From Thermoanaerobacter sp. A7A (GTDB taxonomy: Bacteria > Bacillota > Thermoanaerobacteria > Thermoanaerobacterales > Thermoanaerobacteraceae): a DNA stretch of 64,000 bases. The notes beneath the pieces are model-generated. The model was not told the origin of the DNA. It worked only from the letters and a program-made list of their open reading frames with translations, and made no database searches. Location of the stretch: contig NZ_AVAF01000122.1 of assembly GCF_000445185.1 (NCBI RefSeq), positions 62,001 to 126,000 of the forward strand. Reading direction: 5' to 3'. Shown in pieces: positions 1 to 64,000 of the stretch (positions are counted from its first letter, which is position 1; each line of letters begins with the position of its first letter). Position numbers and translations under genes: made by a program.

Positions 1-1
1 G

Positions 2-1069
2 ATTGCGAATGTAGAAAAGAAATTGTATGCGGTTCAATTCCATCCTGAAGTTTCACACACTCATAGAGGAACAGAGATTATAAGAAATTTCCTTTTTGAA
101 GTATGTGATTGCGCGGCAGATTGGACAATGGATTCTTTGATTGAGCAGACAGTAAAGGAAATAAAAGCGAAAGTAGGAAAACACAAAGCTGTATGTGCTC
201 TGTCTGGTGGTGTAGATTCTTCAGTGGCTGCTGTTTTAGTAGACAGAGCCATTCACGACCAATTGGTGTGCATTTTTGTTGATACAGGGCTTTTAAGGAA
301 AAACGAAGGAGATATGGTTATTGAAACTTTTAGAAAAAATTATGACATGAACATAATCCGGGTAGATGCAAAGGATAGATTTTTGTCACGACTTAAGGGA
401 GTTACGGATCCAGAAGAAAAGAGAAAAATTATTGGTAATGTTTTTATAGAAGTTTTTAAAGAAGAAGCTTTAAAGATAGGAGATGTGAAATTTTTGGTGC
501 AGGGTACTTTGTATCCTGATGTAATAGAAAGTGGCAATGGCGTGTCTTCTACTATTAAAAGTCACCACAATGTTGGAGGTTTGCCTGAAGATATAGGTTT
601 TGAACTTATTGAACCTTTGAGGATGCTTTTTAAAGACGAAGTAAGGCAAGTAGGAAAAGAATTGGGAATCCCCGAGGAAATATTGTATAGGCAACCTTTC
701 CCTGGACCAGGATTAGCAGTTCGAATCCTTGGTGAGGTTACAGAAGAGAAGTTGGAAATTTTGAGACAAGCTGACAGTATAGTTTTAAGAGAAATGAAAA
801 AGTTTGGCTGGTACAATAAAGTATGGCAATCTTTCGCGATTTTGCCTGGTATAAAAAGTGTTGGAGTTATGGGAGATGAGAGAACTTACGCCTATGCCAT
901 AATTTTGAGGGTAGTAGATAGCTACGACGGAATGACAGCAGATTGGACAAAGCTTCCTTATGAAATTTTAGAAAGTATATCTACTAGTATTACTAATGAA
1001 GTTCCGGGAATAAATCGAGTACTTTACGACATTACTTCTAAACCGCCTGCTACTATAGAGTGGGAATAG
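2..1069 (+). CDS. guaA: GMP synthase (glutamine-hydrolysing), C-terminal part; gene begins before the window
   Basis: Frame open from base 2; [11 protein letters not shown]-loop, [12 protein letters not shown] and C-terminal PPATIEWE. Confidence 0.97.
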
Positions 1070-1079
1070 ACGTTAAAAT

Positions 1080-1126
1080 GCCTCTGAACCCAGTAAAATA
1101 AAGGGTTTCAGAGGCTTAATTTTTGC
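1080..1126 (+). terminator. Rho-independent terminator after guaA
   Basis: GCCTCTGAACCC ... GGGTTTCAGAGGC stem followed by TTAATTTTT. Confidence 0.75.
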
Positions 1127-1148
1127 TCGTGGTAGCAGTTTGGAAGCA

Positions 1149-2258
1149 TTATTCTAAAATACCCGGATTTTTATCTGATTTTTGGCAAATATTAGGAGAA
1201 AATAACTCGTTCAGTTTACTGGAAACTTCCCCGTGCTTATTGGGGTATAAGTGGGCATATATTTCCAGAGTGGTCTCCACATTTTCATGGCCAAGACGCT
1301 CTGATATCAGCAGCGGGGAAAAACCAAGTTCAATCAATAACGATGCGTGGGAATGACGGATGTCATGAACACGTATCTTTTTTACCCCTGATTTCTTGCA
1401 ACCGCGGTCCATTTCACTTTGAAGGTAGTGCTTTGTATATTCAAAAAGGCGGTCCGAAGGCTCATAGTCCACCAGGCGGCCAGCGTAATCCTTCAGGATA
1501 TCCAGGAGGAAATCCGGTACAGTTATTACCCGGCGGCTCTTTGGAGTTTTTGGAGGAGAGATCACATCCTCTCCTCCGATCCTGGCGTAGCTCTTTGTTA
1601 TGCTTATCGTTTTAGCTTCAAAATTTACATCATTCAGAGTAAGGGCCAGGAGCTCTCCGGAGCGCATACCGGTCCAGAATAAGGTGTTAAAAATAGCATA
1701 CGATGCAGGCTTATCTGAAACAGCTTCAACAAAAAGCTGAAATTCATCTTTTGTCCAGAACTGCATAGCCTCGGCGTTCTTTTTACCGATAGATCCAGCG
1801 ACAGCTGCAGGATTGGTACTCAGTCCATAATAGCGCTTGGCAAAATTGAAAATGGCCGAAAGCTGATTATTTATCGTCTTGAGGTATGTTGGAGAATACT
1901 CGGCGTCATCATCCAGGAGCTCATTCTGCCATTTGCGTACCGTAGCGGCTGTTATAGCATTTACAGGTAAATCTTTAAAAGTTGGAAGTATTTTAGACTC
2001 AATGAGGTACTTCTTACTTTCGTATGTCGTGGAGCGGAGCCGCGATTTACAATCTTCCATGTATAGCTCCACCATAGAACCGAAGCTCATGTCACAGCTG
2101 CCGCTTTGCTTTTTTAGAAAGTCTCGCTCGTACTGGACAGCTTCGGATCTCTTCTGAAAGCCTCTCTTTTTGTGCTGACGCACGACACCGGCCCAGTCTT
2201 TATAGCGGAACCAGACATACCACGTTTTTCTCTCTTCATCTTTGTAAACTGGCAACAA
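1149..2258 (-). CDS. Phage-type tyrosine recombinase/integrase
   Basis: TGMRSGELLAL, HDIRHSHASLLIELG, LGHENVETTLEIYAHLYP. Confidence 0.95.
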   Translation of the reverse strand: MLPVYKDEERKTWYVWFRYKDWAGVVRQHKKRGFQKRSEAVQYERDFLKKQSGSCDMSFGSMVELYMEDCKSRLRSTTYESKKYLIESKILPTFKDLPVNAITAATVRKWQNELLDDDAEYSPTYLKTINNQLSAIFNFAKRYYGLSTNPAAVAGSIGKKNAEAMQFWTKDEFQLFVEAVSDKPASYAIFNTLFWTGMRSGELLALTLNDVNFEAKTISITKSYARIGGEDVISPPKTPKSRRVITVPDFLLDILKDYAGRLVDYEPSDRLFEYTKHYLQSEMDRGCKKSGVKKIRVHDIRHSHASLLIELGFSPLLISERLGHENVETTLEIYAHLYPNKHGEVSSKLNELFSPNICQKSDKNPGILE

Positions 2259-2308
2259 ACCGCCTCCCTTCCTAAAAAGTCAGTAGCATATCATCAGGGC
2301 AAATCTTA

Positions 2309-2824
2309 TCAAGCCGATTGAGAGGGGGCCCCTTCAAATACTGTCCTATTCCTTAAAACATAGTCTCTCATCCACCAATCGAATGCGACCAAGAAAACAC
2401 CAATCACACCTCCCAGGACGAGGTTCACAATTGCAAAAGCAATTAACCAATTGCGCCGGCTGTCATACCAGGGCACGATCGCAGGATTGCCGGCGTATAT
2501 GCTCTTTACAGAGCGCAGCCTCATAATCGCATTAATGATATTCCATACACCGGCAGCTGCAGTCCACACAAGTACCAGTTGGACCACACCAATTATTAAC
2601 CAGAGGATGCCCGATACTGTTTCATACTTTTTGATACGATTGGCCACTTGGTCCGCAGCAGATGGAGCTGTAGCCTGTTTGAACTGTTTACGGGAAATTC
2701 CTGGAGGCTTTATCCGGAGCCGGGTACCGCAAGTAGGGCATTCGACAGTAAAACCGGAATCCGCTGTGGGTTCTTCTGTAACAAATTGATTGCCACATTT
2801 GCAGTTAACATTTATAGAAGCCAT
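2309..2824 (-). CDS. Membrane protein with N-terminal zinc-ribbon-like motif
   Basis: CKCGNQF...CPTCGTRL then hydrophobic helices; SD ggagg before ATG at 2824. Confidence 0.6.
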   Translation of the reverse strand: MASINVNCKCGNQFVTEEPTADSGFTVECPTCGTRLRIKPPGISRKQFKQATAPSAADQVANRIKKYETVSGILWLIIGVVQLVLVWTAAAGVWNIINAIMRLRSVKSIYAGNPAIVPWYDSRRNWLIAFAIVNLVLGGVIGVFLVAFDWWMRDYVLRNRTVFEGAPSQSA

Positions 2825-2891
2825 AACTTCTCCTCCCTTCATAAAATCCCAGCCGCTTAAGGCCGGGACTATTTTTAATTGGATTTATATA

Positions 2892-3464
2892 TTAATCTCT
2901 CTTGTCATGCTCTGCCATGGAATTAATAAGCCGCTCCAATGCTTCGATTACTTTTGCTTGCTGCAGACGTGGAAGCAGTCTACTTATGATTTTTGCGATT
3001 TCCGGAGGAGTATAGGAGCTGCCGGCCTTGTTTATTTCCTGGTTTAGTTTATAGCTTATAATATCAACACTTTCCGAGCTTTCTCCATGTTTCACGGAAT
3101 ATATATAAGTCATTACTTCAAGCAGAAAGTTCTCGAAGTTTGGATCCGAGAGTAACAAGTCAAGGGTAGGCTGAAGCTCAGGCGGAACGGACTTCAAAAA
3201 AACGATTGCCTTATCAGATAATGGAAGTTCAAATGTATTTGCTATTGCCTGATTTTCTACTGAACGATAGTCCGATCTGCCCAGGAGATAGTCCGCTGTA
3301 ACACCAAAAAAATCTGCGGCTTTGATAATAAACGAAGCATCAGGCTGGCGCTCACCCCTTTCATAATATCCAAGAGCGGAGCGGGAAACATTCAAGCTTT
3401 TTGCAGCCATTTCTTGTGATATTCCCATTTCTTCACGAAGTTTTAGGAGCATTTTATCTATCAT
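2892..3464 (-). CDS. cI-like XRE-family repressor
   Basis: N-terminal HTH_3 (LREEMGISQEMAAKSLNVSRSALGYYERGERQPD); divergent from cro-like gene. Confidence 0.85.
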   Translation of the reverse strand: MIDKMLLKLREEMGISQEMAAKSLNVSRSALGYYERGERQPDASFIIKAADFFGVTADYLLGRSDYRSVENQAIANTFELPLSDKAIVFLKSVPPELQPTLDLLLSDPNFENFLLEVMTYIYSVKHGESSESVDIISYKLNQEINKAGSSYTPPEIAKIISRLLPRLQQAKVIEALERLINSMAEHDKRD

Positions 3465-3507
3465 TGATATCCTCCGTTCTGTGTGTAAACGTGACCTGAT
3501 GTGTTCA

Positions 3508-3536
3508 GTATAATACAACGTGACACTTTTGTCAAC
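3508..3536 (-). promoter_or_regulatory. Promoter of the cI-like repressor
   Basis: Minus strand TTGACA-N17-TATACT. Confidence 0.65.
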
Positions 3537-3620
3537 AAAATTCCATTGACTAAAGACGAGCAGTGTGATAATATGTGCTTATAAATGTGGCAATATTTAA
3601 GTAAAGGAGGCCAAAATGCC

Positions 3621-3839
3621 ATGATTGTGGCAAATACAAAATTATTAAAGACGGAGAGGGTAAAGCGCGGATTGAGTAAAACCGATCTGGCGAAAAAACT
3701 TGGAGTAAATCATTCTGTCATTGTTCGGGTAGAACAGGCAAAAGGTACAAGCCCGAGAACAGCTAAAGCAATATGCGATTTCTTTAACCTGCCATTTGAA
3801 GAGCTGTTCACTATTGTAGAGCAGTCAAGCGGGAGGTAG
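3621..3839 (+). CDS. Cro-like XRE-family regulator
   Basis: HTH: RGLSKTDLAKKLGVNHSVIVRVEQAKGTSPRTAKAICDFFN. Confidence 0.75.
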   Translation: MIVANTKLLKTERVKRGLSKTDLAKKLGVNHSVIVRVEQAKGTSPRTAKAICDFFNLPFEELFTIVEQSSGR

Positions 3840-3884
3840 GGAAATGGATAGCATATTAATAGCTCCAGGATTGGAGGTGCGAGC

Positions 3885-4922
3885 ATGGCCCGACCTCAAA
3901 AAGAAGGATTAGATTACTTCCCACTCGATGTGGATATGGATCAAGACGACAAAATAGCCCTTATTGAAGCAAGATACGGATTAATAGGCTTTGGAGTAGT
4001 GATCAGGCTGTTCATGAAAATTTATAAAAACAGTTATTTTTATGAATGGACAGAGAAAGAACAGTTACTATTTGCAAGGCGGGTTAATGTAGACATTAAT
4101 GTAATTAATGAAATCATAAACGATTGCTTAAAATGGGGCATCTTTGATAAATCCATATATGAAAAGCACAAGGTATTGACTTCGCGCGGTATCCAAAGGC
4201 GATATTTGAAGGCAGCAGATAGAAGACAAAGAGTTCAGATAAGCTCGGCATACTTGCTTTTAGATGATGAGGAAGTTAATGCATTCAAAAACTTAGTTAT
4301 TGTCAACAATAACCCCCATTCAAGCGGTAATAATGCTGACATTAATCCCCAAAGCAAAGAAAAGAACAGTAAAAAAGAAAGTAAAGAAGAGAAAACAGTA
4401 ATTACTTCGACTGATGCTGATAGTGGCCCAGAACAAAAAGATATTCGATCAGGCGAGAGCCTAACGGTTGAAGAGGTAAAAATGGCCGGAATGGCAGCAG
4501 GAAAAGAAACCTGCGAACAGCCCTCCAAGACCCTGGTTGAAAGAAGGTTTGACGAGTTCTGGGCGGCTTATCCAAAGAAGGTAGGCAAGAAAGCGGCCTG
4601 GGCGGCCTGGAAAAAGGTAAAGCCGGATGCGGAACTGTTTGACAAAATCATGACGGCCATAAGTAAAGCTAAAGCAACGGAGCAATGGCAAAGGGAAAAC
4701 GGCAGATTTATTCCGAACCCAACAACCTGGCTGAACCAGGGACGATGGGATGATGAATACGAGGAGGGACCGATAAATGGAGTCAATAGCAAGCATTTTG
4801 ACGGGTATAACCAGCAACCAGCGGTCAGCCCGCCGGGAAACGAAGGTAAGAGGGATGCCCTTGCAGGTTTCAAGAGAGCCGAAGTTCTTGATTTATATTC
4901 ACGATCAATAAAGGGGAAATAA
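3885..4922 (+). CDS. Phage replication protein with Lin1244/Lin1753-like (DUF4373-type) N-terminus
   Basis: YFPLDVDMDQDDKIALIEARYGLIGFGVVIRLFMKIY; C-terminal FDEFWAAYPKKVGKKAAWAAWKKV. Confidence 0.75.
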   Translation: MARPQKEGLDYFPLDVDMDQDDKIALIEARYGLIGFGVVIRLFMKIYKNSYFYEWTEKEQLLFARRVNVDINVINEIINDCLKWGIFDKSIYEKHKVLTSRGIQRRYLKAADRRQRVQISSAYLLLDDEEVNAFKNLVIVNNNPHSSGNNADINPQSKEKNSKKESKEEKTVITSTDADSGPEQKDIRSGESLTVEEVKMAGMAAGKETCEQPSKTLVERRFDEFWAAYPKKVGKKAAWAAWKKVKPDAELFDKIMTAISKAKATEQWQRENGRFIPNPTTWLNQGRWDDEYEEGPINGVNSKHFDGYNQQPAVSPPGNEGKRDALAGFKRAEVLDLYSRSIKGK

Positions 4923-5042
4923 GACTATGGTTGCTAACAAGCAAAAATAAAAACGAGAGCATTTAAAACAGCTCCCGCTCCGTTTTAGCCCAATATCCAC
5001 AATCTTTTTTAATATTCTATCACGGAGAGGGGGTTATTACAA

Positions 5043-5726
5043 GTGACAAATGAGGAGTTGGCAACCATGGCCGCGCATGGAGATATTGAAAGCTTGAATA
5101 AATTATATTTGGCGGTAAGACCTCTACTCTACAAGCTAATAGAACACTACTTCCCCCTATGTAAAAAAAGTTTAGTGGAACCAGATGATTTGCTGCAGTG
5201 CGGCTATTTTGTTGTTTTAGAAGCGGTGAAATATTTTACACCTGAAAAAGGCCTAAAATTTACCTCATATTTGGGATATTGCGTGCAAAAGGTTTGTCTT
5301 GAGGAGTTAGGGTTCAGAAAAAAACACGTAGAAACTATTTCACTTGAGACACCATTGTCAGATGATGAATCGTTTACTTTGGGCGATACGATAGAGGATC
5401 CTACTGCAGATACATACAGCTATTGCGAGCTAAATGATATGCAAATAATAGTCCGACAAGAAATAGAAAGGCTTCCTCCCCGTGAGCAATGTGTGATATA
5501 TGGCATTTTCTATTATGAAAAGACAATAGAGGCACTCGCCCAGGAGTTAGGATGGGAACGCGGATCAGTTATTTCAGCGAGAGATGCTGCTTTTAACCAA
5601 TTACGACGCTCAAAGGCTATAAGAGAATTAAGAAAGGCCTATAACTGGAACAATAAACAGCCAAGCTACCTTGATCCGGAAAAATTAATCGTTCTATTGG
5701 GGGATAGCGGGCTTGAACCCATATAA
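5043..5726 (+). CDS. Phage-encoded sigma-70-family factor
   Basis: Region 2-like DDLLQCGYFVVLEAVKYFTPEKGLKFTSYLGYCV; region 4-like IERLPPREQCVIYGIFYYEKTIEALAQELG. Confidence 0.75.
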   Translation: MTNEELATMAAHGDIESLNKLYLAVRPLLYKLIEHYFPLCKKSLVEPDDLLQCGYFVVLEAVKYFTPEKGLKFTSYLGYCVQKVCLEELGFRKKHVETISLETPLSDDESFTLGDTIEDPTADTYSYCELNDMQIIVRQEIERLPPREQCVIYGIFYYEKTIEALAQELGWERGSVISARDAAFNQLRRSKAIRELRKAYNWNNKQPSYLDPEKLIVLLGDSGLEPI

Positions 5727-5743
5727 GAAAAGGAGGGGGAATT

Positions 5744-6187
5744 ATGGAGGTTAGTATCACAAAATTCATTGAGCTGGAAGATTGCTCAAAAATGACTATA
5801 AAGAAGCGTTATGAAACTGTCAGGCGAGCTTTGAATCGATTTAAATATAAAAAGTCAAGCCCCGAAGAGAGAAAAATCCTTGTGGAGGCAATGCAGAAAT
5901 ATAAGAGCTTGGCCATAAGAGAAGAAAAGGCCAGAATTTACAATGTGTTGTTATATTACTATTTTTCAAGCCGCCCTTTGACAGATAAACAATTGATGAA
6001 ATTATTTAACATTGACCGAAGGACCGTATATAAGGACATAGACAGAGGCGTAAAGGACCTGACGGTTATTTTATATGGTATCGGTGGGATTGAGTTGCTT
6101 CCGGAAGAGGAAAGTCCGGATTTTATAAAAGCTAAACTCCAGGAGGCAATAACAAAAAAACTAACTGAAGAATTTGGGAGGAGGTGA
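5744..6187 (+). CDS. Phage HTH regulatory protein
   Basis: SRPLTDKQLMKLFNIDRRTVYKDIDRGVKDL helix-turn-helix. Confidence 0.5.
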   Translation: MEVSITKFIELEDCSKMTIKKRYETVRRALNRFKYKKSSPEERKILVEAMQKYKSLAIREEKARIYNVLLYYYFSSRPLTDKQLMKLFNIDRRTVYKDIDRGVKDLTVILYGIGGIELLPEEESPDFIKAKLQEAITKKLTEEFGRR

Positions 6188-6192
6188 GAGTG

Positions 6193-6492
6193 ATGTTCCC
6201 TACTGCAGAGTTTAGAAATGAGGAAAGAGCCAAGTACATCGAAAAGCTAAAACAGCGCCAGGAGCTCAAACGGCAGCAAGAGGAGAGGGAAGCTGCAGCG
6301 AGGAAGGCTGCTGAAAAGACGCCATATGAAAAAAGCTTGGACAAGCTAAAAGAAGCCAAAGAGTTCATTAACAGCATTCAGATAGGCAGCCCAATGAACG
6401 AAGGATATATAGCCGCTGCACTAAAGCAAATATGCGACATTTTGGACTTTTGCTTGAATGAAATCAAGCCAGAAAACAGCTCGGAGGAATAG
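6193..6492 (+). CDS. Hypothetical phage protein, charged coiled coil
   Basis: ORF with strong SD ggaggtga; no recognised domain. Confidence 0.5.
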   Translation: MFPTAEFRNEERAKYIEKLKQRQELKRQQEEREAAARKAAEKTPYEKSLDKLKEAKEFINSIQIGSPMNEGYIAAALKQICDILDFCLNEIKPENSSEE

Positions 6493-6655
6493 TCCGGGAA
6501 GCTATAAGCAGAAAGGAGGGATAACGTGAAAAGCGGAAAGTTAAAGGGAAAAGGCTATATAAGTGCATTAGTCAGCAACTTTCTTTGCTGCGTTAGAGGA
6601 CCTCCCTCCTAAAGTTCATCCAATAAAAAAATACTGCAGAAAGGAGGAAAAGAGA

Positions 6656-9600
6656 ATGGCTGAACCTTTTCGAATTGAGATACCAATAAGCATCAAGGAT
6701 AACACAGATCCCGGAGTGTCCCAGGCTAAAAATAAGCTGAATGCCTTTGATAAAGCAAGTCAAAGGACCCAGGAACGGCTGGAACAGATGAATAAAACCC
6801 GATACCAGATCATCCTTGAGGCTTTAGATAGAGCTTCAAGTATAGTCGGTACTGTTTCATCTAAAGCTCGCAGCATAGCGGGTAAGACGTTTAGCTTCAC
6901 GATGAAAGTAATCGACCTGGCCACGGCACCGTTAAGGGCCCTATGGAACTTCGCGACGTCCATACAAGGCGCCATACTCGGTGCGACCGGTGCATTTGCC
7001 GGCATTTATAAACCGATGGAAATCGCCGGCGATTTCGAGCAGACACAGATCGCATTTGAAACCATGCTAAAAAGCGCCGAGAAGGCAGAAAAATTCCTGA
7101 AGGAAGCGTCACAGTTCGCGAACAAAACACCGTTCGAATTTCCGGAACTGATCAACAGTAGTAAGCTGCTGATGGCCTTCGGTTTTGAAGCAGACAAAGT
7201 GCTCGATATGTTAAAGACCATAGGCGACACGGCCAGCGGCCTGGGAGCCGGTTCTGAAGGAATAGACCGTATAACGAGAGCACTCGGCCAGATGAGAGCG
7301 AAAGGACGAGCACAGGCAGAGGAACTCCTGCAGCTTCAGGAGCTTGGTGTACCAGCCAACCAAATACTGCAAGAAGAGCTCGGCCTAACCGGAGAACAGA
7401 TCGCAAACATCGGTAAAGAGAGTATAGAGGCCTCGAAGGTAATAGACGCATTGCTGCGAGGCATGGAAAAGCGCTTCGGCGGCATGATGGACAATCAATC
7501 CAGGACGGCCAAAGGCATGATTTCAACCCTGAAAGACACGCTTCAAAACTCCCTGTTAAGACAATGGGGAGAAGGCCTATGGGCAGGAATTAAACCAGGA
7601 CTTGAAAAACTCACCACCTGGATAGACGAGAACCAGGATATCATCGCTCAATGGGGAGAGGCCTGGAAGAAAGCCGGAGCAAATATTTCCAAGTGGGTAA
7701 TGGCCAGAGTGGACGATTTAAGAAACAGCATACAACGCATGGTTAACTCCCAGGAATGGAAGGACGCGAAAAACTTCGGAGAAAAGCTGAAGATAGCCTG
7801 GGACAAGATCATAGCGCAGCCGTTCAACGAATGGTGGAATTCAACCGGCAAGGCCTGGCTTGCAGACAAAGCCAGCAAAATCGGTGAAGGAATAGGAACT
7901 GCGCTCTCCGCAGGATTGCTGGCCATACTCGGAATAGACGCAAAAGGTGCCGTAGAGGAAGGAACCAGCATAGGAGCTTCATTCGCTGAAGGTTTCCAAA
8001 AAGGATTTGATGGCGAGAAGGTAGGCGAGGCGATCTTAAACGCCATAAAAGGTGTATTCAAGGACGCAGGAACGCTGCTCCCAGGAGGAGAGAAACCAAC
8101 CAGTACATCCTGGCTGTCTGCCGGCGCAATAGCATTGGCGCTTCAAAAGCTTGGAATTTTCAAGCTGTTAGGCAAAGGCGGCAAGGGTTTAATTAATCTC
8201 CTTGGGAAAGGGAGCAAGGATGGAGTACCGGCAGCAACAGGATCTCTTGTCCCTGACAGTTTCATAACTTCCACTATGGCCGTTACGGCCTCTGTAGTTT
8301 ACATCAATGGCCCAACGATTGGAGGAGGCGGAAGCGGGGGCAAAATCATAAACAACATTCCAAGCTTACCTGGAGGAGGACCTGCGACAATACCAAAGCT
8401 TCCTGGAGGAGGATCGCCTCTTGCTTTACCGGGCGCCGCCGGAGCGGCAGGAAAGGCAATAAATACTGTGAAGCTTGCTAATGGCACATATGTAGCGTCA
8501 GGAGGTGCGTTAACAACAGGCCTGGCCAAGTTAGGAGTAGCACTCGGCAGCGGTGCAACAACTGCTAGCGGAGCTGCAGCGGTCGGAGGTGCCTCGATTG
8601 CTGGAATTATCGGCGGCATTCTTGGACTTGGATCAGCTGGTATTGATGTTTACCAGGGAATAAAAGCGAGCAAGGCCGGCAATAGCAAAGCTGCTAAAGA
8701 TGAATATGTAACAGCAGGGACCAAGGCTGGCATGGTCGGCGCGGGAGCTGCTGCAGGCGCTGCCATTGGCGCTTTATTTGGAGGCATAGGTGCGGTACCA
8801 GGAGCGCTTATAGGAGCGGGAATCGGTGGAGCTGCCGCACTTTTCACCGGAGATAAAGCAGGAAAAGCCCTATCGGACGCGACAGACAAAGACGGAGCTC
8901 TGACAAAGTTCTGGGAAAACACCAAGCAATGGGCAAGTAACACATGGGACTCCATCAAAACCGGAGCTTCAAACGCCGGATCCTGGGTGGCCGAGAAGTG
9001 GAACGCAGCAGGAGACTGGATAAGCAACAAATGGAGTAGCTTCAGCGACTGGTTCGACACTTCGGTATGGACCCCGGTAAAAGACGCGGCACAAGCTGCA
9101 GGTGAATGGGTAAGCCAGAGATGGGATGAAGCCAGGACGTGGATCGGAGACAGATGGTCTGATTTTTCTTCCTGGTTTGACGAATCCATATGGACCCCAG
9201 TAAGCAATGCAGCGCAGGCAGCCGGCCAATGGGTAAGTGACCGCTGGAACGAGGCAAGGACATGGATAGGCGAACGCTGGTCCGACTTTTCAACATGGTT
9301 TGAAGAGAGCATATGGACCCCGGTCAAAACAGGAGCCCAGGCGGCAGGTCAGTGGGTAAGCGAAAGATGGAGCGAGGCCAAGGCCTGGGTAAGCGAGACA
9401 TGGGGAACTGTAAGCACCTGGTTTGATGAAACGGTATGGCAGCCGGTAAAAAGCGCAGCACTGACAGCCGGAGCATGGCTGGGAGATCAGTTCACAGCGG
9501 CAAAGAACGCCATAAGCGAGGCCTGGTCCGGAGTATCCGACTGGTTCTCAAATAACGTATGGGAGCCCATCAAGAACGGAGCAACCAAAGCATGGGAATG

Positions 9601-10132
9601 GGTAGGCGAGAAGCTCGGCGGCATTGGCGAATGGATCGGAGACCTGGGCCAAAAAGGCTCAAAGGAAACCGGCCTGACAACCAGCAAGGGCAAAGGCAGT
9701 ATCCTCGAACATGCATACGGCGGAATTATGACAAAACCGCACATGGGCATCGTGGCCGAGGACGGAGCCGAAAGCCTTATCCCGTTAAGCCCAAGCAAGA
9801 GACAAAGAGGCCTTGATTTATGGCAGCGGACCGGTGAACTTCTCGGAGTCAGGGCCTACGAAGACGGCGGAATAGTAGGCGAGGAACCGGAGGAAATCCC
9901 AGTGGCGTCCGCAACCGGAAAAGCCGGCCAGAACATCACCATCAAGGTGGAAGTCAAGGCAGAGCCTAAATTCACGATTGAAGGCTCCGGAGACGCCACC
10001 GATGAAAACAAGGTACTGGCTGTCCTGAAGGCCTACATCCGCGAAATGACCGACGACATAGGAGACGAGCTGGCAGAGAGACTGGCTCGCATATTCGCTA
10101 ATATGCCGGTGAAAGGAGGAGCTGAAGCTTGA
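6656..10132 (+). CDS. Phage tail tape measure protein
   Basis: Tape-measure domain (FEQTQIAFETMLKSAEKAEKFLKEASQFANKTPFEFPELINSSKLLMAFGF), Gly/Ala hydrophobic stretches, Trp-rich C-terminal repeats. Confidence 0.9.
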   Translation: MAEPFRIEIPISIKDNTDPGVSQAKNKLNAFDKASQRTQERLEQMNKTRYQIILEALDRASSIVGTVSSKARSIAGKTFSFTMKVIDLATAPLRALWNFATSIQGAILGATGAFAGIYKPMEIAGDFEQTQIAFETMLKSAEKAEKFLKEASQFANKTPFEFPELINSSKLLMAFGFEADKVLDMLKTIGDTASGLGAGSEGIDRITRALGQMRAKGRAQAEELLQLQELGVPANQILQEELGLTGEQIANIGKESIEASKVIDALLRGMEKRFGGMMDNQSRTAKGMISTLKDTLQNSLLRQWGEGLWAGIKPGLEKLTTWIDENQDIIAQWGEAWKKAGANISKWVMARVDDLRNSIQRMVNSQEWKDAKNFGEKLKIAWDKIIAQPFNEWWNSTGKAWLADKASKIGEGIGTALSAGLLAILGIDAKGAVEEGTSIGASFAEGFQKGFDGEKVGEAILNAIKGVFKDAGTLLPGGEKPTSTSWLSAGAIALALQKLGIFKLLGKGGKGLINLLGKGSKDGVPAATGSLVPDSFITSTMAVTASVVYINGPTIGGGGSGGKIINNIPSLPGGGPATIPKLPGGGSPLALPGAAGAAGKAINTVKLANGTYVASGGALTTGLAKLGVALGSGATTASGAAAVGGASIAGIIGGILGLGSAGIDVYQGIKASKAGNSKAAKDEYVTAGTKAGMVGAGAAAGAAIGALFGGIGAVPGALIGAGIGGAAALFTGDKAGKALSDATDKDGALTKFWENTKQWASNTWDSIKTGASNAGSWVAEKWNAAGDWISNKWSSFSDWFDTSVWTPVKDAAQAAGEWVSQRWDEARTWIGDRWSDFSSWFDESIWTPVSNAAQAAGQWVSDRWNEARTWIGERWSDFSTWFEESIWTPVKTGAQAAGQWVSERWSEAKAWVSETWGTVSTWFDETVWQPVKSAALTAGAWLGDQFTAAKNAISEAWSGVSDWFSNNVWEPIKNGATKAWEWVGEKLGGIGEWIGDLGQKGSKETGLTTSKGKGSILEHAYGGIMTKPHMGIVAEDGAESLIPLSPSKRQRGLDLWQRTGELLGVRAYEDGGIVGEEPEEIPVASATGKAGQNITIKVEVKAEPKFTIEGSGDATDENKVLAVLKAYIREMTDDIGDELAERLARIFANMPVKGGAEA
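9068..9562 (+). repeat. In-frame 123-bp (41-aa) tandem repeat in the tape-measure gene
   Basis: WTPV/WQPV/WEPI codons start at 9068, 9191, 9314, 9437 and 9560, exactly 123 bp apart. Confidence 0.9.
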
Positions 10133-10611
10133 AAATCGATTTAGAGGGTACTGTTAATGAAATAGTGGAGGAAATAACCTATCAGGCTAAATCAAGGGCA
10201 TTCCGTGCAGCCAACGAGCTCAGGAATTCAGCATTGACTGTCCTCCGGGGAGAGCGCTCTGGAAAGGTTTATAAAAAGCCTGGCACATACGGAAGCAGAA
10301 TGACAAAGCAAACGAAGAATTTGCTTAAAGATTATGGCCATAAATTGCGAGGTGGACAATTATACAGAGCTTCAGCACCAGGGGAACCGCCTGCGAACCG
10401 TAGCGGGAACCTGCGCTTAAGCTGGAGACCGCAAACCGCATCCGAGCGAATAGGCAAGACCGTAACAATAAAACCGGCAATTACTACCAATGTAAAGTAT
10501 GCTCCATATCTCGAAGAGGGAACCGATAGAATGGCTCCAAGACCATTTGAAGACCCTATTATCGAAAGAGCAATGCCTCGTATTCGCCGAATCTTCAAAG
10601 AGCCGTATTAG
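10129..10611 (+). CDS. HK97 gp10-like tail completion protein
   Basis: APGEPPANRSGNLRLSW...YAPYLEEGTDRMAPRPFEDPIIERAMPRIRRIF; overlaps tape-measure stop. Confidence 0.75.
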   Translation: MKIDLEGTVNEIVEEITYQAKSRAFRAANELRNSALTVLRGERSGKVYKKPGTYGSRMTKQTKNLLKDYGHKLRGGQLYRASAPGEPPANRSGNLRLSWRPQTASERIGKTVTIKPAITTNVKYAPYLEEGTDRMAPRPFEDPIIERAMPRIRRIFKEPY

Positions 10612-10629
10612 GTTTAACCTTAAAAGTAA

Positions 10630-10660
10630 AAGGGCGGAATAAAATCCGCTCTTTTGCTTT
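10630..10660 (+). terminator. Terminator after the gp10-like gene
   Basis: GGGCGGA ataaaa TCCGCTCTTTT. Confidence 0.6.
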
Positions 10661-10837
10661 ACTTGTTTGGACGGACATGTCCATATCGAAAATGCAGGCG
10701 AGAAAAGGCCAGATTTGACTTGTACGGAACGAATTTAAAGCGGGTAAGGTAAATACCCGTCTTGGCGTTAAAATTCAAAATAAAGGGAAAATACGCGCTT
10801 AAAATGCTTTTGATTATTCATGGTAGTTAAAGAGCAA

Positions 10838-10863
10838 TAAAAAAGCCCTGTTTTTCAGGGCTG
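10838..10863 (-). terminator. Terminator of the minus-strand secreted-protein operon
   Basis: Minus strand AGCCCTGaaaaaCAGGGCTTTTTT. Confidence 0.75.
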
Positions 10864-10890
10864 TGCTGTGAATATTTAAAAAGATAGTTT

Positions 10891-11406
10891 TTATACATCG
10901 ATGAGCTCGATCTTGAAATAAACCGTACCTATGTACGTACCGTATGATGTAGAACTAGTAATTTGGGGCTTGAATTTCAGCGCGCCATATGCCTTCGGAT
11001 TTGTGCTGCCATCAGCAAATGTTGCAACTACTTCACTCAAACCAGTTATATCCTCAAAAGAGCTACTGGTAGGCAATCCACGCAGAATTCTGCAAGATAT
11101 TCTTTGTTCGTTTGCAGTCCCTTTATCTTTGTATAAATAAAAATTGCCACCGTTTTCGTATGTAGCTGCACCATCAATCGTAATCTTAACATTTTTACCG
11201 CTTCCTATGTCCATTTTATTAGCCGAGAATGTGAATCCCTCGCTATCATTGATAGATATAGAGGCAGGGATATTGATTGTATACTCGGGCGAATAGGTGT
11301 ACGATATCGTTGTATTTGCAGATGTCTGGTTTGCAAAAGCATCCATTGGCGATATACTGCAAACCAGTATGGCTGCAAGCAGAAAAGAGAATATTCTTTT
11401 TATCAT
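10891..11406 (-). CDS. Secreted protein with signal peptide (beta-rich, surface/WxL-like)
   Basis: MIKRIFSFLLAAILVCSISPMDAFA signal; TYSPEYTINIPASISI start of mature region. Confidence 0.55.
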   Translation of the reverse strand: MIKRIFSFLLAAILVCSISPMDAFANQTSANTTISYTYSPEYTINIPASISINDSEGFTFSANKMDIGSGKNVKITIDGAATYENGGNFYLYKDKGTANEQRISCRILRGLPTSSSFEDITGLSEVVATFADGSTNPKAYGALKFKPQITSSTSYGTYIGTVYFKIELIDV

Positions 11407-11855
11407 GGCTTAACCTCCAATTTAAAAATAGTTTTGGCACCGTTCAATTCTTTGATTTCTTTCATGCCATAGCATGAATAACTTAAGATGGCACCTTCGT
11501 ACATTCCGGGTTTAAGCTCTTGAGAGAGCTCAATAGAGTTAAGGACTTGCCCGGGCGCAAGCAAACCGGACTCATAAAGCTGCGTTCCATCGGGGAGCAT
11601 AATTGCAATTCTCATATAACAATTATTTTGTTTTGGGTTACCGAGCTCGATATTTTGAACCTTTTGACCTGCTTTCATAACTATATGATCATATCCCGGG
11701 ATTGCTATCATACCGGAGGCACCGCTGTTATTCGATGATATGTCGACATCGGAGAGTGTCTGCACAGAGTCATCGGGTTTGGACTTGAGCGCATCATTGA
11801 AATTGTAACCGATTGCTGCAGCTACAAACAAAGCTAAAGTTATACCGATTGACAT
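11403..11855 (-). CDS. Membrane-anchored extracytoplasmic protein, coupled to the downstream secreted protein
   Basis: N-terminal TM helix; 4-nt overlap with the next gene; likely true start upstream at ATT 11885. Confidence 0.55.
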   Translation of the reverse strand: MSIGITLALFVAAAIGYNFNDALKSKPDDSVQTLSDVDISSNNSGASGMIAIPGYDHIVMKAGQKVQNIELGNPKQNNCYMRIAIMLPDGTQLYESGLLAPGQVLNSIELSQELKPGMYEGAILSYSCYGMKEIKELNGAKTIFKLEVKP

Positions 11856-11943
11856 AGTTATCTTTTTTACGTTTCTGTTTTCAATGATTTATCACTCCTT
11901 TCAGCTGGCTTGTCTACAAAAATACTACAGAAGCTCCAGATTA

Positions 11944-12309
11944 TTAAGGCAAACTGGGTGGGTATTTTCCTTTTTTCCATCTTCGGATCGTCGAATCATC
12001 TGCCGGGCATGAATCCGATCGGCCAGCCATAACATCTTTTATAAGACTGGCTTCATAATGCTTTTTAGGAGCCATAAAATCCGGAAGCTCAAGATGCAGT
12101 TTTACGCAGCTTGGACACTTTAGCCGGCGCAACCGGTACCAGCAGATCTGGCCGGAGCTATCAACGACATGGCGAGCTCTTGTATCATATCCGGAGAGCA
12201 GCTGGCCGCAGTCAGGGCAAAATGGAGCATCTTTATTCCGGATCTTATAAACCTTGCGAGTCTCGTCATATTCTACGGTGTAATTAATAGCAATGATCAG
12301 GATAACCAC
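11944..12309 (-). CDS. DUF6431-like zinc-binding protein
   Basis: CPDCGQLLSGYDTRARHVVDSSGQICWYRLRRLKCPSC. Confidence 0.55.
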   Translation of the reverse strand: MVILIIAINYTVEYDETRKVYKIRNKDAPFCPDCGQLLSGYDTRARHVVDSSGQICWYRLRRLKCPSCVKLHLELPDFMAPKKHYEASLIKDVMAGRSDSCPADDSTIRRWKKGKYPPSLP

Positions 12310-12445
12310 CTCCTCGTCCGCTGAACGTTAATAAATACGCCAACGTATTTGGAGCTGGTCCTGAATGTTACCCACCTGGTATGCCTTAACCATGGGAGCT
12401 GATTGCATTAACATGAATTCAAACTAAAGCAAGGGGAGAAAACCC

Positions 12446-12715
12446 ATGGAATATGGAACGATACTCGCAACCAGAGGTGTAGCTGATAAAATGAAGGAAA
12501 ACCCGGCATTTGCTCAAGAAGTCATGGCAGCCTTTAACCGGTACCGGAAAAATGACTGGGGAGACCTTTGCCAAGAGGATAAAGATCTGAATGATCTGGC
12601 AGCCAGGACAGGCGAGCGAATACTGGCCGCATATGAGACCAGCAAGGGAAAGATCTGGATTATTACCGAATGGGATAGATCTGCGACAACAATCCTCTTC
12701 CCAAGTGAATATTAG
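12446..12715 (+). CDS. Conserved small hypothetical protein
   Basis: SD plus ATG; soluble 89-aa ORF with terminator downstream. Confidence 0.5.
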   Translation: MEYGTILATRGVADKMKENPAFAQEVMAAFNRYRKNDWGDLCQEDKDLNDLAARTGERILAAYETSKGKIWIITEWDRSATTILFPSEY

Positions 12716-12775
12716 TGGCCATAGCTCTTCCATGTCATACAATAGAACAAAGGCATCAAAGCTACACCAGAAACA

Positions 12776-12824
12776 CAAAGAGAGCCTCCAGGACTTTATC
12801 CCGGTAGAGGCTCTCTTTTTTATA
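12776..12824. terminator. Hairpin terminator
   Basis: AGAGAGCCTC ... GAGGCTCTCTTTTTT. Confidence 0.75.
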
Positions 12825-12905
12825 TAAACGCGGAATGGCTTAAGTATTACCACTGGGTATATTTTGAGCGGAATCTTAACGGACAAATACCGCTCTTATT
12901 TTATT

Positions 12906-13655
12906 TTAGGGCAGATGAGGAAAAGGAATATTCAATAACCTCATAATTTCCTTTTCAGACTCAAGAACGCGTTCGGCAATAAAGTCCATAAAAGGTTGAT
13001 CATCTTCATGAGCCCGCTCCAGTAAGCTAATATACTCATGTCGCAAGACCGGTGGAATTATGGCCAGCATATAACCATCTTGAATAAGCGCTGTATTCAT
13101 AAGCAACCGGGCAACTCTCCCGTTTCCATCTATGAAAGGATGAATAAATACAAACCGCTTATGCAGCTGGGCGGCAAATTGGACCGGATGGTATTTGTTA
13201 CGCGCGGAGCATGCCCACTGAAATAAGTTTTTCATTTCCTCTTCTATCCGTTCTACTGGGCATACTTCATATTTTGAACCGGTTATAAAGACCGGGCGAT
13301 CGCGGTATTTTCCCGCTTCCTCGGCATCAATACCTGTATAGAACATTCGGTGCATTGTAAGGGCGTCTTCTTCTGTTATTTGGTAACTATTAAGCAATGT
13401 AAACATGAAATCATAAGCCTTTGCATGTCCCAGGGCTTCGAAGATATCTCGAAGAGGCTTCCCTCCGACAGTCAACCCATCTTCCAGGAGGATTTTTGTT
13501 TCACTTAAAGTGAGAGTGTTTCCTTCAAGAGCATTGCTGGACCATGTAAGGCCTATGCGGTAGTAGTTTTTAATTTCATGAAGCAAATGACCTTCAAAGG
13601 GACGCTTTTCATCAATGGCCAGCTTGTAGCGGTCGATTTTTTCATATAAAGTCAT
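12906..13655 (-). CDS. Fic/DOC-family protein (predicted AMP-transferase)
   Basis: HPFIDGNGRVARLLMN Fic motif; N-terminal SNALEGN fits the [S/T]xxxE[G/N] inhibitory motif. Confidence 0.92.
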   Translation of the reverse strand: MTLYEKIDRYKLAIDEKRPFEGHLLHEIKNYYRIGLTWSSNALEGNTLTLSETKILLEDGLTVGGKPLRDIFEALGHAKAYDFMFTLLNSYQITEEDALTMHRMFYTGIDAEEAGKYRDRPVFITGSKYEVCPVERIEEEMKNLFQWACSARNKYHPVQFAAQLHKRFVFIHPFIDGNGRVARLLMNTALIQDGYMLAIIPPVLRHEYISLLERAHEDDQPFMDFIAERVLESEKEIMRLLNIPFPHLP

Positions 13656-13849
13656 TGATTAACACCGTCCTCCGAAATTACTTTCCGTGTGGTAATAATG
13701 CCGCTTGTTACTTCGCTGCCATTTTCAGCACCACACCAGGGACAATTTATGCTTTCTCGTTCTTTCCCGCCGGGATATCCTGCATTTGATATGGTTACAG
13801 AGAAGCGTTTACCACAGGCTATGCACTTGCATATATCATTATTGGACAA
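13652..13849 (-). CDS. Small zinc-ribbon protein
   Basis: CKCIACGKRF...INCPWCGAENG; 4-nt overlap with the Fic gene. Confidence 0.6.
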   Translation of the reverse strand: MSNNDICKCIACGKRFSVTISNAGYPGGKERESINCPWCGAENGSEVTSGIITTRKVISEDGVNQ

Positions 13850-13867
13850 TTTGACAACCTCCTTTTT

Positions 13868-14083
13868 TTAGTATGTGACCTTCTCGCCAGATGGCAGTAT
13901 AAAAGAGCCCTCGTATTTACATCCGGCAGCTTCGGCAATTTTCTTTAATTCATCTACAGTGAAACTTTCCCGCTTCATTTTCTGGCTGAAGGCTTGCGGA
14001 CTTTTTCCGGATATTCTTCCAAGCTCGGAGACACTTATTCCAAGCTTTACACATAGAATTTTCAGCTGTTCAGACACTGACAT
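13868..14083 (-). CDS. XRE-family small HTH regulator
   Basis: LCVKLGISVSELGRISGKSPQAFSQKMKRESFTVDELKKIAEAAGC. Confidence 0.8.
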   Translation of the reverse strand: MSVSEQLKILCVKLGISVSELGRISGKSPQAFSQKMKRESFTVDELKKIAEAAGCKYEGSFILPSGEKVTY

Positions 14084-14177
14084 ACAACCACTCCTTTCGA
14101 TATTCTCATTATAAACGAATTTATTTAATAAATCAACGATAATATTTCTCTTTTATTGAGAAACGTTAAATTAGCCA

Positions 14178-14220
14178 TTGACACCATAAACAATATCGTT
14201 TATATTATAAACAGAAATAA
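14178..14220 (+). promoter_or_regulatory. Promoter with palindromic operator for the 14238 gene
   Basis: TTGACA-N17-TATATT overlapping ATAAACaatatcGTTTAT. Confidence 0.6.
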
Positions 14221-14237
14221 TTAAAGGGAGTGATTAC

Positions 14238-14513
14238 ATGAGTACAAACGAATTAGTAAGCAAAGTTAGAGAACTTAAGGAGCTTCAGGCAATGGCAGAA
14301 GAGCTTCAGGCAGAGATAAATAGTATTCAGGATGCAATTAAAGCTGAGATGAGCGCCAGAGGAGTTGATGAAATGGTTGTTGATGTTTTCAAGATCCGTT
14401 GGAAGGTTGTAAAAAGTAGCCGCTTTGATACAGCAGCATTTAAGGCTACACACGCCGAGCTATATAAGCAATACATGAAGGAAACGGAAACCCGCCGCTT
14501 CACGGTGGCATAA
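14238..14513 (+). CDS. Conserved phage hypothetical protein
   Basis: SD aaagggagtg; coiled-coil N-terminus. Confidence 0.55.
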   Translation: MSTNELVSKVRELKELQAMAEELQAEINSIQDAIKAEMSARGVDEMVVDVFKIRWKVVKSSRFDTAAFKATHAELYKQYMKETETRRFTVA

Positions 14514-14590
14514 GAAAAGCCCCTTACATCAGCACCCGACTAAAAGTTTGATGTAAAGAGCTTCGCACAGACCAACCGGAGCGGTCTTGT
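14513..14590 (-). ncRNA. Candidate small RNA, two hairpins with intrinsic terminator
   Basis: Minus strand TTGAAC-N17-TATAAT (plus 14597-14625) then ~78 nt ending in a 14-bp stem AGCTCTTTACATCA/TGATGTAAGGGGCT plus TTTTCTTA. Confidence 0.5.
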
Positions 14591-14843
14591 ACTAAGATTA
14601 TACCAGACCCGCTCCAATAGTTCAATTTATAACTAACATAAAGCCAGCACCGGAAGCCTACAGGCAAAAGAAAACTGGATCAGCAGAGACAACCCAACCA
14701 CAAACGGCACCTTAACAGGTGCCAAGCCCGCAAGCCTGCTGCCTCCACGCGGCGCGGGTGGATAACCAACCAAGAGCAGGCATAAGAAGCATACCTTAAG
14801 GGGACGACCCAACCACATAAATTGATATAGGAGGTAAAAAGAC

Positions 14844-15131
14844 ATGGCCAAAATAGTAAGTTTGCAATCAGCTATTACAAAGCAGCCAAAGGTAAGGTAC
14901 ATAATCACGATTGACGAGGACGAAACACCGGTATATGTAGCACGAGAACTTAAGTCAGGAGTAATCACCATCATGATCACAGCCAGGACACCGGAGGAAG
15001 CCGAGTCAATGAGAAAAGAAGCTGCAGCTATCGCAAAGCAGCAACATATGGACATTACACCGGCGCCTATTGGAAACCTAACAAAATCAAGGACTTTCAA
15101 AAAGCACCAGATTAGCCTCATGCAAGTATGA
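14844..15131 (+). CDS. Hypothetical phage protein
   Basis: SD aggaggt; compact 95-aa ORF. Confidence 0.5.
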   Translation: MAKIVSLQSAITKQPKVRYIITIDEDETPVYVARELKSGVITIMITARTPEEAESMRKEAAAIAKQQHMDITPAPIGNLTKSRTFKKHQISLMQV

Positions 15132-15152
15132 GAAAAGCACAGTACAAGCCGG

Positions 15153-15197
15153 GCCTATTACCTTTAACCTATTACCTTTTACCTTTTACCTATCACC
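15153..15197 (+). repeat. Heptanucleotide tandem array, unit ACCTWTT
   Basis: GCCTATT ACCTTTA ACCTATT ACCTTTT ACCTTTT ACCTATC ACC. Confidence 0.85.
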
Positions 15198-15230
15198 GAC
15201 TAATACCAGGAAGGGAGGAATAAACAGATG

Positions 15231-16178
15231 ATGAACAAATCAAAGATCGAGTGGTGTGGCTTCACCTGGAACCCGGTTACCGGTTGCCGGCACGGATGCT
15301 CATACTGCTACGCGGCGAAACAGGCAAAGCGCTTCTCCGGAGACGTGAGGATCAACAAAGGATCCAGCCAGCTCCGGAAGGATGAAAACGGACTTTATAT
15401 CCTGGATAACCCATTCAAAAACCAGACAGGCAAGGTTATACCGGACCCGGTAGGATTTGAACCGATTATGCACAAATACCGCCTGGCCATGCCGGCGCAA
15501 AAGAAGAAACCAGCGAACATTTTCGTTTGCAGCTTGGGGGATCTGTTCGGACCTTGGATACCGGATATTTGGATAGAGGAAGTATTCAGGGCCTGTGAAG
15601 CAGCGCCATGGCATAATTACCTTTTTATGACGAGATACCCGCAAAGATATGAACAGATGAGCTCCATAGGACTACTTCCACGCTCCGGAAACTTTTGGTA
15701 CGGGACGACCATCACCAGGAACACTGACCTTGATCGGATAGTATTTCTCCCCAGGAAGCAGCATAAACAATTCATCAATATAGAACCGCTCCTGGAGGAG
15801 ATAGACATAAGAGACACAGACTTCATGGACTGGATCATTATCGGAGCCGAGACCGGCAACAGGCGGGACAAAGTAAAACCGAAGCGGGAATGGATAGAGA
15901 CAATCGTCACTGCAGCCAGAGCTGCCGAAATTCCGGTCTTTATGAATAGCAGCAAAGAGCTGGAGAAAGTCTGGGGCAGGGATTTAATACAGGAGTTCCC
16001 TGCAGGACTGATACGGCCGGATGATAAACCAATCCCGCACTGCAAGAAGTGTGAGCACTGCAAAATAACCCCGGAAGGGAAGCGAGGGAGCCGTCACGAT
16101 TGCATGAAGGCAGGCAAGCACATACCAGGAAGGTATGCAAGGACCAGCCCGCCTTGGTGCCCGCTCCGGAACGAATAA
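15231..16178 (+). CDS. DUF5131 (phage Gp37/Gp68-like) protein with radical-SAM-like Cys motif
   Basis: KIEWCGFTWNPVTGCRHGCSYCYAAKQAKRF; second Cys cluster CKKCEHC near C-terminus. Confidence 0.85.
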   Translation: MNKSKIEWCGFTWNPVTGCRHGCSYCYAAKQAKRFSGDVRINKGSSQLRKDENGLYILDNPFKNQTGKVIPDPVGFEPIMHKYRLAMPAQKKKPANIFVCSLGDLFGPWIPDIWIEEVFRACEAAPWHNYLFMTRYPQRYEQMSSIGLLPRSGNFWYGTTITRNTDLDRIVFLPRKQHKQFINIEPLLEEIDIRDTDFMDWIIIGAETGNRRDKVKPKREWIETIVTAARAAEIPVFMNSSKELEKVWGRDLIQEFPAGLIRPDDKPIPHCKKCEHCKITPEGKRGSRHDCMKAGKHIPGRYARTSPPWCPLRNE

Positions 16179-16198
16179 TAAACGAGGAGGAATGAAGG

Positions 16199-16474
16199 AT
16201 GAAAAAGAACATTTATCAATTAGCCGCATTTTTACAGGATGAGAACAACACTGGAAGCATATCAGCTGCAGATCTGCAGGAAGACATCGAACTGCTCAAA
16301 GAGGAAATCATATCGTCATTGGCAGACAGAATAGGCAAAGCTGCAGCAGAGGATATGGTAAGTAACCTTACAACTTCTGTGTATGACCAGGGCTATATCG
16401 ATGGAATCAGAGCGGGCGCGCAGCTGATAAGACTAATTACTGGAGACGTCGATACCATCAAAATAACGGCTTAA
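16199..16474 (+). CDS. Hypothetical phage protein
   Basis: SD gaggaatga; 91-aa ORF. Confidence 0.45.
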   Translation: MKKNIYQLAAFLQDENNTGSISAADLQEDIELLKEEIISSLADRIGKAAAEDMVSNLTTSVYDQGYIDGIRAGAQLIRLITGDVDTIKITA

Positions 16475-16497
16475 TAATTGAAGAGGAGGCCAACGAG

Positions 16498-16878
16498 ATG
16501 AACAAAGCGTATATATCACAGGTTTTTCAAAGGCAGATGGAGCAAATGTGCAATATAAAGAACCTCATTTTTGACAATGATGCCATGGGAGAGCTCCCGC
16601 CATTAACCAGGTTATTATTTGCAGGCCTCTGGACCATGGTCGATGATAAGGGACGCATGGAGGACAATCCCAGGAAGATTAAGAAGGTTATAATGGGATA
16701 TGACGACGTGAGCGCCGGCCAGGTTGATGAAATGCTGCAGAGCCTGCACGATAGATGCTTTATCATGCGATACAGCGTAAACGGCAGCAATTACATTCAG
16801 GTAAATAACTTTAATAAATACAGGAACCCGCAGCTTTATAGAAGTTGCAGCCAAATACCAGCGCCAGAGCTTCAATAG
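16498..16878 (+). CDS. Replisome-organiser N-terminal-domain-like protein (short)
   Basis: LPPLTRLLFAGLWTMVDDKGRMEDNPRKIKKVIMGYDDVSAGQVDEMLQSLHDRCFIMRY. Confidence 0.6.
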   Translation: MNKAYISQVFQRQMEQMCNIKNLIFDNDAMGELPPLTRLLFAGLWTMVDDKGRMEDNPRKIKKVIMGYDDVSAGQVDEMLQSLHDRCFIMRYSVNGSNYIQVNNFNKYRNPQLYRSCSQIPAPELQ

Positions 16879-16923
16879 GTATTTTAATCAGGTTTATGAT
16901 GTAGTATAATAGCAAAATACAGG

Positions 16924-16978
16924 GCACTTAATGAGCACCGGAAAGGCACAATAAAAGCACAGTAATAGCACAGTGCCA
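16924..16978 (+). repeat. Iteron-like array, five GCAC-headed 11-bp units
   Basis: GCAC at 16924, 16935, 16946, 16957 and 16968, exact 11-bp period. Confidence 0.8.
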
Positions 16979-17025
16979 ATACGGTGCAAAGTGCTTATTT
17001 TCAGGAAAAGGAGGTAACAAAGATC

Positions 17026-17358
17026 ATGGATAGACAAGCCGTTTATATATACAAGCTTCCGGATGAGGAAAGCTTCACCGGCATAGCTCTTGATGTACAC
17101 ATGCACAAAGGGAACCTCCGCTATTTTGATACCAATAGAGGCCATGAGATCCCGGGAAAGATTATAGAGGAGACCGAGAAGGGATTTGCCTTCATATCTG
17201 AAGGATACATGCCGGGAGAATGGCAGTTCAAGGTATTAACTATTGAAGAGTTCAAGCGCAAATATTACAAGCTGGTCGAAGGAGGGCAGACGCTGGCGGC
17301 CAAGATAAATACCACAGAGGATCTTCACCAATGGTACCGGAGGGAGTTCATAATTTAA
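17026..17358 (+). CDS. Hypothetical phage protein
   Basis: SD aaaaggaggt before ATG at 17026. Confidence 0.5.
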   Translation: MDRQAVYIYKLPDEESFTGIALDVHMHKGNLRYFDTNRGHEIPGKIIEETEKGFAFISEGYMPGEWQFKVLTIEEFKRKYYKLVEGGQTLAAKINTTEDLHQWYRREFII

Positions 17359-17559
17359 ACTGTATTTAAGCATAAACCGTGGTAGCAAAATGGCAGCAAA
17401 AAATTTTTTAAACTATAAAAATGGCAATAATTTTGATAATATGAATAATAGAAATAGCAGAAAACAATAGGAATAACGACGAATAAAACTTTAACAATTG
17501 AATGGGAATAAAAATCCGAACATTAATTTAGTTTTTTATAAAAAAATTCGCAAATAAGG

Positions 17560-17588
17560 TTGACTAATATTAAAAAAGTTGATAAGAT
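17560..17588 (+). promoter_or_regulatory. Promoter of the riboswitch-controlled purine transport/biosynthesis operon
   Basis: TTGACT-N17-TAAGAT just upstream of the aptamers. Confidence 0.7.
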
Positions 17589-17613
17589 ATAAGTGTGACA
17601 ATTGAATAAAAAG

Positions 17614-17684
17614 CACTCATATAATCTCGAGAATATGGCTCGAGAGTCTCTACCGAACAACCGTAAATTGTTCGACTATGAGTG
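17614..17684 (+). ncRNA. Purine (guanine-type) riboswitch aptamer
   Basis: CACTCATATAATCTCGAGAATATGGCTCGAGAGTCTCTACCGAACAACCGTAAATTGTTCGACTATGAGTG; GACTATG places C at the specificity position. Confidence 0.95.
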
Positions 17685-17795
17685 AAAGTGTACCTAGGGT
17701 TCCAGCCTATTTATAGGTGTTCGGACCGAGCGGTACAGGTATATTTTTATATACCACACCTTAGGGACAAAAGCCCGGAAGGATAGGTTTCACTC
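17680..17795 (+). ncRNA. ykkC-type subtype 2 (PRPP-like) riboswitch aptamer
   Basis: CCTAGGGTTCCAGCC ... GGACCGAGCGGTACAGG ... TTAGGGACAAAAGCCCGGAAGG ykkC-class core; P1 GAGTGAAA/TTTCACTC. Confidence 0.85.
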
Positions 17796-17840
17796 GTGTT
17801 TAATTTGCGAAATCTATTCTTTGCGGGCTTATTTGTTTTA
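17771..17840 (+). terminator. Riboswitch-controlled intrinsic terminator
   Basis: AAGCCCGGAAGGATAGGTTT / AAATCTATTCTTTGCGGGCTT then ATTTGTTTT. Confidence 0.85.
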
Positions 17841-17882
17841 AATTGTCGTAGAAGTTGCAAAATAATATAGAACAGGAGGATT

Positions 17883-19268
17883 ATGATGGAAAAGGTGAGT
17901 AAAGTGAGGAACAAAAATTCTTTAGAAAATCTAGCAAATAGGATATGGAGGTTAGAAAACTATAATACCAATGTAAAAACAGAGATATTAGCTGGGATTA
18001 CCACATTTATAACAATGGCTTATATTATGTTTGTGAATCCCATTATACTAAAAGAAGCAGGGATGGACGCAGGAGCGGTATTTGTAGCTACTTGTCTTTC
18101 AGCAGCTATTGGAACTTTCATGATGGCTTTTTATGCTAATTACCCATTTGCACAGGCTCCAGGTATGGGACTTAACGCTTTTTTTACCTATACTGTTGTT
18201 TTGACAATGGGTTATACCTGGCAACAGGCTTTGGCTGCAGTTTTCTTTTCAGGAATTATATTTATTTTGATTACTTTGTTTGGAATACGGGAAATGATTG
18301 TCGATGCTATACCTATGTCTTTAAAATATGCAGTAAGTGGAGGAATAGGTTTATTTATAGCTTTTATTGGACTTAAAAATGCTGGTATAATCGTGGCAAA
18401 TCAAGCAACTTACATTGGATTTGGTGATTTGACTAATCCTGGGACACTTCTTGCCATTGCGGGTCTTTTTATAACAGCCATATTAATGTCGAGAAATATC
18501 AAAGGATCTATACTTCTTGGAATATTAATTACTACAGTATTGGGACTTTTTACTGGAATAGTGAAATTACCTTCTGATTTTAGTGCAATTAAAATGCCAC
18601 CAAGTCTTGCACCAACATTTCTTAAACTTGATATAAAAGGGCTTTTGGGAATTGGTGAGAATATCGGCTTTATTTCTTTAGTTACAAGTGTGCTATATGT
18701 AGTGTTGTCGTTTGCTTTTGTAGATTTATTTGATACCATAGGGACCTTTATAGGAACAGGATCAAAAGCAGGAATGTTAGATGAAAATGGCAAAATGCCT
18801 AATATGAAAAAAGGACTAATGTCGGATGCTATTGCCACCACGATAGGGTCACTTTTAGGAACTTCTACTGTGACTACTTACGTTGAGAGTGCTGCAGGTA
18901 TTGCAGAAGGTGGTAGAACGGGACTTACTGCTTTTGTGACAGGTATTTTGTTCTTGGTAGCATTGTTTTTCTCACCAATAGCTTTACTTGTTCCTACAGA
19001 GGCAACTGCTCCTGCTCTTATTATTGTTGGAGTTTTGATGATGGGTTCTATTAAGAAGATAAATTTTGAAGATTTTACAGAGGCTATGCCAGCTTTTCTT
19101 ACTATAATTGCTATGCCTTTCACTTTTAGCATTGCCAATGGTATTGCTGCAGGTCTTATTGCATATCCTATTGTAAAAATTGCTTCAGGAAAAGCAAAAG
19201 AAATTCATCCAATGGTTTATTTTCTTGCAATTTTATTCATATTGAGATTTATAACTTTATCAGAGTGA
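17883..19268 (+). CDS. pbuG: NCS2/AzgA-family purine (hypoxanthine/guanine) permease
   Basis: ITTFITMAYIMFVNP...APGMGLNAFFTYTVV; riboswitch leader. Confidence 0.85.
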   Translation: MMEKVSKVRNKNSLENLANRIWRLENYNTNVKTEILAGITTFITMAYIMFVNPIILKEAGMDAGAVFVATCLSAAIGTFMMAFYANYPFAQAPGMGLNAFFTYTVVLTMGYTWQQALAAVFFSGIIFILITLFGIREMIVDAIPMSLKYAVSGGIGLFIAFIGLKNAGIIVANQATYIGFGDLTNPGTLLAIAGLFITAILMSRNIKGSILLGILITTVLGLFTGIVKLPSDFSAIKMPPSLAPTFLKLDIKGLLGIGENIGFISLVTSVLYVVLSFAFVDLFDTIGTFIGTGSKAGMLDENGKMPNMKKGLMSDAIATTIGSLLGTSTVTTYVESAAGIAEGGRTGLTAFVTGILFLVALFFSPIALLVPTEATAPALIIVGVLMMGSIKKINFEDFTEAMPAFLTIIAMPFTFSIANGIAAGLIAYPIVKIASGKAKEIHPMVYFLAILFILRFITLSE

Positions 19269-19328
19269 AAATAAGACCCCAATTAGTACTTATCTAATTG
19301 GGGTCTTAAAAGAAAAGGGGGTATAAAA

Positions 19329-19790
19329 ATGCCTAAGGTGGCTATAGTTGTTGGAAGTAAATCTGATTTGCCTGTAGTTGAAAGATGTACAAAAATTCTT
19401 GAAGAACTTGAAATTCCCTATGATGTTAAAGTGCTGTCTGCCCATAGAACTCCCTTTGAGACACAAGAGTTTGCTGTGAATGCAGATAAATATTATGATA
19501 TAATCATTGTAGGTGCAGGAAAGGCTGCTCATCTGCCTGGTGTTATTGCTTCTTATACACTCTTGCCTGTGATTGGCCTTCCTATAAAATCTTCTACTTT
19601 AGATGGACTTGATTCCCTTTTGTCAATAGTCCAAATGCCTAAAGGTATTCCTGTTGCAACAGTGGCTATAGATGGAGCAGAGAATGCGGCCCTTTTAGCA
19701 TGCCATATCCTCTCTTTGAAATATACTTATTTAAAGGAAGCCTTGGCTGACTATAGAGAAAAAATGGCTGAAGAAGTGTTAAATAATTAA
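19329..19790 (+). CDS. purE: N5-carboxyaminoimidazole ribonucleotide mutase
   Basis: [39 protein letters not shown]. Confidence 0.97.
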
Positions 19791-19809
19791 GAGGTTGGAG
19801 GAGATAAAT

Positions 19810-20517
19810 ATGGAAAAAAGAGAATTGCTTTATGAAGGAAAAGCCAAAAAAGTTTATAAGACAGATGAAGAGAATTTTTATATCATCGAATACAAAGATG
19901 ATGCAACTGCTTTTAATGGCTTAAAGAAAGGCACAATTGCCGAAAAAGGTATAGTAAATAACAAAGTTTCTGCAATTTTATTTGCATTATTAGATAAAAA
20001 TAATGTACCCACTCATTATGTGAAAAGACTTAGTGATAGAGAAATGTTGGTTAAAAAAGTTGAGATTTTTCCTTTAGAAGTTATTGTGAGAAATTATGCA
20101 GCAGGAAGCATTTGTAAAAGATTAGGCCTTGAAGAAGGACTAAAGTTTAAAACGCCTGTGTTAGAATTCTCCTATAAAAATGACGAATTGAAAGACCCAA
20201 TGATTAATGAATATCACATACAAGCTCTCGAATTAGCCACCAAAGAAGAGATTGAAATTATGACAGGAATGACGTTTAAAGTCAACGAAATTTTGTCAGA
20301 ATATTTTTTATCTAAAGACATTATTTTGGTAGATTTTAAATTAGAATTTGGGAAAAGTAGTGAAGGAATATTATTAGCTGATGAAATTTCTCCTGATACT
20401 TGCAGATTTTGGGACAAAAACACTATGGAAAAACTTGATAAAGATAGATTTAGAAAAGATTTGGGCAAAGTAGAAGAAGCATATTTAGAAATTTTAAAAA
20501 GACTTGGAGGTATGTAA
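19810..20517 (+). CDS. purC: SAICAR synthetase
   Basis: [13 protein letters not shown]...[17 protein letters not shown]. Confidence 0.97.
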
Positions 20518-20518
20518 A

Positions 20519-20767
20519 GTGCTAATTGCAAAAGTCTATATAACTTTAAAAAAAGGAATACTTGACCCACAAGGAAAAGCAGTAAAGGGAGCTTTGTACT
20601 CATTAGGATACGAAGAAGTAAAAGAGGTACGGGTTGGGAAATATATAGAATTAACTTTTGAGGATGGCGATTTATCCCTCCTAAAGGACAAAGTAGATGA
20701 GATGTGTAAAAAGATACTGACAAATCCGATTATTGAAGATTACACCTTTGAGATTGTGGAGGGATAA
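20519..20767 (+). CDS. purS: FGAM synthase subunit PurS (GTG start)
   Basis: [41 protein letters not shown]. Confidence 0.95.
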
Positions 20768-20769
20768 AG

Positions 20770-21444
20770 ATGAAATTTGCTGTTATAGTTTTTCCAGGGT
20801 CCAATTGCGATGTGGACTGCTATTATGCTGTTAAAGATGGGCTTGGTGAAGAAGTAGAATATGTGTGGCATCAAGAAAAAAATTTGAGTAAGTACGATGT
20901 TATAATGTTACCAGGAGGATTTTCTTATGGTGATTATTTGAGGGCAGGAGCTATTGCTAGGTTTTCGCCTGTCATGGAGGCTGTCAGGGAAGAAGCAGAA
21001 AAAGGAAAATTTATTATAGGCATATGCAACGGATTTCAGATACTTACAGAAGCAGGGCTTTTGCCGGGAGCTTTGAGAAAAAATGAAGGTCTGAAATTTA
21101 TTTGCAATACTGTCAGCATAATAGTTGAAAATGACAAAACTCCTTTTACTACAAGGCTTAAAAAAGGGCAGGAGATTTTACTTCCAATTGCTCATGGAGA
21201 AGGCAATTATTATGTAGATGACAAAACTTTAAAAGAACTAAAAGAAAACAATCAAATTGTTTTTAGGTACAAAGAAAATATCAACGGCTCTGTTGAGAGA
21301 ATAGCCGGAGTTATAAATAAAAAAGGAAATGTTTTAGGAATGATGCCTCATCCAGAGAGAGCTTATGCCCCCTTGCTGGGTAATACTGACGGGCTTTATA
21401 TCTTAGGGTCAATAGTGGATAATTTTGTAAAAGGCGGGGTTTAA
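20770..21444 (+). CDS. purQ: FGAM synthase subunit PurQ
   Basis: [19 protein letters not shown]...[19 protein letters not shown]. Confidence 0.97.
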
Positions 21445-21446
21445 GG

Positions 21447-22676
21447 ATGGATAAAATATGGAGAGAATTAGGACTTACTGATGAGGAGTATGAGAAGATT
21501 ATTTCGATATTAGGAAGAGAGCCTAATATAACTGAATTAGGTATGTATAGTGTTATGTGGTCTGAACATTGTGCCTATAAAAATTCTAAACCTCTTTTAA
21601 AATATTTACCTACAAAAGGCGAAAGAGTAATACAAGGACCGGGAGAAAATGCAGGAGTATTGGATATTGGAGATAATTTGGCAGTTGTGATGAAGATAGA
21701 AAGCCATAACCACCCTTCTGCAATTGAACCCTATCAAGGAGCAGCTACAGGTGTTGGGGGAATAATAAGAGATATATTCACAATGGGGGCAAGGCCAATT
21801 GCTCTTTTAGATTCTTTGAGATTTGGAATTCCTGATGATAAAAGGACTAAATATCTCATCGAAAACGTGGTAGCCGGTATAGCGGATTATGGAAATTGCA
21901 TAGGAATTCCTACAGTAGGTGGGGATACCTATTTTGAAGAAAGTTACAAAGGAAATCCTTTAGTAAATGCGATGTGTGTAGGAATAGTAGAAAAAGACAA
22001 GATAAAAAAAGGGATAGCAAAAGGTATAGGTAACCCTGTTATGATAGTAGGTGCTACTACGGGGAGAGACGGTATTGGAGGTGCAAGTTTTGCTTCTCAG
22101 GAATTAAGCGAGGAATCAGAAGAAAAAAGACCTTCTGTTCAAGTTGGCGACCCCTTTATGGAAAAACTGCTTTTGGAGGCTTGTTTAGAACTTTTTGAAA
22201 CAGATGCCGTAGTTGCTATACAAGATATGGGTGCGGCAGGTCTTACCTCTTCTTCTTGCGAGATGGCTTCCCGCGGTGGAGTTGGAATGGAGCTTGACCT
22301 TGATAAAGTGCCTTTGAGAGAAGAGGGAATGACACCTTATGAAATAATGCTTTCTGAATCTCAAGAGAGGATGTTGGTTGTAGTAGAGAAGGGCAAGGAA
22401 GAAGATGTACAAAAGGTGTTTAAAAAATGGGGACTGAATGCCGCCACAATAGGGAAAATCACTGATGATGGAATGATAAGAGTGATTAAAGATGGAAAAG
22501 TAGTTGCGGAAGTTCCAGCCAAGTCTTTAACAGAAGATGCTCCTCAATATATTAGAGAAGAAAAAGTGCCTAAATGGCAAAAAGAGGTCAATAAGTTGGA
22601 TATAAATGAAATAAAACCTCCAGAGGATATGAATAAAGCTCTAAAAGATGTAATTTCTTCTTTAAACGTTGCGTAA
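21447..22676 (+). CDS. purL: FGAM synthase II, N-terminal part (split gene)
   Basis: [18 protein letters not shown]...[23 protein letters not shown]; stops at SSLNVA*. Confidence 0.95.
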
Positions 22677-23646
22677 AGAATGGATATACAGTCAATATGA
22701 TTATATGGTGAGGACAGACACAGTAATAACTCCAGGAATGGATGCAGCTGTTGTGAGGATAAAAGGTACAAAAAAAGCTGTTGCATTGACAACTGATTGT
22801 AATGGTAGATATTGTTATTTAGATCCCTATATAGGTTCTCAAATTGCTGTAGCGGAGGCAGCTCGAAATCTTTGTATGGTTGGCGCTAAACCTATAGGGG
22901 TTACAGATTGTTTAAATTTTGGCAATCCGGAAAAGAAAGAAATATATTGGCAATTAAAAAATTCTATATTTGGAATAGCTAAAACCTGTGAAACTCTTCA
23001 AATCCCTGTGGTAAGCGGAAATGTCAGTCTTTACAATGAAAATGAAGAGGGAGCTATTTATCCTACTCCTGTAATAGGAATGGCAGGCCTTATAGAGGAT
23101 GTATCAAAAATTTGTACAATGGACTTTAAAAAAGAAAGAGATGTAATTATAATTTTAGGTGAGAATAAAGGAGAGATTGGGGGAAGTGAGTATCTTAAAG
23201 TTTGTTTTGGAATGGTAAAAGGGCAACCACCTCAAATAGACTTGGAAGAGGAAAAAAGATTGCAAGAATTAGTGTTAAAACTTATAGAGGAAGGTTTAAT
23301 TAATTCTTCTCATGACATATCAGAGGGCGGTTTTGTGGTTGCTTTGGTTGAAAGTGCAATTTCAGGCAAAAAAGGTGCAAAAATTTCGCTACAAACTTCT
23401 CTTAGAGAGGATGTAGAGTTGTTCTCTGAATCTCAATCAAGAGCATTAATTACTGTAAGTCCTGAAAAAGTAGAGGAAGTATTAAAAATAGCTTATGAAT
23501 ACCAAGTTCCGGCTCAAAAAGTAGGAGTTGTAGAAGGTAAAGATATTGCAATTGAGGTAAATGGTAAAAGAATAATAGACCTTCCTTTAGAAGTCTTAGA
23601 GGAAAGCTGGAGAGGGAGAATAAAATGGGAAATGGAGAGAAATTAA
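22669..23646 (+). CDS. purL: FGAM synthase II, C-terminal part in +1 frame (split gene)
   Basis: [51 protein letters not shown] continues PurL; potential TTG start, no clear SD. Confidence 0.9.
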
Positions 23647-25022
23647 AAGAGGAATGTGGTGTTTTCGGTGCCTTTAGTTTGTCCACTTCAGTTACTTCCT
23701 ATATCTATTATGGCTTACAAGCCTTGCAGCACAGAGGGCAGGAAAGTTCAGGTATAGCTATTTATGATGGCGAAAAAATAAATTGTATTAAGGGGTTGGG
23801 ACTTGTCAGTGAGGTCTTTAATAAGGAAAATTTAAAGACATTAGAGGGAAAAATGGGGATAGGCCATGTAAGGTATTCTACTACAGGCAGCAATGACATT
23901 ATAAATGCTCAACCCCTCGTTGCTAATTTTAAAAATGAATATATGGCTCTTGCTCATAATGGCAATTTGATAAACGCAGAAGAGCTAAGAGGCCAATTGG
24001 AGGAGGACGGTAGAATATTTCAAACTACAACTGATAGCGAAATAATCCTTCATTTAATTGCAAAGAATTTCCAAAAGGGCTTAATAGAAGCGCTTTTAGA
24101 AACAATAAAGCAAATAAAAGGTTCATACGCTTTAGTGATTTTAACAGACAATAAATTAATAGGGATAAGAGACGTAAACAGTATAAGGCCTCTTTGTATA
24201 GGCAAAAAAGATGACACTTATTTCTTATCTTCTGAGTCTTGTGCCTTTGACGTAATAGGAGCAGAGTTGATACGAGATGTAGAAGCAGGAGAAATAGTTA
24301 TAATTGATGGAAAAGGAATAGATTCTGTTAAGTTAGAAGTAGAAGAAAAAAAGATGCCTTGTGTTTTTGAATATATCTATTTTGCTAGACCTGACAGTGT
24401 CATAGATGAAAAAAGTGTTTATTTTACACGATTAGAGATGGGGAAAAGATTAGCTGAAGAAGCACCTGTAGATGCAGACTTGGTAGTACCAGTTCCAGAT
24501 TCAGGCATTGCCGCTGCAAGAGGTTATTCTCTCAAAACAGGTATACCAATGGGTGAGGGACTTATAAAAAATAAATACATTGGAAGGACTTTTATTGCTC
24601 CCGACCAAAGGGATAGAGAGACAGGTGTGAGGATAAAGCTAAATGTCTTAAAAGAATTGGTTCAAGGCAAGAGGATAGTTTTAATAGATGATTCAATAGT
24701 TAGAGGCACAACTATGAAGAGATTAGTGAATCTATTAAAAAATGGGGGAGCAAAAGAGGTTCATGTGAGGATAAGTTCACCTCCTGTTAAATATTCCTGC
24801 TACTTTGGAATTGATACTCCGACAAAAAAAGAATTGATAGGAGCGAGGATGTCAGTTGAAGAGATGTGCAAATTAATAGGAGCTGACAGCCTACAGTTTT
24901 TAAGTATTGAAGGGCTTATAAAAAGTGTAGGACTTAAATCTATTTGCACAGGTTGCTTTGATGGCAACTATCCTATGTATGTTCCAAAAGAAGGAAGCAA
25001 GTATCTTTTTGAGAAAAAATAA
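23625..25022 (+). CDS. purF: Amidophosphoribosyltransferase
   Basis: ECGVFGAF...LQHRGQESSGIA...IVLIDDSIVRGTT. Confidence 0.97.
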   Translation: MGNGEKLKEECGVFGAFSLSTSVTSYIYYGLQALQHRGQESSGIAIYDGEKINCIKGLGLVSEVFNKENLKTLEGKMGIGHVRYSTTGSNDIINAQPLVANFKNEYMALAHNGNLINAEELRGQLEEDGRIFQTTTDSEIILHLIAKNFQKGLIEALLETIKQIKGSYALVILTDNKLIGIRDVNSIRPLCIGKKDDTYFLSSESCAFDVIGAELIRDVEAGEIVIIDGKGIDSVKLEVEEKKMPCVFEYIYFARPDSVIDEKSVYFTRLEMGKRLAEEAPVDADLVVPVPDSGIAAARGYSLKTGIPMGEGLIKNKYIGRTFIAPDQRDRETGVRIKLNVLKELVQGKRIVLIDDSIVRGTTMKRLVNLLKNGGAKEVHVRISSPPVKYSCYFGIDTPTKKELIGARMSVEEMCKLIGADSLQFLSIEGLIKSVGLKSICTGCFDGNYPMYVPKEGSKYLFEKK

Positions 25023-25033
25023 AAAGTAGGTGT

Positions 25034-26050
25034 ATGATTATGAATTATAAAGATGCTGGGGTAAATATAGATGAAGGCAATAAACTGGTGGAAATGATAA
25101 AACCTATTGCAAAAAAGACTTTGACAGACAATGTTTTGGAAGGCATTGGGGGATTTGCAGCTCTTTTTGAGATAAAAAATTACAAAAACCCTGTAATCGT
25201 GTCAAGCACTGATGGGGTTGGGACAAAACTTAAAATAGCCTTTATGATGGACAAACACGATACTGTAGGAATAGACCTTGTAGCTATGTGTGTAAATGAC
25301 ATTATTGTAACTGGTGCTAAGCCTTTGTTTTTTCTTGACTATTTTGCTACTGGAAAGTTAAAAAGTAAGACTGCAGTAGAAGTGATCAAAGGAATAGCAG
25401 AGGGTTGTAAAATAGCCGGGTGTGCTTTAATAGGTGGCGAAACAGCAGAACTTCCAGGTTTTTATAAAGAAGGAGAGTATGATTTAGCAGGCTTTTGTGT
25501 AGGAATTGTAGAAAAAGAAGAGCTGATTGATACAAAATCAATAAAAAAAGGAGATGCCATAATTGGGCTTGCCTCTTCTGGAATTCACAGCAATGGCTAT
25601 TCTTTAGTGAGGAAAGTCTTTTTTGAGAAAAACAATTTTTCAGTAAAAGACTTTATACCAGAGCTTGGCATGAATTTAGGAGATGCACTCCTTACCCCTA
25701 CAAAAATATATGTCAAGTCAATAGAGGCTTTAAAAGAGTTAAAAATTAAAGGAATGGCTCATATTACCGGAGGAGGTTTTATTGACAATATTCCAAGAAT
25801 ACTAAGAAAAAGTATAGCTGCAAAAATAAATAAAGGAAGTTGGAAAATTCCAACCATTTTTAACTTGATTCAAAGATTGGGAGATATTGAAGAAAGAGAA
25901 ATGTATCGCACTTTTAATATGGGGATTGGCATGGTAGTTATAGTAGACCCTTCTGATGTAGATAAGGCTTTAGAAAAATTAAATGGCATAGGTGAAAAAG
26001 CTTATGTAATAGGGGAGATAGTAGAAAGCGAAGGCGGTGTAATTTTATGA
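25034..26050 (+). CDS. purM: AIR synthetase
   Basis: YKDAGVNIDEGNKLV...VSSTDGVGTKLKIAF. Confidence 0.97.
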   Translation: MIMNYKDAGVNIDEGNKLVEMIKPIAKKTLTDNVLEGIGGFAALFEIKNYKNPVIVSSTDGVGTKLKIAFMMDKHDTVGIDLVAMCVNDIIVTGAKPLFFLDYFATGKLKSKTAVEVIKGIAEGCKIAGCALIGGETAELPGFYKEGEYDLAGFCVGIVEKEELIDTKSIKKGDAIIGLASSGIHSNGYSLVRKVFFEKNNFSVKDFIPELGMNLGDALLTPTKIYVKSIEALKELKIKGMAHITGGGFIDNIPRILRKSIAAKINKGSWKIPTIFNLIQRLGDIEEREMYRTFNMGIGMVVIVDPSDVDKALEKLNGIGEKAYVIGEIVESEGGVIL

Positions 26051-26661
26051 ACCTTGTGGTGATGGCATCAGGTAACGGGACTGATTTGCAGTCAATAATT
26101 GATGCCATTGAAGAAGGATATATAAATGCCAGGATAATTGCCGTCATTAGCGATAAAAAAGGAGCTTATGCTCTTGAAAGGGCAAAAAAACACGGAATTG
26201 CTACTTACTGCCTTCCCAAAAAAGAATTGAAAGAAAATTTCCAAAGAGAGTTATTAAAACTTCTTGAAAAATTGAATCCGGATGGAATAATTCTTGCAGG
26301 TTTTTTGACAATTCTCAGTGGAGAAATTGTAGAAAGATTTGAAAACAAGATAATAAATATACATCCCTCACTTATCCCTGCCTTTTGTGGCAAAGGATTT
26401 TATGGAATGAAGGTACATCAGGCGGTCTATGAATACGGAGTAAAATACACCGGCTGTACTGTTCACTTTGTGGACAGTGGTGCTGATACCGGACCTATTA
26501 TTCTTCAAGAAGTTGTGAAAATTGATGAAGAGGATACGCCAGAGGCCATTGCAAAAAAAGTACTGGAAGTAGAACACAAAGTTTTACCTTATGCAGTTAA
26601 GCTTTTTACAGAGGGGAAGTTAAAAGTCGAAGGTAGAAAAGTGAAAATATTAAAGTTTTAA
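26047..26661 (+). CDS. purN: GAR formyltransferase
   Basis: VMASGNGTDLQSIIDAI...IINIHPSLIPAFCGKGFYG. Confidence 0.96.
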   Translation: MNLVVMASGNGTDLQSIIDAIEEGYINARIIAVISDKKGAYALERAKKHGIATYCLPKKELKENFQRELLKLLEKLNPDGIILAGFLTILSGEIVERFENKIINIHPSLIPAFCGKGFYGMKVHQAVYEYGVKYTGCTVHFVDSGADTGPIILQEVVKIDEEDTPEAIAKKVLEVEHKVLPYAVKLFTEGKLKVEGRKVKILKF

Positions 26662-26696
26662 AAGGGATTATAAAACTGTAAAAAGGAGGCAATTCT

Positions 26697-28223
26697 ATGG
26701 CCAAAAAAGCGTTAATAAGTGTTTCAAAAAAAGAAGGCATAGTTGAATTTGCCAAAAAGCTTAATGAATTAGGATATGAAATAATATCAACAGGTGGGAC
26801 TTATAATCTTCTTAAAGAAAATAGAGTAAATGTAGTAAAGGTATCAGACATAACAGGTTTCCCTGAAATTATGGACGGGAGAGTAAAGACGCTTCACCCT
26901 AAAATTCATGGAGGGCTTCTTGCAATAAGAGACAATGAAGAGCACATTAAAGCTCTTAAAGAACATGGCATTGAACCAATAGATATAGTTGTCATAAATT
27001 TATATCCTTTTAAAGAAACAATCCTCAAAGAAAATGTGACTTTAGAAGAAGCGATAGAAAATATAGACATTGGCGGTCCTTCAATGATAAGGGCTGCAGC
27101 TAAAAACTACAAATATGTAACTATTCTTGTAGATCCAAAGGATTATGATACAGTCATTGAAGAAATAAAACAATATGGCAATACAAAAGAAGAGACGAGA
27201 TTTTATCTGGCAGCAAAAGCTTTTGGCCATACAGCCCTTTACGATTCTTTGATATACAATTATTTGATACAAAAAAATAACATAGAGTTTCCCGAAGTTA
27301 TGGCCTTTGCCTATGAAAAAGCTCAAGACATGAGATATGGTGAAAATCCTCATCAAAAGGCGGCTTTTTACAAAAATCCCATAAAAGCCTATGGCATTGC
27401 AGAATGTGAGCAGCTGCACGGTAAAGAGCTCTCTTTTAACAATATAAACGATGCAAATGCCGCAATAGAACTTTTAAGAGAGTTTAAAGAGCCTGCAGCA
27501 GTTGCCGTAAAGCACACAAATCCTTGTGGAGTAGCTATTGCAGATAATATATACAATGCTTACTTAAAAGCTTATGAGAGTGACCCTGTTTCTATTTTTG
27601 GGGGAATTGTAGCATTAAATAGAACTGTAGATGTTAAAACAGCTGAAGAACTTATAAAAATATTCTTAGAAATAGTAATTGCTCCAGACTTTGAAGAAGA
27701 GTCCTTAGAGATTTTAAAGAAAAAGAAAAACTTAAGGATATTGAGATTAAAAGAAGGATATGAAAAAGAATATGATTTAAAGAAAGTAGAAGGCGGACTT
27801 TTAGTACAAGAAAAGGATGAAATAGATTTAGATGAGAATAATTTGAAAGTAGTTACTAAAAAAGCACCTACTCAAAAAGAGATGGAAGATTTAAGGTTTG
27901 CCTGGAAGGTAGTAAAGCACGTAAAATCCAATGCGATTGTTTTAGCAAAAGATGGAGCTACAGTAGGTATTGGCGTGGGACAAGTCAACAGGATATGGCC
28001 GACAGAACAAGCAATCAAACAAGCAGGCGAAAAAGCAAAGGGAAGTGTCCTTGCATCAGATGCCTTTTTCCCATTTCCAGATGTTGTGGAAGCGGCTGTA
28101 AAAGGCGGTATAACTGCCATAATCCAACCAGGCGGCTCACAAAACGATGCTTTATCAATTGAAGCTGCAGACAAAGGCGGTATATCAATGATATTCACTG
28201 GCATAAGGCACTTTAAACATTGA
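26697..28223 (+). CDS. purH: AICAR transformylase / IMP cyclohydrolase
   Basis: [18 protein letters not shown]...[17 protein letters not shown]. Confidence 0.97.
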
Positions 28224-28235
28224 GGAGGAATTTGT

Positions 28236-29495
28236 ATGAAGGTTTTAGTCATAGGGGGCGGAGGAAGAGAACATGCAATTGTTCACAAACTTTCACAAAG
28301 TTCTAAAGTAGATAAAATCTACTGTGCTCCCGGAAATGCTGGCATAGGTCTTTTGGCAGAATGTGTTGATATAAAAATTGGAGATATTGAAAAACTTAAA
28401 GAATTTGCCATAAAAAATAACATTGATTTAACAGTTGTAGGGCCAGAGATGCCACTGGTACAAGGTATTGTGGATGAATTTGAGAAAGCAGGGCTTAAAA
28501 TCTTTGGGCCTAATAAAAGTGCTGCGGCTATTGAGGGAAGCAAATATTTTACTAAACAGCTTCTTTCTAAATACAATATTCCTACTGGAAGGTTTAAAGC
28601 CTTTGACAAATATCAGGAGGCTTTGAAGTTTTTAAAAGAGACATGGTATCCTGCTGTGATGAAAGCAGATGGACTGGCACAAGGTAAAGGAGTGTTTATT
28701 GTAAAAGACTTTATAGAAGCAAAAGAAGCTCTAGACTTAATGATGAAAAAAAGGATATTTGGTGCATCAGGAGATATAGTAATAATAGAAGAGATGCTTT
28801 TTGGAAAAGAAGCGTCAGTATTCGCATTTACAGATGGAGAAAATATTTTACCTATGGTTTCTGCTATGGATTACAAAAAGGTCTATGAAGGAGACAAAGG
28901 TCCTAACACTGGAGGTATGGGAAGCATTGCACCAAATCCTTATCTTGAGGAAGAAACTTTAAAAGAAGTAATGGAAAGTATTTTAAAACCAATGGTAAAG
29001 GCACTTCAAAAAGAAGGCATTGTATATAAAGGAGTGTTGTACGCAGGTTTAATGCTTACAAAAGAAGGACCTAAGGTTTTAGAATTTAATGCAAGATTTG
29101 GAGACCCTGAAACACAAGTTGTACTGCCCCTTTTAAAAACAGACCTTATTGATATAATGGAAGCTACCATAGAAGGAAAACTTGATAAAATACAAATTGA
29201 ATGGGAAAACAAAAAGGCTGTATGTGTTGTTGCGGTATCAAACGGTTACCCCGGGGAATATCAGATAGGTTTTGAGATAACGGGGTTAGAAAAAGTAAAA
29301 GAGGCCTTTGTATACCATGCAGGAACGGCATTAAAAGATGGTAAAATTGTCACATCAGGAGGAAGAGTGCTTGCTGTTACCACAATAGGGGATTCATATG
29401 AAGAAGCGAGAGAGAAAGTTTATAGAGAAATTGAAAAAATAAGCTTTGAAGGGATGTACTATAGAAAAGATATTGCTTTGGTAAGCCAGGTGTAA
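28236..29495 (+). CDS. purD: GAR synthetase
   Basis: VLVIGGGGREHAIVHKL...PNTGGMGSIAPNPY. Confidence 0.97.
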   Translation: MKVLVIGGGGREHAIVHKLSQSSKVDKIYCAPGNAGIGLLAECVDIKIGDIEKLKEFAIKNNIDLTVVGPEMPLVQGIVDEFEKAGLKIFGPNKSAAAIEGSKYFTKQLLSKYNIPTGRFKAFDKYQEALKFLKETWYPAVMKADGLAQGKGVFIVKDFIEAKEALDLMMKKRIFGASGDIVIIEEMLFGKEASVFAFTDGENILPMVSAMDYKKVYEGDKGPNTGGMGSIAPNPYLEEETLKEVMESILKPMVKALQKEGIVYKGVLYAGLMLTKEGPKVLEFNARFGDPETQVVLPLLKTDLIDIMEATIEGKLDKIQIEWENKKAVCVVAVSNGYPGEYQIGFEITGLEKVKEAFVYHAGTALKDGKIVTSGGRVLAVTTIGDSYEEAREKVYREIEKISFEGMYYRKDIALVSQV

Positions 29496-29510
29496 ACCTG
29501 GCATTTTTAA
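29484..29510 (+). terminator. Terminator of the pur operon
   Basis: GCCAGGTgtaaACCTGGCATTTTT overlapping the purD stop. Confidence 0.8.
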
Positions 29511-29562
29511 TTGGCTAAAATTATGGTATAATATCTTCTAACATCGGCCTTAATTTTTTAAA

Positions 29563-30150
29563 ATGGGGAGAAATTATACCCAAAGACCATGTAAAAACGG
29601 GTGGTTTTTTAATTCTCAAGTGGAATATTATAGGAAAGTTTTAGCTATTTTGAAAGAACATATTGATTTAGGAAATTACATAAAATTTTTAGATGTCGGA
29701 TGTGGTACAGGTGCATTGTGTTATGTATTAAGGGAAGCTGGCTTTGAGGTTTCTGGGGTGGAAGTTTCTGCAGGTATGTTAGCACAAGCGATGAAAAGGT
29801 TGAAAAACACGGATATTAAGGCATATAAGATAAATCCAGGTGAAGGGTTTCCTTTCGAAGATAATTTTTTTGATGTGGTTACAGCTTCTTATGTGGCTCA
29901 TGGTATTAAAAAGAAGGAGCGGGAAATATTATATAAAGAAATGTCAAGGGTCGCAAAGCATTATGTAATTCTTCATGACTACAATCAAAACAGAGACTTT
30001 TTTACTTCATTTGTGGAATGGTTGGAAGGTGGAGATTATTTTAATTTTGTAAAAGAAGTTAAAAAAGAACTAAAAGAAAACTTTAAAGTAGAAAAAATGG
30101 TAGATGTCAGTTCAAAAGCTTCTTTATACATCTTACAACCTAATAAATAA
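29563..30150 (+). CDS. Class I SAM-dependent methyltransferase
   Basis: FLDVGCGTGALCYVLREAGFEVSGVEVS. Confidence 0.85.
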   Translation: MGRNYTQRPCKNGWFFNSQVEYYRKVLAILKEHIDLGNYIKFLDVGCGTGALCYVLREAGFEVSGVEVSAGMLAQAMKRLKNTDIKAYKINPGEGFPFEDNFFDVVTASYVAHGIKKKEREILYKEMSRVAKHYVILHDYNQNRDFFTSFVEWLEGGDYFNFVKEVKKELKENFKVEKMVDVSSKASLYILQPNK

Positions 30151-30218
30151 ATTATGATATAATAATTACCATGGTGTGAATAATTAATTGGCTTAAATTT
30201 TTATTAGGGTGTGGTGAA

Positions 30219-31013
30219 ATGGACTCAAGACCAATAGGTGTTTTTGACTCTGGAGTAGGAGGGCTTACAGTACTAAAAAGACTTGTTGAGGCTTTACCAG
30301 GGGAAAACTATATTTACTTTGGTGATACAAAAAGAGTTCCCTATGGCGATAGAAGTGAAGGAGAGATAAAAAAATTTGCAAAACAGATTTTAAATTTTAT
30401 GAGAGAGCAAAAAGTCAAAGCCGTAGTAATAGCTTGCAATACTACTTGTGCAGTTATAGATAAAAGCGAATATGATATGGTTCTTTTTGATGTTTTAAAA
30501 GCAGGGGCAGAGAGCGCTGTCCTGTATACTATAAACAAAAAGATAGGTGTTATTGCAACTACAAGAACTGTTGAAAGCAAAAGCTATGAAAAAAATATAA
30601 AAATTATTGATAAAAATATTAAAGTCTACCAAGAGGCATGTCCTGAATTTGTCCCCCTTATTGAAAAAGGGCTATACAATTCGCCAATAGCCTACGAAAC
30701 TGCTAACAAGTGTTTAAAAGAATTAAAAGAAAAAGAGATAGATACTCTTGTTTTAGGTTGTACTCATTATCCTTTAATGGTAGAAGTTATAGAAAAAATA
30801 ATAGGAGAAAATGTAAAAATAGTAGACCCTGCAATTAAACTAGCTTATGATGTGAAAGATTATTTATTAAAGAAAGATTTATTAAATCCTCAAATTATTG
30901 GTAAGACAAAATTTTTTGTAAGTGGAGATAAAGATAATTTTATCAAAACGGCAGAAATGCTATTAGGCGAGAAAATTGAGAATGTTTTGCATGTAGACAT
31001 AGAAAAATATTAA
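30219..31013 (+). CDS. murI: Glutamate racemase
   Basis: PIGVFDSGVGGLTVLKRL...VIACNTTCAV...LVLGCTHYPLM. Confidence 0.95.
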   Translation: MDSRPIGVFDSGVGGLTVLKRLVEALPGENYIYFGDTKRVPYGDRSEGEIKKFAKQILNFMREQKVKAVVIACNTTCAVIDKSEYDMVLFDVLKAGAESAVLYTINKKIGVIATTRTVESKSYEKNIKIIDKNIKVYQEACPEFVPLIEKGLYNSPIAYETANKCLKELKEKEIDTLVLGCTHYPLMVEVIEKIIGENVKIVDPAIKLAYDVKDYLLKKDLLNPQIIGKTKFFVSGDKDNFIKTAEMLLGEKIENVLHVDIEKY

Positions 31014-31032
31014 AAAATAGGTGGGATTTAGG

Positions 31033-32205
31033 ATGGATATTCTCAAAGAAGCTGAAAAAATAGAAAAAGAAGTAATAGAATTAAGGCGAAAAATACACAT
31101 GTACCCTGAATTAGGTTTTGAAGAAACAAAAACTTCCGAAGTTGTTTATGATTATTTAAAAAATTTAGGGATTGAAGTAAAGAGAATTGCTAAAACTGGC
31201 GTTGTGGGTACCCTTAAAGGCAATGGAAGCAAGACGATAGCTATAAGAGCAGATATGGACGCTCTCCCAATTCAAGAAGAAAATGATGTAGAATATGCAT
31301 CGCAGATTCCAGGAAGAATGCATGCTTGTGGGCATGATGTGCATACAGCTATACTTCTTGGTACTGCTGAACTTTTGGCAAATATGAGAGATAAGTTAAA
31401 GGGAAATGTTAAGTTTATATTTCAACCAGCGGAAGAAACAACAGGGGGAGCTCTTCCGATGATTGAAGAAGGAGTTTTAGAAAATCCTAAAGTTGATGCT
31501 ATAATAGGACTACATGTAGACCCAGAACTTCAAGTGGGGCAAATAGGGATAACCTATGGAAAGGCTTATGCTTCTTCTGACATGATTGATATAATTGTAA
31601 AAGGCAAAAGTAGTCATGGGGCTGAGCCTCACAAATCGGTGGATGCCATAGTGATTGCTGCTAATATTGTAAATATACTCCAAACAGTCGTTAGTAGAAA
31701 AGCTAACCCATTAAGTCCTATAGTGCTAACTATTGGCACTATTGAAGGAGGATACGCACGAAATATAATAGCGGACAAAGTGAGGATGTCTGGAATTATA
31801 AGAATGATGGAAGAAGAAAAAAGAGATGAGATTGTTGAGATGGTAGAGAAGATTTGCGATAACACAGCAAAAGTTATGGGAGGAGAAGTAGAATTTAGAA
31901 GAACAAGAGGTTATCCTTGCCTTGTAAATCACAAAGGTATGACAGACCTCATAAAAGAAACCGCTTTTCCTTTGCTAGGGGAAGGCAATGTAATAGAAGT
32001 GGCACCAACAATGGGAGTAGAAGATTTCGCTTATTTCTTGCAAAAAGTCCCTGGCAGTTTTTATAAATTAGGGTGTGGCAATAAAGAAAAAGGAATAGAT
32101 AAACCTATACATAACAACCAATTTAATATTGATGAGGAGTGTATTAAAATTGGCCTTGCTGTACACGTCTCTACAGTTTTAAAATATTTAAACTCAAATG
32201 GTTAA
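31033..32205 (+). CDS. M20-family amidohydrolase (hippurate hydrolase-like)
   Basis: ELRRKIHMYPELGFEE...MHACGHDVHTAILLG...FIFQPAEE. Confidence 0.92.
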   Translation: MDILKEAEKIEKEVIELRRKIHMYPELGFEETKTSEVVYDYLKNLGIEVKRIAKTGVVGTLKGNGSKTIAIRADMDALPIQEENDVEYASQIPGRMHACGHDVHTAILLGTAELLANMRDKLKGNVKFIFQPAEETTGGALPMIEEGVLENPKVDAIIGLHVDPELQVGQIGITYGKAYASSDMIDIIVKGKSSHGAEPHKSVDAIVIAANIVNILQTVVSRKANPLSPIVLTIGTIEGGYARNIIADKVRMSGIIRMMEEEKRDEIVEMVEKICDNTAKVMGGEVEFRRTRGYPCLVNHKGMTDLIKETAFPLLGEGNVIEVAPTMGVEDFAYFLQKVPGSFYKLGCGNKEKGIDKPIHNNQFNIDEECIKIGLAVHVSTVLKYLNSNG

Positions 32206-32244
32206 AAAATTATTTGAAAGGTTAAAAAATATTTGGGAAAAATT

Positions 32245-32319
32245 AGTTTTGTCGCTTTGGAGCATCGGAGCGACGATGCAAAATATCTCCTTTGAATATT
32301 TTTTAACTTTGTCAACAAA
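32245..32319 (+). repeat. Partial copy of the inverted-repeat element at 35735-35993
   Basis: 75-bp block (AGTTTTGTCGCTTTGG...ACTTTGTCAACAAA) matches 35919-35993 with 3 mismatches. Confidence 0.9.
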
Positions 32320-32451
32320 CTGGATTTATTTATAAATATTCTTCTAAAACTTACGAAAAAGGTTTACTGCAGTTTTATTTATTTGCAGTGATTAATAATT
32401 TTACAAAACTGCAGGGAAAATTTCATATAAAAAAATATTTAAATCAAATCT

Positions 32452-32632
32452 TGACATTTTTCATCAAATGATGCATAATATTTGGCGGAAGAGAGGTAAT
32501 GTGAATTTATCACCTCTGCCAATAGGGAGAGGAAGCCTTAGGAATGTGTAAATCTTAACCCCCCTCAATTTTATGTACTTAAAAATTTCTCCCCCTAATC
32601 CCCCTTTACTACCGGCATACTGCCGGTTTTTT
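32452..32632 (+). ncRNA. Candidate leader RNA or small RNA upstream of spoVB
   Basis: TTGACA-N17-CATAAT, hairpin AGAGGT...ACCTCT, terminator CCGGCAtacTGCCGGTTTTTTT. Confidence 0.4.
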
Positions 32633-32678
32633 TCATATATAAAAAGCACTGCGAATAAACTATTGTGAGGTGTTCTTT

Positions 32679-34235
32679 ATGCACAATAGGTCTTTTATTC
32701 GCGGTGCTTTTATATTAACTATTGCCAATATTATAGACAGAGGCATTGGATTTATCTTTAGAATAATTTTATCAAATATGTTAGGCCCGGAAGGTACGGG
32801 TATTTATCAATTAGTTCTTCCTATATATTTTGTTTCAATAACTTTTTTAACCTCTGGTACGATGGCTGTCACTTCTCGCTTTATTTCAGAAGAAAGAGCA
32901 AAAGGAAACAAAAAAAATATGTTTAAAATTTTAAAAATTACTTTTTTGATAGTATTAATGTTTGCTTTTACTATTGCTTTGTTGCTATTTTTTAATGCTA
33001 GGTACGTAGCTGAAAAGTTACTTCACGAACCAAGAGCACTTTTATCAATTCTCATTTTTGCACCGGTACTTATCATTGTTACTTCTTCATCAGTGTTTAA
33101 GGGATTTTTTCAAGGAGTTATAAATATGATACCTGCTTCAGTTTCAGAAATTGTTGAACAAATAGTACGTGTATCAACAACTTTATATTTAATACAACTT
33201 TTCACAGGAGCGAAACTTGAATATTTAGTAGCGATAGCTATATTTGGCATATCTGTAGGTGAAATTGTCAGTTTTCTTATGTACATACTTTTTTACAAAA
33301 GAGAAGTAAAAATTATAAACAAAGAAATGCCTTATGATGGAAAGGAATGGGATACTTTTTCTATAACAAAAACGTTAGTTGTTACTTCCATACCTATAAC
33401 TTTTTCAAAATTAATTGTAAATGTGTTGGATTTAGCGGAATCTTTAATAATTCCTTCAAGACTTGTTGTCTCAGGTCTCACTCACAGTGAAGCGATGTCT
33501 GAATTTGGCAAAATGTTGGGTATGGCAGTACCTCTTGCTTACATGCCAGCAGTTATAACTTCAAGTCTTTCCACTACTGTACTTCCTGCAGTTTCTGAAG
33601 CAGCTGCTCTAAAAAAGTGGAATACAGTAAGACTCAGGATTAACCAAGCAATTGGCTATACTACTTTAATAGCTTTTCCTGCTATAATTTTATTTTTAGC
33701 TCTTCCTGAGCAAATTTCTCAGCTTTTGTATCCTTCTTCCCCAGGAGTAGGGGCTTTTGTGAGAGCGATTTCCATGGGAAGTATATTCGCATTTTTAGAA
33801 GCGGTGGTGGCTAGCATTCTCCATGGATTAGGAAAGCAAAATGTAGTTTTAAAAAATTCTATTATATGGTTGGGAGTCTGTATTATAGGTATGTATTACT
33901 TAACCGCCATGCCACAACTTAGACTTTTTGGATATATATATAGCTTTATATTTGCCGATGCTTTTATTTTAATGCTAAATATGTTTGAACTCATAAAAAT
34001 GACAGGATTAAGAATAGACTATTTAAATTGGTTTATAAAACCGATAACAGCATCAACAATTATGGGAATAATTGTTATAATTATACACAGTAAATTGTTT
34101 GCAATTAATGTTAATATGTGGATAAATATTTTTTTATCAATTTTTATAGGAATTCCTGCCTATTTACTGCTTTGCTCTGCGTTGAAACTACCTTATATTG
34201 AGGATTTAAGAAAAATAATTTTGTTGAAAAATTAA
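32679..34235 (+). CDS. spoVB: Polysaccharide biosynthesis/MATE-like transporter, stage V sporulation protein B
   Basis: FIRGAFILTIANIIDRGIGFIFRIILSNMLGPEGTGIYQLVLPIY. Confidence 0.88.
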   Translation: MHNRSFIRGAFILTIANIIDRGIGFIFRIILSNMLGPEGTGIYQLVLPIYFVSITFLTSGTMAVTSRFISEERAKGNKKNMFKILKITFLIVLMFAFTIALLLFFNARYVAEKLLHEPRALLSILIFAPVLIIVTSSSVFKGFFQGVINMIPASVSEIVEQIVRVSTTLYLIQLFTGAKLEYLVAIAIFGISVGEIVSFLMYILFYKREVKIINKEMPYDGKEWDTFSITKTLVVTSIPITFSKLIVNVLDLAESLIIPSRLVVSGLTHSEAMSEFGKMLGMAVPLAYMPAVITSSLSTTVLPAVSEAAALKKWNTVRLRINQAIGYTTLIAFPAIILFLALPEQISQLLYPSSPGVGAFVRAISMGSIFAFLEAVVASILHGLGKQNVVLKNSIIWLGVCIIGMYYLTAMPQLRLFGYIYSFIFADAFILMLNMFELIKMTGLRIDYLNWFIKPITASTIMGIIVIIIHSKLFAINVNMWINIFLSIFIGIPAYLLLCSALKLPYIEDLRKIILLKN

Positions 34236-34307
34236 CAATAATAGTATATAATAAAAATAAAACTAAGCCCAAGGGGATTTTCCTGAGGGTAAGGGAGGAG
34301 ATAAAGT

Positions 34308-35708
34308 ATGTTAAAAGAAAAAGCGGATTTTATTAATGATGAGAAGATATTACAGGATTTGAAAAATGCTAAAAAAGCGACAAGTAAAGATGCATTGGAA
34401 ATTATAGAGAAGGCTAAAAAGCTAAAAGGCATTACTCCTGAAGAAGCAGCGGTACTTTTAAATGTAGAAGATGGGGATTTACTCAATGAGATGTTTAAAG
34501 TAGCAAGGTATATAAAAGAAGAAATATATGGGAATAGGATTGTAATATTTGCTCCCCTTTATGTAAGTAACTACTGTGTAAACAACTGTAGATATTGTGG
34601 TTACAGACATTCTAATGAACAGGAAAGAAAAAAGCTTACAATGGAAGAAGTGAGGAGAGAAGTTGAGATTTTAGAAGAGATGGGACATAAAAGATTAGCA
34701 GTTGAAGCTGGGGAGGACCCTGTAAATTGCCCTATAGATTATATTCTCGATGTAATAAAGACGATCTACGATACAAAACTTAAAAATGGAAGTATTAGAA
34801 GAGTAAATGTCAATATAGCGGCGACTACTGTGGAAAATTACAAAAAACTTAAAGAAATAGGAATAGGGACATATATTTTATTCCAAGAAACTTACCATAG
34901 GCCCACTTATCAATACATGCATCCACAGGGACCAAAACATGATTACGACTATCATTTGACTGCTATGGACAGGGCTATGGAGGCAGGCATTGACGATGTA
35001 GGATTAGGAGTTTTGTATGGGCTTTATGATTACAAGTACGAAACTGTTGCTATGCTTTATCATGCGAACCATTTAGAGGAAAGATTTGGAGTTGGGCCAC
35101 ATACTATTTCAGTACCGCGACTTAGACCAGCTCTTAACACTTCCATAGATAAATTTCCATATATTGTATCAGATAAAGACTTTAAAAAATTAGTAGCAGT
35201 TATAAGAATGGCAGTGCCCTATACTGGAATGATTTTGTCTACAAGAGAAAAGCCTAAATTTAGAGAAGAAGTAATAAGCATTGGCATTTCTCAGATTAGT
35301 GCAGGTTCTTGTACAGGAGTAGGTGGATATCATGAAGAGATATCCAAAAAAGGTGGTTCAAAGCCACAATTTGAGGTAGAAGACAAAAGAAGTCCTAATG
35401 AAATCTTAAGAACTTTGTGTGAACAAGGGTATCTTCCAAGTTATTGTACTGCTTGCTACAGAATGGGGCGTACAGGAGACAGGTTTATGAGTTTTGCAAA
35501 ATCAGGGCAAATACACAACTTCTGCCTACCAAATGCGATACTAACCTTCAAAGAGTTTTTGATTGATTACGGAGATGAAAAAACTAAGGAAATTGGAGAA
35601 AAAGCAATAGCGGTAAATTTAGAGAAAATTCCATCAATAACTGTAAGGGAAGAGACAAAGAGAAGGCTTACAAGAATAGAAAATGGAGAAAGAGACCTTT
35701 ACTTTTAA
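34308..35708 (+). CDS. hydG: [FeFe]-hydrogenase maturation radical SAM protein HydG
   Basis: YVSNYCVNNCRYCGYRHSN; INIAATTVENYKKL-type block; C-terminal CTACYRMGRTGDRFMSFAKSGQIHNFC cluster motif. Confidence 0.9.
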   Translation: MLKEKADFINDEKILQDLKNAKKATSKDALEIIEKAKKLKGITPEEAAVLLNVEDGDLLNEMFKVARYIKEEIYGNRIVIFAPLYVSNYCVNNCRYCGYRHSNEQERKKLTMEEVRREVEILEEMGHKRLAVEAGEDPVNCPIDYILDVIKTIYDTKLKNGSIRRVNVNIAATTVENYKKLKEIGIGTYILFQETYHRPTYQYMHPQGPKHDYDYHLTAMDRAMEAGIDDVGLGVLYGLYDYKYETVAMLYHANHLEERFGVGPHTISVPRLRPALNTSIDKFPYIVSDKDFKKLVAVIRMAVPYTGMILSTREKPKFREEVISIGISQISAGSCTGVGGYHEEISKKGGSKPQFEVEDKRSPNEILRTLCEQGYLPSYCTACYRMGRTGDRFMSFAKSGQIHNFCLPNAILTFKEFLIDYGDEKTKEIGEKAIAVNLEKIPSITVREETKRRLTRIENGERDLYF

Positions 35709-35734
35709 TATGCAAAATGCCAATAAAATAAAAC

Positions 35735-35993
35735 TTATCAACAAACTTTCGTAAAGGAGATATTTTGCAATCGGTGTGACTTGTTACAAAGCGCTAACAA
35801 AACTTAGCGGGATCGAGAGTGGAGGCAGGGCTGAAGCCAAGGAGGGCGAAGGTGGGCACCTTAAGGCATGGATGCCACCTGACGTAGGTACCCTGCCGGA
35901 ACCTGAAGGTCGAGCTTTAGTTTTGTCGCTTTGGAACATCGGAGCAACGATGCAAAATATCTCCTTTGAATATTTTTCAACTTTGTCAACAAA
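35735..35993. repeat. MITE-like inverted-repeat element with a structured-RNA-like core
   Basis: AAAGGAGATATTTTGCA (35753) / TGCAAAATATCTCCTTT (35951); nested stems GGCAGGG/CCCTGCC, AGGTGG/CCACCT, GGCATGGATGCC. Confidence 0.75.
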
Positions 35994-36149
35994 ATTATTT
36001 TGTATATTTTTACAATTAAAAATATGACACAATGCTAATGCCAGATGATTTACATCTTTTCCTTGTTAATTTAGCGATTAGGTGTATAATATAGACGTAA
36101 AAAGAGATACTATTATTAAATTAATGTCACGGAAAAGTGATGATGTAAA

Positions 36150-38228
36150 ATGAATAAGCTAAGTGGGCGCCAACTGCAAATTTTAAGAAAAATACTGTCC
36201 TCTTCAAATACAAGAATGGAAGACATTATGAAAGAATTTGATATAAGCAAAAGGACAGGATACAGAGAAATTGCTTCTATAAATGAATTTGTTAAAAATT
36301 ACAACTCAAAAATTGTAAATAAGACTGATGGGTTGGTTATAGAAGGCAATGTTGCTGATATTGAGAAGCTAAAGCTGGATATAGTAGGATATCGTTCAGA
36401 GTTTGAAACAGAAGAGAGAAGAAAAATGATATTGTCAGAGCTTTTGCAGCTAAATGAGCCTGTTAAATTAGAGTATTTCAGCAAAAAATTTGGCGTCACC
36501 ACTTCTACAATAAGTTATGACCTTAAAGAATTAGAAAAGTGGATTGAAAAACAAGGATTAACTTTAATAACAAAGCCAGGTTATGGCGTTTATATATCGG
36601 GAAGCGAAAACTCTTTTAGAAAAGCTATAGCTAACTTTTTGTATGAGAATTTTGATACTGCAGATTTGATTGATTTCTTAAAAACAGGATATCTCGCAAA
36701 AAACAATATTGAAAAAAACATAGATTTGAGGCTTTTAAACTTAATTGACTACGATACTGTCTTGAAAATAGAAAAGGCAATTTTAAAATTAAAATCGCAA
36801 ATTGACTATGAAATTGTAGAGAGTTCTTATTTAGGCCTTGTCGTTCACCTTGCCTTAGCTATAAAAAGGCTTCAAAATGGTGAAACTATTGAAATGGGTG
36901 AAGACAATTTACAGGAACTTAAAAAAACTAATGAATACAAATTTGCTAAAAAGTTAGCTAAATATTTACAAGAAGAATTGGATATACCTATACCTGAAGA
37001 TGAGATTGGCTATGTGACAATACACCTTATAGGTGCAAAGTACAGGTCAACTACTCAAAATTACAATGACAAAGACATAGAGATTATTGCCCGGGACATG
37101 ATAAAAGAAGCAGAAAAAATTTTTGATGTCAGTTTTTCAGAAGATGAGTTTTTGGAAGATGGCTTAAAGAGTCATTTAGTTCCGGCGGTGTACAGATTGG
37201 AGATGGGACTTGATATAAGAAACCCTTTGTTGGAGGATATAAAAACAAAATATCCTTTGCTTTTTGAAAAAAGTAATAGAGTTTGCGATGTTTTGCGAAA
37301 AAAATTAAACATGGATATTCCAGAAGATGAAGTTGGATATATTGCTATGCATTTTGGTGCAGCTTTAGAGAGGAAAAAAGAGGCCGCCAAAAAGTACAAC
37401 ATAATGGTGGTATGTGCTAGTGGTATTGGAACCTCCAGAATGCTGATGTCAAAACTTCAGATGTTTCCACAAATAAACATAGTGGATGTTACCTCCAGCA
37501 TAAAACTAAAAGATTTAAAAGGAAGAGATGATATAGACTTAATTGTTTCTACAATACCTCTTGACATAAAAGATAAAAAAGTCGTTGTAGTAAATCCTTT
37601 GCTTTTGAAGGAAGATGTAGAAAAGCTAAAGAAGGCCTTAAATACAGACTTTATTATGGAGTACGGAATAAAAAAAGAGGAGGAAGAAAATTACGAAAAA
37701 GAGGCCTTTCATATAGCTAATTATGGAAAGAGAATTTTAGAATTATGCGATTCTATAACCTATATGACTGTAACAGGTGAAAAGTCTACTCAAATAATAG
37801 AATATATTCTTAAGAATTTGATAGATGAAAATTTAATTAATGAAAATCAAAAGGAGCAAATAAAAGAAAGACTTTTAAAAAGAGAAAGCTTAGGTAAAAT
37901 AGTATTACCAAACAAAGGATTTGTCATATATCATTGCACAATTGAAAATATAGATTTTCCATTAGTAGTTGTAGGAAAAGTTATAGAGGAAGTAAAAATG
38001 AAAAATCTTGTAGGAGATTATGAAAAGATAAGGACAGTTTTTTTAATGGTAGCACCAGAAGGTGATAGAGAAGGAATTGAAGTTTTGGGAGATTTAAGCG
38101 TGTCTTTAATTGAAAGAGAAGATTTGGTGAATACTCTTAACGAAGCACAGTCCCAAAAGGAGGTCAAAGAAAAAATAAAAGAAGTGTTATTGAAAAAATT
38201 TTATGAAGAAATAAAAAGGATAATTTAG
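36150..38228 (+). CDS. BglG/LicR-type PRD-containing regulator with EIIB- and EIIA-like domains
   Basis: N-terminal HTHs, two PRDs, IMVVCASGIGTSRMLMSKL EIIB-like, C-terminal EIIA-like HCTIENIDFPLVVVGK. Confidence 0.88.
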   Translation: MNKLSGRQLQILRKILSSSNTRMEDIMKEFDISKRTGYREIASINEFVKNYNSKIVNKTDGLVIEGNVADIEKLKLDIVGYRSEFETEERRKMILSELLQLNEPVKLEYFSKKFGVTTSTISYDLKELEKWIEKQGLTLITKPGYGVYISGSENSFRKAIANFLYENFDTADLIDFLKTGYLAKNNIEKNIDLRLLNLIDYDTVLKIEKAILKLKSQIDYEIVESSYLGLVVHLALAIKRLQNGETIEMGEDNLQELKKTNEYKFAKKLAKYLQEELDIPIPEDEIGYVTIHLIGAKYRSTTQNYNDKDIEIIARDMIKEAEKIFDVSFSEDEFLEDGLKSHLVPAVYRLEMGLDIRNPLLEDIKTKYPLLFEKSNRVCDVLRKKLNMDIPEDEVGYIAMHFGAALERKKEAAKKYNIMVVCASGIGTSRMLMSKLQMFPQINIVDVTSSIKLKDLKGRDDIDLIVSTIPLDIKDKKVVVVNPLLLKEDVEKLKKALNTDFIMEYGIKKEEEENYEKEAFHIANYGKRILELCDSITYMTVTGEKSTQIIEYILKNLIDENLINENQKEQIKERLLKRESLGKIVLPNKGFVIYHCTIENIDFPLVVVGKVIEEVKMKNLVGDYEKIRTVFLMVAPEGDREGIEVLGDLSVSLIEREDLVNTLNEAQSQKEVKEKIKEVLLKKFYEEIKRII

Positions 38229-38241
38229 GAGAGGATCAAAA

Positions 38242-38514
38242 ATGTTTAGCATATCGAGAGTTCAAAGGAAAATATTTTATTTGCTCTTGGGGGTAGTATG
38301 GTTTTCTACAGGATTTTATGCCATGTTTCATGATAGCTTCCTTAATGGCTTAAAAATAATGGCTTTTGGGAGTGCCTTTATATTAATAGTGTTTGCAATT
38401 CAGACTTATGTCATAAAAATGATACAACTTTATGATAGCAACCTACAAAAACAACATAAAAAAATGAAAAAAAATGAAATAATCTTTGAAAGGAGGTGCA
38501 AAGGATGGCAATAA
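38242..38514 (+). CDS. Small two-helix membrane protein in the PTS operon
   Basis: Two hydrophobic helices; between regulator and EIIB. Confidence 0.55.
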   Translation: MFSISRVQRKIFYLLLGVVWFSTGFYAMFHDSFLNGLKIMAFGSAFILIVFAIQTYVIKMIQLYDSNLQKQHKKMKKNEIIFERRCKGWQ

Positions 38515-38831
38515 GAGGAGTAATACTCTGCAGCTGGGGAGCAACTTCCAGTGCACTTGCTAAAAAAGTAACAGATGAAGCTAAAAAGCAAGGATTGGAT
38601 GTTGTGGTAGATGCTGGCGGTACAGGAGAGTTCAAAAAGAAGGCAGAGGAATATGATGTAGCGTTATTAGAACCGCAAGTAAGACATCTCAAAAAAGAAA
38701 TTGAATCAATCGCTTCTAAATACAATATCCCTGTTGATATAGTCGACATGCAGGCCTTTGCTATGATGGATGGCAAAAAAATATTAAATCAAATAATTGA
38801 GCTTGCTAAGAAAAGTGGAAAAGAAGTTTAA
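38505..38831 (+). CDS. PTS lactose/cellobiose-family EIIB
   Basis: GVILCSWGATSSALAKKV...DVALLEPQVRHLKKEIE; SD AAAGGAGGTG before ATG 38505. Confidence 0.85.
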   Translation: MAIRGVILCSWGATSSALAKKVTDEAKKQGLDVVVDAGGTGEFKKKAEEYDVALLEPQVRHLKKEIESIASKYNIPVDIVDMQAFAMMDGKKILNQIIELAKKSGKEV

Positions 38832-38843
38832 GGAGGGAATAAA

Positions 38844-40160
38844 ATGAACGATAGGCTTTCAAACAATTGGTTTATGAAGTGGATGGAAGAATCTTTAATG
38901 CCAGTTCTTGCCCGTATAGCGCAAAATGTGTATTTGCAGTCAATTAGAGACGCATTTTCAAGCTTTGCTTTGCCTGTGATTTTGACTGGTGCGCTTTTCT
39001 TAATTATAGCAAATCCACCAGAGGGAATTAATTGGGCACCTATACATGCATGGGCAAGAGCAGTAAAACCTATTGCAGCTCAAATCATGATACCTTTCCA
39101 ACTTACTTTTGGGATAATGGCTATGATGGTAGCCTTTGGTACAGCTTATAGCCTTGCTACACGATGGGACCTCGACGAGACGATGACGGGGATTATTTCA
39201 ATGTTGGCGTTTTTTATAACAAGCTTTCCTGCAACAGATGTGACAAAAGTTACTTTTGGAGATGTACTAAATTATCTCGGCGGTCAAGGTTTGTTTGTAG
39301 CAATAATAATAGGCATAATTAGTGCAATAGTTGTGAGATTCTTTAACAAAAGTGGTTTGGTAATAAAAATGCCTGAAGGTGTACCACCTTATGTGGTAAG
39401 AAGCTTCTTAGCATTAGTTCCTATGTTTGTAATGATAGTGTCAGCGTGGATTGTAGAATGGATTGTATGGGCAAACTTCCATATAACATTGCCACAATTG
39501 GTGCTTGACTTATTTAAGCCCCTTGTTGCTGCATCAAATAGTTATCCTGCAGCTTTAGCTGAAATAATACTCATGATGCTTTTGTGGTCATTAGGAATTC
39601 ACGGTATGAATGTTGTTTCTTCAATTGCTTATCCTTTCTGGATGACTCAATTGGCTGCAAATGCAGCGGCTGCAGCAAAAGGACTGCCTTTACCAGGTAT
39701 TGTAACTGAACCTTTCTTCCATGTGTTTACTCACTTAGGTGGTTCAGGTACTACATGGGCTTTGACAATAATGTTTTTATTATCTGCTTCTGCACAACTT
39801 AGGACCATTGGAAGAGCTGAACTTATACCTGCAATATTCAATATAAACGAACCATTGATTTTTGGTGCTCCTATTGTGTTAAATCCAATACTCATTATTC
39901 CGTTTATATTAGCTCCAGCAGCTGTTGTAACAATAAATTACTTTGCTTTTGCTGTAAACTTAGTACCAAGACCTTTAATACAATTGCCTTTTACAGTTCC
40001 AGTTTTTATAAGCGGATTTTTATCTTCCGGTGGCCATTGGCAAGGAGCTTTGTTGCAGCTGGTAAATTTAATTGTAACAGCAATTATATACTATCCCTTC
40101 TTTAAAATGTATGAAGCTCAACTTTTAAAGAACGAAAAAAAAGCAGCAGACCAAGAATAA
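38844..40160 (+). CDS. PTS lactose/cellobiose-family EIIC
   Basis: INEPLIFGAPIVLNPILIIPFILAP; ten-TM permease. Confidence 0.9.
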   Translation: MNDRLSNNWFMKWMEESLMPVLARIAQNVYLQSIRDAFSSFALPVILTGALFLIIANPPEGINWAPIHAWARAVKPIAAQIMIPFQLTFGIMAMMVAFGTAYSLATRWDLDETMTGIISMLAFFITSFPATDVTKVTFGDVLNYLGGQGLFVAIIIGIISAIVVRFFNKSGLVIKMPEGVPPYVVRSFLALVPMFVMIVSAWIVEWIVWANFHITLPQLVLDLFKPLVAASNSYPAALAEIILMMLLWSLGIHGMNVVSSIAYPFWMTQLAANAAAAAKGLPLPGIVTEPFFHVFTHLGGSGTTWALTIMFLLSASAQLRTIGRAELIPAIFNINEPLIFGAPIVLNPILIIPFILAPAAVVTINYFAFAVNLVPRPLIQLPFTVPVFISGFLSSGGHWQGALLQLVNLIVTAIIYYPFFKMYEAQLLKNEKKAADQE

Positions 40161-40181
40161 TTCGTGATGGGAGTGAAACTA

Positions 40182-40499
40182 ATGGACTTAGAACAAATAA
40201 TATACAACTTAGTATTGCATGGAGGAAATGCAAGAGCGGAAGCTTATGAAGCATTGGATGCAGCCGAAAGAGGAGACTTTGAAGAAGCTGAGAAGCATCT
40301 TGAAAAAGCAGATGAAGAATTTTATGAAGGGCACAAATACCAAAATATGCTGACACAAGGAGAGCAAAGCGAAGCTCCTAATTTCCTAGTAATTCACGCT
40401 CAAGACCAGCTTATGACAGCTCTTGCTGAAAAAAACTTAATAAAAAGAATGATTGAACTCTATAAAAGAGTCAATCAATTAGAAAAAAGACAAAAATAG
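40182..40499 (+). CDS. PTS lactose/cellobiose-family EIIA
   Basis: LHGGNARAEAYEALDAAERGDFEEAEKHLEKA...NFLVIHAQDQLMTA. Confidence 0.92.
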   Translation: MDLEQIIYNLVLHGGNARAEAYEALDAAERGDFEEAEKHLEKADEEFYEGHKYQNMLTQGEQSEAPNFLVIHAQDQLMTALAEKNLIKRMIELYKRVNQLEKRQK

Positions 40500-40508
40500 G
40501 AGACTCAA

Positions 40509-40543
40509 TACTACCCGGAGAAAAACCGGGTAGTATTTTTAAT
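40509..40543 (+). terminator. Terminator of the PTS operon
   Basis: ATACTACCCGGagaaaaaCCGGGTAGTATTTTTAA. Confidence 0.85.
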
Positions 40544-40729
40544 TATATCGCCTTTTTTCTTTTTTGTCATTATGACCCGAAACTTTAAAAGGCATTTGTC
40601 TACAAAAACAACTACAAATCTATTTTGAATACGTTATAAAAAATCGCTTTAAAGTATTGAATTATTTTTTGATATTTATTACAATATATTTGTAAACAAT
40701 TTAATTATTTTGTTGAGTGAGGGGTAATT

Positions 40730-41032
40730 ATGTATGAATCTAAAATTAAAGATGAGCTTGTTGACCAGTTGTTTGAGGCTATTCTAAAACTTAGAAATAT
40801 AGAGGAATGTTACAGGTTTTTTGAAGATATTGCTACAATAAATGAAATAAAGGCATTAGCGCAGAGATTGGAAGTTGCAAAAATGCTTCGCCAAAAGAAG
40901 ACTTACATAGAAATTGCAGAAAAGACAGGAGCAAGTACTGCTACCATAAGCAGAGTAAATAGGGCATTGAATTATGGAGCAAATGGATATAAAATTATAT
41001 TAGATAGATTAGAAACAGAATCCCGGGATTAA
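40730..41032 (+). CDS. YerC/YecD-family TrpR-like regulator
   Basis: EIKALAQRLEVAKMLRQKKTYIEIAEKTGASTATISRVNRALNYG. Confidence 0.88.
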   Translation: MYESKIKDELVDQLFEAILKLRNIEECYRFFEDIATINEIKALAQRLEVAKMLRQKKTYIEIAEKTGASTATISRVNRALNYGANGYKIILDRLETESRD

Positions 41033-41060
41033 AACCGGGCTTTTTTAAGACTAAATTGGA

Positions 41061-45211
<4,151 letters not shown>

Positions 45212-45285
45212 AAACTCTATCCTTCAAAAAATATGTTTTTGTGGTAAACTATAAGATGTGAATAATAAAGGAAAGGTGTGGTAGT

Positions 45286-45573
45286 ATGGCTATTAGTAGG
45301 AGCGAAGTTGAGCATGTGGCTAAACTGGCCCGTCTCAAATTTTCGCAAGAGGAAATAGAAGAGTTTACAGTGCAACTGAGCAAAATTATCGACTATGTAA
45401 ACAAATTAAACGAATTGGACACTGAAAATGTAGAGCCTACAGCTCATATAGTGCCAATCCATAATGTATTTAGAGAAGACGAGGTAAAGCCTTCAATGGA
45501 CAGAGACAAAATATTGATGAATGCACCTTATAAAGAGAACGGATGCTTTAAAGTGCCTAAGATTATAGAATGA
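45286..45573 (+). CDS. gatC: Asp/Glu-tRNA amidotransferase subunit C
   Basis: VEHVAKLARLKFSQEEIEEFT...NVEPTAH. Confidence 0.95.
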   Translation: MAISRSEVEHVAKLARLKFSQEEIEEFTVQLSKIIDYVNKLNELDTENVEPTAHIVPIHNVFREDEVKPSMDRDKILMNAPYKENGCFKVPKIIE

Positions 45574-45585
45574 GGAGGTACATAA

Positions 45586-47052
45586 ATGGAATTATATAGT
45601 TTGACAATTCACGAACTTAGAGAACTTCTCAAAAAGAGAGAAGTCAGCGCTTTGGAAGTGACAAAATCCTATCTTGAAAGAATAAAAGAAGTAGAACCTA
45701 AAATAGATGCTCTTATCACAATTACAGAGGATTTTGCATTGCAAAGGGCAAAAGAGGCAGATGAAAAAATCAAAAATGGAGAGGACACGGACCTTACAGG
45801 TATTCCTGTGATAATAAAGGACAACATTTCTACTGAGGGAATAAAAACCACTTGTTCTTCTAAGATGCTAGAAAACTATATTCCTCCCTATAATGCCACA
45901 GTAGTGGAAAAATTACTAGAAGAAGGAGTGATAATTTTAGGAAAATCCAATTTAGACGAATTTGCAATGGGGTCTTCTACAGAAAATTCCGCTTTTAAGA
46001 CTACAAAAAATCCTTGGGACTTATCCCGTGTTCCAGGAGGGTCTTCTGGTGGTTCTGCAGCAGCTATAGCGGCAGACGAGGCGGCTTTTGCTTTGGGTTC
46101 AGATACAGGTGGTTCTATAAGACAACCAGCTTCTTTATGCGGTGTAGTAGGGATGAAACCTACTTATGGATTGGTGTCAAGATATGGCCTTGTAGCTTTT
46201 GCTTCTTCACTTGACCAGATTGGGCCCTTTACAAAAGATGTTACAGACTGTGCTATTGTATTAAATACAATTATAGGGCATGACTCAAAAGACTCTACTT
46301 CTTTAAAAATAGACAAGCCTGATTACACTTCTTATCTCAAAGAAGATATTAAAGGTTTGAGGATAGGAGTGGCTAAAGAATTTTTTGGCGAGGGAATAGA
46401 AGAAGGGGTAAAAGAAACTGTACAAGAATCCATAAAAGTTTTACAGGATTTAGGAGCAGAAATCATAGATATATCTATTCCTTATGTAGAATATGCTCTT
46501 CCAGCTTATTATATAATCGCTTCGGCAGAGGCTAGTTCCAATCTTGCAAGGTATGATGGCATAAGATACGGCCATATTGCAGAAAAATATGAAGATTTGA
46601 TTGACATGTACATGGTTACGAGAAGCGAAGGATTTGGCAAAGAAGTAAAGAGAAGGATAATGCTAGGGACTTATGCTTTAAGCTCTGGTTATTATGATGC
46701 CTATTACAAAAAAGCATTAAAGGTCAGAACTCTCATTAAAAATGACTTTGAAAAAGCTTTTGAAAAATGCGATGTAATAATAGGTCCAACAAGTCCTACT
46801 GTAGCTTTTAAAATTGGAGAAAGGGCAAACGACCCGTTAGCCATGTACTTAGCGGATATATACACTGTATCGGTAAACATAGCGGGGCTTCCTGGCATAT
46901 CCATACCTTGTGGTCTTTCAGATGGCTTACCTGTTGGACTTCAGATAATTGGCAGACATTTTGACGAAGGGAAAATATTAAATGTCGCTTATGCCTTTGA
47001 ACAAGCTAACAAATTTAATGCTAAACCACAGGCCATAGGAGGTGCAAGATAA
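45586..47052 (+). CDS. gatA: Asp/Glu-tRNA amidotransferase subunit A
   Basis: Amidase signature [35 protein letters not shown]. Confidence 0.97.
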
Positions 47053-48479
47053 TGAAGTACGAAGCAGTGATTGGCTTAGAGGTCCATGCCGAACTTTTGA
47101 CAGAAAGCAAAATTTTTTGTAGCTGTACTACCAAATTTGGCGGAGAACCTAATACCCATGTATGTCCGGTATGTCTTGGACTTCCCGGAACTTTACCAGT
47201 TTTAAATAAAAAAGTTGTAGAATATGCTGTAAGAGCGGGACTTGCTTTAAACTGCACAATTGCAAACTTCAGCAAGATGGACAGAAAAAACTACTTTTAT
47301 CCTGACTTGCCCAAAGCTTATCAGATTTCTCAATATGACCTTCCCTTGTGCAGCAACGGATATGTAGAAATTGAAGTAGATGGTAAGGTGAAGAAAATAG
47401 GAATAAAGAGGATACACATTGAAGAAGATGCTGGAAAGTTGCTACATGAAAATACAGATGGTTCTTTAGTAGATTACAACCGTGCAGGGGTGCCTCTCAT
47501 TGAAATAGTTTCTGAACCAGATATGACTACACCTGAAGAAGCTTATCAATACTTAACAAAATTAAAGAACATTTTAGAGTACACCGAAGTTTCTGACTGC
47601 AAAATGCAGGAAGGTTCTTTAAGGGTTGATACAAATGTGTCTGTGAGGCCTGTGGGAAGTACTGAATTAGGGACAAAAATAGAGCTTAAAAATTTAAACT
47701 CCTTTAGAGCCGTTCAAAAGGCGTTGGAATATGAAATAAAAAGGCAGATAAAAGTCTTAGAAGAAGGCGGAACAATAGTACAAGAGACAAGAAGATGGAA
47801 TGAATCAAAAGGAATTACTGAGCCTATGAGGACAAAAGAGGAAGCTCATGACTACAGGTATTTCCCTGAACCAGATTTAGTTCCAATAATTGTAACAGAT
47901 GAATGGAAAGAAGAGATTAGAAAGTCTTTGCCTGAAATGCCACACCACAAGAGAGAAAGATTTATTGCTGAGTACGGTTTGCCTGAATATGATGCTAAAA
48001 TTATAACTTCTTCAAAGAAAATGGCCGACTTTTTTGAAAAGTGCGTTCTCGAATATGATTCTCCAAAGACTGTAAGCAATTGGCTTATGGGAGAATTTTC
48101 TCGCCTCATGAATGAGACAGGAAAAGAAATAGACGAAGTACCAGTAACACCGCAAATGTTAGTAAAGTTGCTTAAATTAATTGATAACGGTGTAATAAGC
48201 GGATCCATTGCTAAAACTGTTTTTGAAGAGATGTTTGGTACAGGGAAAGAGCCAGAGGTAATAGTAGAAGAAAAAGGATTGAAACAGATAGCTAATGAGA
48301 ATGAATTAAGAGAAATTATCAAAAAAGTCATAGTAGAAAATCCTAAATCAGTAGAGGATTACAAAAACGGCAAAGAGAAAGCAATGGGCTTTTTAGTAGG
48401 GCAAGTTATGAAGGCGACAAAAGGAAAAGCAAATCCTCAGCTTACTAATCAAATCTTAAAAGAAGAATTGTCAAAATAA
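47052..48479 (+). CDS. gatB: Asp/Glu-tRNA amidotransferase subunit B
   Basis: [21 protein letters not shown]...[18 protein letters not shown]. Confidence 0.97.
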
Positions 48480-48595
48480 ATAGCCTACGCTAAGTGTAGG
48501 CTAAGATTAATAATAAGCTCCACTTTTTATACATTTAAAAGTGGGGCTTGATTTATATTACTCACTTTGTGAACAAATTTTTCAGCATTTTGCTG

Positions 48596-48784
48596 TTATT
48601 TTTTTGCTTTTATATAATATGCACAATTGATATTTGAATTTTCATCGCTGACTTTGTTTTTATCGATATAATCATCAATTAATCCATTGATTTTGTTCAT
48701 CTGTGAAAGATTAGATAAAATACACTTTCCTTCTTTTTGGTAAATACAATCGGCTGTGCAATTTATATTAGTCACAAGTGCCAC
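48596..48784 (-). CDS. Small Cys-containing DUF1540-like protein
   Basis: INCTADCIYQKEGKCILSNL...NCAYY; SD aaaaaagggaggtggc. Confidence 0.55.
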   Translation of the reverse strand: MALVTNINCTADCIYQKEGKCILSNLSQMNKINGLIDDYIDKNKVSDENSNINCAYYIKAKK

Positions 48785-48954
48785 CTCCCTTTTTTATTTT
48801 TCCTAAAACTCAAAAAACTAATCCATTTAACCGATACAGTATATGTAATTACTAATAAAGTTAAAAAATTGTAATGAGTTTGTAATCATTTTGTAATATT
48901 AATGTATTATGATATATTTAAAGTCGAATTTTTTCAAAAAAAGGGGGGTTTTTA

Positions 48955-50715
48955 GTGAAAAAAATAGTATTATTTGTTGCAATAGTTGTAGCAATTTTAG
49001 CCTCCTACAGTATGGCCTTCGCTTATAAAAATACTATCTTAGTAGATGGAAAACCTTTTTATTACAATATTCCAGATGTCACAATTAAAATAGATGGTCA
49101 AAATTTCGATACAGGTAAGACCCCACCTTTAATTTTAAAAGCCAGCACATTAATTCCTGTGAGGGTGATCTCAGAAAAAGGATTTGGAGCTAAAGTAGAG
49201 TGGGATGATAAAACCAAGACGGTTACTATAACAAAAGATAAAACAGTTAAATTAACTATTGGAAGTGATATTGCTTTAGTAGATGGAAAAGAAGTTAAAT
49301 TGATAGCTCCTGCAAGAATAATAGAAATTAGTAAAGAGGGATATACATATATTCCTTTTAGATTTTTATTTGAGACTTTTGGTTATAAAGTAGAATGGGA
49401 CCAAAAAAATTATCAAATAAATACTACCTCTCCTCCTAAAATTGTAAATATAACAAATTTTGATACAAGCTATAATAATGGCATATTTTCTATAAATATC
49501 ACAGGAGATAATCCTATAAAATATAACCAAGGACTTATAGAAAATAGTGGGGATATTAGAATTTATATTGATATAGAAGATGCCATATGGGCTAAGGGAA
49601 GAACAGATATAGAAATTAACAAAAAAAGTCTTGTAAAGGCAGTAATTGCACAAAACCAAACACAGCCTACACCTAAGGTGCGAGCAGTTATATATTTAAA
49701 AGAGGTGGTGCCTTACGAAATTATCCAATCGCAGGATAAAACACGTTTAACTATTTCTTTTGATGTTGGGACAAGCTATGTAACAGGGATAAGTTTTACA
49801 AAAGAAGGTGATTATGATAAAGTTATAATTAATGCTGATGCAGAACATTTTAATACTCAAAGAGTAGGGGATAATAAAATAGTTGTAGACATATCAGATG
49901 CTGTTCTTAAAATGCCAGATGGCAATAAAGCTGGTCAAATACCAGTAGAAGGAAATGTTATAACGGCTATAAGGTATTCACAGTATAACAACGACACAGT
50001 GAGGGTGGTGGCAGATACTACTAGCAAAACGGATTATTCTGTAAAAATAGTCGATAAAAATATTATAATGTTGGTTATAAAGTCTAAGGCGGATACAGTG
50101 CCTCTTATTTACATAGATCCTGGTCATGGGGGAAGTGACCCTGGTGCGATAGGAGTAGGTGGCTTAAGAGAATCTGACGTAGTTTTAGGGATCGCTCTTA
50201 AACTAAATAGCCTTCTCACAAAAGGTGGATTTAGAACAATGATGTCTAGAGATTCTGATGTATTTGTAGACCTTATTACTAGGTCACAAGAAGCGAACAA
50301 TGCGGGAGCTGACATATTTATAAGTATACATACTAATGCTTTTGGAACTCCAACTCCTAAAGGCACAGAAATATGGTATTATCCAAATGGATACAAAGGA
50401 GATACGAGAGACAACAAGACCTTTGCTCAAATTATCTATAACAACTTAATGAAAGAGATAAATACGGTAGATAGGGGACTTAAAGAAGGTCCTAGTTTGT
50501 CAGTGCTAAACAAGACAAAAATGCCAGCAATACTTATTGAGACAGCTTTTATAACGAATCCTGATGATGCAGCCTTGCTTCAAGATGATGCCTTCCAATG
50601 GAAAGTAGCTCAAGGAATATATAACGGTATTGTAGAGTATTTTAAAAAATTAAAAGAGGGATCTATTTCTACCACTGTTTCTAATTCTGTATATAATACA
50701 AATAACAATCCATAA
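48955..50715 (+). CDS. N-acetylmuramoyl-L-alanine amidase with copper-amine-oxidase-like N-domain and AMIN domain
   Basis: Signal peptide; YIDPGHGGSDPGAIG...ISIHTNAF...ILIETAFITNPDDA (Amidase_3). Confidence 0.92.
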   Translation: MKKIVLFVAIVVAILASYSMAFAYKNTILVDGKPFYYNIPDVTIKIDGQNFDTGKTPPLILKASTLIPVRVISEKGFGAKVEWDDKTKTVTITKDKTVKLTIGSDIALVDGKEVKLIAPARIIEISKEGYTYIPFRFLFETFGYKVEWDQKNYQINTTSPPKIVNITNFDTSYNNGIFSINITGDNPIKYNQGLIENSGDIRIYIDIEDAIWAKGRTDIEINKKSLVKAVIAQNQTQPTPKVRAVIYLKEVVPYEIIQSQDKTRLTISFDVGTSYVTGISFTKEGDYDKVIINADAEHFNTQRVGDNKIVVDISDAVLKMPDGNKAGQIPVEGNVITAIRYSQYNNDTVRVVADTTSKTDYSVKIVDKNIIMLVIKSKADTVPLIYIDPGHGGSDPGAIGVGGLRESDVVLGIALKLNSLLTKGGFRTMMSRDSDVFVDLITRSQEANNAGADIFISIHTNAFGTPTPKGTEIWYYPNGYKGDTRDNKTFAQIIYNNLMKEINTVDRGLKEGPSLSVLNKTKMPAILIETAFITNPDDAALLQDDAFQWKVAQGIYNGIVEYFKKLKEGSISTTVSNSVYNTNNNP

Positions 50716-50860
50716 TTTATCTGGTTTTTTAAACCAGATTTTTTTGTTTTTATGTTCTTGTAAAATATTAATAAAGGTTTTAAAATAATATTGTAGAATA
50801 AAAACAATGAGAGGATAAATTAACATTAAACTATTTTTATGAAATGAAAGGGTTGAAGAA

Positions 50861-51646
50861 ATGAATAGAATTGATGGAAGGGAATTTAATGAGCTGAGAC
50901 CTATAAAAATTACAAGAAATTTTAATAAATTTGCAGAAGGTTCTGTGCTAATTGAAATAGGGGAGACAAAAGTCATTTGTACAGCTTCTATTGAGGATAA
51001 AGTACCTCCATTCCAAAAAGGTACAGGTAAGGGTTGGATAACTAGTGAGTATGGTATGTTGCCAAGAGCAACTGAAACGAGAAATCCAAGAGAAGTAACT
51101 AAAGGAAGACCTAGTGGAAGGACTATGGAAATACAGCGGCTTATAGGCCGTTCTTTAAGGTCTGTAGTAGATTTGGAGGTGTTAGGAGAAAAAACTATTT
51201 GGATAGATTGCGATGTTATCCAAGCGGATGGAGGTACAAGAACAGCTTCTATTACAGGTTCATTTATAGCATTGGCAGATGCACTTAACAAATTGGTAGA
51301 AAAAGGTGACATCCCTAAGATTCCTTTGAAAGGTTTTGTTGCGGCTGTAAGTGTAGGAATTGTGGAGGGAAATGAGCTTTTAGATTTATCCTTTCAAGAA
51401 GATTCGAATGCATTAGTAGATATGAATGTAGTTATGACAGACAAAGGAGAAATTGTAGAAATACAGGGAACAGGTGAAGGTGGACCATTTACAAAGCAGA
51501 ATTTGACAGACCTTTTAAGCCTTGCAGAATATGGGATTGAACAGATTATCAAAATTCAAAAAGAAGTTCTTTCAGATATTGTAGATAAAATAGGAGTTGA
51601 TTCAGTTGAAAATAATAATAGCAACCCACAATCCTCACAAAACTGA
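50861..51646 (+). CDS. rph: Ribonuclease PH
   Basis: [19 protein letters not shown]...[16 protein letters not shown]. Confidence 0.95.
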
Positions 51647-52202
51647 AGAAATAAAAAATTTTTTTAAAGGCTATCCTGTTGAAATTTATTCTATGGCAGA
51701 CTTGGGTATAAAAGAAGACATAGAAGAGACAGGAAATACGATTGAAGAAAATGCTCTTATCAAGGCTCGCTTTTTAAAAGAAAAGGTTGATGGAATTGTT
51801 ATAGCTGACGATACAGGATTGTTTGTGGAGCATTTAAATGGACAACCTGGAGTATATTCAGCAAGATTTGCTGGTGAAAATGCTACCTATGAAGATAACA
51901 ACAAAAAATTATTAAAACTATTAGAGGGCGTTCCTTACGAAAAAAGAAAAGCCTATTTTAAGACAGTGATAGCAGTGGTAGAAAGAGAAAAAGAAACTTT
52001 ATTAGAAGGTAAATTAGAAGGGTATATTTTAGATCGTCATCGAGGAAAAAATGGTTTTGGATACGATCCGATTTTTTACGTTGATGATTTAGGGAAAACT
52101 TTGGCAGAACTTACTATGGAAGAAAAGAATAAGATAAGTCACAGAGCTAATGCTCTTGTGAAATTGAAAAATTACATTTTACAACGTTTGGGGGAAAAAT
52201 AA
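51606..52202 (+). CDS. rdgB: XTP/dITP diphosphatase (RdgB/HAM1)
   Basis: [18 protein letters not shown]...[27 protein letters not shown]. Confidence 0.93.
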
Positions 52203-52703
52203 ATGGTTTTAGCTGTAATTAGTGATACACATGGTATATTTACACTAGTTAGAAAAAAATTGCGGGAGCTTAAGGGAATAGATTATCTTATTCATTTAGG
52301 AGATAATGCTTCAGACGCCGCTCAACTATCTCAAGAGTTTGGTATTCCGTTGGAGTATGTTAAAGGAAATTGTGATTTTCCTACAAAAGACGAATTGGAG
52401 AAAGTAATTGAAATAGAAGGCAAAAAAATCCTGTTGACTCATGGACACCGATATTACGTGAAGTATGAGTATCAAACGATTTTAGATAGAGGAAAAGAAT
52501 TGGGAGTAAATGCGGTATTTTTTGGGCATACACATATTCCTATGATTTCAAAACATGAAGATATTTTACTTTTAAATCCCGGCAGTCCTTCTTTGCCACG
52601 AGAAGGTGCGAAAAGAACAATAGCATTAGTGACAATTGATATTAGCGGGATATTCCCAAGATTGGTGAATTTAGAAGAAGCTTCAGTGATAAAAGAAGCT
52701 TAG
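52203..52703 (+). CDS. YfcE/MJ0936-family phosphodiesterase
   Basis: VISDTHGIF...HLGDNASD...FGHTHIP...LLNPGSPSLPR. Confidence 0.9.
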   Translation: MVLAVISDTHGIFTLVRKKLRELKGIDYLIHLGDNASDAAQLSQEFGIPLEYVKGNCDFPTKDELEKVIEIEGKKILLTHGHRYYVKYEYQTILDRGKELGVNAVFFGHTHIPMISKHEDILLLNPGSPSLPREGAKRTIALVTIDISGIFPRLVNLEEASVIKEA

Positions 52704-52778
52704 AAGGTGTAAAAGGAAGAGTTACTCGTTTTATGTCTTTTATACAATTTAATCTACGAAAATTTTTTACTGGAGGTG

Positions 52779-52807
52779 TTGACAAAGATAGGGGCATCTG
52801 ATATAAT
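52779..52807 (+). promoter_or_regulatory. Promoter of the tRNA operon
   Basis: Perfect consensus TTGACA-N17-TATAAT. Confidence 0.9.
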
Positions 52808-52866
52808 CTAAAACTGTCAGACGAATTGAGAAACAAGCGAGGAAAATTAAATTAAGTTGATTATAT

Positions 52867-52940
52867 GCGGGTGTAGCTCAATGGTAGAGCCCCAGCCTTC
52901 CAAGCTGGTTACGTGGGTTCGATTCCCATCACCCGCTCCA
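52867..52940 (+). tRNA. tRNA-Gly (TCC)
   Basis: Cloverleaf, CCA encoded, anticodon loop CTTCCAA. Confidence 0.97.
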
Positions 52941-52943
52941 TAT

Positions 52944-53020
52944 GCGCCTGTAGCTCAGTTGGATAGAGCAACGGCCTTCTAAGCCGTGTGTCGGGAGTTC
53001 GAATCTCTCCAGGCGCACCA
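52944..53020 (+). tRNA. tRNA-Arg (TCT)
   Basis: Cloverleaf, CCA encoded, anticodon loop CTTCTAA. Confidence 0.97.
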
Positions 53021-53030
53021 TTTATTGTGT

Positions 53031-53108
53031 GGTGGATATAGTTCAGTTGGTTAGAGCGCCAGATTGTGGCTCTGGAGGTCGTGGGTTCGAGTCCCACTAT
53101 CCACCCCA
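53031..53108 (+). tRNA. tRNA-His (GTG)
   Basis: Cloverleaf with G-1:C73, anticodon loop TTGTGGC. Confidence 0.96.
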
Positions 53109-53111
53109 TGT

Positions 53112-53186
53112 TGGGATGTAGCCAAGCGGTAAGGCACCAGACTTTGACTCTGGCATTCGTAGGTTCGAATCCTACCATCCCAGCCA
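53112..53186 (+). tRNA. tRNA-Gln (TTG)
   Basis: Cloverleaf TGGGATG/CATCCCA, anticodon loop CTTTGAC. Confidence 0.96.
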
Positions 53187-53204
53187 ATTATCAGATAATT
53201 ATAT

Positions 53205-53280
53205 GACCCATTAGCTCAGGAGGTAGAGCACCTGCCTTTTAAGCAGGGTGTCCCGCGTTCGAGTCGCGGATGGGTCACCA
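53205..53280 (+). tRNA. tRNA-Lys (TTT)
   Basis: Cloverleaf, CCA encoded, anticodon loop CTTTTAA. Confidence 0.97.
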
Positions 53281-53313
53281 GTTTTAAAGGAAAAAATGAG
53301 GTTTTGAATTTGG

Positions 53314-53400
53314 GCGGGAGTGGCGGAATTGGCAGACGCGCTAGATTCAGGTTCTAGTGCCTAAAGTGGCATATGGGTTCAAGTCCCTTCTCCCGCACCA
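53314..53400 (+). tRNA. tRNA-Leu (CAG)
   Basis: Long variable arm, CCA encoded, anticodon loop TTCAGGT. Confidence 0.96.
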
Positions 53401-53498
53401 TAAAAAATCAAGGGTTTCAGGATTTTGAAGAATTTTACAAAGACATTGTTGACTACATTTTGACTACATAAATTGTCAGACAATTTCAGAACCTCATC

Positions 53499-53530
53499 CT
53501 TGACTACACGCTAGGTAGTCAAGTTTTTTT
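53499..53530 (+). terminator. Intrinsic terminator downstream of tRNA-Leu
   Basis: CTTGACTAC acgctag GTAGTCAAG TTTTTTT. Confidence 0.85.
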
Positions 53531-53557
53531 ATATTCTCCCAAAAGGGAGAAAGTAAA

Positions 53558-54105
53558 GTGGGTTCGATTAAAAAGAGAGGTAATAAATATCAAGTAATAA
53601 TTGAGTTGGAGAAGGATATAAATGAAAAAAGAATTAGAAGATATTTCACTGCTAATTCTGAAGCAGAAGCTAAAAAGATTTTGACAGAACAAGAGTATCA
53701 ATTGCAGCAAAATTGTTTTGTTATCCCCACTGAGGTGACCTTTGGAGAATTTTTAAATTACTGGTTTGATAATTACGTAAAAATCAAAAATGAAAAAAAC
53801 AACACAAACTGCATACAGACATATATTAGACAAATACATTATCCCCAAGTTGGGCAATATACAATTTGCAAAGGTTAACACATCCAAAGTTACTATAAAT
53901 ATTTGATTGAAGAAGCTGAATTGTTCCCCAATACTGTATATAAACACCATACAAACATACGAAAAGTTCTAGATTCTAGATTTTGCTTTAAAACAAAAAT
54001 TTGTTAGCAGTAACGTTGCTAATACAGTAGAACTACCTAAAAAAATTAAATTTAGGGGAAATTTATATACGGTAGAGCAGTTAAAAGAACTGCTTAAAGA
54101 ATAGA
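53558..54105 (+). pseudogene. Decayed phage/ICE tyrosine integrase
   Basis: N-terminal arm-binding-like MGSIKKRGNKYQVIIELEKDINEKRIRRYF; later frames give YKHHTNIRKVLD and VELPKKIKFRGNLYTVEQLKELLKE*; catalytic domain missing. Confidence 0.8.
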
Positions 54106-54540
54106 ATGTAAGTATCAGAAAAAAGCATTCAAAGAATTTATTATAGCCTAAAATATTAGACTCTTTTTAAAATGTAAAATTTATAAAAAGTTTTTTAAAA
54201 CAAATTTTTTGGCATATTGCAATTTATAAAAGTTCATTAAAAATCAGGGTTATCAAGCTGCTTTACACATATTATTGGGATATTTACAAATTTTTGATGT
54301 ATTTATGATGTATTTAACATCGTTGAGTTATAAAAATTAGCGACTTTGATAGAAAAGCGTTAATTTTAAAAGAATAACAAGTTATCAATGATGTTCCAAA
54401 GGCATTTACTTTAATAAGTAAATAGAAGTAAATTTCAAGTAGGAAGCATGGCCTTTGAAAGAAAAAAATTTTATAACCTGAAGGCTTATCAACATAAATT
54501 CAATCCCAGGCCCTGATTGGCGTACGGGGGTGAATCACAA

Positions 54541-56418
54541 ATGAAAATTGTGCTTATTGCTCCTTATAGAGATTTGCTGGAGACCGCAATTACAGTAAAA
54601 AAAGACCTGAATGTCGATATCGAACTGGAGCTAGGAGATTTGAGCGAAGGTGTCAAGGTGGCCAGAGAATGGGAGAAAAAGGGTGTCGATATCATAATAA
54701 GTCGAGGGGGCACGTACCAGCTTATAAAAGAATCAGTTTCTGTGCCTGTAGTGGAAATTAAGGTAAGTGCTTTCGACATTTTAAGGCAGTTTAACGGATT
54801 GATAGGGTGCAAAGAAATTATAGGTGTAGCCGGATATAAAAATGTAATATACGGCTGCGAAGTTATCGGGGAGATATTAGATTTAAATTTAATTAAGGTG
54901 GTCATCGAAAAAGAGGAAGAAGGCCTGCGGCAGGTTGCCGCAGCCAAAGAAAAGGGTGTAAGTTTAATTATAGGGGACACGATCGGCGCTTACAGTGCCA
55001 AAAGATTAGGGCTGAAGAGCCGCCTCATCACCTCTGGAAAGGAAGCCGTGGCTGCTGCTGTAAGCGAGTCTTTCAGGCTGGCCCAAGCACTCAAGGCGGA
55101 GAAAGAAAAAGCCGAACAGATCAGGACCATAGTAGACTTCGTGCACGATGGAATTATCGCCATAGATAAAGAGGGCAGAGTTTCTATATACAATAGGATG
55201 GCCGAGAAAATATTCAAAAGGCCGCCGGCCGAAGCCGTCGGGCGAAAGGTTGAGACGGTAGTGCCCAACACCAGGCTTTACGAGGTGATAGAGACAGGAA
55301 AACCCCAGATCGGAGAGTTGCAGGAAGTTTTGGGTACCATGATCACCACAAACCGGGTACCTATAGTGGTAGGGAACGAGGTCGTGGGAGCGGTGGCCAC
55401 CTTTCAAGACGTCACCATGCTCCAGAAAGTGGAACAGAAAATAAGAAGGCAGCTTGCCGACAGGGGTCTGGTGGCTATGTACACATTCGATGATATTATC
55501 TATTCGAGCGAAAAGATGAAGGATGTGGTAAATCAGGCCAAAAAATACGCGCTGCTCGACTCTACAGTACTCATATTCGGAGAAACCGGCACGGGTAAGG
55601 AACTTTTTGCCCAGAGCATTCACAATGCCAGCAGGAGGAAAAACGGCCCCTTTGTAGCCATAAACTGTGCTGCACTGCCTGAAAACCTTCTGGAAAGCGA
55701 GCTTTTCGGCTACGCTGAAGGCGCTTTTACCGGTGCACGGAAGGGAGGAAAAGCCGGATTGTTTGAGCTGGCCCATGGGGGGACCATTTTTCTCGATGAG
55801 ATCGGAGAAATGCCTCCGGGCCTCCAGTCCAAACTGCTCCGTGTAATTCAGGAAAGAAGGGTTATGAGGATAGGGGATGACAGGTTAATCCCAGTGGATG
55901 TAAGGATAATATGCGCCACAAACAGGGAACTCGTTGAAATGATAAAACAGGGCAAATTCAGGGTAGATCTGTTCTATCGCATAAACGTCCTGCAGATTAA
56001 TATACCACCTCTCAGGGAGAGAAAAGAGGACTTGGATGTGCTAGTGCCCCATTTCATAAAAAAATATTCGCTTGGCTGCGGAAAGTATATAAACGGCCTA
56101 ACTTCAAGGGCAATGGACTTTTTGAAAACCTTTAACTTTCCGGGAAACGTAAGGGAGCTTGAGAGCATTATAGAAAGAGCATGCGCCCTCTGCGAGGGGA
56201 CTTTAATAGACGTTGGGGATATAAGGTTTTATCAACGGGAAGAGAGTGATGTAATGCCGAAAATGGAGAGTCATGATATAAAACCCCTGGAGGAGATAGA
56301 AAGAGAGTACATCGCAAAGGCTATAAGGTTAGCAGGAGGCAATTTATCTGAAGCTGCACGGAAGCTGGGCGTTAACAGGACGACTCTTTGGAGAAAGTTA
56401 AAGGAAAATAAAAAATAA
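54541..56418 (+). CDS. PrpR-type sigma-54-dependent transcriptional activator (PrpR_N, PAS, AAA+, Fis HTH)
   Basis: FGETGTGKELFAQSIHNAS, ESELFGYAEGAFTGARKGG, C-terminal LSEAARKLGVNRTTLWRKLKE. Confidence 0.93.
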   Translation: MKIVLIAPYRDLLETAITVKKDLNVDIELELGDLSEGVKVAREWEKKGVDIIISRGGTYQLIKESVSVPVVEIKVSAFDILRQFNGLIGCKEIIGVAGYKNVIYGCEVIGEILDLNLIKVVIEKEEEGLRQVAAAKEKGVSLIIGDTIGAYSAKRLGLKSRLITSGKEAVAAAVSESFRLAQALKAEKEKAEQIRTIVDFVHDGIIAIDKEGRVSIYNRMAEKIFKRPPAEAVGRKVETVVPNTRLYEVIETGKPQIGELQEVLGTMITTNRVPIVVGNEVVGAVATFQDVTMLQKVEQKIRRQLADRGLVAMYTFDDIIYSSEKMKDVVNQAKKYALLDSTVLIFGETGTGKELFAQSIHNASRRKNGPFVAINCAALPENLLESELFGYAEGAFTGARKGGKAGLFELAHGGTIFLDEIGEMPPGLQSKLLRVIQERRVMRIGDDRLIPVDVRIICATNRELVEMIKQGKFRVDLFYRINVLQINIPPLRERKEDLDVLVPHFIKKYSLGCGKYINGLTSRAMDFLKTFNFPGNVRELESIIERACALCEGTLIDVGDIRFYQREESDVMPKMESHDIKPLEEIEREYIAKAIRLAGGNLSEAARKLGVNRTTLWRKLKENKK

Positions 56419-56448
56419 GATTCAAAAATAATGGACGGCGAAGATTGT

Positions 56449-56501
56449 TGTTGCAAAATGTAGCGGTAGTTTTAATTTTGCAACATTACATGTTGCAAAA
56501 T
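56449..56501. promoter_or_regulatory. Candidate activator binding sites (UAS)
   Basis: Perfect palindrome ATTTTGCAACAT-tac-ATGTTGCAAAAT (56475-56501) plus half site TGTTGCAAAAT at 56449. Confidence 0.75.
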
Positions 56502-56591
56502 TTTATAAATTATAATCGCATAAACAGGCATATAAATGCTCGGAGCAGGTCCATTGCGGTTCAGGTAATGGGATGGGACTTCAAGAATATG

Positions 56592-56607
56592 TGGCACGGT
56601 TCTTGCT
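56592..56607 (+). promoter_or_regulatory. Sigma-54 (-24/-12) promoter
   Basis: TGGCACGGTTCTTGCT, fits TGGCACG-N4-TTGCW. Confidence 0.92.
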
Positions 56608-56632
56608 TTACCATTTTACGGAGGTGATTTTT

Positions 56633-56935
56633 ATGAAAAAGTTGGCAGTGGTAGTACATACTGAAGACAACGTAGCCACTGCAGTACAAAATCTGAGCAA
56701 AGGGCAGGAGGTGCGTGTGGATGTGGACGGTAATGAGATGCAGGTAAAATTGATAGACGATATTCCCTTTGGCCACAAGTTTGCGCTGAAGGACATCGAA
56801 GCGGAAATGGACGTGATAAAATACGGAGAGGTCATCGGCAGGGCTACCCGGTTCATTAAGACAGGAGAGCATGTCCATGTCCATAACATAGAAAGCCTGC
56901 GAGGCAGGGGCGATTGGGAGGGTGAGAAAAAATGA
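56633..56935 (+). CDS. UxaA-family dehydratase small (SAF-domain) subunit
   Basis: LSKGQEVRVDVDGNEMQVKLIDDIPFGHKFALKDIEAEMDVIKYGEVIGRAT. Confidence 0.85.
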   Translation: MKKLAVVVHTEDNVATAVQNLSKGQEVRVDVDGNEMQVKLIDDIPFGHKFALKDIEAEMDVIKYGEVIGRATRFIKTGEHVHVHNIESLRGRGDWEGEKK

Positions 56936-58092
56936 AAATAATGGGCTATGTTAGACCGGACGGCAGAGTAGGCATCCGAAATCACATACTTATAATACCT
57001 TCTTCTGTCTGTGCCAGCGAGGTGGCTATGCGTATAGCTTCGCATGTGGAGGGAGCGGTAGCGCTTGCCAACCAGCACGGTTGCTGTCAGATCGGAGCAG
57101 ACCTGGAACTTACCGCGAAGACTCTGGTCGGCCTCGGCAAGAATCCGAACGTGGCGGCTGCCCTGGTGGTAGGGTTGGGCTGTGAAGGTGTTCCTACCGA
57201 AAAGGTGGCCGAGGAAATAGCGGCGACCGGCAAGAGGGTGGAGTATATAATAATTCAGGACTGCGGCGGGACGCTGAAAGCCGAAGAGATCGGGACTAGA
57301 ATAGCAAGACAAATGGCGCAGGAAGCCGCACTGCTGAAGAGGGAAGAAGTGGATATATCCAATTTAATACTTGCGGTGGAATGTGGCGGTTCCGATACCA
57401 CTTCAGGACTTGCCTCGAATCCGGTGGCGGGCTATGTTTCAGATAAATTAATCGAACTGGGCGGCACATCCATGTTTTCGGAGACCACGGAGATAATAGG
57501 CGCCGAGCATCTACTGGCAAAGCGTGCCGTTTCTAGGGAAGTGGCTGATAAGCTCCTGGAGATCGTAAGAAGGTGCGAAGAAAAAGCCAAGACGATGGGA
57601 GTCGATATGCGGGGAGGACAGCCTACTCCGGGCAATATCGAGGGAGGCATAAGCACCATAGAGGAAAAATCCATGGGCGCTATATATAAAGGCGGTACGA
57701 AACCGATACAGGGAATCCTGGATTATGCAGAACCACCGGCTGAGAAGGGCGGTCTTTATATCATGGATACCCCCGGGCAGGACATAGAGTCAATAACCGG
57801 TATGACCGCAGGCGGAGCGCAAGTGGTGATCTTTACGACCGGCAGGGGTACGCCCACCGGTTCGCCGATTGCTCCAGTTATAAAGATAACTGCTAACCCC
57901 GATACGTATAAAAAGATGGAGGATAACATAGATTTCAACGCCGGTACCATAGTCCAAGGCGACGAAACTATAAGAGAGGCTGGAGAACGGTTATTCAAAG
58001 AGATGATAGAAGTCGTCAACGGCAAGCTTACAAAAGCCGAGGTGTTAAAGCATAGAGAATTTGGAATATACAAACTCATATCCACTTTCTGA
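56932..58092 (+). CDS. UxaA-family (altronate/galactarate-type) dehydratase large subunit
   Basis: GYVRPDGRVGIRNHILIIPSSVCASEVA...ECGGSDTTSGLASNPVAGYVSD. Confidence 0.9.
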   Translation: MKIMGYVRPDGRVGIRNHILIIPSSVCASEVAMRIASHVEGAVALANQHGCCQIGADLELTAKTLVGLGKNPNVAAALVVGLGCEGVPTEKVAEEIAATGKRVEYIIIQDCGGTLKAEEIGTRIARQMAQEAALLKREEVDISNLILAVECGGSDTTSGLASNPVAGYVSDKLIELGGTSMFSETTEIIGAEHLLAKRAVSREVADKLLEIVRRCEEKAKTMGVDMRGGQPTPGNIEGGISTIEEKSMGAIYKGGTKPIQGILDYAEPPAEKGGLYIMDTPGQDIESITGMTAGGAQVVIFTTGRGTPTGSPIAPVIKITANPDTYKKMEDNIDFNAGTIVQGDETIREAGERLFKEMIEVVNGKLTKAEVLKHREFGIYKLISTF

Positions 58093-58110
58093 AAGGAGAG
58101 GTGAATTCCT

Positions 58111-59076
58111 GTGAAAATATTAAGAGCTATCAACCGGGTGCCCGGAGGCTTGATGGTGGTTCCACTTTTACTTGGGGCAACAATAAACACTTTTTTTCCT
58201 CAGATCCTGGAGATAGGCGGCTTTACCACTGCTCTTTTTAAACAAGGTGCTATGCCCCTGATTGCCCTTTTCCTGCTGTGCAACGGTTCGCAGATTACGA
58301 TCAGACAGGCTGGAGTTTCTCTGAGCAAGGGCGTTGCCCTCACTGCTGTAAAGCTTTTTATAGGGGTTGTTTTGGGATGGTTCGTCGGAAAATTTATGGG
58401 CCCTTTTGGCTTTTTCGGACTTTCATCCCTCGCCATAATAGGAGCCCTCACAAATTCCAATGGTGGTCTGTATACAGCACTTGCTTCACAGTACGGTGAC
58501 CCGGACGACGTGGGAGCAATAGCTGTACTGTCCATAAATGACGGCCCCTTCTTAACTATGGTGGCCATGGGGGCCACCGGCCTGGCCAATATCCCATTTA
58601 TATACCTTGTGGCTGTCATAATCCCAATCCTGGTCGGTATGGTGCTGGGCAATCTGGACGAGGACTGGAAAAAATTCCTTGAACCCGGACAAAAACTCCT
58701 CATACCGTTTTTTGCTTTTCCCCTGGGTGCAGCCTTGGACTTTAGGACTATTTTTAAGGCCGGCCTACCAGGATTCTTGCTAGGACTTCTAACAGTGGTA
58801 CTTACCGGTATGGGAGGTTATCTTACGATAAAGTACATTTTTCGGGAGAAAAAGGCTGTTGGGGCGGCTATTGGTACTACCGCTGGTAATGCCGTAGCGA
58901 CTCCCGCCGCTGTTGCCGCCGCCGATCCAACCCTGGCGCCTCTGGTTGAGATTGCTACAGCTCAGATTGCAGCCTCGGTAATAGTTACAGCTGTACTCGC
59001 TCCTCTGCTGGTAGCCTATCTGGATAAGCTGGAGCGGAAAAACAATAATTCTTTGAGGAGGGAGGAAGTTGTATAG
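58111..59076 (+). CDS. 2-keto-3-deoxygluconate permease family transporter (KdgT-like)
   Basis: INRVPGGLMVVPLLLGATINTFFPQILEIGGFTTALF. Confidence 0.9.
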   Translation: MKILRAINRVPGGLMVVPLLLGATINTFFPQILEIGGFTTALFKQGAMPLIALFLLCNGSQITIRQAGVSLSKGVALTAVKLFIGVVLGWFVGKFMGPFGFFGLSSLAIIGALTNSNGGLYTALASQYGDPDDVGAIAVLSINDGPFLTMVAMGATGLANIPFIYLVAVIIPILVGMVLGNLDEDWKKFLEPGQKLLIPFFAFPLGAALDFRTIFKAGLPGFLLGLLTVVLTGMGGYLTIKYIFREKKAVGAAIGTTAGNAVATPAAVAAADPTLAPLVEIATAQIAASVIVTAVLAPLLVAYLDKLERKNNNSLRREEVV

Positions 59077-60336
59077 TTGTATAGAGTTATAGTAATAGCT
59101 GATGATTTTACCGGAAGCAATGATACCGGGGTACAACTGGTAAAGCACGGGTATTATGTGATTACCCTGATCGGTACGGCAGGGGTAAAAAAATACGAGG
59201 ATGTTGCCGACGCCCTGGTGATAGATACTGAGACCCGGAGCATACCGGCTTTAGTTGCCTATGAAAAACTGAAAGAAATATCAAACATTGTAGGTGAGTA
59301 TAAGGAGGCGGTGGTCTATAAAAAAATCGACTCTACTCTCCGGGGTAACATCGGAGTCGAAATCAAGGCGCTGCGTGAGGGACTTAAGCCTGAACTGACG
59401 ATATTCGCACCGGCCTTTCCCAAAAACGGACGAACGACAGAAAAGGGTGTCCACTATCTTAAGGGCGTGCCGGTGGATAAGACCGAACTTGCTAGGGACC
59501 CGAAAAACCCCGTTACCACAGCGGATGTTAAAAAAATCCTGGAAGAAGGCTTGAAGGTTCCGGTTAAGCATAAGGTCCTGGAGGAAATAAGCCGGGATCT
59601 GCGGAAAGACATAGAAAAAGAGATGAGAGAATACGATGTATTTTCCTTTGATGCGAAAACCGATGACGATTTGATAAAAATAGCTACTAGCGTACTGGAC
59701 CTGGGTAAGAAAACGCTGTGGGTTGGTTCCGCCGGCCTGGCCGAGGCCTTAATTGCCTCTCTTGAGAAAAAAGAAAAGAAGAATCCTGTGCTGGTTATAG
59801 CGGGAAGCGTCAGCCAGGTAACCAGACGGCAGGTGTTCAAGGCGCTGGAAGACAGCCGTATCGTCCTAGTAAAACTCGACGTAAAAAGGGCTTTGTCGCA
59901 TCCCGAAGAGGAAATAGATCGGATCCGAAAAATTGTTCTGGATTTTATGAACGCAGCAAAGGACGTAATAATAGCATCGGCGGCAGAGGAAGATGCAGTA
60001 TCCGAAGCACTAATAGCAGCGAGGGGGAAAGGGCTTTCACCACAGGATACCAGCGAAGTTCTGGCGCAGTTCTTGGGGGAAGTTGCCTGCTCGATCGTAG
60101 AGGCAAAAAGGCCGGGAGGTTTAGTGCTGACCGGTGGAGATACGGCCATACACGTTGTGAAGAGCCTTTCCACCGCGGGATGTAGGATAAATTCTGAACT
60201 GGAACCGGGCATACCTGAACTTGTTCTGATAAAAGGGTCTGTAGACGGCCTTAGAGTGGTGACGAAAGCCGGAGCTTTTGGAAATGATGAATCGATCTTA
60301 AACGCGGTTAAGTTTTTGAGGGGGGATGGAAGATGA
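59077..60336 (+). CDS. Four-carbon acid sugar kinase (DUF1537 / DtnK-like)
   Basis: VIADDFTGSNDTGVQLVKHGY...YKKIDSTLRGNIGVEI...LVLTGGDTA. Confidence 0.9.
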   Translation: MYRVIVIADDFTGSNDTGVQLVKHGYYVITLIGTAGVKKYEDVADALVIDTETRSIPALVAYEKLKEISNIVGEYKEAVVYKKIDSTLRGNIGVEIKALREGLKPELTIFAPAFPKNGRTTEKGVHYLKGVPVDKTELARDPKNPVTTADVKKILEEGLKVPVKHKVLEEISRDLRKDIEKEMREYDVFSFDAKTDDDLIKIATSVLDLGKKTLWVGSAGLAEALIASLEKKEKKNPVLVIAGSVSQVTRRQVFKALEDSRIVLVKLDVKRALSHPEEEIDRIRKIVLDFMNAAKDVIIASAAEEDAVSEALIAARGKGLSPQDTSEVLAQFLGEVACSIVEAKRPGGLVLTGGDTAIHVVKSLSTAGCRINSELEPGIPELVLIKGSVDGLRVVTKAGAFGNDESILNAVKFLRGDGR

Positions 60337-61328
60337 GACCTCTCGTGGCAATAACCATGGGGGACCCGGCGGGGGTCGGTCCGGAGATAAGCTTGAAAGC
60401 CGCGGTGTCGGCGGAAGTTTCCAGCTTTGCAAGACCTTTGATCCTAGGTTCTGGTCTAGTACTTCGGTATTACGCGAACCTGCTGAAGATATCCGTGCCT
60501 TTAAGGAGCATAGATTCGCCGGCGGAGTACCAGGATGGATTTGTAAATTATATATCCGTAAATAATCTTTCACTGGCCGATTTTGAAATAGGAAAAGTTT
60601 CGCCACTCTGCGGGCGGGCGGCATACGAGTACCTGGAGGCCGGCATAAGAATGGCCCTCAGGGGAGAAGCTTCTGCCATTGCTACAGCCCCTTTGAATAA
60701 AGAGGCCCTTCACAGAGCCGGCCTGGAATTTGCAGGTCACACCGAAATACTAGCGAAACTGACGGGGACTAAGGATTACGCCATGATGCTGGTTGCGGGA
60801 AACTTGCGGGTAATGCACGTCTCCACCCACGTGGCCCTTCGAGGGGCATGCGATATGGTAAAAAAGGAAAGAGTTTACAAGATCGTAACCCTGGCAGCTA
60901 CAGCTGCTGCTTCTCTAGGGGTGCGCGATCCTCGGATAGCCGTCGCTGGACTTAATCCTCATGCAGGGGAGGGAGGTCTTTTCGGCGACGAAGAGATATA
61001 CGAGATAGCGCCCGCCGTGGAAAAAGCCCGGGAGCAGGGTCTCAGCGTTTACGGACCGCTGCCACCTGACACGGTTTTTTTGAAAGCATCAAGAGGCGAG
61101 TACGACGTGGTCGTGGCTATGTACCACGATCAGGGGCATATAGCTGTGAAAATGGCGGGGTTTGAAAGGGGAGTAAACGTAACAGTGGGCCTGCCCATCA
61201 TCCGCACGTCGGTTGACCACGGCACCGCTTTTGACATAGCGGGCAGGGGAATTGCCGATGAGCGAAGCATGGTGGAAGCTGTCAAACTTGCTGCTGAGAT
61301 GGTGAAATATAAAAACGAAAAAAAATAG
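60333..61328 (+). CDS. PdxA2-like 4-phosphoerythronate/threonate dehydrogenase
   Basis: AITMGDPAGVGPEI...TAPLNKEALHRAG...GHTEILA...YHDQGHIAVKM. Confidence 0.9.
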   Translation: MRPLVAITMGDPAGVGPEISLKAAVSAEVSSFARPLILGSGLVLRYYANLLKISVPLRSIDSPAEYQDGFVNYISVNNLSLADFEIGKVSPLCGRAAYEYLEAGIRMALRGEASAIATAPLNKEALHRAGLEFAGHTEILAKLTGTKDYAMMLVAGNLRVMHVSTHVALRGACDMVKKERVYKIVTLAATAAASLGVRDPRIAVAGLNPHAGEGGLFGDEEIYEIAPAVEKAREQGLSVYGPLPPDTVFLKASRGEYDVVVAMYHDQGHIAVKMAGFERGVNVTVGLPIIRTSVDHGTAFDIAGRGIADERSMVEAVKLAAEMVKYKNEKK

Positions 61329-61357
61329 AGCCTATAGTGGCTCTCTCAGATTGACGA

Positions 61358-61396
61358 CAAACCTCACTTTTTATACATGTAAAAAGTGGGGTTTGC
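61358..61396. terminator. Hairpin at end of acid-sugar operon / IS1182 transposase end
   Basis: CAAACCtCACTTTTTAtacatgTAAAAAGTGgGGTTTG. Confidence 0.6.
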
Positions 61397-62757
61397 TTTG
61401 TATTTGGATATAATTGTATATAATCTGATAAATATTGGATAAAAATCATGCAAAGTTGAAAAACCCTTGCACTTTTTCCATAGCCATGTTGCTAATTTCT
61501 TTAAATTCATGCATGCGAAAACAAGTATCGCCTGCATGGACAATTTTTTTATCCCTCTTAACGTTGTCCATCGCAAACTATGCTTCTCTTTCATATCTGC
61601 AAATACTCTCTCTATTGTCTCTTTCCTTCTTGCATATACTTCTCTATTGTATGGTGTATGCCTTAAATGCTCCGCTTCTTCTACATATCTTTCCCATACA
61701 TGCCTAAATATCCTTTTTGTGTAATCTTTACTCGCTGTACATTTGTCCCTTAATAGACAGCTCTTGCATTTTTCTGGATTTGATTTGTATTCTCTATATC
61801 CTTCTTTGTTAGTCGTAACATATGTTAATATTTCGTTTTAAGGACATATATAACAGTCATAATATTCGTCATATACGTATTGGTGTTTTTTCATAAACCC
61901 ATCTTTTGTCATTTGGCCTTGTGTATGGTACTACTGGTATTATCCCTCTGTCAAACATTGTCTTTAATATGTACTGTGTTTTATAGCCTGCGTCTACTGC
62001 TACTGCCTTGGGTTTTCCTACATTCTTTATGACTTCATCTAATACTTCTTCGAACATTACGCTATCATGCAAGTTTGCGCTTGTTACTTTCGCTGCTAAA
62101 ATGAATCCATTTTTATCGCAGGCTGTGTGAAAGGAATATGCAAAGCATTTTTCTTTCCCACTTTTGTTTAATATCCCACTGTCAGGATCTGTTTTGTTCA
62201 CTTTTACTTCTTTTGTCTCGATTTTTTCTTTTTGCTTTAATGTCTTTTTCCCATGTAGTTCTCTGTCTTTTGCTATTTCTTCTTCTAATTTTGCTTGATA
62301 GTTTTGCTCTCTTTTTCTATTTATTTCTTTGTAGTATTTTTTCTTGTTGGCACTTGCTTTTACATGGGTTGCGTCTATGAATACTTCTTCTACATTTATG
62401 AATTTGTGTTTTATTGTTTCTTCTAGTATCCTCGTAAATATTTTTTCGAATATGTCTGTATTTTTGGATCTTCTTTCATAGTTCTTGCTAAAGGTAGAAA
62501 AGTGGGGTATTTCTTCGTTTAATCCATATCCTAAAAACCATTTGTAGGCCACATTTGTTTGTATTTCTGCTATTGTCCTCCTCAATGATGGTATACCGAA
62601 TAGGTATTGAATGAATAATATTTTTATCAGTACTACTGGGTCTATACTTGGTCTATCATAATTTTCGGAGTATTTGTCTTTTACTAAGTCATATATGAAA
62701 TCAAATTTGATGACTTTTTCTATTTTTCTCAATAGGTGATCTTGGGGAACTATGACT
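61364..62757 (-). pseudogene. Decayed IS1182-family transposase
   Basis: ORF 61869-62732 (DDE-type) plus ORF 61364-61594 (ERVFADMKEKHSLRWTTLRGIKKL... C-terminus); frameshift near 61869 and nonsense codon near 61838. Confidence 0.85.
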
Positions 62758-63130
62758 TGTCAAGACAAATCTCGCAAAGCATATTTCAGACAGCTCATGG
62801 GCAAAATTTTTAGAATATCTATCATACAAGGCAAAGTGGTATGGTAGGACACTCATTATTGCAAATAGAACATTCCCATCATCAAAATATGCAGTAATTG
62901 TGGATACTATTATAGCGAACTTAAATTATCAGAGCGGATATGGGAATGTCTTGTTTGTGACGCTGTTCATGACAGAGACGGAAATGCAGTAGCAAACTTG
63001 CGAAACTATGGTGCTGCTTGCGTAAAAGAACAATAAGGTAGGAACTACCCGAATTCACGCTTGTGGAGATCGGGCTTCTACTGCGGAGAAAATTTTTCTT
63101 CTTTCGTAGCAAGTCTGGTCAAAGAAGCAG
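62758..63130 (+). pseudogene. IS200/IS605-family TnpB C-terminal fragment
   Basis: Frame-shifted YLSYKAKWYGRTLIIANRTFPSSK | CSNCGYYYSELKLSERIWECLVCDAVHDRDGNAVANLRNYG; then VGTTRIHACGDRAST. Confidence 0.85.
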
Positions 63131-63134
63131 GAAG

Positions 63135-63164
63135 CCACCACCTAGGTAGGTGGTGGTAGTTCAC
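63135..63164 (+). repeat. IS200/IS605-type right-end hairpin
   Basis: CCACCACCTA GG TAGGTGGTGG then TAGTTCAC. Confidence 0.75.
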
Positions 63165-63271
63165 AGAACTCTTACAAAGAAAGGCAAAAAGACAAACCCT
63201 ACAGAATTAGACAGTTTAAAAATGACAAGCAGTAGGTGATAATAAAAGAACGTATAAAAATATAAAGAACA

Positions 63272-63318
63272 TAAGCGCAGCAATTGTTTTACTTATATTA
63301 GAAGTTGCTGCGCTTTTT
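63272..63318. terminator. Hairpin terminator
   Basis: AAGCGCAGCAA ... TTGCTGCGCTTTTT. Confidence 0.7.
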
Positions 63319-63444
63319 CTACAGAAAATACTCTAGTTAAGGTTAAGAGCTTTTCCTTCATAATAAAAAAGTAAAAAACAAAATACACAATGGTATGTTA
63401 ATTTTTAATTTTTTATAGTAAAATAAAGAAAGAAGGAATATAAA

Positions 63445-63687
63445 ATGGTGGTGAGTACGATGACCTTAAAAGAACAGGCTTATAAGATAATAGATGCAAT
63501 TCCCGAAGAAAAAATGGCAAAAGTTTTAACTATACTCAAAAATCTAAAAGAAATAATAGATGAAGAATTAGATGAATTTGATATTCAACTTATAGAAGAA
63601 GCTAAACAAATTATTGCCAGTGAAAAAGAATTTATACCCTTTGAGGAGGTGCTGAGGGAGGCTGGAATTAATGAAAAAGAATTATAA
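63445..63687 (+). CDS. RelB/Phd-like antitoxin
   Basis: Small acidic protein overlapping the toxin gene; LKEQAYKIIDAIPEEKMAKVLTILKNLKE. Confidence 0.7.
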   Translation: MVVSTMTLKEQAYKIIDAIPEEKMAKVLTILKNLKEIIDEELDEFDIQLIEEAKQIIASEKEFIPFEEVLREAGINEKEL

Positions 63688-63928
63688 AATACAATTTAGT
63701 AAAAAAGCTGCAAAATTCTTCAAAGACCAGCCACCCCAGCAGCAAAAAAGACTTGCGCAGGCAATTAGCAAATTACCTGAAGGTGATATACGACTCCTCA
63801 AAGGATATGATGACATTTATAGATTAAGAGTAGGAGACTACAGGATTATTTTTACGATCGAAGAGAATGAATTGCTAATTCGTATTTTAATTATAGGTAA
63901 TCGTGGAGATGTATATAAAAAATTATAA
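63671..63928 (+). CDS. RelE/ParE-family toxin
   Basis: YKIQFSKKAAKFFKDQPPQQQKRLAQAI...LKGYDDIYRLRVGDYRIIFTI...IGNRGDVYKKL. Confidence 0.88.
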   Translation: MKKNYKIQFSKKAAKFFKDQPPQQQKRLAQAISKLPEGDIRLLKGYDDIYRLRVGDYRIIFTIEENELLIRILIIGNRGDVYKKL

Positions 63929-64000
63929 AGATTAGCCTATAAGCAAATAAATAGGAGAGGGTATGTATGATCTGAAAGAGTACGTACCCTATTTGTCTCT

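Follow-up and report, generated by a model that had tools for sequence, protein, structure and literature searches.

A 16,442-bp element with its own tape-measure gene at the 3' end of guaA, a probable satellite of a temperate phage that uses the same site

The window analysed is a 64-kb stretch (G000:C122:62001-126000) of a 2.6-Mb host genome. It begins within guaA and carries, directly behind this gene, an element of 23 genes, small genes included. The features of the locus are as follows (coordinates in the window, strand, description, and basis in brackets).

23-1069, +: guaA, 3' part, the last codons carrying attL (open reading frame list; T-I-E-W-E-stop end)
1052-1069, +: attL, hybrid core ACTATAGAGTGGGAATAG (pattern match, empty-site comparison)
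1080-1115, no strand: hairpin brought in by the element, immediately behind the stop codon of guaA, likely a terminator acting both ways, for guaA and for int (fold, arms, absence from the empty site)
1128-1148, +: putative arm site of the integrase on the left, CGTGGTAGCAGTTTGGAAGCA (motif shared by the two ends of satellites)
1149-2258, -: tyrosine integrase with Arm-DNA-bind_4, Phage_int_SAM_3 and Phage_integrase domains (Pfam; relatives at guaA in many genomes)
2309-2842, -: membrane/zinc-ribbon-like protein, no assigned role (no family matched; 92% identical in G022)
2892-3518, -: CI-type repressor, with 366 bp at 91% identity to a gene of phage H160 (domain searches, DNA comparison)
3585-3839, +: Cro-type regulator (domain searches)
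3885-4922, +: replication initiator (Lin1244_N), C-terminal part matching the phage initiator (domain searches, phage comparison)
5043-5726, +: Sigma-70-type factor (domain searches)
5744-6187, +: HTH regulator (domain searches)
6184-6492, +: orf102, kept across the element family (comparison with relatives)
6656-10132, +: tape-measure protein (TMP), 1158 aa, homologue of the phage TMP (domain searches, tree, DNA comparison)
10129-10611, +: gp10-family neck/tail-completion protein (PHROG phrog_5; weak TIGR01725; 46-58% to the phage protein)
10891-11855, -: two exported/membrane proteins, 171 and 150 aa, no assigned role (open reading frame list, G022 comparison)
11944-12309, -: DUF6431 protein (domain search)
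12906-13655, -: Fic-domain protein, cargo (domain search; PADLOC PDC-S04/SoFic)
13868-14083, -: second HTH regulator (domain search; identical protein in G022)
15095-15202, +: mostly non-coding repeat cluster CCTATTACCTTTAACC... (also in the phage, in the terL-portal interval and inside the rep gene)
15228-16178, +: DUF5131 protein, phage homologue 61% identical in amino acids (domain search, phage comparison)
16498-16878, +: half-initiator, counterpart of the N-terminal region of the phage replication initiator, 58% in amino acids (phage comparison)
17026-17358, +: orf110, sharing 72-74% identity with a phage gene that adjoins the phage head genes (comparison with phage contigs)
17378-17398, +: putative arm site of the integrase on the right, CGTGGTAGCAAAATGGCAGCA (motif shared by the two ends of satellites)
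17494-17511, +: attR, hybrid core ACAATTGAATGGGAATAA (pattern match, empty-site comparison, right ends of relatives)

Codons for T-I-E-W-E-stop stand at both ends of the element, as ACTATAGAGTGGGAATAG at the end of guaA (1052-1069) and as ACAATTGAATGGGAATAA in the right copy (17494-17511). The degenerate pattern ACNATHGARTGGGARTRR, which covers all codings of this peptide end, has these two matches in the 64-kb window and none in 100 shuffles of it, giving a chance expectation of 0. In the host genome a looser 15-base core pattern returned one further match, inside dnaG, which was rejected as an additional attachment site and regarded as a chance match in coding sequence. The right copy is intergenic, with an open reading frame that ends at 17358 on one side and pbuG (17883) on the other. 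The integrase adjoins the left copy on its inner side, and the pbuG promoter and the purine riboswitch (17597-17698) are intact to the right of attR, where an aptamer of the ykkC class is also located. The preliminary description had read the two copies as attL and attR of a 16,442-bp element in the guaA 3' end, a target already known from GIsul2, Tn5801-like islands and some ICEs (PMC9376610, PMC4844618, PMC4701971). The length is correct, and empty sites in relatives uphold this reading, with the refinement that both copies are hybrid. The insertion into guaA is in itself ordinary.

The leader sequence following 17511 was searched in 41 genomes. In seven of the same genus that lack the island (G001, G003, G004, G006, G007, G008 and G009), an intact guaA directly joins this sequence, as the preliminary description had required of such relatives. 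The DNA downstream of guaA in G001 is 99% identical to that of the window, and the junction reads ...ACCATAGAATGGGAATAAaaatccgaacattaatttag, compared with ACAATTGAATGGGAATAAaaatccgaacattaatttag in the right copy of the window. The exact DNA run common to both copies is short, TGGGAATA. Right ends of the form aactttaacaAT[T/C]GA[A/G]TGGGA are found in the window, G022, G013, L165, L167 and L169, and the one in G022, located at guaA, is the same as in the window (gaataaaactttaacaATTGARTGGGAATAA); the left ends read ...GA[A/G]TGGGAATAGacgtta or nearly so. At either end the third base of GAR can be A or G: GAA stands in the right copy of the window and the left copy of G022, and GAG in the left copy of the window and the right copy of G022. 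The strand-exchange (overlap) region therefore probably includes the wobble base of the Glu codon of GARTGGG, a later point mutation being the possible alternative. This placement is in line with the published 8-bp core of GIsul2, 5'-GAGTGGGA-3' (PMC9376610). A putative arm-type site, CGTGGTAGCAnnnTGGnAGCA, is present at each end (1128-1148 and 17378-17398) and recurs in the relatives; the larger phage described below carries another motif, CGTACCnAAAnCGTACC, at its two ends.

The hairpin at 1080-1115 has 12-nt arms that are 92% complementary, with a folding energy of -22.6 kcal/mol (z -4.8). It was overlooked by the consensus terminator scan, its loop being longer than 8, and was revealed by folding. 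No such hairpin is present in the empty site, and hairpin-like sequences also occur 3' of guaA in other clostridial elements. An Rfam scan of the element produced a single match, to a microRNA, which was below threshold and judged to be due to chance. As the sequence shows, the guaA gene stays intact, its last codons being re-supplied by attP. The element hairpin behind guaA and the intact promoter and riboswitch of pbuG indicate that the GuaA protein is kept and that guaA has likely gained a terminator uncoupling it from pbuG.

The preliminary description was silent on the kind of element. The element encodes its own integrase, a CI/Cro-like switch and a replication module, the set by which PICI-like elements are recognised, and its size of 16,442 bp and incomplete structural and packaging set are those of 10-20 kb satellites. 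Profile searches of the Pfam/PHROG type detected no terminase, portal or capsid protein among the element proteins scanned. The capsid and packaging genes characteristic of cf-PICIs were thus not among them, nor were the relaxase, type IV coupling protein and conjugation genes expected of an ICE or IME. No terS was recognised in the window copy, and the phage terL as a query had no match in two satellite contigs. In the related element L026 there is a terS with 59% identity to that of the phage, in support of possible packaging redirection in the family at large.

All 23 genes recur in colinear order at guaA of G022, which belongs to another family of the same order, with 65-100% amino acid identity. 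The dN/dS values between the window and G022 are 0.03 for the integrase, 0.10 for the TMP, 0.05 for gp10, 0.07 for orf110 and 0.04 for the Fic protein, and range over all genes from ~0 to about 0.5 at most. Because of this colinearity and the low dN/dS, the element appears to be a conserved unit under purifying selection, not debris. At least 10 near-relatives were found in viral contigs, the close copies being 16-18 kb long with the same gene set and without head genes. Other copies are found in G149 (about 18.7 kb), in G013 (decayed, 7.5 kb) and, more distant, in G123. The G123 element, of 34.5 kb, was considered as a larger phage and rejected as such: its size is due to ~16 kb near the right end that encode, among other things, transposases and a protein of group II intron type. 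Contig 3300034520_000204 contains two different satellites in tandem; circular read-through was rejected as an explanation, as 110 of the 3384 bases are not the same in its two TMP copies.

The search with the TMP also returned contigs of 50-76 kb encoding a sheath, a major head protein, baseplate J, a Mu-type portal, terS and terL. As read from these contigs, they represent a temperate contractile-tailed phage of ~56 kb that also integrates at guaA. Its terL belongs to phrog_38, while phrog_2 (terminase) gave no match in the phage contigs. The phage TMP is about 74-85% identical to that of the window, and homologues of gp10 and orf110 are also found in phage contigs carrying head, tail and terminase genes. 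Matches between window and phage at the DNA level comprise the CI gene (366 bp, 91%), the initiator (86%), DUF5131 (79%) and the repeat cluster at 15095-15202.

Contig H160 (3300021045_000005) starts in guaA and continues through the phage to an IEWE core directly joined to the left end of a satellite, of which 131 bp are 91% identical to the window and 98% to L170. This order, guaA-[phage]-[satellite left end], indicates that the phage also uses guaA and that phage and satellite are arranged in tandem. The integrase of the H160 phage is 44% identical to that of the window. H161 alone showed an internal phage att site lacking guaA. Phage and satellite contigs co-occur in metagenomes 3300034520, 3300034759 and 3300010011. 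Among the genomes searched, the phage sheath gene was absent from 20 of 20, carriers included, and a search of 37 genomes of the class gave no close phage terL. The carrier genomes searched thus yielded no helper prophage, and the putative helper and the satellite are seen together in one chromosome in the H160 contig only.

The TMP gene links the two elements most closely. The 839 bp at positions 9092-9930 match phage contig L166 letter for letter, and phage contig L190 matches 788 bp of this block just as exactly, whereas the rest of the gene is about 59-95% alike between window and phage. The exact block within an otherwise diverged gene shows, at the level of DNA comparison, that satellite and phage exchange TMP DNA by recombination. 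It follows that both elements, or near relatives of them, must recently have shared one cell. Satellites and phages are mixed in the TMP tree, where phage H160 pairs with satellite G022 at a support of 100/100. The window TMP is of full length and phage size (1158 aa versus 1150-1195 aa in the phage), and is homologous to that of the putative helper, as in tail-modifying satellites of PLE type.

Own functions for integration, repression and replication, the absence of head and packaging genes among the proteins scanned, versions of phage genes, the shared site and the DNA exchange together argue for a guaA-integrated phage satellite with its own tape-measure gene, with the ~56-kb guaA phage as its helper; we assign this reading as a whole a probability of about 0.75. 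The integrase has recombined the element attP with the guaA 3' end, yielding the 16,442-bp insertion, and attP has restored the last GuaA codons and brought along the hairpin, a likely terminator. The element has its own genes for integration, repression and replication but none recognised for heads or packaging, and we infer that it is mobilised by a helper, packaging being provided by the temperate contractile-tailed phage of the same site. Its TMP, neck protein and orf110 are versions of three phage genes, retained by purifying selection, the TMP gene being swapped with the phage by recombination. By analogy with Vibrio PLEs, these versions most likely enter the satellite particles and give chimeric tails or necks, the remainder coming from the helper; chimeric tails with the satellite TMP are probably formed. 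A broader generalisation is offered tentatively, at somewhat less than even odds: satellites of Gram-positive thermophiles with chimeric tails and necks, whose TMP and neck genes are continually copied from a temperate helper sharing guaA, with tandem stacking and possibly joint excision.

The strongest competing explanation also regards the element as a satellite but places TMP, gp10 and orf110 outside its particles, where they would act against the phage by poisoning helper assembly or competing with it. A satellite protein targeting tails is known, Rta of PLE11 (PMC12987554), and the Fic and DUF5131 proteins match candidate defence families in PADLOC; the full-length, phage-sized TMP under purifying selection is, however, what would be expected of a working structural protein, and we consider this explanation unlikely. 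Slightly less probable again is a cryptic prophage, derived by an old internal deletion from the guaA phage with loss of head, packaging and lysis genes, in which TMP and gp10 would be left-overs. The common attachment site, the several genes common to both and the decayed 7.5-kb copy in G013 are consistent with such an origin, but 23 of 23 genes are colinear in another family at low dN/dS, at least 10 close copies have the same gene set without head genes, and the TMP has been refreshed from the phage. Moreover, the gene order is unlike that of the phage, with TMP and gp10 reversed and the initiator split, and the integrases are just 44% identical. That the element is an integrative mobilisable element or an ordinary genomic island, moving by conjugation or passively, is very improbable: islands and ICEs do use guaA, as cited above, but the gene content is phage-like and neither a relaxase nor a type IV coupling protein was found among the proteins scanned. 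The shortness of the exact run TGGGAATA might suggest that the two T-I-E-W-E copies are coincidental and the true boundary lies elsewhere, a negligible chance given that the shuffles gave no match, that the empty-site comparison refutes it and that the same right end recurs in G022, G013, L165, L167 and L169.

For the satellite reading, the combination of TMPs alike enough to recombine, a temperate phage and one attachment site for both makes the need of a satellite for its own tape measure testable by swapping near-identical genes.

Like GIsul2 and the Tn5801-like islands (PMC9376610, PMC4844618), the element is site-specific for the guaA 3' end, at the E-W codons of GuaA; those carry resistance or conjugative modules, whereas the genes found here are phage-type ones for regulation, replication and tails. 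With the PICIs (SaPI-like) it shares an integrase, divergent CI/Cro-like regulators, its own replication, a size of ~16 kb and the lack of a full structural set. It differs from them in having no recognised terS (present in its relative L026) and in having a TMP, a neck gene and orf110 instead of known capsid-size genes. TMP genes have been predicted in cf-PICIs (PMC12987554). Judged by size and gene type, the 16.8-kb satellite AH14b beside the 55-kb phage AH14a in Pseudomonas (PMC4936722) is comparable to the present pair of 16.4 and ~56 kb. There, too, one satellite gene is homologous to a tail-assembly gene of the helper, although the common gene encodes tail assembly protein I and not a TMP. 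Tandem satellites, and satellites adjoining a helper prophage, have also been described (PMC10111431), but helper-embedded PICIs interrupt a late gene of the helper, while phage and satellite here lie end to end and use one att site. The closest functional parallel is the PLE of ICP1, which builds chimeric tails with the satellite TMP and depends on a contractile-tailed phage (PMC12987554), a dependence that is predicted here. The PLE TMP is ~20% identical to that of its helper, compared with about 70-95% here, and the PLE helper is lytic and shares no chromosomal site with the PLE, whereas the present phage is temperate and shares guaA. The likeness between PLE and element is one of gene type, the two being apparently unrelated.

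Two genes of the probable phage satellite, the 16,442-bp element at the 3′ end of guaA, encode proteins matching candidate defence families in PADLOC:

12906–13655, minus strand: Fic protein, candidate defence family PDC-S04
15228–16178, plus strand: DUF5131 protein, candidate defence family PDC-M41B

Close copies of the satellite Fic gene are also present in four genomes of a single sister genus (G013, G014, G017, and G018).

The gene for the tape-measure protein (6656–10132, plus strand) carries internal repeats of 123 bp at positions 9066–9383, which are likely to provide a place for recombination and tail-length change. For much of its extent, the non-coding stretch 10611–10891 is 93–100% conserved across satellites; no counterpart of it was found in contigs of the temperate phage that is the putative helper. 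It begins with a terminator-like hairpin, beyond which it could contain a packaging, replication or RNA element. Short repeats common to satellite and phage (CCTATTACCTTTAA) are located at 15154–15197; in the phage they occupy two sites, one inside the replication gene and the other between terL and the portal gene. They are a candidate for either an origin or a packaging site.

Other guaA elements have left remnants, which carry a Phd-type antitoxin and a toxin-like gene beside the same core attachment sequence, in genomes G005 (locus L009) and G022, in the latter to the right of the satellite. In genome G002 (locus L003), a sugar-phosphorylase-like gene rather than guaA precedes the pbuG leader and the core sequence is damaged; a second copy of this leader follows a guaA-type end elsewhere; this arrangement looks like a rearrangement or duplication. 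Actinobacteria (loci L062–L099) also have elements at guaA ends, placed by the same integrase family, and the sequence after the guaA stop codon is conserved there.

Upstream of pbuG, at 17597–17783, the purine riboswitch is directly followed by a ykkC-class aptamer, labelled guanidine-I by Rfam with a score barely over the cut-off. In this position ahead of pbuG, the likeliest identity of the region is a tandem guanine-PRPP riboswitch, an arrangement described previously (eLife 2018, PMC5912903).
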